Positions 1 to 64,000 of a DNA stretch of 64,000 nucleotides are shown piece by piece (position 1 is the first letter of the stretch; the number at the start of each line of letters is the position of its first letter). Made by a program: the position numbers and the translations under genes. The stretch spans positions 9,497,001 through 9,561,000 of the forward strand of contig NC_092671.1 in the NCBI RefSeq assembly GCF_964355755.1, in the 5' to 3' direction. Below the pieces are notes generated by a model. It had not been told where the DNA came from. It saw only the letters and a program-made list of their open reading frames with translations, and ran no database searches. Source of the stretch: Antedon mediterranea. Taxonomy: Eukaryota; Echinodermata; Crinoidea; Comatulida; Antedonidae.

Positions 1-96
1 GGCTCGCCATTTTCATTCACACGGCACCCAAAAACGAACTGTTTTCACGAGGAAAACAAATTTGATTGATCAGAAGTTCCCAGCTGGCGCAGTGTG
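1..96 (+). other. candidate 5' non-coding exon of the ZIP transporter gene
   Basis: The first 96 bases end at a strong 5' splice site, GTG|GTGAGT. The coding exon at 1701 begins right after a T-rich 3' splice site (TTTTTTTCCGTTAG), so that gene needs an upstream exon, and this is the best-looking donor seen upstream. The exon's start and its link to the ZIP gene are inference; the true 5' end may lie outside the window. Confidence 0.35.
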
Positions 97-1700
97 GTGA
101 GTGCACAAAAACCCAAACTGTGAGTAGGCCTAGGCCTATATTATTTGTTATTGTTCATGTTGTTCCATTTTTATCATGTATTTTACTATATTACCGTATA
201 TGGCTGAAGACAAAGACAAAGGACCCAGTCAGCTCAGCAGCGAGGCTAGAGATTGGCCTAATTAACTAGCCTACTATAGTACTAGAGAGAGAGGCTGTCT
301 TTAGCTTGTTTATTAATTACTAATACTAATAGAGTCTGGCCTAGCCCTAACATAGGCCCTAGTAGTACTAGAAATAGAGAGAAGGAGGACCTACTCTAGA
401 TAGCTAAGCCTATCTAGCAGATCATAGGCCTACTACTAGGCAATGTTTTTTAGTAATAGTAGGCCTATGTTGGCCTCTAGGGCTAGGCCTAGCCTAGATA
501 GGTGGAATAGCCTATTGTCCATTTTGCCTTGGCTTAGCCTTATATTAGTGCTAGGCCTAGGCTTGACCTATACAGTGTTTAATTCTTAATAATAATTAAG
601 TAAAGGTGTGTCTAAAAGTAGTCTAGGTCTATCCACATGTGGTCAACCAAACATTATAATTAATAAATAATTATAGAATAGGCCTAGGCACAGTCGACCG
701 TGTAAATTCATGTTTATCTTAGCAGCAAGGTCAACTGTGCGTCTAATGCCTTGTTTGCGATTGGCAGCAAAATCGACCTTGCTCCTTCTTATTCTATGTT
801 GTCTTATTGGCACAGCCACGGTGAACTATACCACAGTCACAAAGATGACCACGGCAATAGAAAACTGTGTGTGGACCAGGAAACGCACATTCATTGTAGA
901 TAGGAAATGTCTTTTTGGCATTGATTGGCACGGAAGCAACTTCCAGTATTAACATGATATTGCTTTGTGGTTTAAATATTGTCTTATACACAGTGTATAC
1001 TTTTTTTAATTGATGTTCCAATAGTACTAGCCAACATACATACATGCATTGCATTTTTTGGCAAATAAAGATTTCTCCTGGGTCTGGCTAGTGAGTGCAC
1101 AGCCCTTTTACTGTAAGGTCATTTTTATAGGTTAAGCCACTATATAGGCCCATTATTTGCTATTTGATCTATTTACAGATTAACCTGATGGGAAAATGTT
1201 TTTAAACATTACTTGGCATGAATAGTAGTAACTGTACACTATATTGACATTTTTAAAGTACAATGTTAACCTATAAGTTTACTGTATGTTGAATTAGCAT
1301 ATTAAGCTGGTTTATTGGATTTAAATTTATGAAAAATACAGCAAGTATGAACAAATGAATCCTGATCATTAATAGCAATCGATATTATATTGTAAACAGT
1401 GTTATCTTTAATGTACCAACTGTTAGAGATAGATCATAAGTATACAGTAGATATACCTATTGAAATTTTATCAGTGAAGTACAATAGCAGAGCGCCAGAA
1501 AATGCTATTATATAATCTATTAAGTTAAATATAGTAATCTACTGTGTACCGTATGCCGTGGTTGTGACTGATTTCAGTCATGTGATAATTGTGATTCGTA
1601 TTAATATTATTAATACTGTTACTGTATATTCACATTTCACAAACTGTAGCTATAAAACACACAGTACACAGTTTGACTAGGAGTGTTTTTTTTCCGTTAG
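97..1700 (+). other. probable first intron of the ZIP gene, no gene recognised
   Basis: This stretch is AT-rich and crowded with AGGCCTA and TAGTACTAG words between about 120 and 700. I see no coding exon with family similarity. The 80-codon ORF at 710-952 has no domain I recognise and no splice context to support it. If the donor at 97 is used, the whole stretch is intronic. Confidence 0.4.
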
Positions 1701-1716
1701 GAATGGGGAGATCAAG

Positions 1717-4700
1717 ATGAATTTGAAAAACACACGCACACGTTCGTTTATACTTTTCTGCTACATCTGTTTAGTAGTTGGCGTTAAAGAAATATCCGAA
1801 AACAGGTTTCATGAGACTCCTGGTCACTCCTACCGACCAAAAAAAGGCATAGACAATCACACATTAGGTCATTTGTATGAAGAAGAAAGTCTAAAATTAA
1901 TTTTTACCAAACATGGTAAAAACGGGACTATGGACTATGAAGCCTTTCAAGATTTTATAATACACCTTGGACTTGGAAATAAACCAGATGAATCGCATGA
2001 TGATCATGATCATGAAGATCACGATGATCATGATCATCAAAATCACAACGACCATAATCATCACAATCACATTGATCATGTGGAAAATAGAAAAGTCAAG
2101 CGGGTGGTTCCACATGTAAATGACACATCAAATGTACATGGTGCGATTAATCAGGTAAAGTATAGAATTCTAATATCAACATTATGAACAATTATTTTAC
2201 TTTTAAAATGTTTTTTTTTAACCCTGTCCATACAGCTGTAGTAAATTATAATGTATGAGAGTGAGACCCTTAATGCAAAACTGTTGCCAATATTAAACAT
2301 AGAATAGATTTTTTACATACACATCCTTTCCTATGTAATCACAATTTGCAGAACCTAAATTATTGTCCCACTCGTAAGATTTCTCTTTTCCATCGTGAAA
2401 TGCACTTTTTTCATCCCAAAAAACACCACTAAAATTAAAGTTAAATATAAAAAAAAATTGTTTAAATAGTGTCTACCAGCTAAGGAACTGTATCAAAGCC
2501 TTGAAACGAGTGCTCCTGTGACAAAAGAAGACTTGTTGACGATCTGCCCAGTTCTTTTACATCAGTTGGATACTCAAGCCTGTAACCAAAAGAAAGTAAA
2601 GACAGAGGAAAAAATTCCAGTTAAACAAGGTACGTTTAGTATTAACTAGAAATAACTGATCAATTAACTCAATCTATTAATTGATTTCTGAGTAAAAATT
2701 TCAATTTATGATTACGAATAAGAATCAATAATAATGAATAAGAATCAATAATAATGTGAATCAATTTGAAACTACAGTAAAATATCACATTGAAACATGC
2801 ACACATTTCGGTCTATAACGCTCTGCATTCAACTAGTGGTAGTGTGTGCCAATGCGTATACAATAAAATTAGTATATGCCTTGCATGATCACTACAATGC
2901 CTGATCACATGGGCAACATATGTGCATCATGTCATTCAGAAATCATGCTGGGAGTGTCCGCAAATTGTGATTTCGACCATGGCATGCATTAGGTTATGCA
3001 CAGTTCATTTGTATGCGTACACAAATTTATATTTGCCCACATTTCACAAGTTATCACATGATCCCTGCATTGTCACACACAGAATGTGAAGCGGTTCGGG
3101 ACCAAAATTCATGCACTTAGTACTCCAATACTGAAACAAAGGATTCATTATTTCAACATTATTTGATTTGTTAAATATTTATTTCACAAATAAATTATTA
3201 TTTAATGTCAAGGTTAACCCGTTTCATTTTATCTGTTTAGTATGGGGCTATAGTTTTGCGTCCGTCACCATCATCAGCCTGGTGTCCATCACTGGTATTC
3301 TACTTGTACCATGCACTAAACGTTATCCAGTTATATATACCAATCTCATATCATTCCTCGTAGCAGTTGCTATTGGCGCCCTCATGGGTGACGCTCTTCT
3401 TCATCTATTACCACATGTATGTATATCTGTTCATTTCTATTTTTTGGAAAGTGATATTAATACTAGTTAAAAATTGCTCCACAGAAAGTTTAGTTAAATA
3501 GTAATTAATAATTAAAAATCCTAAATTTACAATGCAAATATAGGACGTTATGTTCAGTTTAACACGTCATTTATACAGCTGTACCCCCACGTATATGCCC
3601 CCACCCTGCAAACTACGTAATGTCGTGCTTTAAACAACTTGGTTTTTGTTTCAACCTAATCAGGAGATTAAACGCAATGTAAAGACACCATGGATAGGTT
3701 TAATACAGTTCAATTGATTGTCAAACAAAGATTTATCGCGATAGGTTAAAAGTTGTGTTTATTTATTGAACTACCTGTTCATCGTGTTTATATGTAGGAG
3801 GATTTGATAAAAATATTGTCAGAATGAGCAAAGTATCATTCATAGTATTATTCAACTAGAGAGCGAACAGAGATTATTTAAAATGGCAGCCGCATCTGTT
3901 CAAAAACCTTTAGAAAATGAATAAATTAAAAATATTAAACCGCAATAATTAGATCAATACTTATAGTTTTTGCAAGATAAGTATATTGTTTATGGTAATT
4001 AACTTAAATTATTTTAAAGTACTTTTTTATTGATTTGATTTGACTGTAATTTTTCTTTTACGAAACTGTACTACTGTACTTTAAAACACAGTACTGTACA
4101 CTACTGTACTACTGAAATAGATAATGGTATACAGAATGAATAAACATTTTTGGAGTATACGCTCCAATTAATACACTCTGCAAGTGGCCAACATAGGTGT
4201 AGTAGTGTCTGCGGCATCAAACTGGCTTATCTGATTGCCCAATTGAGGATGCAACCTTATTGGGTGGTCCCCTCTCCACAGTGACTCTTTGAGCTGTGAT
4301 TGTATTGGATGGAGTTGTCACTCTAGTTGTATTAATGGTAATAGCCTTATGTTTGAATACTTAAAGACACCTTCCCTACAACTTGTGACGTTTTGTAAAA
4401 ATAATACATATATATTACTTTAAAAACATTAAAACCAGGTCATTCTTTGTCTTAAATGTACGTTTTATGGTAAATTATGATAACAAGTGAGAAACAATGC
4501 ACTACCTAAGTAGCTCGCTGCGACTGACCTTTCGTGGACGGTCTTTAGGCCTAGCCTAGCTAGGCTTACAGTAGTTTTGTAGTCCTAGCTGGTAAACATC
4601 GGTAACGTACGAACATCATACGCTAGCTATATACCTAGCCTGACGTTGTTGCATTAATTGTCTTTCTATTTTTGCCAGACTCCGTTGATACAAATTGGGG

Positions 4701-7700
4701 AAAACCCGGTATTTTCGCTGAAAAGTTAGAAGTCTTCCATTTGTTTTGGCCTCACGGTTGATCGAAAAGTAGGTGATTACAGAAAAAACCCAGAAATATC
4801 AATCCACGCGCAATGCATTTTGGGATTTATAGCGGGCCGCTATAATTATTAGAATCGACTTATTTTTCACATTTTTAACCATTTAAAGGCGAAAAAAGTT
4901 ATCGCAATAGGACCATTATAGTATTATTTTCACATTAAATATAGTTTGTGATCTTAAAATAGATCTAAAAAACGTAGGGAAGATGTCTTTAAAGCTCAGG
5001 TACAGGCATGAATTTTAAATTTAATATAGGATTAAATGTACATAAAACTAATATTTGTAACAGAAATCACAACGAAAAAACATGAATTTCCTTTAAAATG
5101 GCCAAATACAAAATTTGGAAAAATTCTGCTCTAAAAGCCAGACAGATGTTTTTTCAGACTTAGGTAGTTTAACTAATGTATTACACCCTCCCCCCCCCCC
5201 CCCCCACTGATAAGAAAGTGCTTATTTTCAACAAAATTGTGTAGCACAAAAAATTCCAAAAGTCATGAAATAGCGGAAATTATAGATCGATTATTTAATT
5301 AGAATGCATGATCAATAGAAATATTTTGCCTGCACCTGGCCTTTAACTTAATGGAAACAACTAAAAAAAACTATAATGCTAAAAAATGTACTAGATTTAT
5401 GGGTTATAAAAAGTTACATTGGGATAAAAACATAAATTTCTTGGCTGCTAATGGTATAGCATTTACTAATTACACTCCAGAGAAGTATCTGTTATGGTTA
5501 TTTAAAAACTAGATACCACCACCTGTACTAATATATCAAGCCCTGCTTAAAAAACACAATGGACTAAAAATTATCATGAATTTAATACTGTAGCTCTTGA
5601 ATGATGCACTCTCTTGCATACAAGGCGTCCAGGATTGTTCACAGTGGGGCTTGATGAAAAGAGGCCCAGGGGTAAATTGTTACGGTGTGACAGTGTTGGT
5701 ACAGTATCTAAGGCAAATTGCTAGGCTAGTTCTAAGGCCCTGTTTCTGCTGCCAGAAGTATATCTTATACACGATATATCTTATACACGATATATCTTAT
5801 ACGTTTTTTTGGCAGCAGAAATGGGTCACATAAAAACATACCATGTATTTTATATTGTATACCATATAAATATCTTGATTGTTTGTGGATATTTTACGGT
5901 ATATTTCAATATATACCGTATATTGTGTAACCCATTTCTGTTCCCTTAAAAATATATCGTAAATTTTTTTACCCATGACTGGTGACGTGTTTGGTGGGAT
6001 GGACTTTATACCGTTGTTTTGAGACATTTGCAGCAGAAACAGGCTCTGAGTATATATGTATAGTATTTATATGTAGAGTTTTTTGTTTTTAATAAAATTA
6101 ATAAAATCATTGAGCTTGCAATGACTGAGAAATTAGGGGGATTTATTGTGATTTTGACAATGAAAATAAACTATAAACAAATATGGACATACAAAATACA
6201 CTATTTTGAGCATATCAAATATGGTAAACCATATGTGAATTACGTACTTCTTTTGATTTTCATTTTCTATTGATGTAATGATGGTTTGTTTATTAATTAT
6301 AGTCATATGGTGTTCATAGCCACAAAGGGCATGATGAGGGTGACGAAGAGGGTGCAACAAAAGCGTCTACCATTGTTTGGAGGGGTACGGTAGCACTTGC
6401 TGGTATACTACTATTTTTCACATGTGAGAAATGTATGCACGTTTTTAAAGAAAGAGAATCCCACAAAAAATCCAACAAAACAAAGGTAAGACCATTGAGA
6501 TTATCAAAACCAAATAATTAAAACAAATCCCCAGTGTAGCCAAACTTATTTTTATTCTACAGATGTTGTGTTTAAACATATTATTTGAATAATTTCATAA
6601 TACAATTAAATTATAAATGTGTATGTTGTGTTTAAACATATTATTTGAATAAATTTCATAATAAAATTAAATTAAAAATGTGCATGCCATTATATGATAT
6701 CAATTCAGTGCATTTTCTCACATCATCCAACTTTATTTTGATTTGAAATAGAATTAATCTAAGTTTGATTCAATTTATTTGTTAAAATTAATAAATAAAT
6801 ACTAATAATATAATTCTATGTATTGAAATGTAATATTGTGGTATTTTGTTTTGTTTCCCAAAATATTATAATATTTAATTAAATTTAGTGGTACTGTAAT
6901 ATGTTATTATTAGATGTGGCTTCAGCAAATATTTAACATCAAATAAAACACAAATTATTTCCTCCATAGTATTAAGTTTCATGTAGTTACTGCCTAAATT
7001 ATCTACATAATAGTTAGTGAACCTTATCAACATGCTTAAACAAACACTTTGGTGTGAACCAGACCTGTTAAAATATGAAATGAATAAATTATGCTAATTC
7101 GCATGTTCCTAATTTACTAGGACTCAAGTAATGATGAAGTTGATAAAAATAAGAAGCCTGCTGAAGAACCTTTGATAAACAGACAGCCATTAATAACAGG
7201 TACTGTACTATTTTAAACAAATTTTTCTGCTGAAATATGCACAAAAAAAATAAAATTTAATTGACCTCATTTCTGCTTTAAATATTCCCAAATGTACAAT
7301 AGTAGAGTAGAAGTATGTCAGAGTTAAAGGTCTGACCAATTATCCATTTAAGAATATTTGAAATATGTTCTGTTTCTGATTGTAATGGAACCAATATTCC
7401 TGTAATAAAATATATAATGTGACTGAGAATATCAGTTTGACTAAAATATAAATTGACAGCTATCATTTTCAATTGGACCCAAAATCAGTTTGAATTATCT
7501 ATATTATATATAGAAAAATGTTGAGCATTTTTCAGGTATTTTCACTATTTTCCTTTTTCCAAATAAACACCTGCCTTTTCATTCAATTTATCACCACAAA
7601 ATATCTGTGAGCATACTGTATATTATAATAATAATAATACTGTAATAAAATCTTTATTTTAAAACGGAGGCTCGTTCACAACAAAATGTGTTCTTCCACA

Positions 7701-10004
7701 AAGCCGTATGAAACAAATAAACTACAATATCACAATTATCAAAAAACTGATGAACAAACAAGAAAATTATACATTAAATAAAGAAGAAAGTATATAAAAT
7801 GTATATTAATGGATTAATAGATTTTCTGTAGGCCAATATTTTTTTGTGCCATGCTCAAATTCAAATAAAAGTAGTCAGTGGTTTCTGTAACAAATAGCAG
7901 GGGCTAAATAAAATGGACAAGTTTAACTTAAACCTTAAATCTGCACACTGCATTACACAGAATTAGTTTTAAGTCCTTACAGGAAAAGACTAGAAGTGTG
8001 GACTTGAACCTGGGCTAATTCTATACCATGTCTGTGGCCTGTCTTAATTGCACTCAACTGCACACTGTAATAATTATACTTGTATACAATAATGTATTAA
8101 TTAAAATGTTAACAATTGTTGATCATAATATCCCATAGGTTGTCGTTCAGTAACACAAGGGATGAAGTTCAAACGACTGAGTATACAAAACCATAACGAT
8201 GCACACCTTATACATATACACAATGACACACAGATACACCAGTTATATGAAAGCAGTGACATTCCAATGGTAAAGTTGGAATGCGGTGAGGACACTTGCG
8301 ATATCCCATGTGAAGATTCCACGTGCCCGGAAGGACAGTGCGAGAATCAGGATGAAGTATGTAATGAAGTTGTACAAATCGTTCAATTAGAACCGTCAGT
8401 TCATATAGAACAAACTGAAGCTAAAGAAGATGATGAAAGAAGCTTAGGGCACGGACATAGTCATAAACATAGCCACGGTCACGGCCATAGCCACGATCAC
8501 AGCTTTACTGGTGGAATAGCGACAGTGGCTTGGATGGTGATAATGGGGGATGGTTTACATAATTTCTGTGATGGTATTGCTATCGGTGCTGCATTTGCTA
8601 ACAGTATAACAGGAGGTATAAGTACATCAATTGCCATCTTCTGCCATGAACTGCCACACGAAATAGGTTAGTGTTGCAAATAATTGTATACTGTGTTTTA
8701 ATGTGATGATACTGTAGTACAATACATTGTACAATTTGTAAAGTATATGTACTTGTAATAGTAGTATAGTTCATTGATATCTTCTGACACTAAATTCCAA
8801 TATAAAGCAATGTTGTTTACCAACTCCAGTGTCTTCTGACGTACGGACCTCTCTTCCTATCTTGCATGCCATTATTTATTCAGCTGTGTAACCGGTGTCC
8901 TTTTGTAGAAAACTTGCATTATCGTTCAGATGAACTCATGCCCAAGTCTTCAGGACATCGGTTCTGACACTACAATACTCTTGTAATTTTTTTTTTGCTT
9001 CCTTTTGACAATATACTGTAAGGCTTGTGATGACATTTCAGACAATACTTTTTAAAAAGTGAATTACAGATTATTTGTAAAGCCATTAAATAATAGAAAT
9101 CACAGAGAATATTAACTGTTTTGATTCTATAGGAGATTTTGCTGTAATGTTGAAATCTGGTATGTCAGTAAAGAAGGCACTAGCTTACATGGGGTTATCA
9201 TCGTTTCTTGCTTACATCGGCATGATACTGGGCGTGGGTGTTGGCAATATAGAAGAAGCTAACCTGTGGATATTTGCCATGACTGGTGGCATGTTTCTTT
9301 ACATAGCTTTAGTAGACCTGGTAAGTATGGCATTTAGTAGTAGTGGCACTGCAAATACAAGTTGTAGATACAACGGGGTGGAGTGAATTTTAGAAAGAGA
9401 TTTAAGCCTGTTTTCCTGTCCACGTTATTCGACGCTATTGTCGTTGATCATTAACAGTTAACATCGACAGGAAAACAGGCTTTAAGCACCTTAAGGAATG
9501 GGACAGAAGAGCAAAAATAAATAGGCAAAGGTGGCTTCACGATGGGGCCCAGCCCCGCTAATTTACGCAAATTGTAATGCAAAAGATAGGATACTAATTT
9601 CAGTTTGGCACCTAAAATTTGCCATTCTTAGGCCCTACTAATCCTGGATCCGTCACTGAAGGAGGGAGTCTGAATTATCACCTAGTTTTTTATGTTGGAG
9701 GCCTAGAGAGAGATAAGAGTTTATCCAATTTAATTAAGTAGGATTCTGTTACTGTTTTTGTTTGGCGAGGTTAATATGCTCTACTGTACTTTAGAATTGT
9801 CTTTAAATAAAAATATTTTATAACATGTTAAAATATTATTCAGTTGCTTACTTAATAATCTGGTTTCAGCTTCCAGAGTTGCTGGAGAGTACAAATATCC
9901 ACTTCCATTCAGTAGCACTTCAAACGCTTGGAGTTGTGGTTGGTGTTGGGATTATGATCATCATTGGTCTGTATGAAGAAACTATTCAACAGGCATTAGA
10001 CTAA
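1717..10004 (+). CDS. ZIP-family zinc transporter, LIV-1 subfamily (SLC39A6/SLC39A10-like), 8 coding exons
   Basis: Predicted importer of Zn2+ (possibly other divalent metals) into the cytosol. Coding exons: 1717-2154, 2470-2629, 3241-3416, 6303-6485, 7121-7199, 8139-8666, 9133-9320, 9870-10004; all junctions are GT-AG and phases agree, giving 628 aa. Residues 1-23 resemble a signal peptide. A His/Asp-rich ectodomain follows (about 100-130), then a CPVLLHQL motif near 172, the LIV-1 hallmark. The first membrane segments are in exon 3 and include [11 protein letters not shown] cytosolic His cluster ([17 protein letters not shown]) sits near 455. The metal-site helices carry HNFCDG and HELPHEIGD, split by intron 6. 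The sequence [18 protein letters not shown] is closest to vertebrate ZIP6/ZIP10, but the short protein and exon 3 also recall ZIP12/ZIP4, so I give no paralogue symbol. A five-codon upstream ORF begins at 1703, and its TGA overlaps the start ATG. The next gene (DHX29) is convergent. Confidence 0.9.
4190..4335 (+). repeat. dispersed repeat, copy 1 (about 145 bp)
   Basis: Shares GTAGTAGTGTCTG, GGATGCAACC, TTTGAGCTGTGAT and CTCTAGTTGTAT, in that order and spacing, with 21,681-21,822. The family is unknown to me; a SINE origin is possible. Confidence 0.6.
4361..4992. mobile_element. TTAA-bounded inverted-repeat element (632 bp)
   Basis: Left end TTAAAGACACCTTCCCTAC and right end, read inward, TTAAAGACATCTTCCCTAC match with one difference. 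TTAA at both tips would fit a piggyBac-like target duplication. It lies in the long intron 3 of the ZIP gene and encodes nothing recognisable. Confidence 0.7.
5189..5206 (+). repeat. poly(C) run
   Basis: A run of about sixteen C residues with one T-containing start (CCTCCCCC...). Exceptional in this AT-rich DNA and a likely site of sequencing or assembly error. Confidence 0.85.
5735..6047. mobile_element. inverted-repeat element with TGTTTCTGCTGC termini (about 310 bp)
   Basis: The left end GGCCCTGTTTCTGCTGCCAG mirrors the right end GCAGCAGAAACAGGCTC. A further internal GGCAGCAGAAATGGG near 5,811 and CCCATTTCTG near 5,932 make nested inverted repeats. An array of CGATATATCTTATACA units sits at 5,760-5,800. 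Confidence 0.65.
6562..6682 (+). repeat. tandem duplication of about 62 bp
   Basis: ATGTTGTGTTTAAACATATT and the following 40 bases occur twice in a row, with a few small differences. It lies in ZIP intron 4. Confidence 0.85.
7620..7700 (-). mobile_element. probable LINE 3' end with ATT tail
   Basis: Read on the minus strand, GAACGAGCCTCCGTTTTAAA is followed by AATAAAGATTTTATT and an ATT run. The style is that of a short retroposed 3' end; the parent element is not identified. Confidence 0.4.
9402..9485. mobile_element. short TTAA-bounded inverted-repeat element (84 bp)
   Basis: Ends TTAAGCCTGTTTTCCTGTC and, read inward from the right, TTAAAGCCTGTTTTCCTGTC. About 45 bp of loop separate them. 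It is in the last intron of the ZIP gene and could form a long hairpin. Confidence 0.6.
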
Positions 10005-10369
10005 TTGTGTATACAATGTCCTGATTAAACATCGTCTTATAATATGTACAGTCATCCAATAGATTCTATATAAGATGACAAGAGATGCGAGGGTTTTGGA
10101 TGTCGCCTACATAGAGATAACTACAGTACCTTTTTCAAAATGATAATACACAATCTAAGATTGGCTTTGAATCGAAAGCTTGGATATAATCCATCTTGTT
10201 TTTTTTGATAGGATAGTAGTAGTCGTAGTAGTAGTATACAAGTTATATTTTTAGTTATTCATGCCATTTATGACTGTACAAATTGATGTTAGTGATGTCA
10301 AAGGTCAACATATATCTAAGAATGTGCATTGTATTCTTGCCATAGTTTGTTACTCATTAATTAATAAGA

Positions 10370-10375
10370 AATAAA
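10370..10375 (+). terminator. candidate proximal poly(A) signal of the ZIP gene
   Basis: AATAAA lies 366 bases past the ZIP stop codon. It would give a short 3' UTR. A second, better-supported signal follows near 11,518. Confidence 0.4.
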
Positions 10376-11517
10376 ATACCTAAAGCTTAATGTGCTCAGA
10401 AGTAAGTACTGTGCTCAATATATTATTAGTATTGTAATTAGTGTATATAAAGTAGTCGTTTTCACACATGTCAATCAATGTTTTGCATTAAAAATCTCAC
10501 ACCAAATTTTAAGTCAATGTTACAAGTTCCTATATTGGCAAAGTGAGCTCATGTGCCTTGGTTTGTCGCTAGATACTGTACGATAGCTAGCTGCTTTGGC
10601 CAGTGTAGTTTCGATTCAATATACTGTATATACACATGTTCCTATATAACCATTAAAGAGACACAGGTTAAATGCTTTTAATGTACTACTGTTCCACAAT
10701 AAGTACCTCAATCTTCAGATGGTGCTATAACAGAATTCCGCTCACTGATAATACAGAAATCTGACTATAGTATTAACATATTAATCATGATAAATATTAT
10801 TAATGTATTGCAATAAATATTACTAAAGATTAATACAGTACAACATGGATATATTTGTGTAAAGTTATGTTATATTAAGTTAAATTAGAACAAAACAGAG
10901 ATAAATGAGGACAAAACAGAGTATTATTGGATCTGAGTAACTTTTGAAGGAATCTCAAAACTTCAAGAAAAAAAGATAGAATGGAATCATCCGAGATGAA
11001 ATTGTTGATTTTATTGTATTTATAGACAGGTTTTATAAAAGGGCATGTTTAGGTTTTTACAAAGTATGTGTATGTACAGCATACATTGTTTAGTTGTGCT
11101 AAATAGAAGGAGAAATTCTCAGCCAGTTGTTTAGTGATGATAGTTGCTATAAGATAGAGTACAGATGAAATGTCAGAAATAGTGTATGTGGGGTCATTCA
11201 TGAATTTTTGTGAAATATACAGGAATGCTGAAATATACAGGAATGCCTGGACTTTTTTTCAGGTTTAGTAAGTTTTTTCTTCCTTTTAATCCCCAGCAGC
11301 ATTAATTTGGACGATGCTACATTATTGAGAATGTCAATACTTGCATTTCAATTTCAAACTTTTACTTTTCATAAATTAAGATCAATACAAAAAGTAGTAA
11401 TTTATATCAAAACAAAACTTGTACAAATTCTAATGCATGCCTATTATACTGCACTACAGTAAGATATTTTTATGTACTGTATTTATGTCTGTGATGTTTT
11501 TATTGAAAATCAGCTAC

Positions 11518-11523
11518 AATAAA
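11518..11523 (+). terminator. candidate distal poly(A) signal of the ZIP gene
   Basis: AATAAA is followed within about 20 bases by a GT-rich stretch (GTGTGGTTGTGTTTTTG), the classic downstream element. It would give a 3' UTR of about 1.5 kb. The convergent DHX29 transcript appears to end near 12,000, leaving a gap of about 450 bp. Confidence 0.5.
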
Positions 11524-12005
11524 TATTAGCCAAATTATGTGTGGTTGTGTTTTTGTTTTATTAAATGATTTCATGTAAAAACTCATCTGGACTGACTGGA
11601 TGCCTACATCCCGACCAAAAGTCAATACAATATAGGTTATATAATGTAAGGAAAACATTAATGTACAGGCAGTACTACCTATAGCAGTCAGGCAAATGTC
11701 AGCTATGTCAAGACACTGTTTTTGCTAATCAGTCTCCAGGTACCAATAAATTACAATGAAAAGGATCACCCTATAGATTTTAATGGTCTTATGGTCACCG
11801 CATATTCATCTCTTATAAACATGACATCAATAGAGAGTGCTGTTCAATTTAGTTTATCGAACACAGTTAAATGCCATATATATGATGTGACTAAACACGT
11901 TTGGCTGTGATGATTTCATACAAATTTACAGACAGATGATATACAACATATTTAAAATGACAATACACTTCAGATTCAGAAAAAAATAGATTAGACATTT
12001 AGGTG

Positions 12006-12011
12006 TTTATT
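12006..12011 (-). terminator. candidate poly(A) signal of DHX29
   Basis: TTTATT on the plus strand reads AATAAA on the minus strand, about 290 bases downstream of the DHX29 stop codon. No better signal was noticed between the stop and this point. Confidence 0.4.
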
Positions 12012-12302
12012 TGTGGCTTTCCTCCGAATGTAATTTTAGCAGTAATGAAAGAATTGAACCAAAATTGTACACATTCTCCGTTCTTCATAAAATGTAGGCG
12101 AAGGCACACTCGCAGCCAAATGTTGTTGGCTCTTTAGGTACGATAAACGGCGCCCCTGCATTAACCGCTCGGCTCAAACAATTATCGTTATCGTAACTAA
12201 TTGTGTATATTGAATGACTGACAAGTCTATTATTCTCACAGTAAACAATATTAATTAACAGCTTTACACATAAATTTAACGTCTATTCACATCTTGCATA
12301 TT

Positions 12303-24916
<12,614 letters not shown>

Positions 24917-25365
24917 CTCTTCTATTAATCTGCATACGCACAGTACACATGTTTTTTAACTTGTTTTGATATAGCGCCCTCTGTAGACAAACATTATTTA
25001 TTCATGTATTGATTTTTTTTCCAACTGCTGTACCATTTTATTATTTTCTAGCCAGCTATGTCCCAAGAGGACATATTCATTAAGAAGATTTTTCATCGCA
25101 GTAGCTATAGTTCTAAGGCCGACAGTTTTGCGACTCTGTAAACTCGACTTATAGGTCCCAGCTTTTGGACCCAAAAAACGTCTGGGAAAAGAGTCTATGA
25201 GGGCTCAAGGTTGAACGATTTTGGATTCTCGCCCTTTGATTGGTTGACGCGAATCAACAGACTGTGGAAGAATTTCTCACTTGTGTACCACTGTGAAGTC
25301 ACGTTGGCTCTAGAGGGTATTCAGTTGCATGCCTACACGTTGAGGTCACACACACACACAGCACA
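24917..25365. other. upstream region of DHX29, no gene recognised
   Basis: This should hold the DHX29 promoter and 5' UTR, but no TATA box or clear start element was identified. The segment 25,130-25,330 is less AT-rich than its surroundings. A short (CA)n run is at 25,347-25,360. Confidence 0.3.
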
Positions 25366-25917
25366 TTAAAGATGTATATTGTCCCTTTGACTAATTCTAA
25401 AAAAATAAAAAATAAAAGATTTCGAAAAAAGGTGGCTCATTTTGAAGTATCATAATAATTATTAACTATCAAAAAACATTTTTCGAAAAAAAAAATAATT
25501 TAACTGAAATACAGATGTTTTTTTGTTAAAAAAATAACTTTGACTTCCAGTCAACGTTTCAATCAAAACATATCCCATAATGAAACGCGCTTGTTTGGCT
25601 ACTCTGTATGCATAATCATAAAACTTCCTTATGATCTGTGTGAAAATACATTCTCAACCGTGACGAGTTGTAAACAATCCTAATTAGCATATGCATAATG
25701 CGTACTCATGGTTTGAAATCTTTGTTTACTTTCGCTCGCGACGATTTTCCAGATGAAATGTAATTAAACTAATTTACCTGTTAATTACGTAAACTTGTTG
25801 TTTTTAGCTCGAATTTTGAATAACTTTAATATTACTTTGATATGGCCACTTTAAATTAAATTAAATTTAAATTTTGACCTTCATTTTTTTGTGTTTCAAG
25901 GGACAATACATCTTTAA
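25366..25917. mobile_element. TTAA-bounded inverted-repeat element (552 bp)
   Basis: Left end TTAAAGATGTATATTGTCCC; right end read inward TTAAAGATGTATTGTCCC, differing only by a 2-bp indel. It is non-coding and AT-rich inside and lies between DHX29 and the PEAK gene. Confidence 0.7.
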
Positions 25918-27553
25918 AGTTCAAAATTGACCATTTTTAAATGCCATTTTTTAATTAGTAGATTAATATTTGTTGGCAAATAATACATTGTTGGAATGCT
26001 GTGTATACAATTAACTAGTGAAAAAATGTGAAATTATGTGATTCATAATTAAAGAACTGTCTTTGATTTGTATATATTTTTGCGATTTAGTAATTAATCA
26101 TAAATTAATCAAAAGAACAATGATTAATTTTAAAATGTCAAGCGGCATTTTTTTGTAAGAAATATTTCTTGTTATGACTTGTATTTAAAATAACAAAACA
26201 ATAAAGCATTTTGTGATCAACTGAATTTAATTCAATGGTAAAACAAATATATATTTTTTCTTTAATAATCAACAACACAATATAGTTTGTGACGTCGGAT
26301 ATAGTTTTTAGTTTGTAAAGATCAACTCAACATGCTAAATAACAATTATATACATCAATAAAATTAAAATCTACTTTTTCTACATGTATAAAATACAAAA
26401 TTGCACATATAAACAAATCGTTATCAAACGAAAGTAGCGCCTATATAAAAATATTTTGATACTATCAACACTGAAGATATAAAATTATAAACTTCTTTTC
26501 GATCAGATTTTCCAGCCTGAAAACAATTAACTGTGATAAAATAAAACAACACACATTGGTAAATTTGGTATTAAAACACTTGATATTATATAATTTCCTT
26601 ATTAAATGTAGGCCATACATGTTAACTTAGAAAGCCCAGTAAAAATAAATGAATAATCCATTTAGATCCAAACTTAAATGTTAATATTTATATTTGAATT
26701 TTTCGTAGTAAAAAAATTTTTTTCAGCTTCAACAGTTTTCTGTGAAATTTCTATAAAAAGTCTTTCAAATAACAAGACAAATCCTTGAACAGTTTGGTCA
26801 GAGAGTAATAATTCACACAATTGGCGATGATTTCATCATGGTGTTAAATATATGTTGGTATAGCATAAACCATTATTATCGGTATTGTATTACATCTTTA
26901 AAATGTGCATAAACTCCCTTTAATATTAGTTATGATTATATATAAATCTGCAGAATATACGTGTTATAATGATATAATATATAGTTTACTATGTTGCATG
27001 GAATGTAAAATTCAATATCTTAACATAACATTCATTTTAAACTTTTGGCATAACATATACAGCTACTGTACATGTATGATGTCTCTTTCACATTGCCTTA
27101 ATGTTTACACACCGCGGCATTAACACAGAAGTTTTGTATGGTGTGCGTCCCAGGGTTTTCCTAGGTGATTTAAAAGAGGTATGAGTTTATATGTTAAGAA
27201 TGCCAGAAATATTATAATTTATTTATATTGTTATATGTATAAAAATAAACATGTCGTATATTAATTGTATAAACAAAAATATCCTGTCTTCTCTGTAAAA
27301 TTAAAGTTTATGCTAAAGCATCATAATATAAGATCATGATCTCAGCCAAAGCATTTTGAAATGATGAATCAACCATCGATCAACTTTTTCAAATGATACC
27401 CTTTTTTAAGAGGTAGGCCTGTAGTATTAAAGTCAAGTCATAATTTCTGAATACATAGCTTTCAAAGCTAGCTAGACATTTTGAATGTATAATGTTATTA
27501 TTTTATACTGTATATCAAAAACGAATATATATAATTATTTATTTTTCATAAAT

Positions 27554-30500
27554 TTAGGAGTTCAACAATTTGAAACTATTTTTCAACAAGTTTAAGTCAA
27601 TGTTACTTAGAAACTGGCAATGTAATTGATCAGCCATAGAGAAGCTTTTACTATTTCCTAGAATCTCGTTGATCTTCTGTTCTGCGATGTAATTCACCAT
27701 CTTGGCACATTCCTCTGCATGCCATTTAGTGAGATACCCATCAAGGGCATTGTCTGACTCGGCTGCAACAAGGTCCTCCACAGAAGGACCCCACAACAGC
27801 AGCTGCAGGAATCCGATACTCTGTCTAGCACTTAATCGATCATTAGGATTTTTTCTCAGAAGCTCACCAGCAAGTTTCTGTAGCCCTAAAGAGTATCTGG
27901 ATTTCTTTGGAATCTTTGGAAAATCGCTTGGCTTGTAGTCTCTTATAATAAGATTTGTTTTCACACTAAATGGATTCGGCTCGTGAAGCATTTTATATAT
28001 CAGTATTCCAACATCGAACTCATTTGTCTTATTGACAATACTAGGTGACAGAAGTGTGTCATTAACACGTTCCGATTCATCTCTTTCGGCAAGATTAAGA
28101 TAGTCCACTACCAAATAATTGCCACCACCAGGAAGACCAGAGTCAATAAGAAGCAAGTTCTCCATCTTGACGGTTGAAAGACTAATGTTGTTATTTTCAA
28201 GATGCTGCAAGCCAGAAAAGAGCTGCAAAAGAACAGTTATAATTTCACCTTCATACTGTTCAGGCAAGAAATTATGCTTCTCTTTTGAATAACTAACCAA
28301 TTTTGAAACACTACTGACTGGCTGAACTGCCAAAGCTACTAATAAACTTTCTGACATCTCTTCTGATTGGTCGGCAGGCTCCGGACATTTTGATGGCGAT
28401 GGTTTTGGTCTAATCAGTTTGTTTGGTACAGAAGACTTGGAAGCTGAACAGACGTTGATGATATGAGGATGAGGAAGAAGTAGTTGTATTGACATGATGA
28501 AACTATACAGTGGATCCACCGTTTCAGGATCAGTGAACATCTGAAGTATGGAAAGTAAATAATAGTAAGAAATAGAATTAAATCATGTATTGAAAAAAAA
28601 CGAAAATAAATCTCTTTCTAGTATGACATGATGTGGGATTTGTCGACTTGGAACTGTAAGCAACTCAACTGCGTCTACATAAAGTGCTCCGAGCAACTGT
28701 CCTAAAGTCAAGGCAGCAGACACGACTAGTTTATGATCAAACACTGTGGTTCCTTTTTAACTTAGAATCATGGCGCCCACATTCGACATGAGTGTGATTA
28801 CGCAAATAGTTTCTTTTAGTTGAGTTGCTCTGAGTTCTACATATATTTACAAGTAAATTCATTTTTGACAGTTAATAGAGTAATAGCTCTGAACAATAAA
28901 CCTACCATTAAAGTGAAGTGCTTGTCTTTATTTGCAATTAATTCAGCTGGATAGAACCTTGCTTCAGAGCTGGTAAAACATGGATGATCACTGGTCAATT
29001 TAAAATCCCTTAAAACCACTTGGTCTAACCTCGGACAGCTTTCATGACTGTTCTGCCATGCTGATGAAATCTTTGACAATGTCAACATGTTTCTGTTATT
29101 GATCTTGGCAAAAAAAGGATCTAGTGGATTCAGACCATTTGATATCGGAGAAGATTCGGATTCCTCTGACAATGTTCTTAGTGGACTGGTACCTTGATCA
29201 ACCATTAGCTTTTGATTACGTGGAGTTGGCATTGGTTTTAATCTTGAAGGAATATCTGCGTCAGACAATAATTCATCAACATTTGCATACACGTTTTCAG
29301 TACTTTCTTGGGATTTCTCTTTATTTGTTGTTCCTGGGTCTAGAACTCTGACAGGTCTTTTGGGAGTTTTATTGTCGCCACTGTTATGGTTATCTTCAAG
29401 GTTCTTCATTGCTGATTTTAAAGGAGTAACTGGTCGGAAACTTGATGCTGAAGCACTATTGCTTCGTTTTCGTGGCAGAGGTTGTGGCCTATCAGCTTCA
29501 TCTTGAGAACTCTGATTAGGGGATGATTTGTCCCAATTTTCCTGGGAGAGGCAATTTTCTTGAGGAAGTTGTGGAGCCATACGCTTTTTAGTGTTCTCTA
29601 ATTGGGAAGGTAAATTCTCAAAAGCGGTTGTTCTATTTCTAAATCTTCTTGAAGGTTTTGTTGGCACTGGGAGTCCATTCCGTATTGGTCCTGCGGAAAA
29701 TAAAAGAATTATATTTATTTATAATAATATATGTTTAATGAAGTGGTGGGATGGGAAAACTATTTGTACTACAGTATATTGACCAATGTAGAGGTCATAG
29801 TGGGGGCATGACCATTATAAAAGAGAGATGCAATTTGCTTCACATCTAATTGATAAGACCAAAATAAAGGAATGGTTAGTATTATATGAAATGAACTGTT
29901 CTTTTTAGTTCAAAGACATGAAGAATACTTAATCTTACCCCAGTTTTCATAATCATCCATTGATCGATCCTTGATGCTGCTACTGACAGAGGTAAATGAA
30001 TGTGCCTTCTGGAGCTTAGCTGGCAATTTCTTCTTCCTTGTTTTAAATTCATCCAGTAACAATTGATCACTCTGTAAAACATCCGGTGGGCCTGGAGCTT
30101 TACGTTTGCTAAAGTTATTTGTTAATCGAGGCAAAGGCGGAGCATCAATTGGTGTGTTTGCATTAATATAAAACGTAGACAGACCATGTTCGGTAGCTAC
30201 TGCAGAATAATCAACGTGGCTACTTTCAATAACTGGAATTGGCTCGCCTTTATAAGCTTTAATTACTTCTAGTTTCTTCAAATTTTCTTCATGAGATACC
30301 GCTGCAATTTCATCCTCAGTCATATGTTTGTTCAATAACCAATCAGTTACACCTTTTGAATTAAATTCCCTTTCAGGACTACCATCTTCTTTTCTTCTAG
30401 AACGATTCTTTCGCCATGGTAGCTTGGACCATTTACCTTTACTTTCTCTAGTTACCGTAGGCTGTATTGAATCAATGGCATCAACTGGCAGAGTTATGGG

Positions 30501-32963
30501 TCTTTGTGGACTGGTAGTTGTACTTGGAGGTAAACCACTACGAGGTGGTGAATATGATGCTAGAACATCACTAACAGGATCTATTGGTTTCTTTTCAATA
30601 GATTTGTCATTAGGAGATTGGTCTAGACGATTCAGTACTGGTGCAGGTCTTTTTTTGCCATCCGTGTTCCTTTCTGGAGTCTTATCCCGAATTTTAGGGG
30701 CTTTAGTATTAACTGGTAATGTCTTGGATTTTGGTGATGAATGTGAATGACTTCCATTTTGTTTTGGAGGAGTCACTTTTCTACCAACTTCAAATGTTTT
30801 TATATTAGACTTTGGTATGTTCACTGGTTGCGAACTTTTCCTTTCTATATTCTGGTGAGGAGGAGGAGGTGGTGGTATTTTTGGCATTGTATCAGTAAAA
30901 TTCTCTACCTCTTTAACATTATTCAAAGAAAGTGATCTTCTTGATTTACTTTCTGGTGGAGGAGGTGGTGGAGCATTTCTCTTCTGTCTCAATTTAACTG
31001 GAGTTTCTCTGTTGTTTTCTGGATCCTCATCACTAAAATTGAAATTGTTAACAGAATTTTTGTTCTGAACAGGACTGTTTGATGTAGGATGAGTGATAGA
31101 TCTCTTTCTAGAACATGAATCTACCTTTTTATTATTCACTTTGACTTCTGCAGATTTTCTTGAACGATACTGCTTTTTAAATCCACTGCTCTCTCCACTA
31201 CTGGAAGTACTTTTTGACATATCTGAAAAATCAGATTCTGGAACAGAATCATAATTATGAACATTGTGTTCAGTATCAGTTGAAGTACAGCTACTGCTCC
31301 TCATAGGTTGTAGATACTCTTCATTTGGAGATTTAAATTCATTTTGTGTTGTACTGGAAGACGAAATCCTTTTAGAAGACTCACCTCCAGCATTTGAACC
31401 AATGTAAATTGGAACTCTATACAAGGATGAGTCCGAGTTTCTCTTTGCTGACTTTGGCAAGGCCTGTATTTCGTGATGAAGAATTGTTGGCAAGGTTGGT
31501 GAGTCATCAGCAGGTTCTTCATATTCTGGTTCATCTCCAGACGTCTGTCTGCCAAACTTCTTTTCCTTTACTGTATATGTTGAATCTACCAACGTAATCT
31601 TTTGTTGAAACTGTCTATGACCATTTTGAACATTTCTGTCAACCTTCTGGTAACCTTGCTTGTGTGATGTTCCCGGAACATCAGTGACAACATATGGTGC
31701 ACATTCTTGAACTTCAAGATCAACAACTCTGTAAGGTTGTACATTTGAAGATGAGGTACTGAAACTACTTCCACTGGAATGCAATGATAAATTAGACAAT
31801 GTGGAAGAATTTATAGAGACTCTGCTATCACATGGTGGTGGTGGCGGTGACTCTGTGTATCGAGACACTGAGCCATCAGCAGATATAATTTTTATTTCCC
31901 TTGAAGAAGACATATGGTTATTGTTTGTGGAGTTGTTACTATTTTCATGAATATTCATCCCAAAATATATTTCGGAACTTATTTGACTTCCTTTTACTTT
32001 TTTGTTTTGTGAGATATTTCCAGAGTTAATATCACCATTTAATAAAACCACATCGATTTCCTCAACCTTCTGTTCAGGTTCATACATTTCTGGATCTGAA
32101 TCATGTCGTTCTGATAAATCTGCAATTGTCGGTCGCTTATGGTCTCTACCAATGTTTCTAGGAAGCGTATCATGTTTTTCTATATTAAAAGCAGAGTGAG
32201 CAGCATTTGAAAGCAGTTGCGATTGTAAATCAGATTTTGCAGCAATAATTTCCTTTTTTCGTTTTAAATCAGTGTCCTTAGAATTTACTATTCCATCAGG
32301 TGAAGTCACATTTTCCGATGATGTGCTTGCAGATTCTTCTTCTTGTTTGTTCTCCTCTTTCAAAAATTTATTTACTCTTTTTAAACTTTTTCCAATACGC
32401 TGAAATTCAAGACTTGAATTTTCTTCTGGGCATGTGGAATTAGAATCATCACTTAATGTCAGACGACAAACCTCTTTTTTAGTAGGTGATATGGTTCCAT
32501 TTTCCGGAACTGAATCAGCTCTACGAATTCTTGGAGTAAATTTTCCATTAGTCTTTACCTCAGCACCTTTAGTAACATGAGTTTGACGTTTTAAGCGTGA
32601 ACTTGATTTTTCTTTAACCAGTGGTGGAGTTTTTTCTTTCTTGCTACTACGTCCATTTAAGTATGTTTCAGCATCATTTTGAAAACCATTTGCACTTGTA
32701 AAACCATTTTCATGTGATTCATTCACTTGGATATTGTTTACTGAAAAGGGTGTTAACTTGTTTACGATGGTTTTTTTAGGCGCTGTATCATTATTATCTC
32801 CAGTTTGTAGCTCAATTATCTTAACGTTAACTGGTTCCAATGTCTGGCTGATGATTGAGTGTTGCGAAAGTGGTTTGAAGCACTTAGCACAATAGTTATG
32901 CTTAAATTGGTGTTGTACGTAGTCCTTGCAAGCAATATTGGTAATCTTAATTTCCTCCTTCAT
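27554..32963 (-). CDS. PEAK-family pseudokinase scaffold (PEAK1/PRAG1 homologue), 3 coding exons
   Basis: Vertebrate PEAK proteins are catalytically dead kinase-like scaffolds that dimerise and recruit SH2, PTB and SH3 proteins at adhesions and the actin cytoskeleton. Exons 29939-32963, 28906-29690 and 27554-28540 join in frame to 1,598 aa (human PEAK1 about 1,746). Family marks: an N-terminal CAKCFKPLSQH like PEAK1 CKNCFKPKSLH; PYRVVDLEVQECAPYVV; polyproline SH3-type stretches (APPPPPPESKSRR, IPPPPPPHQN); tyrosine motifs such as EYEEP and ENVYANVDEL; and FKLTSDHPCF at the start of the kinase-like fold. The C-terminal fold runs from about 1235 and includes KMENLLL, DEFxxGILIYKMLHEPNPF in slightly altered form (NEFDVGILIYKM) and LLLWGPS, then the helices used for dimerisation. 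Key catalytic residues are absent (see findings). A nine-codon upstream ORF lies at about 33,003 in the 5' leader. PEAK1 and PRAG1 cannot be told apart here. Confidence 0.9.
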
Positions 32964-33151
32964 ATTTTCTATCCTGTCATTACCTGCTTAGTTTACAAAT
33001 CTCTTCCATTGTTTAATTCGCAAGAATTACTTCCTTCAAAATACACAATGATTGTTAAGACTCTGACGCTCACTCGTGATAAGATGACAACTCCAGGCTT
33101 CCTGAAATACTTTAACGACTTCTTGTTTTTATTGCCTAGATAATATTCGTC
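32964..33151 (-). other. 5' untranslated part of the first coding exon of the PEAK-family gene
   Basis: On the minus strand the sequence TTTTGTTTTATTCCCACAG immediately precedes 33,151 and is a near-ideal 3' splice site. The exon therefore starts at 33,151 with 188 bases of leader before the ATG at 32,963. This means at least one non-coding exon lies further upstream (higher coordinates). The frame upstream of the ATG contains stops, so translation starting at 32,963 is reasonable. Confidence 0.6.
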
Positions 33152-33720
33152 CTGTGGGAATAAAACAAAATCTGTAAGTAATGGTGAAACAAAGCTAGTA
33201 TATTAAAAGCATTAAACCTTTGAGAGAAACAATTAATAACCAAAGAAAACAAATTATTTAATCATTTACTTTTAGACAGAAAGAAAAAGACCGAAGAAGA
33301 CTGCATCGTTTTTTAATCTAATAAAAAATCAATATTTTTCTGAGAATCAATTGCTGAACAGGAAAGATAAGTCATGACTGAATTGTAAAGACTTTCAGTA
33401 AAATCACCTGAGCACTAAATAACACTAACACATACTGTACTGCATTATTCAGTAAAATTATACATATACAAGAATATTTAGCGTTAAGACATAAACAAAT
33501 AGGCCTGGATAAAAAAATGGATAAAAGATCAATTTACTGTATGATATTTAGTAGAAATGTTGTATAGTATCAGTATCAACATGACTAAAAAACAAACATA
33601 AATAATAGAAAATACAATCAATTTTGATTATTAAACAAAAACTTTGCTATTTAAGACATTTAGGTTTAGAGTCTAGAGTGTAAATTAAATTTAAACTATA
33701 GGCGATATACTGTAGTACAT

Positions 33721-33900
33721 TACTGTAGATATTCAATTCAATTCAATTCAAAGTAACATTTATTTTCTTCAAAATAAAACAGTCAACAAAATGGTGTAAA
33801 GAAAGGTAATATGATTGAAGAAGGCATGATCAAAAAAGCAAAAAGCTTGTGACAGACATGCCTAAACAAAGATTAGATAAAAACAACACGTCATAATAAT
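33721..33900 (-). mobile_element. LINE 3' end with TTGAA repeats
   Basis: On the minus strand the segment ends AATAAATGTTACTTTGAATT and then repeats TTGAA about four times, the kind of short tandem tail seen at LINE 3' ends. The upstream body was not identified. Confidence 0.45.
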
Positions 33901-34977
33901 AATTATTAATGAAAATATTAATACTTTGATACCCAAGCCTATATTTAAATTAAATAAATTTCAACGTTATGAACAAATACTCATATAAATGTAGTACTAG
34001 AGCTCTTGTAACTGTGTTTATAAGGAACTACCGACATAAAAGTTAGTCACATGCTTATTAATATTAAGCACCACCAATAAGCACCGGAGACTTAACATAA
34101 TACCATATCTGAACTTAATACTACCACACTATAATGTCTGTAGATATATCCTGCTGTCACACACATGCTGAAATGAATCACAGCAAATCTAACCATAGTG
34201 GAAAAAAAATAAACTTTTATTTATTAAATCTAAAATATTAAATAATATAATAATATTTACCTGTCTATACATTAAACACCATGTCCTTACAGTGGCAATA
34301 CCAAAATGAAAGCAAAACTTATGAGTCTTATAATTACAGATTACACAATTCACTTTACACTATTGATGCTCACTGGACTATGAAGGTGCTCAAACTGAAT
34401 TTTTGTATTCTATTCTCGCCCCCATAATGATTCATATACAGTAATTGGGAAAGTCCCTGCTTAATCATGCTTGCAGTTATTTTCTTATACATTGAACTTC
34501 GACCCTGAAAAGATCAAGCTGAATCAACAAGATGATGACATGCCACATTATCCTTTATTAGGATTTATATTGATTGGTCAATGACACTACTGTAAAACAT
34601 CTATAGCAAAAACAAATATTAGTTTCAGTAGTGTATTAAAGTGTATTATTAATCAATTTTGCATTGTTGTTTGAGAATAAAGAAAAACTGAGAGAAATGT
34701 CATTTTATTATCGAAAAAAAAGGAAAACCAAATTTAATGGTAAAGTAATTTTGTTTATTATATTTAAATATATGCAAATGAAAAACATTTTACCAGGAAA
34801 ATGTATGTTCTTCCTAAATTGTTAACATACTATGGTACACAATAGTTGAACAGCTCTAGCAAAAGAAAGTTATGCAGGATTATAGTCCAATGATTGTTTG
34901 ATGGGCTGTGACATATCAACAACTGATAATGAAGTCATAGCCACTCAATTGACTATTATTTTTAATTAATAATTATA

Positions 34978-35013
34978 AAAAGAATATATATAAAGAATAT
35001 ATATATATATATA
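34978..35013. repeat. (AT)n microsatellite
   Basis: AAAGAATATATATA is followed by a second AAAGAATATATATATATATA, giving a duplicated AT-rich microsatellite. Confidence 0.8.
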
Positions 35014-36533
35014 TTTAGTACTGTCTAGATACATTTTATTTTTTAAATTATTTGTTGGCAAACATACAAAACATCATGCAATTAAATTTTCCAGTGACGT
35101 ATTTAATGGTATTAGTAGCGTAATATATAGGTACTGTCCAAACAGATTTATCTATTATCTTATACCCTCCTCCTGGTTTGGTTAATGGGGGAAATTCCCT
35201 TTTGAGCTCAGTGAAAAGAAATCCTCTAAAATTGTTTGTTTGTTATATTATTGTATCAATAAATACATTTCTATGACAACTAAAAGTTTATTATCTGACA
35301 ACATTGACAGGGAACTACAATATAAATCCAGCATACTACATTGTTGAATGTAAGGAAAACCAAAGCGATAGTAAACTGGTTTATTTTTGGCATTTAAAAT
35401 CAATGTATGACCAGATATATTTTGCCAATTACGGTCTGTTCAATAGCTGATTCAAGCTCATAATTATTAGGCCTCCATTTTTAATATCTAATATTTAAAA
35501 GTGTTTAATTATTCATTTATATAATAAAATGTATTTGCCTCTGCAGTACAGTATCCCGGATATTTAAAAGAATTAGCTAGGTAGACAAATATTTACCCAA
35601 TAAACAGGGCTAAAGATAATATATATAACCTTTTACCATATTTTGACAATGACAGTGAAAAATTAATATTACATAATAAGTAAAAGAGGGGCGACCAGTT
35701 AATGGAGGATTTACATTATGTGCATTTCCCAAAACAATATTTTGTCATTCTTTATCTCATATCCTTTCCTTAAAAATGCATAGTAACCTTAAATAAAGAA
35801 ATATTGACGAACTACATCGAACGAAAACAAATCCTTGAACTAAACAATATGAACTCACAGGAATAGAAGGTGTTTGGATTGTTGGAAACCATTTAAATGC
35901 AGAAACAATTGGTTCTTTAAAATTTACTTATTGACTTTTTAATTGCAGAACAGTATAACATTACCAGAAAAAAAATGTTTATTTTATACTCATCTGATAC
36001 TAGCAGATAACTTATATAAGCTAAGTCTGATTCGAGATTTAGGAAGTCGAAAGTGTTAAAGAGTTAAAACACTGGCGCTAGGTCAGGATTGAACCCTGGA
36101 TTCCAAATTTTGCAGAATTGCTGAATAAATAAAAATGTTATTTTTGATTATATATTCAAATAAATAGTTACTATGTTTAAAAATGAATGTTGACAGAAAC
36201 TGCATGTTTAGTAAAAGCGCATATAAATTTGGTTGGTGAATAGAAATAACAAAGAAGTCCTGCCTAAAATTTGTTTATAATCTCCTATGAATGGTATGTG
36301 GATTTTCTTGGCTATACAAACAACCAACATGTTAAGGTTTTTTGTTTGAGAAGTATTTGTTTTTAATAGTTCACTTCAAACAAATTCCCATCTGTAAAAG
36401 TCAGAGAGAGATATGGCGTAACAAATGCTTTGTCATTCTTAAGTCTTGTTTTTAGTCTTTTTAAATGTCAGTCAGGAAAAAACCACATGTTGACATCAGC
36501 CAAAGAACAGATCACAGATGTTTAAACAACAGT

Positions 36534-36683
36534 ACAGGGCTGTACGCAAGATTTTATTTGGGTTGGTGCGGATTAATTTATTTTGGACCATTTTCATAAT
36601 GTAATGTATAATACACTACAGATTTATTTTAAGACCCTATACCTTTTGCAATTTGGCGCACCCGTCTGAGTACGGCCCTGCAG
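36534..36683. mobile_element. possible hAT-type MITE with CAGGGC termini (about 150 bp)
   Basis: Left CAGGGCTGTACGCAAG and right GAGTACGGCCCTG are inverted repeats. The eight bases outside (CAACAGTA and CAGTAGTA) agree at six positions, which would fit an aged 8-bp target duplication, typical of hAT elements. Confidence 0.45.
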
Positions 36684-37973
36684 TAGTAGGCCTAGATATG
36701 GTGCATTTTGAAAGAATTGAAAAGGTAGTACAGTTGAACAGCACAGACTTTTTCTGGTCAACATTTAACTAGTAACAAAGTCTATTGTGAACAGGGGTCG
36801 TCCGGGTTAAACAACTTCCACTTGTCAAGTTAAACACTAACCTTGGATCTGTAAAATTAACAAGACTATACCGTTTACTATACAGTTGTATAGTTTTGCA
36901 AAGTCACAATATCTCACGCGAGTTTGAACATTATTATACTGCCATTAAATATTATATGTAATGGTAACATATTATATTGCAAATAATAATTCAATGCAAG
37001 GAAAAAAAATTGTATGTAAAATATATCAAACCATTAAAAGAAATGGTCAAGCAAGCATAATTCCTGTTTTAATATGCTAAATTATTTTTCTTTAAATTGA
37101 CTGACAGCACCTACTCGCAATTATAGTGTACATTAGTGCAATTGTGACTTGTGCTGGATGAAATATACATTGCCTAGACCAATTGATAAATGGGCAAAGA
37201 GAAGATAAACAAATACAGTAGGCCTACAGAACAAAATAATTGCATGTTACGAAACATGGCTCAAAACACTACATCACTGTACATCTCTACAGGTTTTGCA
37301 AGATACTGGAAGTGGATAGTCCCTTGAAACCATGGCGGCCTTCTTTATGTTACCACTGAGTTTAATCAGCTATCTAAATAAGATAGATTAGTTACCATGG
37401 AAACTATAAACATAATGAATATATATCCAGTTAAAATCAATACTATGTTCAGAAATAAAGAGTAAACATGATTTGAGTGCAGTGACCTAAACAAAAGTGA
37501 AAAACAAAAATGTTGTATAAATTAGTTTGATTAAACTCAGAGAAGGGAACAGAAGTACACTGGCTTATTAAATAATAACACCTTTATATTGCTAATTGTA
37601 GGTACAAATCACTCATCTTTAATATTTGACATAGATATCTGACATAATAAACTATTATTTTAAGTTTTACACAGTACAGTATAAACAAATTGTGTTTGTA
37701 TTCATAGTCCATTGGGTTTTATACAATTCTTCAACATAAAGTCGTCATCTATTGTGCATCAACATTGACAATAAAAACATCTAAATTCATTGGTCTGCAG
37801 AGAGCTTACAAACAAGACTATTAGCGTTTAGATCTTCACCGAGATATTGATTTTTCTATGTGTGTATACTTTTCTGGAAATAAAAGGCTATTCAATGAAG
37901 TCTATGAATATAAAATTGACATTTAAAACTTGAAGGAAATAAAAAGGAACACTCGTCTCATACTTACAGTATT

Positions 37974-38133
37974 AAGCTCTGTCTACACTATCAAACTAGT
38001 GTGATGTTCCTAAATATGGTAGTGATATGCCCAGAAATATGGTAGTACCGGTAGTGATATGACATCATCATGTCCATATACGGGCACATCACATTTATTT
38101 GTCACATAAAGTTTGATAGTGTAGACAGAGCTT
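37974..38133. mobile_element. MITE, family A (termini AAGCTCTGTCTACACTATCA), best-preserved type copy
   Basis: A 160-bp element whose left end AAGCTCTGTCTACACTATCA is the exact reverse complement of its right end TGATAGTGTAGACAGAGCTT. Internally it carries repeated ATGGTAGTGATATG-type words and GACATCATCATGTCCATATA. Without a coding region it must be mobilised by another element's transposase, as MITEs are. Confidence 0.85.
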
Positions 38134-39748
38134 GAGACTTGTTGCGCCATTACCCATGGTTTCCTGGTGACATATTTGCCAAATTGATTAAATAAATTAA
38201 CAAAATTACTGCCAAAAAAAATTACAATCTAATCTTACCAGTTCTCAGTGGAGAAAATCCCGTTTAAATGTGATTTATTACAATGGTTATTACATGGTAA
38301 TTACTACTAAGTCTATATCCCTAAAGTTATTAACCTACTGTATTATAAAGTCAAACACAACATTACCTGCAATAGACATATACACTTCCTTTTACCAAAC
38401 AGGAAGATAAGGTGTACATTTTTAAATTCAACAGATAGGAAATTACATATTTTACAATGGTAACAATATAATTTTTTTTTGCTAATACAAGAAGATACGA
38501 TGTACCATGTCCGTACTGTGATGACGTACCACCTGTGTGGAAGATACTGTTAGTTAGTTCCTTATATGGAAGTAAAATAATCATGAAGTGTTAAACCTAA
38601 CAATAGGATGTTGTAGTAATTAAAAATGTCCTGTTTTCAATACAGTATACAACAAATATTCCTTTCTAATGTTCCACATTTTAATTTAAACTTTAAGCAA
38701 GGCAATGAAAAACTCAAATACAATTTTGAGAAAGACCAAGAACTTGGTGGATAACTAAACATTTTTAATTTTATAGAAAGTATTGCACAAAAATTTGTTT
38801 ATAGTTTTAAAGGTGTAATTATTGAAATAATAATTTCTAAAAAAGTTTCCTTTATTTATTCAATCAAAATTTTTTGATATTTAGTTATACTGTAGATAAA
38901 TAGTTGTAGATAAAACGTGGAATATATTTATATCAAAGTGTTCAGTAAACGACAGATTATTAGGGCTTCACCTTGATGAATTCTTTTTCCTTAATTCCTT
39001 CCCATACACATCTTCCTTCCGTGCATTGATCACGACAATTACTTTTGGCATTTCATCAAATCTATGCAATAATTACATTCACATATCACGGTTAATAATT
39101 TCATAAACCTGATATTTGTCTCTAGTTCAAGGTTTCATAAAAATTATAATACTTTTGGTGATTTTGGGGGGATGACCGCTCTGCAACTGGTCAGGAAATG
39201 ATCACTAGTCTATGGCTGTAAAATTATGATGGCTCTACTGTACGGAAATAAAATGATGGACACAAGGTCACTTTTTAAATGAACTATATAAATATAATTA
39301 TGGTAGTGATGACGAGCACGATTCTATTTAACAACTAGTTGATAGATAGCTGAGCAAACTCATAATATGAAAATATAGCCAAAATATCCAAAGATGTTAC
39401 ATACTGTAAGCTGTCTAGTCAAAAATTCCAATACAATCGAAGGTAAAAACATGCACAAATAATATAGCAATGCTTCCACCTATGGCTGATGCAAATCAGC
39501 CAATATCATAGATTAAAGGATTTTGATACAGCCAGTCTACAGTAATACATCTAATCTTTGACATTTATGTAGCTATACAGTATAGCTATACATTTACATT
39601 TTTTTAATTCATAAATAAAATCAATACACGGGTATAATTCTGTAAAAATAGTAAATCTTTTACCACATATGCCACTGAAATTATTATTTTTTTCTGTAAT
39701 ATTAAAAGCTGTTGGATGCATGCATTATTCTTGTCGTGCACAAGTTCA

Positions 39749-39804
39749 AAAATGATAAAAATCAATCAAAAATGATAAAAATCAATCAAAAATGACAAAA
39801 ATTC
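39749..39804 (+). repeat. short tandem repeat, unit AAAAATGATAAAAATCAATC
   Basis: About two and a half copies of a 20-bp unit, the last with GACAAAAATTC in place of the consensus. Confidence 0.75.
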
Positions 39805-41199
39805 CAGTGGGTTTAATTTAACAGGAAATGGTGTTTGACAGTAAATAGAAGCCTTGAACTTCATTATGGCTGATTTATGTTCATTTCCTATTTGGGAACG
39901 CACCCTCCCTAGCTTATATTTGTCAGACCCCTAGAAAACGTTCAAATGTTTGGTCCACTGTTGATATACATCAACGATAATATTTCCTGGTAATATCCCT
40001 GGATCCATATCCTGTGCAGATCGAAACATCAGTTTATACATATAGAGATTTCTACAACTACAACTACAGAATTTACTGAAAAGAGATAATGGAAAGATGT
40101 ACAGTAGGATGCTATCCAAAAGTTGCATTAAATGGTAAAACATAAGAAACGTCAACACTACCGTACACTGTTGCAGCATACAAATTTACCATGTAAAAAA
40201 TGTTAAATTAATCTCCCTGAATTAACTGTGTATACACTAATTTAGCGTAAACAACCAGCTACACAAAAGATTTGAAATTTGATACTAAATACCAAATTTA
40301 CCAGTACTATTTCATATTATTGTTCCTAGTTTACTGTAGATCAAACTCATCTAAAAAGCCCAACACAAAGTCTCCACCTTTCACTGTATATTAGGCCCTG
40401 CAGTAAATGGCGCATCAACATCAAAATTTTCGCAGCATTCTATACTAAAACAGGTACATTGGTTGATATTTCACTGTTATGACATGTGCAACTATATTTA
40501 AATATTCAACAGTTGCACACTGGAATCAAGCCAATATCTGTTAGAAGTTATTATGCTTGCCTCAATGGGCCAAGGATGAAAGATTCACTGAATTCCTAGG
40601 TGCATTCAGTATCTGTTTAACACACCTTATTTCTTAACATTTATTTATAGCATAATAAAGTATAAATTACTTTTGTTTATAGCATAATGAAGTATAAATT
40701 GTGACAAGTGCCATAAGATAAGAGATGACAGTACAGTAATAACAATTTAATGCTTTGTGCACTCCTTACAAGCGTACGAGCATAATGGTTATTTACTTAG
40801 ATGCGATTATACATGTATTATAATGGTGTACTTAAATGCAAATACATATAATAAATACACTTGACTTGGTATCTGTTTTTATTTGGTGTATATCTGTTAC
40901 CTAAAATATCATGGTAAATCTCGAGACAGAAATAATGAGGTTTAATATTGAAAACGGAAGGAAGTAGAGAAAGCTAGCAGGAGGTACATATACACAATCT
41001 TTATTATTATTATTTTGCAATACTCTGAACTATTTAGGTTCAATTGAGCCATTGTATGCAAAAATAATTCCTGCTGTATTATGGAAGATAACAATGGAAA
41101 ATTCAAACAACAACTTTGGTCTAAAAATAAGATGGAAAGATAGCCAAGTTATGATACGTAATAAACACAAGTTTAAATATATATTTATTGTCTAAAGTA

Positions 41200-41345
41200 C
41201 TTTCACTTGCACTGACGAAGGGCTACTGTAGTGTTGCCCAAAAGCTCTGCAGATATTTCTAGCTGTTTTGTGTTTTGATTTAGCTTTTTGCTTATTTTAT
41301 TTTGTATCTCCATTTTATTTTGTAGATCCAGCCACTGATACCCAC
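41200..41345 (+). mobile_element. probable relic of a retroelement end with hammerhead-like core
   Basis: CACTGACGAAGGGC, a short loop, GCCC and AAAAGCTCTGC give the CUGANGA box and stem II of a hammerhead; the GAAA box reads AAAA. The following T-rich stretch (GCTTATTTTATTTTGTATCT) resembles the ends of Penelope-like elements. No RT remains nearby. Confidence 0.4.
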
Positions 41346-42643
41346 AGCATTGTCATTTTGCCAGTAATTTGCCTTTTTAAACTTTCAAAGAGTGTCATTG
41401 AGATACCATATTTGTCACTTAAAATTAAATCTCATATTCCATGGTAACCCTAAAAACCATTAAAAAATGCAAGTATTCATGGATTTTGTCATCCTAATTG
41501 GCATGATTAAACTGGATTAATAGGTATATCCTTTTATCTTTAATCATAAACCTAAAGATTCTTACTATTGTTAAGTAGGCCTACAGTATTAACCAACAGG
41601 AACCCTTCTATGGCTACAAATATTGTGTTTGTATAATCTACAGGAGCTTTTTTTGTTTAAATAAAAATGGGAAACAATTGAAACTCTGGAAATCCAAATT
41701 GTATCTGATAATACTTTTGATAGATAAAAAGAAATGGCATACATTGGAATAAAATGTGCATCTTTAGATACAGTATTGTTTTTGTATATAGTCAGACAGA
41801 ATTTTGCAGCAATAACCATTTCTGAATTGAGTACGGTATTATAATATACAGTATAATATTACTTTGCTCTATCTAGCTCTAAAGATTGAAATTATAATCC
41901 TCTTACCTACAAATATTGCAGTCTATTTCGTGCCTAGCTTACCTGGATAAACCGACATTGGCCAGGCTTCATTCAATCTAATATTCCTGGAATAAATTAT
42001 TGCCACAATTTCAGTATGAAAACATGAAGATGATATACTATTTATTAATACAGTACAAAATTTAAATACTGGTTTATGTCAAGATGGATAGTATTGACTC
42101 ATTGCCTTCAACTTTGTGTCAATATTTATGCAAAAGCTAGCTTGGAATGAGTAATTTCTGTCGTTATTGTTCCTAGCATTGAGCTCTTCTTTCCGTAGAC
42201 AAGATGTCTTTCGTGTCGCTATCTAGTCTTCGATCATCAACACATGGTTGTTTTTATAATTCAAGACGTTTTGAATAATAAAATTCATAGTATTATATTA
42301 ATTACATATAAATAATTTATAAATTAAAAGACATCTTTTGAACTTGTAGTTATTGTAAGCTTCATTTGATTTATATTAATTGACTTGTAAATTCCAGGCA
42401 CATCGTGTTAAGATGGATATGAATTATGACAAGTTTAATTATTAAAAAAAGCTATTTCTAAACTGATTTATTTAGCCAATTTCAACAGTTTTAAACCTCC
42501 ACATTTGGGAGTCACAATTTTTAACATCACAGTTCTTTATAATGCGATACTCGATTCACATTGTAATAAACACAAATGAAACAACATATAATTGTTACAT
42601 GGATAGATATCTCCAAGATATCCTTACTGATTTACAGTGCTTT

Positions 42644-42662
42644 CACACACACACACACACAC
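42644..42662 (+). repeat. (CA)n microsatellite
   Basis: About nine CA dinucleotides in the non-coding stretch upstream of the PEAK gene. Confidence 0.9.
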
Positions 42663-45600
42663 AAACTGTAAAAACGCGTACATGCTCAGATATCAGGACT
42701 GTGAAAAGATGCTGACTTGTTCCAGATTTTACATCAATGCAACAAAGAAATGCTTTCACACTACTACGAAGGTACTTTAAACATTTTTTGTAGATCGGGA
42801 GTTAAAGTATAAAAGTATAAAAAATGTTAAACTGTACAGATTATAAAACCTTTTCCACAGTAGTTCATCATAATAGTATCTACAGTCATACAATGTATAT
42901 TACAAACTAATAAAAACGTTTTTTCTCTATGTTCACACCTACCTTATTAAATATCAAAATTAGACCCCAAACTGCACTGTGTACCACCCTGTGATGTTTC
43001 TCAGCGGGCGCAAAATTAAAACTATGGCTTTTGAACCACATGCCAATAGATCAATACTTTATTCTTCTGAATATTGGAAAAACTGCATGTAACTATTATA
43101 CTTGGTATAACGAATGGACAAAGAGACCATGGATTGATTTTTACACAGCACACAGATGGAGTTGTCGTGAACGTCAATATCTCTAATATACAGGTTAATA
43201 ACAGGGACATAATTGTCATAGTGCTCAGTATGTGTAAACTGACCTTATCGCTATTAAATTAATAATGTTAAATAAAAGATATTTTTGTAATTCCTGTTTT
43301 AATCATAATTATAATTATAAATGAAAATAATTATTTTGCTGATTTTTATTAGAATTTCTTTATGAATATTAAAACTAAAATAAACATATTGTTATATTTT
43401 CATCTTAATCATCACAATGATGTGGTAATAATCAATGTATTGATGGTTTTATGGTTTGTTAATGACATGAAATCTACCAGACACTGTCATAGGAAAATGA
43501 AACAAGACTATGATTATAAAGGATTCTCAAGTCCCACATAACATCCGTAAATACAGGGAAATTTAGTCAAAGTACAGACATGTACAGGAATGGATATGCA
43601 TACTATGGAAAGACATACAAATTTATGGGAATCCCCGGTAAAACACAATTATTGACAAATCAAAGACCAACAGGCCACAAAAACCTCATCTTTCATGATC
43701 TTACAAGATGTTGTTTTTGGTTAGTATCACAAATCCTTAGGGGGAAAATATGGAGAAATATAGCCAAAACAGGAGGTGTTAATAGCTGGCACACAGTAAA
43801 CTGTAATTCAGGGAAAATGATTGTTCAGTATAAGTTCCAGGGTATGAAAGTTGTATAACAGTACAGTACTTAACTTGCATCTTTGACATAATTTTGCAAG
43901 CCATAGAGAGATAAAATACAGTGAGCATAGACCCTCATCATCTGGAATTTCTAAAGCTGCAATCAAACTATGCCTGTATTTACATATACATTTACTTTTT
44001 AGAAATATAAAAAAGGAACATTTCACAAAGGTTTTATAAATAGTGCATGCTTAATAAATTAAATAAAAGAATAATAAATTCAATTAAAAACAAAGGGATG
44101 CATAATTGTTTGGCCTTCAAAACCTATTGTGTACAGTATACAAGTGAAAACGACCAATAAAAATAAGTAGTGTAAAAATGCATGCTTATTACATAAAATT
44201 GAAGAGGCTTGTTGAGTTTTTCAAGTTCTCATCAAAATGGTTTAAGTTTTTATAAAGGCAATTATTAACAGATGGGCAATTTACAAATAAAAGTCTACAG
44301 TGAGACTGAATGTCTTTTATATGACAGTGAGTAATGTCTCAACACTTCATGTTAATGAATGATGAGAATGATTATTATAAATATTAACGATATTGCACAT
44401 AAGTTTATGCATACAGTGTGACAGGATTAAATAGATTGATTGATATGAAATGATATATTGATATACAACAAACATGTACTGTACTTAAAGCAAGTAATGA
44501 ATTAATTAACGAGGATACATACAAAACTACAGGTATATTTTCAAACACTGATTATCAAAAACTCATTCAACTTTTAAGATGCCTTTTCACAATCGTTTTT
44601 TTTAGGTGATTTCAAAATCCTTGGGTACAATTATTTGGTAAAATTTCCCCTTTACATTACCTTCAAATACTGTATGTAAACAGTTTATACAGCAGGTAGT
44701 ACAAATAGGGGCAATATATTAAGTTGTTTGTATTTTTTTTTTATTGCTACGCCAACAAAATACTGTAGTGATATTATACATTCGATATATTAATTACAAT
44801 TCTTCACAAAAATGTACAGGTACTATCATGACAGCAGTTCGCATTGGCGTATTAATGCAGGGGGAAAAGGCTAGGTAGCAAGTACTCCTGGGGGTAGTTG
44901 CTTTGGGGCTGCTCATGCTGGGCCTCTTAAAATTTGGGTTTAGCCAGTGAGCGCTCATAGCAGTTATGTCACTGAGCAGAATATACCCTTTAAGCTAGGA
45001 TTCTAGTACAGTACTATAATACAGAATTTTGCTACAAGAAGCACTGGTTACAATATGTTCTGATTTATTATTTACAAAATTCATAATGCAATAACAAGAT
45101 TATGATTTATTCTACAGTAATTAATTTATTAAACAACAATCAAATGCATTGATAAATAATTATGTTTTCCTCCATGGTTATTGTACCATGGAGGATGATA
45201 CTCTATCTAATTATGTCACCCACTGGAAATGAACTAGAACTGTGAGAAGATCTATTGAAATCCCATCCTGTTTTAAGCATGTGACACTGTTTATGAGCTT
45301 AGTCCCATTGGTATCCAGAATCTAGAGAGGCTTTTAGTGGAATGCCCAAGTCCCATGGGCATTTTTGAGCTGGTAAAGTGGCCCAGATTTAACTGTTAAG
45401 AGTTTTCATGAATCACGTTTCTATACTTATGCCTCTTGTAATAGGTTTTTAAGTTGTTGTAAGCTGTTTAAAGCAAAAACTATAATAGAACTAAAAGATA
45501 GTAATATACCATGGGTTTGTTAATTTAGTAGGCCAAATGTTACTTACTCAAATATAGACACCTCCTTTCACTATACCACCAACATATTATTTAAAAACCG

Positions 45601-45979
45601 TTTGGATTCGTTGTAGACATGGGGTTAAAAAGTCACACACCGCCTAAAATTACTCATCTAAACTAACATGTACTGTACCTTTTAGTTTTAGATATTGTAC
45701 AATACTACATAAAACTAACCATCTAGAAGTCAGCATTAATAAGTTGATATCATTTGATAAACTTGTATGGTAAACTTACCAGACATTACTAACCTCTATC
45801 CTATATAATTTTTATTAATAATTAATGAATGCCTACCGTGTACCAGTATGAGTCATGTAAATAATATTGAAGATAAACGGATGTAAAACTGCACCATTTT
45901 CCGCCAATCTATATAACATTATACAGATATATAGATGACAAATTTCGTTTTTGTAAAAGCACAAGTTAACGGAGTACTT

Positions 45980-46030
45980 ACTCGAACGTTTCGATCTCTA
46001 TCAGAGATCCTTCTCAACTGACTGCGGAGT
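45980..46030 (-). ncRNA. hammerhead-like fold in the PLE pLTR (3' copy; repeated at 48,671-48,721)
   Basis: On the element strand, a hairpin GATCTC-TGATA-GAGATC is followed directly by GAAAC, then a GAGTA/TACTC hairpin, CGTT and AACT; upstream sits AGTT, able to pair with AACT. This is the order of a hammerhead ribozyme (stem I, core, stem II, GAAA, stem III, GUH). The core box reads TTGAGAA instead of CUGANGA, with changes at C3 and at the catalytic G8, so activity is doubtful. PLE pLTRs are known to carry hammerhead motifs. Confidence 0.45.
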
Positions 46031-46031
46031 G

Positions 46032-48605
46032 TTAATGCAGCTTGGTCATTCTTGACGTCATCTGTTGATGACGTTGTACGCCTCTGGTTGTAGGTTGGAG
46101 GTTGTGCGGGGCTCGGCCAGGTGATGTGTCTATCAAATCATTGTACAAATGCGAGAGTTCGTGGGCTCCAGTGTCCCGGTTCATGGTCTTCTCTTTATTT
46201 CTCCTTATATGTAATGATTCTCTAATCTGTCTGTCTTTGCGTTTAGGCTCTTTGGTTAAGATGGTAGCCTCCCAGTTCGGTACATGATTGTGTTTTATGA
46301 CATGTTCTGTAATGGCAGATTTGTGTATGATCGAAGATGTGGATGTTCTGGAGGCCCTAGTCATTACTCCCCCCGTGTTTGTTGTAACATCTTTTTTGTG
46401 ATCATTAATTCGTGTTTGTAATGCCCTCCCTGTTTCCCCAATGTAAACTTGTGGACAGTTGCGGCAGGTGACTTCGTAGATTACTCCACATGTATCCATC
46501 TTCTCGATTTTATCTTTTGGGTGGACGAGGCTATTCTTGATTTTATTTTGGGGTAGGAAATAGGTTCCGACATTGTGATAGGAGAGAGTGCGTCGTATTC
46601 TTTCTGCCATTCCTTTTACATAGGGGATTCCTATGCTACCTCGCATCTTGATCTTTTCCTTCTGTGGTTCGTGTCCTTTGTTCTTTTTTCTTTTTCGGTT
46701 TTCCATAACTCTCTGGAAGGACCACTCTGGATACTGGCAGTTGTGTAACGCTTTCTTGATGTTATCCATCTCAACTTTCCTCAAATCCATATCTCCCACT
46801 ACCTTCTCAGCTCTGTCCACAAGCGTGTTTATAAGCCCCAGTTTGTGTTCGAGTGGATGATGTGAGTTGAAATGTAAATATTGGTCTGTGTGAGTGGGCT
46901 TCCGATAGACTGAGGTGGTAACTGTTCCATTGTCATTGAGTGTGATGAGCATGTCCAGGAAAGGTATTGTGTTGTTTGTCATCGATTCTGTGGTGAACTT
47001 GATATTGTCAGTTATATCGATGTTATTAAGATGTGTGTTAAATGTATGTACTGTACCTATGGGGATGATAGCTAATACATCATCAACGTATCGTTTCCAA
47101 TACACAGGCTTGATGTTAGTGGGTGCCGTGTTTATGGCTTGATGTTCGAGCCACTCTAGATACAAGTTCGCCAATATAGGACTTATTGGGCTTCCCATAG
47201 CAATGCCTTGTATTTGCCTATAAATGTTACCATTGAACGAGAAATAGGTTTTGTTCACAATTAAACCGAGGAGCTCCATTATGTCTGTCACATGTAGTTT
47301 AGTTCTATCCAGAAGTGTCGGATCTGTTGTTAGGCGATTTTCGACAACTTTGAGGGCCTCTTCTACTGGTGTTTTTGTAAACAGAGATACTACGTCAAAC
47401 GAGACAAATGTTTCACTTGGTTTGACTATTATTTCTTTTAGTTCACTCGCCAACTCTCCTGAGTAAGTTACATGATGTTCTGTGTTTCCGACAAGCGGAC
47501 CCAGGATTTTGGTGAGGAATTGTGCAACGGTGTAAAAAACGGTGTTGATGTTATCTACTATAGGTCTTAATGGCCAATTTGGTTTATGTATCTTCGGAAG
47601 ACAATACAACCTAGGTACAATTTCAGCCGTGGGAAACAGCCATTCTTTCTCTCTGTAGTTGATTTTCTTTTCTTTGAACAACCTGCCTATGATGTTGACC
47701 ACTTTTCGTTTATAGTTTTGTGTTGGATTACGTTTTAGCAGTTCGTAAACATTAGTGTCGCTCACCATGGTTCCCACTTTATCTTTGTAATCATTAGTAT
47801 TTAGGATGACAGTAGATCTACCTTTATCCGCTGGGAGAATAAGAATAGATTTATCTTTCTTCAAGTTGTTTATGGCCTTTCGTTCTTTGGGGGTTAAATT
47901 TGAAGGTGGTAGAGTGGTAGATTTTACAATAGCTACAATTTTACTGCGAACGGTGTCTTGTTCTTCCAGGGGGACGAGATCAGCCGCTTTTTCAGCCGCT
48001 ACTATGAGATCGTCAATGGGCATGGATCGTGGGCTCGCCGCATAGTTCAATTCCCTTTGTAATGCTGATATTTCGTCCTCACTAACCAACTTACTAGACA
48101 GATTTACCACCCATTTTTCTCTTAAGATCTTACCGGATAAATCCTGTTCTTGATGTAAATCTCTAGCTGCGTTTTCTGCTTTGTTTTTCCACCACAACAG
48201 TTTGTTTTGTTGTCGTGATCGGCATTTTAAGAATTCCGCTTCACACACTTTGTTTACGTGATTACATACATTGGTGATGTCCCCTCCGTTGGGAATTAGC
48301 GATACGATTTCCTCATTTAAATCTTTCTTTTTGCCTTCTAACTGTGTGATTTTGTTGGTGGTGATTCTTATTCTCTCACGTAAAAGCTGTCTTTCTGCAT
48401 GTTTTATTATTTCCTCTGCTTTAGACGATTTGATCGGTCGATATAATTTCAGGCTCGGAGGGGTAATGTCCAACCGCTTACAATGAAGGGAGAATACCCG
48501 GTGATTTCTCTGCCGTGAAATTTTCTTCGCGATATTTTCCTGTTTGCGTACGATGTTGATGGTTTCTTGACCATATTTTTCTCTTAAATCTTGAAAGAAT
48601 TTCAT
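46032..48605 (-). CDS. Penelope-like element polyprotein: reverse transcriptase plus GIY-YIG endonuclease
   Basis: A single open frame of 857 aa that copies the element RNA into DNA at a nicked target. An N-terminal basic, helical region (about 1-230) precedes the RT: ILILPADKGRSTVIL near 255, LPKIHKP and PLRPIV near 336-349, FDVVSLFTKTP near 403, GIAMGSPISPILANLYLE near 467 and the catalytic YVDD near 506, then FLDMLI. The GIY-YIG nuclease follows: CGVIYEVTCRNC near 706, VYIGETGRALQTRINDH near 720 with the conserved arginine, and a likely catalytic glutamate in IRESLHI near 794. The last residues are encoded inside the 3' pLTR, and the start codon lies just inside the inverted repeat. No frameshift or stop is seen, so it may encode an active protein. 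I cannot assign the PLE clade (Neptune, Poseidon, Penelope) by eye. Confidence 0.93.
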   Translation of the reverse strand: MKFFQDLREKYGQETINIVRKQENIAKKISRQRNHRVFSLHCKRLDITPPSLKLYRPIKSSKAEEIIKHAERQLLRERIRITTNKITQLEGKKKDLNEEIVSLIPNGGDITNVCNHVNKVCEAEFLKCRSRQQNKLLWWKNKAENAARDLHQEQDLSGKILREKWVVNLSSKLVSEDEISALQRELNYAASPRSMPIDDLIVAAEKAADLVPLEEQDTVRSKIVAIVKSTTLPPSNLTPKERKAINNLKKDKSILILPADKGRSTVILNTNDYKDKVGTMVSDTNVYELLKRNPTQNYKRKVVNIIGRLFKEKKINYREKEWLFPTAEIVPRLYCLPKIHKPNWPLRPIVDNINTVFYTVAQFLTKILGPLVGNTEHHVTYSGELASELKEIIVKPSETFVSFDVVSLFTKTPVEEALKVVENRLTTDPTLLDRTKLHVTDIMELLGLIVNKTYFSFNGNIYRQIQGIAMGSPISPILANLYLEWLEHQAINTAPTNIKPVYWKRYVDDVLAIIPIGTVHTFNTHLNNIDITDNIKFTTESMTNNTIPFLDMLITLNDNGTVTTSVYRKPTHTDQYLHFNSHHPLEHKLGLINTLVDRAEKVVGDMDLRKVEMDNIKKALHNCQYPEWSFQRVMENRKRKKNKGHEPQKEKIKMRGSIGIPYVKGMAERIRRTLSYHNVGTYFLPQNKIKNSLVHPKDKIEKMDTCGVIYEVTCRNCPQVYIGETGRALQTRINDHKKDVTTNTGGVMTRASRTSTSSIIHKSAITEHVIKHNHVPNWEATILTKEPKRKDRQIRESLHIRRNKEKTMNRDTGAHELSHLYNDLIDTSPGRAPHNLQPTTRGVQRHQQMTSRMTKLH

Positions 48606-49753
48606 TTAGCTTCGATTTTGTATAGATGACAAATTTCGTTTTTGTAAAAGCACAAGTTAACGGAGTACTTACTCGAACGTTTCGATCTCTATCAGAGATC
48701 CTTCTCAACTGACTGCGGAGTGTTAATGCAGCTTGGTCATTCTTGACGTCATCTGTTGATGACGTTGTACGCCTCTGGTTGTAGGTACAACCAGAGGCGT
48801 ACAACGTCATCAACAGATGACGTCAAGAATGACCAAGCTGCATTAACACTCCGCAGTCAGTTGAGAAGGATCTCTGATAGAGATCGAAACGTTCGAGTAA
48901 GTACTCCGTTAACTTGTGCTTTTACAAAAACGAAATTTGTCATCTATACAAAATCGAAGCTAAATGAAATTCTTTCAAGATATACAGATATAGTTGGCAT
49001 ATCCAAAAATAATTGTCACAAATTGTAAACTGCTTAATAACTTGAAAAAATTGAATATTTGTAATGACATACTGTATAATTGTCAACAAAAATAAAAATA
49101 ATTGACAATGGTGATAACATATGGAGATCTTAAACAGCACTTTGTGAGATCAATAATATTGAATAAAACCATAAATAATAAACCTTATCATTTGATAGAT
49201 GATTGTAAATAAAAATGGAATTTATTAGTTACCCTTGCATGGCCTACAATACATCAAATATCCCAATTTTTCTCGGTTGGTTTAGTAGATATATAAAACT
49301 ACCTTGTAGTTTTATATATAATGATGATGATAATTATTGTTGCTATTAACCCTATTCAAGTTGGCTTCTTTAAAAACTCTCTTGCACTTGTGAAACGTTC
49401 AATATTTTAATATGTAACTAGTATTGTTTTTTTTGTTTTTTTTATGTTAAAAGTAAGTAATACTAAAACATTGGTGAGTCATTATCAAAGATGAGGAAGT
49501 ATAGTTTATTTGATATTCTAAAACAGAGCAATTAGACATAAACTTGTAATCAAAGTAAATTGTGGATGTTCTATTATTAATTCATGGCTAACAAATTAAT
49601 AACTAGGTTACAGATCAATTATACTGTAATAATGATATACAACAAATTGGTAACTTAGCCTTCTATTAATTTTCATACAGCCTTCAATCCCTTTATAATC
49701 TTTTAAGACTTATATCATCATTCATTTCATCCATTAACACCCATAATATTCTA

Positions 49754-49916
49754 AAGCTCTTTCTACACTATCAGACTTTATGTTACAAAAAAATGTGATG
49801 TGCCCATATATGGACATGATGATGTCATATTAGTACCATATTAAAGCATACCACTACCATATTTCGGCACATCACACTTTTTTTGTCGGACCAGTTTGAT
49901 AGTGTAGACAGAGCTT
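49754..49916. mobile_element. MITE, family A, flanked by TA on both sides
   Basis: A 163-bp copy with AAGCTCTTTCTACACTATCA at the left and TGATAGTGTAGACAGAGCTT at the right. TA lies directly outside both ends, which would fit a TA target duplication of the Tc1/mariner type. Other copies do not all show it. Confidence 0.8.
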
Positions 49917-50009
49917 TAGCTTGTACTTCTTTTTATTGGCCTAATTTTGTTTGGTTAAATATTGAAATTATAAACTGTTATTCCCCGGATGAACCACCGG
50001 GCCACTGTA

Positions 50010-50319
50010 GCTTTAGATTCAAACTACACTATCAATATCATTGAACTGGTTTGACGACAAAATGTCATGTTCCCATAATGGTAGTGATATGCCCAAATAT
50101 GGGCAAGACACAACTTTGAGCTGATTACTACCGTAGCTGCATTATGGGAGTATGTTTCCAAAAAAATGACTGGGGTAATGATGTTCAGCACTTAGAGGTT
50201 TCACAACATTAGGGCGGCCCTATATAAATCCAGGATATTATTATTATAGTGATATTATTATATGTCCATTAATTTCACATTTTTTTGTCACATAAAATGT
50301 GATAGTGTAGACAGAGCTT
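50010..50319. mobile_element. MITE, family A, interrupted by a nested SINE 3' fragment
   Basis: Eroded left end (ACTACACTATCA near 50,023) and good right end (GATAGTGTAGACAGAGCTT). The element is about 310 bp instead of 150 because about 125 bp of SINE sequence (50,117-50,243) sits inside it, so the MITE is the older insertion. Confidence 0.7.
50117..50243 (+). mobile_element. 5'-truncated SINE copy nested in a family-A MITE
   Basis: GCTGATTACTACCGTAGCTG, GGGAGTATGTTTCC and ATGACTGGGGTAATGATG all recur in the same order in the minus-strand reading of the 55,493 SINE. The tail GGCCCTATATAAAT is followed by ATT repeats. Confidence 0.7.
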
Positions 50320-51258
50320 AAGACCATGTGCTGTTGAATAAGAATAAAAATGATAGTTTAATTGTCCGACACTGACACAACTGATAACTTGGCCAAGACA
50401 TGGCAGCTTTTTGTTTTTGGCATTGTACAATTTTTATTTCAAATTGCAATCCCATCCACTGTGACAATCATCATGTTTCCGTGTTATTGAATCCCTTGCA
50501 TTTGAGAACATTAACATACAATAATAGAAGAGGACTAAGGTTAAAAGGTGATAATGGGTCAACAATAGACCTGGAAATAAAATAACAAACATAATAAATC
50601 CAATATAGATATATATATTGGATAGCCATCAGTCAGAGAGTTTTGAGTTCAACTTTATTTACATGACTACTTAAATTAAGTTGAGGATGGGAAGGATGGG
50701 GAGAGGGGAAAGGGATGAGTGAAGATGCTAGACAATATTTTTTTATGGACCCACTCCGGTACCACAAGTTAGTATTTTCTTCATGTAGGCCTAGGCTAAC
50801 TTTTTAGATCGGTAAATGCAGGGAGTTGTAAGGTAAATGTATTATTACTATTAATAATAAAAGTTTGAACATGAACGAAATATATGGTTTAGCCCTAATA
50901 ATAAATTAGAGTGTGAAGTGTGAACTAACTACTTAATTTTTGTTGTTTTAATGAATCCAGCAAACCTGTAAAAAAACAAGATCATTTCAAAGTCAAGCCC
51001 AGGCCGCTACTATCGACTGCCAGGATTAAGTAAGCCAACTAAACCTTCACTTGACCACCAAGTCTCGGAAAGGCAAATTCACCTGTGCGCAGGCCCCCAT
51101 CGATTCCGCTCTCTGATAATCCCACTACTCACTCAGCTCAGCCTGGGCTGACTGGATCACCCATATCCATTCATGTAAAACGATAAGGAATCACAACTCC
51201 TACTCGGTATTATAATTAAAACAATACGCTACTTTATATTATAGCTGTTCGGCCTTAC

Positions 51259-51350
51259 CTTTAGTTCACGATATTCTTCTTCAGAATAAGAAATGAAACA
51301 TCAGACATCTACTACCAACCACCCACCTCGTTGTTGCTTAACGACTGTTT
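51259..51350 (-). other. candidate first, non-coding exon of the PEAK-family gene
   Basis: The minus strand shows CTAAAG|GTAAGG, a strong donor, with its exon end at 51,259. It lies about 18 kb upstream of the PEAK acceptor at 33,151, and no competing gene was seen between them. The exon's outer limit is a guess. If correct, the PEAK promoter faces the HMG20 gene across roughly 1 kb. A CACGTG E-box sits just outside, near 51,418. Confidence 0.3.
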
Positions 51351-52496
51351 ACTTGTCTGCTAAAAAAGTAAGTAGAAGTATTCATTGATGATTGGCCAGC
51401 TGATCAATGTTATTATCACGTGAACAAATAAGCATGGTACAGTACTTATCTAATGTAGATCTCAATATTCTTTTGGCAATATAGTTCAGCAATATATTAT
51501 TACACTACATACATTAAATAGCACATAATATTCAAATACAAATTGTATAGACTATAAACTAACAATTTGTGGGTTTTTGTCTTATCAATTAAGCCTTTGT
51601 TTGAGCATGGCATATGAGGGCGGATGTCATTGAAAATGTTCTCCTTTGAACAATATTTTTTTTATGAAACCAGTGCACTACGTATTCGAAAAATCGATAA
51701 GGTGTTTGTAAATCAAATGAAACATTACATTCTTTTTTTTTCGTTGTAGATGGATTAATTTTTATTATTAGTTAAAAATAGGATGAGAACAACAAAGAGC
51801 GTCAGTTCGCGTTCTGCCTGTGAGAACATAGTAACATATAATAAAAATATTATAATGAACGCAATAAAGAAAAAAAGTACGTACTTAGCAAAGATCTTAT
51901 AATCTATAGTATAAGATCTTTGGTACTTAGCAAATTAGTGGTGGCGCTGTTTATGAATGCCCCACGCTCGAGATTTATTGTGGCCGAGTAGCTTGTGTTT
52001 TTGTTTACACACGAAGAACAAACAAAGTTGCACAGCATTTAGCTTGTAAAAGTAAGCTTAATATAACAATAAACTATTTACTGGTGCATTTATTATTATG
52101 AATATTAGAGCTACTTTTAGAAATATTAATGTTTAGTTTAGGTGAAATGAAGTAGATGAAAACAGGAGAAAGAAACTGAGCTTGCTAGTAGGCTAGCCAA
52201 CCATCACATGCACACGACGTCCAGACAGAGTCGGGAAGGCAGCCAACAATGAAGAAAGAATTCATCCAGCCTAGCTAGCCTAGGTGTATTTCCCCATGTA
52301 TTTCATTCACTTTACACTAATTAGCTAAGAAGAACCAGTCAGAAAAAAACTTAAAATGTCGGTATGGGTAAAACTATTTATAAAATATGATTATTTTCCC
52401 ATAGGCTACATTATTTTATTATTGATATTATTATTATTATTATGTAGGCCCTATTCTTGTTTTTAGTAGGTTTACCACAAATATAAATAAAGAACT

Positions 52497-55400
52497 ATGG
52501 ACCTGAGTGATGGGAACTCAAATCAAGGCTTGATGTCCAACGCGGGATCGTCTTCTCTTTTCAGCATAGCTGACCTGGATGAAATATCGAAAACGACATC
52601 TGATCTGGGCGTTGATACAAGGTGATTTGTAAGATTAATTAGCATAACAACAATATAGAGGTTAAAGTAATATTTTTATTTACCATACTCTTTAAATACT
52701 TTAGTGGGAAAATTGTCAATTCAGAAATATAATATGCAAGTCAAGTGTATGCATTTTATGTTTAATTGTTACTTTTTGTAATAATTTTTTGGGCCCAGAG
52801 AAGTACAGACAACTATTAATAACTATTAATTCTTTTATTTGCAGTTTTGGAACTTCTCATAGACATAATGTGGGGGCTTCTTTGCCTCAGTCACTCACAC
52901 ATCCAGAAATGATTACAGATATTTCACAAGGTATGTTATCAATAATTAATGCAATTGGAATGATGTTGAAAAGAACTACAAAGGAATGAGAAATTCACAG
53001 AAAGAGAAAAGCTGCGATTTCAGCCGAGACTTAAAGAGAGTGACAGATGTATGTAATTCATACAACAAATAACATTTTATTTTTAAATACCAAACAAGAG
53101 AAATGCAATAATATTTGTTTTCTTTTTAAAGTCGAATTACTGCAGCAAGATTCAACATCTCAAGATATTCCAGATACAAGCAAGGAAGATGTAAGACTTT
53201 TAATTTTAAATATTTTAATTTAGATTTAATTGACATGATTTTGAAAACACACATCATCAATGGTGTCTAAAGCTCTGTCTACACTATATACTGTCTACAC
53301 TGTATGTGACAAAAAATGCCCATTGATGTGCCCATACATGGACATGATGATGTCATATCACTACCATATTTGGTAGTTTGATAGATAGATAGACAGAGCT
53401 TAAGATTATATTTCATGTACTGTATACATAACATTGATGATTGAAAAACAATGTTGAGATGGTTGATAATACTGTTATTATATTATCAATATCATATCTT
53501 TATTTGGTAGAGTTTTACCAAAGCAAAAGGTGGATGGTCCAAGGGTAAGAAACGAAAGAAACAGATGAGGGATGTAAACGCACCTAAAGCACCTCTAACT
53601 GGCTACGTCCGTTTCATGAATGAAAGACGGGAGCAAGTGAGGCAAGAGAATCCCCAGGTGGCATTTGCTGAAATCATCAAGATGCTGGGTGCTGAATGGA
53701 GTAAAATGAGTTCAGTAGAGAAACAGGTATAGAGATCCAAATGCTTGTGATATGTAATGACCTATGAACTAAGAAAGTTTAGTTAATTCATTGTGTGACC
53801 TGTATGTAGGGATTTGTTATTCACCCTCCCTGATTTCTGAATCTATGCATTCATTCCTCTAACTCCTGTCCAAAGTTACCTAAAATAACTAAGCACGTCT
53901 GAACAGTTTCAAAACCAACCTGAAGACATTGCTATTCGCTGATGTACTCGCACGTTGTTAATGCACACCATAAGCTCCACATGGGTGAGGGATACCGGCG
54001 CTATATAAGTTTTCATTTATTATTATTATTAAGTCATAGTTGAAAATGGAAAAGATTTACCTTGCCTACTAAACCCCTGATTCCTGTACATAAATTTAAT
54101 ATCTTTGCAACAAAACAAATAATATTTTATCAAAACCTAAACTGAACAAACATCAAAAACTTTAGAAATACCTAGATGAAGCTGACCAAGACAAAGAACG
54201 GTACATGAAGGAGTTAGAACAGTACCAGCAAACTGAAGCATACAAACTGTTCACTAAAAAACAACAAGAACGTAAGAAGAAAGAGATGATGGACGAGACC
54301 GATGGGCATCTTAATGGATTAGAGGTAAATATTATTGGGGCTCTCGCAACTAATGGTTTAATGGTTTTAAATTTGTATAGCGCAAAATAAAAATAGTCTA
54401 TGTGCTGATTAACACAAGTGCAAAAAGAAAGAAAGTGTTATTGTTGAATAAACCAGGATCAAGCCCAACAAACCGAACAAACTGACCAAGAAACAGAAAA
54501 AAGTCACACTGTTACACTAACTTGTCAAGATAAGCTAGCTATTTATTTATTATAATGATGTGAGCATCTGACTATCCTGACTAAGAATGTGAAGAATTGT
54601 TTCCATGGTCAAAACAGCATCATAAGGACATCACTCTAAAGCCCAAATCCTACTGGACTTGACCTACTAATTGAAATTGTTACTGAACCCTTACAGTAGT
54701 TACAACTGTAAAATCTTTTGACCATTTCTTCAAATTCTCAAAAAGATGCACCATGTAAAGTAAATTTAATTACTATTACTGTATTTGTTACATTTTTTAG
54801 TACAATGATGACAACAAAATAGACACAGAACTCTCAACATTTGATGTCCCCATCTTTACTGAAGAATTTCTTAATTATAATAAAAGTAAGTAATGCATTT
54901 AAAAAATGGAAAACTCTATATATAAAGTCTTTCTCTAGTCATAGCTACTCCAAAATCAAAACACATTACTGTACATACATGACATAATTAAATAGAATCA
55001 GACTGGCATGTGAGGTGCATGGGTTTGAGACCTGTCTGTCCTTAGGCAAGATGCTTTAATCTCATTGCCTCGTCCTCTAGATGGGATGTAAGCTGGTTTT
55101 GTGTACATAACTTGGTACAATAGTAAGGGATCATCGTTTTAGCCGATGCACTGTGGCTGTAGTAATCGTAAATTTTCTCAATCGACGACAATTAATTACA
55201 TTTTTTTTCTTTTAGTCCGGGAAAATGAGCTTCGTCAGCTACGCAAGTCAATCACAGAATACGAGGAGCAGAATGCCATTCTGCAGAAACACATTGATAA
55301 CATGAGGTCGGCTATAGAGAAGCTAGAAACTGAGACTGTACAACAACGAAATAACCAGATGGCACTAAGACAACATCTGGAGAACTGGCGCACTGTTCTA

Positions 55401-56050
55401 ACTTCACATTTCTCTACAATTCCTTTACCAGGTACTTTGAATTATATTTTGAATGTTGAAAATGTATAGCATTGAAGAAAATAAAGAAACTATAATAATA
55501 GTAATAATAATAGTTCATTTTTATATAGCACATATAAGCAAGCTCTCAATGCGCTGCACACATCATTACCCCGGTCATTTTTTAAACATACTCCCATAAT
55601 AATGCAGCTAGTAATCAGCGCAAAGTTAGGTCTTGATATAACCGGTACCCATTTTATACACCTGGGTGGAGAGAGGCAAATGTAAGTAAAGTGTCTTGCC
55701 TAAGGATACAAGCAATAGTTGGATTCGAACCACGATCTCACATTTAATAATCCACGTCCAACACACTGCGCCACACGCCTTACATTATGTTAATTGCTGA
55801 AATAAAGTTTATTATTATTATATTATAATCCATACTCATACAAAATAAAGAAAAGAAAAATGTATATTCTTCAGCATAAATTTCATCTGGTTTCTTTTGT
55901 TTTGCAGGTACTAATGAGGTCCCCACAATCCACACCATCGACTCGTACATGACAAAGTTACATCAACAGATTCTAGACTCGCCACAGCAAAATGAAGGAC
56001 TAATCTCAAGCGTTAGAGAGATAGTAGCTAAACTCGATCTACAAAGGTGA
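52497..56050 (+). CDS. HMG20A/HMG20B homologue (iBRAF/BRAF35), HMG-box plus coiled coil, 8 coding exons
   Basis: HMG20 proteins bind DNA non-specifically through one HMG box. HMG20B is a subunit of LSD1-CoREST, and HMG20A can replace or oppose it at neuronal genes. Exons: 52497-52621, 52845-52930, 53132-53190, 53511-53726, 54166-54324, 54801-54885, 55216-55431, 55908-56050; phases agree, 362 aa (human HMG20A about 347). The HMG box spans about 112-183 ([52 protein letters not shown]). Then come the family signature [14 protein letters not shown] near 235, a long coiled coil [10 protein letters not shown] onward (about 247-305) and the conserved C-terminus [14 protein letters not shown] / VREIVAKLD. 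It is equidistant by eye from the two vertebrate paralogues. A 5' leader exon probably precedes: an acceptor TTGTTTTTAG ends near 52,466 and a donor lies at 52,361. Confidence 0.93.
53270..53401. mobile_element. MITE, family A, in the HMG20 intron 3
   Basis: A 132-bp copy; the left tip contains a partial duplication (CTGTCTACACTATATACTGTCTACACTGT) shown here only by its ends: CTGTCTACACTATA at 53,274 and CTGTCTACACTGTA about 15 bases later. The right end GATAGATAGATAGACAGAGCTT has a small GATA expansion. Confidence 0.7.
53865..54031 (+). mobile_element. 3' end of a non-LTR retrotransposon (LINE), truncated
   Basis: A short frame encodes [14 protein letters not shown], typical of the extreme C-terminus of CR1/L2-type reverse transcriptases, then a stop, then GGCGCTATATAAGTTTTC and (ATT)n. 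The rest of the LINE is absent, as expected for 5' truncation. Confidence 0.6.
54985..55130 (+). mobile_element. SINE fragment sharing the body of the 55,493 SINE
   Basis: The degenerate B box GGTTTGAGACC is followed by CCTTAGGCAAGATGCTTTAA and ATTGCCTC, matching the body of the neighbouring SINE on the opposite strand. The 3' tail is not obvious. Confidence 0.6.
55493..55779 (-). mobile_element. tRNA-derived SINE, full length, in the last HMG20 intron
   Basis: Read on the minus strand it begins GGCGTGTGGCGCAGTGTGTT (A-box-like TGGCGCAGTGTG), has a perfect B box GGTTCGAATCC about 40 bases on, a body with CCTTAGGCAAGACACTTTAC, and a tail GTGCTATATAAA followed by ATT repeats. It is antisense to HMG20. 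Confidence 0.8.
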
Positions 56051-56112
56051 GTGAGTTCCAATGAAAAAACTATGTTTCTTTTAATACTCTAAAATCATTA
56101 TCTATAACTATA

Positions 56113-56140
56113 AAACTCTGTCTACACTATCAAAAAATAT
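56113..56140. mobile_element. MITE, family A, terminal fragment
   Basis: Only the left terminus is seen (ACTCTGTCTACACTATCA) in the 3' flank of HMG20. The rest of the element was not found next to it. Confidence 0.45.
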
Positions 56141-56693
56141 GTTTTTAGTGACCCAAAGATGTGAAGACTGAGCTGAGGAAATGTTGTTGGAAGATAGGCA
56201 GTCATCACGTCTAATGAGAAAGACACTGCTGGTTTCTTGTGTACCATAGCTTGAGTGTATTCTGGGCAAACAGAAAAATAAAAGCACAAATCCTCACCGG
56301 AAAGTTCATGTTGTACATCACTATATCTTGCCTTCTACACCATGTACAGTATATAATATACCAATCTTAATTAGGAAGTTGTTTTACGCTTACCAACTGC
56401 AAACTAAGCTAAATTAACATTTACAGGCTAAGCTAACAAATGTTAAACTAGTGCTATGGTGTAAATATATTTAGGCTTGTAAAAGAAATATCATAGGGTA
56501 TAGTAAACGTTACAATATTAAAATCAAACATTTCACAGCTTTATGGTGCTAAAAATGTTTTTTTTAAATCGCAATAAAATGCCAACACCGGTCTAGTAAT
56601 AATTGTTAAGTCTGTCATTGCTTTAAGATGGATGTAGTATACCATACATACCTATAATCTCTTACAGCAGAGTAGACTTCTTGATCCTTATGT

Positions 56694-56701
56694 AAATAAA
56701 G
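56694..56701 (+). terminator. candidate poly(A) signal of the HMG20 gene
   Basis: An AATAAA within GTAAATAAAG lies about 645 bases past the stop and is followed by a GT-rich tract (GTGAATGTTTTGTTTATTTG). Other AATAAA words occur at about 56,277, 56,573 and 56,783, so the true end is uncertain. Confidence 0.4.
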
Positions 56702-56799
56702 TATCGTTATCAATGTGAATGTTTTGTTTATTTGTGACATTTAGTGTGGAAAAGCAAAGAGAAAGTTACATTGTTGGATGAAAATAAAGAAGAGTAAAT

Positions 56800-58852
56800 T
56801 GTTTAACAAACATTACATTTATTTTTAGTTCCTCCATAAACGGCCTTATTCGGTAAAAATGACATTTCCAAAATTCCTGTGTATATTTCCAACTTTAATT
56901 GATCTTTAACATCAACGACACAAAGAGAGTGGTTGTCGACATAAATTTAAAAACAGGGCAAAATAGCACAGTAGCATCATAAGCAAGTACCATGCTGTAC
57001 TTTGTAACGCCAGTTTGAAATGAAGGTTTTTTCCAAATTTATCATCTGGATTATTCTCACAGTAGTATTAATAATGTAATGAAAGGTTTTTAATTTGTTT
57101 GACCTGAAACAAAAATTGCATGTGATTTGTAATCTCGGGAGAATGAAATGATTCAATGGTGCAGTGCCGGTTAGTCAGAAACATTAATTGGAGTCACACA
57201 ATGTGCTCAACATCCTCTCCCGAAGGAATGCTAACTGGGATAACATACATTGATAATCTCCAGGGAAAGTGAAAACAGGCAGAATTAGATGTATTGTACT
57301 CTTATATTCACACTTACTGGTTATTCTTAATGCAAACAATTGATTTAATACAAATATTGGTGTTGATTAGTTGGGTAACCAAGGGACTTAACAAAACACG
57401 CGGTTAGGGGCGCTAGAGCGTAAAATTCTATACAGCCAACATAGCCAATTATTAGTTATGAACCCCTTCATGAAGATGACCGGCAGTATCTTTCCCCCTC
57501 CCCTGTCTCGCGGCGCAGGGCTCTTCTGAATCGCTTGGCTCTGGTGATACAGCATAGGCATAGCCTTCCTAGCTAGAGGGCCTCGCATTTAAACGCCGCT
57601 TTAACACAACCATTTTAACCCAATAAAATGTTATTTCATTAAACATTAAAATTCCACGTTTAAGTGTAATTGTAACTGTATGTTTAAGGTTATATAATAT
57701 ATTCTTTCTAGTCGTTCTCCGTAAACGGGAAAATGGCAACTTTATTGTTCTCAAAAAGTTAAAGACAGAATTTCACGCTAAGCTCCGCCCACTTTGTTAA
57801 AGCTCATGAATAAATTATTCATATTCACCGTCCTATGGCTTCCCGTCATGTTTCGTAAAGTCCCTATTGTGACTTTATAACAACAGTGAACAAAGTGAGG
57901 GCTGAACTTAATTTGATATCCTATCTTTTTTATTTAGGGCGGAAAAAGGAGGATCCGCCCTGATAATTGTTCATAAAAATAAAGAAGAATAATTTAAAAA
58001 GTGTACTTTCAAATATGTGCCACATAAAAATGTGTTCAACAAAACCAAAAACTTACCAGAACAGATGGGTGTGATTGTTTTTATTTTATCACTTCTACAA
58101 TATTATTTACATAATAAATATGTTACAATTTTTTTTTCAAACCTGTAAAAGTTTCTACAAACATTTATCTACAACACAGCAAATTCGCTATCATACACTT
58201 AAGCACCTGTGGTGGTAAAGTGCGCTCTAGAAATCTGTATTATTAATATTATTCATTTTTAAAGTTTTCTCATTTTATATATATATATAATTATATATTT
58301 TTAAAATGTAATATTTTGTTTTTATTACATCATGTTTTTTTATAAAGAACCAAGATTGACCATACTCCTTGTGGGAACGAATAAAGATTATTACTGCATA
58401 CATATTTGTTTATTACCGTTTTACTGGTGTACTTGCAGTATTTACTTACTACATCATGAAAACAATGTAAAATTTTGTTTAATCAACTACTGTACTTGGT
58501 GACGTGTGTAAAAAATACAAAATTATTTTTTTATTATTGGTAATATAATGTGAGAAAGCCAGGGATACTAACACTGTGGGTCCTAAAACTTGTGTCTAGG
58601 AATGAGACCTTTTAAAAATAAACTGACAGTGCAAAGTTTTAATACATGTTATTAAATTTATTATATTACAGTATATATACTGCTAAATCCAGCAGACTGC
58701 CAGAATAGACAAAGGCATATTTGGGTTGGTCACTCCAGAGCTCGCAAAAGATCTACTCGCACTGCTCAGATAGAAACAATTCAGAAGTCTAAGGAGCTAG
58801 ATCTCTTCAAAACAGAGCATTCTATTAAATGTCAGATTGTACACCAAGCATG
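56800..58852. other. region between the convergent HMG20 and LRR genes, no gene recognised
   Basis: No coding exon is apparent. A patch of higher GC content lies at 57,390-57,600, and an imperfect palindrome ATGAATAAATTATTCAT near 57,807. A likely LINE/SINE 3' tail (GTGCGCTCTAGAAATCTGTA, then ATT repeats) is at about 58,219-58,256, and an (AT)n run near 58,275. A minus-strand AATAAA near 58,657 could end the LRR gene. Confidence 0.4.
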
Positions 58853-61800
58853 CTAACCAGCCAGTGATTGGTTATCCCCCTCTCCTTTCTCTGGTGGTTT
58901 GTAGTATGGGTCTCTAGCAAGCAATACTTCTTGTAATTTTACATATGTTTCATCTGTCTTCTTTACATCGTTTCCCTGGAAAATAGAATACTGTATATTC
59001 CAACATAACTGCCACAGAAGCTGTGCTTTTGCTAATGTAATAATTATAGTCTACAATCTATTCAAATACAGGTTAGCATATTTCTTTTCTTCAGTATATT
59101 CACTAGATAGGTAGATAGATATCTACTCCTAATTCTTTTTTTTTCTTAAAATGCTTGTTATGTTATGCATAGAGTATATTGAGTTTGTCAATGGTATAAA
59201 TCTTAACTTTAATGTCATCGTTCTATTAATTTGCATGACAGTGTACAGTAGTTTTTAATACGTTTTTATTTGAATTTGATCACAGAAGCTTAGAACGCAA
59301 CGCATGTATCATACATGCAAAACACACAGCTTGTATTTAAAAAATTCCACGTAAACAAATGGACGATGAATATCTCGAAAACTAATATCTCCTTAAAGTC
59401 ATCATAGATTGATTAATTGTATTATTATAAATTGGAATAAAACATTTGGACTAGTAATGTAGAAGCAGTAAGAAGCAGTGCATTTTAAACTTACGGTTAG
59501 AGACATTCTGAGAATTCCCTTCATAGCGGGACTCGGCGCCAAATTCAACAAGGTAATTTGATATTGCACGGCTAGTAACAAACCCTTCATTCCTGTATCT
59601 GTTATCTTATTACCTGAAAAAAAAGAAGTACTTTTTACTGCTTAAATGATATCAACACACAAAATAAAAACAACAATATACTGCAGTGGAAGTGCGTCCT
59701 AAACACAGCATCATTCTCTGGGCTATAATTGATTGATTTTAAATTAATTAAATAAACAGAGTTGGTGGTACTAACGAGATAAGTTGAGGTTAATTAGGCA
59801 TCGATTTCCTGGAATCCATAATTGGTTGTCCATGCTCTCTACTTGTTCCAATAATGGGTTGATGGCTTCTAAAATTTCAGGTGACTAGAAAGAAATAAAG
59901 AGGGTAACACATGATTAGGACATGTAGTAATATTGGTATCCTTTCACATTATGGTGGTATTTATTGTATAACCTTTCAAATACTGGTTTTAAATGTCATA
60001 AAGCTCTGTCTAAGCTATCTTAACTTTATGTGATGTGCCTAAATATATGGGGGTGATACGCCCAAATATGGTAGTGATATGACATCCTCATGTCCATATA
60101 TGGGCACATCCAATTTTTGAACATAAAGTTTGATATTGTGGACAGAGCTTTTGAATGCATAAAGACTGACAACAGTGACCTTTCCTTTTCATAACATACT
60201 ATTTAAAAAAATCATTCTGCACACGCACAGAAAAATATGAGTATATTCAGAATGTATTCATGTGGCACATCATGAAAAAGTCAACTGTGTTTTATGTTTT
60301 TATTTTTCTAAGAAGAGTATTCAGATTTATAATTCACAAGCATTTTCAAAATGATACATACATCTGATTCCGGCACCCTCTTGTCCTTTGAAGATGTTTT
60401 CTTTCCCTTGCTGGTCTTGGTGGACATCGTGTCGGCTACAAATGATGCTAAGTCAGTTCAGTATTTGTATAGATTTGTAGAGAAGAGGATAGAACATACA
60501 CAGCAAATAGGTTAGAGAATCACAGCAAACAGGTGCAGTTAGACTTTAATATGTGTGCATAACAGGAGTATAATTAGAAGGTACTTAAAAGATAGATTTC
60601 CCATTTCCATGCCCGATACTAAAAGAATCATATTTGCGCACTGCATGTAGACCTACCCATGTCAGTTAATGTTCAATCCCTCACATTTGCATACTTTGAA
60701 GACAGTTTTTTTTAAATATTAAAATTAATAGACCCTGAACACCATGTTCGAAGGGCACAACAAAACTACCTTAAGTATTGTGTATTTGTCAAATATCTTA
60801 TTGGGGTGTGCTTATATCCAATATAGGAATAAGGAACGTATGTTCTCATCAAAAATGCTGTACAAGAATGTTTCAAACCACAGTTATAATTTGAATTCCA
60901 TCAAACTAACTAAATATTTTTGTGCTGACAGAATTATAATCTACATGGGTGCATAGCGAATAAATAATGAATTCCTCCAATTAAAGACCACATGATGGTA
61001 CTAAGTGATCAGCTGAAGACGAGTGATGTCACATTCTCAAATGTTAGTCTTTAATTGGAGGTACTATGTGTGTTAGTAGTTAGAAGTTAAACTGTGCATT
61101 GAATATATTTTTTTCATACAATACAGGCACATTCTAATATGTACTGTCCCTTAAACAAAAATTGAAATTCAGTTTAAATAATGTCTTATGGACAACTCAT
61201 CAATCATTCAGAATAATAATAATAATTCAATAAATTCAGAAGATGTAAATATCTTTTCTTTTAAAACAAATCATCACAGCATCATCAAAGATTAATTAAA
61301 TGGTGGAACAAATATTAGTATTTTTTAATATAAAAATAATTAAAACTTGCTTGAACATGCTTGTTTTAAATGTTGTTAGAAGTACAGTAGGCCTATTGTT
61401 TTAAACTATAATTATAAATGATATTTGTAATATCAATCAAAAAACCTTTAAAAAATGCATTTATTTTCCATACTTTAGGCAAAACAAAGCGCGTGTAAAC
61501 CACAATTAAAGAACCCCTTAGAGGTACACCTTTAGGACTCAGTGTCCAATTATAGAGATATTTAATAGGGGTTTCCACTTTAACAAGGGTGTTCCAAAGA
61601 AGGGGTCCAAACTGTATTTTTCAATGTATATTTTTTATGTGCATATGAGACATACATAACTGGTGCAGAATGTTTTTTTACAAGGAAAGTGCAGTTATAT
61701 AAGGGAGGTATAAAATTAAGTACCTCCCTGGTTATATTTCCAGTGGGTGAACATGAGTAACAAGTGCTGTGACTCGACACATGAATCCAACAGCTAGGAG

Positions 61801-63789
61801 CTGTTATTTATTTAAATTAGATGCTCTTTGGAAAAAGTAGTAGGCTAAAATATAGTATTTGTTACTTGTCCAGATCTATTACATTTCAAACACAACCACC
61901 CCATGGATGGTTTACAAATTAAAATAAAATTCATTTATGTTAGTATAATTAAATTTACAGACAACACAAGAAAATGTTTAAATAAATTAAATACTGAAAA
62001 TTTACTGTAAATAGATCCAGATAAAAGAGAATCCCATAAAATTAAAAGAAAACTAACAAAAAAATTGTTAAATTAAATATTTTTAAATGTTTTACTGAAA
62101 AGCCAATCAACAATGAACATCCATGCCATCACATAACAGATGAATAATAAACATTAATAAATGATGAAAATTAATTTAATTCAATTAATGAAAAAAATGT
62201 ATATATCATGAATAATGGTGAAAAAGCGTTATTTGAGAATTAAAATGCGAATAATGAAAAAAATAATGTTGGAGGTTGTTGTACCATTAGCAGTTGGTTG
62301 AGACACAGCCCCTGCTAGTGAAGTTCGGCTTCCTCCACCTAACAAAATAGCGATTTATAGAGAAAGCAGAAAAAACAATCGTGAAAGTAAATTAAACAGT
62401 AAATTTTAATTGGCTTATAACATTCATTCATACTATTAACTAATTTTATTATTTTTTTATACTGGGCGATCTCTTCAGTCAAAGACTGGTCTCCCAGAGG
62501 GCCCAGTTATGATCAGTGGCTGTGATGTACTAGTACGCTGGGGTATAACCAACAACTCGTCTCGAAAGATGTACTAGGTTCTTTAAAGTGCACATGAGTT
62601 AGATGGTTTATATAGTCCTTATCCTAGAAGACTCGATCTACCACCAGAACCATAGAGTGAGTGAGCCTCGAACTCTTGCCAAAGTTATGGCTACGTTATT
62701 ACGTTTCTACTGTAATTAAGTTCGAATTGAAATTTAATCTTTGAAATAAATTTTCTAAAATGTATTTATATGTTTGGTTCATTGGGTTACTGTGGTGGTT
62801 TGGAAGATTTTTCTTATTTTGTTAATTATCAGCCCTTCATTACAGAATAAGGTGTCACACTTTCTTTTGTGTATAAAAGATAAATAAATAAATAATAATT
62901 ATGATTTACACATTCACATAAACAACACTGCCATACATTCACAATTCATCACATTTCATAAACTGATTTCATAAACAAATTCCAAAAACAGTCCCAAAGT
63001 ATCAAGAAAGAAAGCAATTAACAACAATATTCAGCCATACTAATCCACCAACAATACAAATAATTATTAAATAAAGTAAAATTATAATAAATTCTATAAT
63101 ATGTGTATCTATAATCAATAACCTTTATAATCCTAAATTACCAAAACAGTACATAAAAAGACTATGGAAATATCTAGTGGATGGCTTATACATTACACAT
63201 ACTGTATACTGTGTTACGACTCAAAAGTTGGATATACTGACTGACACTGCCACACAATGGAATTGTAGGGTTGAACAGATAGACAAACAGACAAAAAAAA
63301 ATCACAACCTATAAGGGAAATACAAAGGTAGGAACATCTGCAAGACTTGGGAGGATGCAGTGTGACAAAGTTGGTGATGGTAATCGTGATGGTGGTATTA
63401 TTTGTGAACACACTGGTTAATGTGACAATTTATTAAGTGACAAATCAATAGGACAATTCATGTTATTATTAGTCAATGGTGACATTATTCTATTTATAAT
63501 TTATTTTTAATAATTACAAATGACATAAAAGGTCAGTAACTTTAAAGGGTGATATGTTAGTCATGGTGATATGTTTTAGGATCATAATATTTTTTAAACT
63601 ATGAAATAAATATTTGTATATAAATGACATTTTATGGGATGACATTTTTAATACATTGAAATTGAATAATGATGACATTTTGTTGGGGGCCACTATGCGT
63701 GAATATGGGTTTTATGTGAATATTATAAAATAGGGAAAACAAAACTGGGGTAACATCAAACAGCCTACCTATTGAAGCCTTCAACAAGC
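58853..63789 (-). CDS. leucine-rich-repeat protein, 3' part only (possibly LRRC71-like); gene runs off the window
   Basis: Six exons join in frame: 63769-63789 (21-base microexon), 62285-62338, 60362-60435, 59776-59884, 59495-59613 and 58853-58975 with the TAG stop. About 166 aa are visible. After a Ser/Lys-rich linker (KTSKGKKTSSKDKR) comes NPLLEQVESMDNQLWIPGN, then one clear LRR, CLINLNLSRNKITDTGMKGL, a degenerate repeat (LRMSLTGNDVKKTD) and a tail VLLARDPYYKPPEKGEG. This layout recalls the C-terminus of LRRC71, a little-studied protein of ciliated tissues, but that match is from memory and uncertain. Upstream exons with the remaining LRRs should lie beyond 64,000. The first two exons are short and supported only by splice sites and matching phase. 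Confidence 0.6.
60001..60150. mobile_element. MITE, family A, in an LRR-gene intron
   Basis: A 150-bp copy with AAGCTCTGTCTAAGCTATCT at the left and TTTGATATTGTGGACAGAGCTT at the right, both with a few substitutions relative to the 37,974 copy. Confidence 0.7.
60974..61061. mobile_element. short palindromic element with TTAAAGAC arms (88 bp)
   Basis: CCTCCAATTAAAGAC at 60,974 is the reverse complement of GTCTTTAATTGGAGG at 61,047. The inner part TTAAAGAC equals the tip of the 4,361 element, so it may be a deletion derivative of that group. Confidence 0.5.
62339..63768 (-). other. intron of the LRR gene with a SINE-like repeat
   Basis: Apart from the SINE-like unit at 62,455-62,700 this stretch is AT-rich with no coding signal I can support. 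TGACATTTTA-type words recur at 63,480-63,680 but do not form a clear tandem array. Confidence 0.4.
62455..62700 (-). mobile_element. SINE-like repeat in an LRR-gene intron
   Basis: On the minus strand AGAGTTCGAGGC could be a B box, and the unit ends AGAGATCGCCCAGTATAAAA with an A/T-rich tail. No second copy occurs in the window, so the repeat status is inferred from the layout alone. Confidence 0.4.
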
Positions 63790-64000
63790 CTGTAGGTACA
63801 ATATATAAAAATGAAATATATGATGATTTTTCTAAACAAATATCACTCTCCCATTGTAAGATTCACATCTATAATTAATTCTAAGTAAAAATTGCTTCTT
63901 TACCAATCCACTAACAAATCTATAAAGAATACTTTTCACATCTGTTTAAAGTTAAATTTTATTTTCCCATGGAGGGAGAGTTAGGAACATATTTCCTAAT

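Follow-up and report, generated by a model that had tools for sequence, protein, structure and literature searches.

Head-to-head PEAK and HMG20 genes in Antedon mediterranea: a probably ancient microsyntenic pair with a candidate shared promoter

PEAK1 and HMG20A appear side by side in several vertebrate gene lists. The available part of a cattle gene table places PEAK1, HMG20A and LINGO1 in a single 63-kb row of chromosome 21 (32283208-32346053; PMC9737016), a grouping that is firmer than its coordinates since the rows of this table may be shifted (PEAK1 and SCAPER also appear at 4.05-4.75 Mb). In the excerpts at hand for other species, a 17.8-Mb interval of pig chromosome 7 opens with PEAK1, HMG20A and LINGO1 (PMC10741191), chicken chromosome 10 carries HMG20A, PEAK1, TSPAN3 and SCAPER consecutively, and also ETFA, SNUPN, SIN3A and NEIL1 (PMC10976558), and a preprint list of human genes near ETFA has both PEAK1 and HMG20A among them (PMC13192633). 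The four lists, in the parts available, give the grouping of the genes, and orientation is stated in none of them. For human, we take PEAK1 and HMG20A to lie head to head on 15q24 with a gap of less than 1 kb.

Two broader classes of gene pairs are also relevant. Irimia et al. 2012 reportedly described ancient metazoan microsyntenic pairs kept together by cis-regulatory constraint; these are likewise two unrelated genes adjacent over long evolutionary time, and for PEAK-HMG20 a shared enhancer is at most a possibility. In head-to-head pairs with bidirectional promoters the two start sites are separated by less than 1 kb, according to the available text of one study (PMC4089025). Such pairs share with the locus described below its divergent layout, in which a single candidate promoter notch lies in the gap. 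In the accessible main text of papers naming both PEAK1 and HMG20A, supplements being outside the scope of the search, we found no statement on a shared or bidirectional promoter.

The PEAK-HMG20 pair in A. mediterranea

We analysed a stretch of 64,000 nucleotides (hereafter the window; C2:9497001-9561000) from a genome of 354 Mb in 18 contigs. Just as at the vertebrate locus (human 15q24, cattle chromosome 21, pig chromosome 7, chicken chromosome 10), members of the same two families are neighbours here; unlike the vertebrate locus, the A. mediterranea pair has a DEAH-box helicase and a ZIP transporter as neighbours. The gene models are the following:

27554-28540, minus strand: last PEAK coding exon, with the pseudokinase C-lobe, the C-terminal part and the stop codon (domain matches, in-frame splice)
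28906-29690, minus strand: PEAK coding exon 2, with the linker and the start of the pseudokinase domain (in-frame splice and alignment)
29939-33151, minus strand: PEAK exon holding the start codon (32963), with an acceptor just before 33151 (splice signal, reading frame)
52497-56050, plus strand: HMG20 coding region, eight coding exons, stop codon at 56048-56050
52497-52621, 52845-52930, 53132-53190 and 53511-53726, plus strand: HMG20 coding exons 1-4
54166-54324, 54801-54885, 55216-55431 and 55908-56050, plus strand: HMG20 coding exons 5-8

The initial annotation had proposed that a minus-strand PEAK gene and a plus-strand HMG20 gene are adjacent and face away from each other within 27554-56050. 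The in-frame gene models confirmed this arrangement, and the interval fits the coding extents of both genes. The two are divergent neighbours with start codons 19.5 kb apart, and for each of them no clear second copy was found in the genome.

On the minus strand, the coding exons 32963-29939, 29690-28906 and 28540-27554 splice in frame into a protein of 1598 aa, with a short upstream ORF ahead of the start codon. When the C-terminal 424 aa were compared with the PDB, the best structures were those of PRAG1 (5ve6, E 9.2e-40; 6ewx, 2.9e-39) and PEAK1 (6bhc, 9.2e-37), and the next-best family was PINK1 at E 1.3e-9. Judged by its predicted product, the gene is a member of the PEAK (NKF3) pseudokinase family, its domain being closest to PEAK1/PRAG1. 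In the alignment to PRAG1 the catalytic residues are degenerate, with LST, lacking the Asp, opposite the HRD of PRAG1. Of the two sides on which the dimerisation helices of this family flank the domain, the alignment covers the C-terminal one, where it runs through to the end of PRAG1. The protein encoded by the last exon had one match in the genome, which is itself.

On the plus strand, the eight exons encode a product of 362 aa whose best solved structure is 2crj, at E 6.7e-31 against 1e-18 for HMGB1, that is, ~12 orders better. We take 2crj to be the HMG box of HMG20B, and on that basis the predicted protein carries a single HMG box of HMG20 type. The PDB title of the entry reads SWI/SNF-related subfamily E member, nothing more. 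A genome search with HMG20 gave 13 matches, 7 within the gene itself and 6 elsewhere at 30-44% identity. HMG20 proteins bind chromatin-complex partners through a C-terminal coiled coil; for the exon at 55216-55431 all domain matches were below the cut-off, several of them to coiled-coil families. According to the available text of one paper (PMC9884267), HMG20A belongs to NuRD and further chromatin complexes and has a part in the development of head and heart.

The window also holds a ZIP zinc transporter gene at ~1.7-9 kb on the plus strand and, at ~13-25 kb on the minus strand, a gene for a DEAH-box-type helicase in which one exon encodes an OB fold; both precede PEAK, and the helicase beside PEAK is presumably DHX29.

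The interval between the two genes

To describe the region separating both coding parts we distinguished these features:

33152-51258, minus strand: predicted PEAK 5' intron, with a length of 18.1 kb should 51258 be the donor (acceptor 33151, donor score, CpG)
45833-48984, minus strand: young Penelope-like element with reverse transcriptase and GIY-YIG (domains, repeat copies)
51259-51605, minus strand: candidate PEAK non-coding first exon with a guessed 5' limit (donor 51258, or else 51326 or 51082)
51606-52067, no strand assigned: CpG-retaining notch, candidate shared divergent promoter (segmentation, CpG counts, single copy)

A third gene inside this gap, which would have spoken against the proposed adjacency, was searched for and rejected on scans that included 10 of the 26 listed open stretches. 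Rfam families had no match anywhere in the window, a scan with bacterial settings found no tRNA genes between PEAK and HMG20, and Pfam gave nothing above the cut-off for these 10 stretches (one match at E 0.06, below its cut-off), a search that genes made of short exons could escape. The sole protein-coding item found between PEAK and HMG20 was the Penelope-like reverse transcriptase (46032-48605).

In invertebrate genomes, methylation that covers gene bodies and spares start regions would leave CpG depleted in the former and retained in the latter. Outside the young transposon, the notch is the one CpG-retaining stretch between PEAK and HMG20: 15 of its 64 C lie in CpG (0.234), compared with 115 of 1928 (0.060) in the PEAK intron minus the transposon, and the best of 894 overlapping windows around the notch reached a fraction of 0.165. 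The gene bodies are depleted, with fractions of 0.060 in the helicase gene and 0.082 in HMG20. Since the notch was picked by segmentation, the binomial value of 4e-6 is optimistic. Besides the notch and the transposon, the same two-state segmentation marked the helicase gene at its 5' end (25048-25882), as well as CpG-rich segments inside HMG20 (55118-55356) and downstream of it (57379-57956), and thus the CpG mark is not promoter-specific. The contrast between notch and gene bodies would fit an unmethylated start region between methylated gene bodies.

The stretch 50900-52480 occurs once in the genome; the notch was considered as a transposon and rejected as such, its genome matches being itself and one 35-base stray. 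A motif scan found one GC box and one GCGTG in the notch and additionally one E-box, one CCAAT, one NRF1 half-site and two TATA-like sites in 50900-52480, and no CRE, ETS, YY1 or full NRF1 sites in that region. The initial annotation had suggested a shared promoter near 51.3-52.4 kb. The notch, at 51.6-52.1 kb, lies inside that interval and could plausibly be a shared divergent promoter for PEAK and HMG20. Together with the donor at 51258 it may put the two start sites within 1 kb of each other; the donor at 41942, however, outscores 51258. In the 184 kb around the window, long CpG-depleted gene stretches alternate with CpG-retaining ones, e.g., most of 71-80 and 86-124 kb.

Because a strong acceptor lies just before 33151, PEAK has at least one non-coding exon upstream. 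Among minus-strand donors between 33.2 and 52.5 kb the top score was that of 41942 (8.2), followed by 51258 (7.5), while 45779 scored 7.0; the scoring matrix is a rough one, and the real PEAK and HMG20 donors score only 1.4-5.3 on it. Three of the 28 donors scoring at least 3 fall in 51.0-52.1 kb against ~1.6 expected, which is a small excess. The stretch 50901-51605, where the candidate first exon would lie, is hardly CpG-enriched (14/151). The start sites and the PEAK first exon given here are guesses, and the donor evidence is weak. On the HMG20 side, no donor scoring at least 4 was found in 51.8-52.5 kb, so that this stretch gives no sign of an upstream HMG20 exon.

The Penelope-like element carries a reverse transcriptase and a GIY-YIG domain that is just under the cut-off, and ends on one side in a 199-nt inverted repeat (48585-48783/48786-48984). 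Scoring 40 of 219 candidate places in the genome gave 70 matches, with copies on C1-C11. In the same 40 places there were 10 rows covering the full query, including the element itself, of which 8 were at 99-100% identity. These near-identical full-length copies indicated that the insertion is young, and ~3.1 kb of the predicted PEAK 5' intron is therefore padding. The 18-kb 5' intron that had been attributed to PEAK thus stands in part: acceptor 33151 and donor 51258 fit it, but the donor at 41942 scores higher and ~3.1 kb of its length is the young transposon. As for the family itself, at least 7 full-length rows, the element included, print 100% identity (again for 40 of the 219 places), and a short match on the opposite strand is seen at an end of many copies.

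Conservation and retention of the pair

The same adjacency of PEAK and HMG20 in lineages as distant as A. mediterranea and the cattle, pig and chicken of the available lists bears out the shared microsynteny that had been predicted, and we consider that this microsynteny is real and probably ancient, as judged from gene order. Retention across all deuterostomes, as the initial annotation had it, would go beyond this comparison with amniotes. We then located members of the vertebrate block by family matches, without orthology trees. The pair lies at 9.52-9.55 Mb of contig C2. The SCAPER and SNUPN family matches are both on C11, that of ETFA is on C1, and that of SIN3 is on C2 at 39.0 Mb, 29.5 Mb from PEAK-HMG20. 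Tetraspanins had 34 matches, those on C2 being confined to 0.51 Mb, and TSPAN3 was not assignable among them, and NEIL1 had no match in the genome with a query that matched no control genome either. Hence, for the four located families (of six tried), none lies within 29 Mb of the pair and one is on its contig, and this scatter indicates that the pair is more stable than the located part of its vertebrate neighbourhood.

We also surveyed 60 kb on each side, ranking 2202 open frames by codon use and inspecting the top 90. Seven flank or window frames were compared with Pfam and five matched: tau/MAP repeats, cation-efflux, LRR, an MFS transporter and an HYR domain, the cation-efflux and LRR matches being below the cut-off. 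None of the five matched frames belongs to the vertebrate block as known, and a larger conserved block was rejected on these frames, which identify a minority of the flanking exons.

We consider it reasonably probable that PEAK-HMG20 is an old divergent pair that predates the split from vertebrates and is tied by a shared divergent promoter at the notch. Both genes would start on either side of this compact, CpG-retaining and probably unmethylated stretch at ~51.6-52.1 kb, which would work as one divergent promoter, HMG20 being read to the right and PEAK to the left, through its long 5' intron. With start sites this close, a break separating them would harm one or both promoters, and we propose that the pair was retained because of this damage. 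Co-regulation or shared enhancers are a possible addition that would not be required; a divergent promoter whose loss hurts both genes would be the simplest reason for retention. The comparison behind this explanation is one of amniote gene lists with one genome. That the two genes became neighbours independently in the A. mediterranea lineage and in vertebrates is very improbable: assuming 20,000 genes in random order, the odds that the gene behind the PEAK 5' end is HMG20 and divergent are ~1 in 40,000, and the window holds about three gene adjacencies, which argues against coincidence even though two lineages only were compared and the pair was chosen because it was familiar. A pair adjacent in the bilaterian ancestor may also have remained unbroken by luck, with neither shared promoter function nor co-regulation. 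A short gap between start sites would seldom be broken even in the absence of selection, and ancient microsynteny is widespread: according to the available part of one study (PMC8851819), 256 blocks arose in the bilaterian ancestor, where shuffled genomes gave 45, 48 or 56. We nevertheless regard retention by luck as rather unlikely, given that the order was kept with 19.5 kb between the coding parts and a 3-kb transposon landing there, while none of the four other located block genes stayed within 29 Mb.

Another explanation is that one gene has its enhancers within or past its neighbour, for example in the long PEAK 5' intron, where the initial annotation had suggested enhancers for both; the genes would then be inseparable and the promoter gap incidental. 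In human retina two elements are linked to PEAK1. We take one to lie in the PEAK1 5' region and the other beyond HMG20A, that is, on both sides of HMG20A, positions which would suit such a block. The available text places these elements at chr15:77664198-77665218 and chr15:77873253-77874263 and names hg19 four times, hg38 never; against a block, its links are correlations within 250 kb, the variant is not a PEAK1 expression variant and HMG20A is unnamed (PMC10680294). Support also comes from mouse islets, where the accessible parts of two papers (PMC12974444, PMC12262311) treat Peak1/Hmg20a as a single locus that is associated with diabetes and has active enhancers bound by CREB. Both data sets are mammalian, with no direct bearing on the A. 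mediterranea genome, and ~3.1 kb of the A. mediterranea intron is a young insertion; we judge interleaved enhancers as the sole tie to be quite unlikely. CDC5L is reported at the PEAK1 promoter in the available text of a further paper, in which HMG20A is unnamed.

Returning to the shared divergent promoter, a broader and rather unlikely version of it would have the pair, formed before the vertebrate split, keep one CpG-retaining promoter together with enhancers interleaved between the PEAK intron and HMG20. A cytoskeletal scaffold and a factor of chromatin complexes would have been tied together from then on. If true, the diabetes locus Peak1/Hmg20a of mammals would be among the descendants of an ancestral regulatory unit. 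Two-gene linkages that outlast their scattered surroundings point to inseparable regulation. In the present case the partners are a focal-adhesion pseudokinase and a chromatin factor, the latter connected with development and diabetes. The ~0.5 kb candidate promoter and the intron are directly testable for shared control, both in an invertebrate and in mammals.

Other features around the pair

On C11, only 2.3 kb separate the snurportin match from a weak tetraspanin hit that is below the cut-off (C11:2546256-2548849), with SCAPER 0.8 Mb off (C11:3359036); this SNUPN/tetraspanin/SCAPER grouping may be a further relic of the block at vertebrate 15q24. In the left flank, ~59.7-59.3 kb from the window start, one open frame holds four stretches of tau/MAP-type tubulin-binding repeats (E 1.5e-49). 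A repeated element, found e.g. at 49750-50323 and 53270-53400, has inverted ends that are roughly AGCTCTGTCTACACTATCA. Motifs like these would fit an echinoderm. Lastly, TAGGCCTA occurs 64 times in 184 kb, compared with ~1.7 occurrences expected by base composition.
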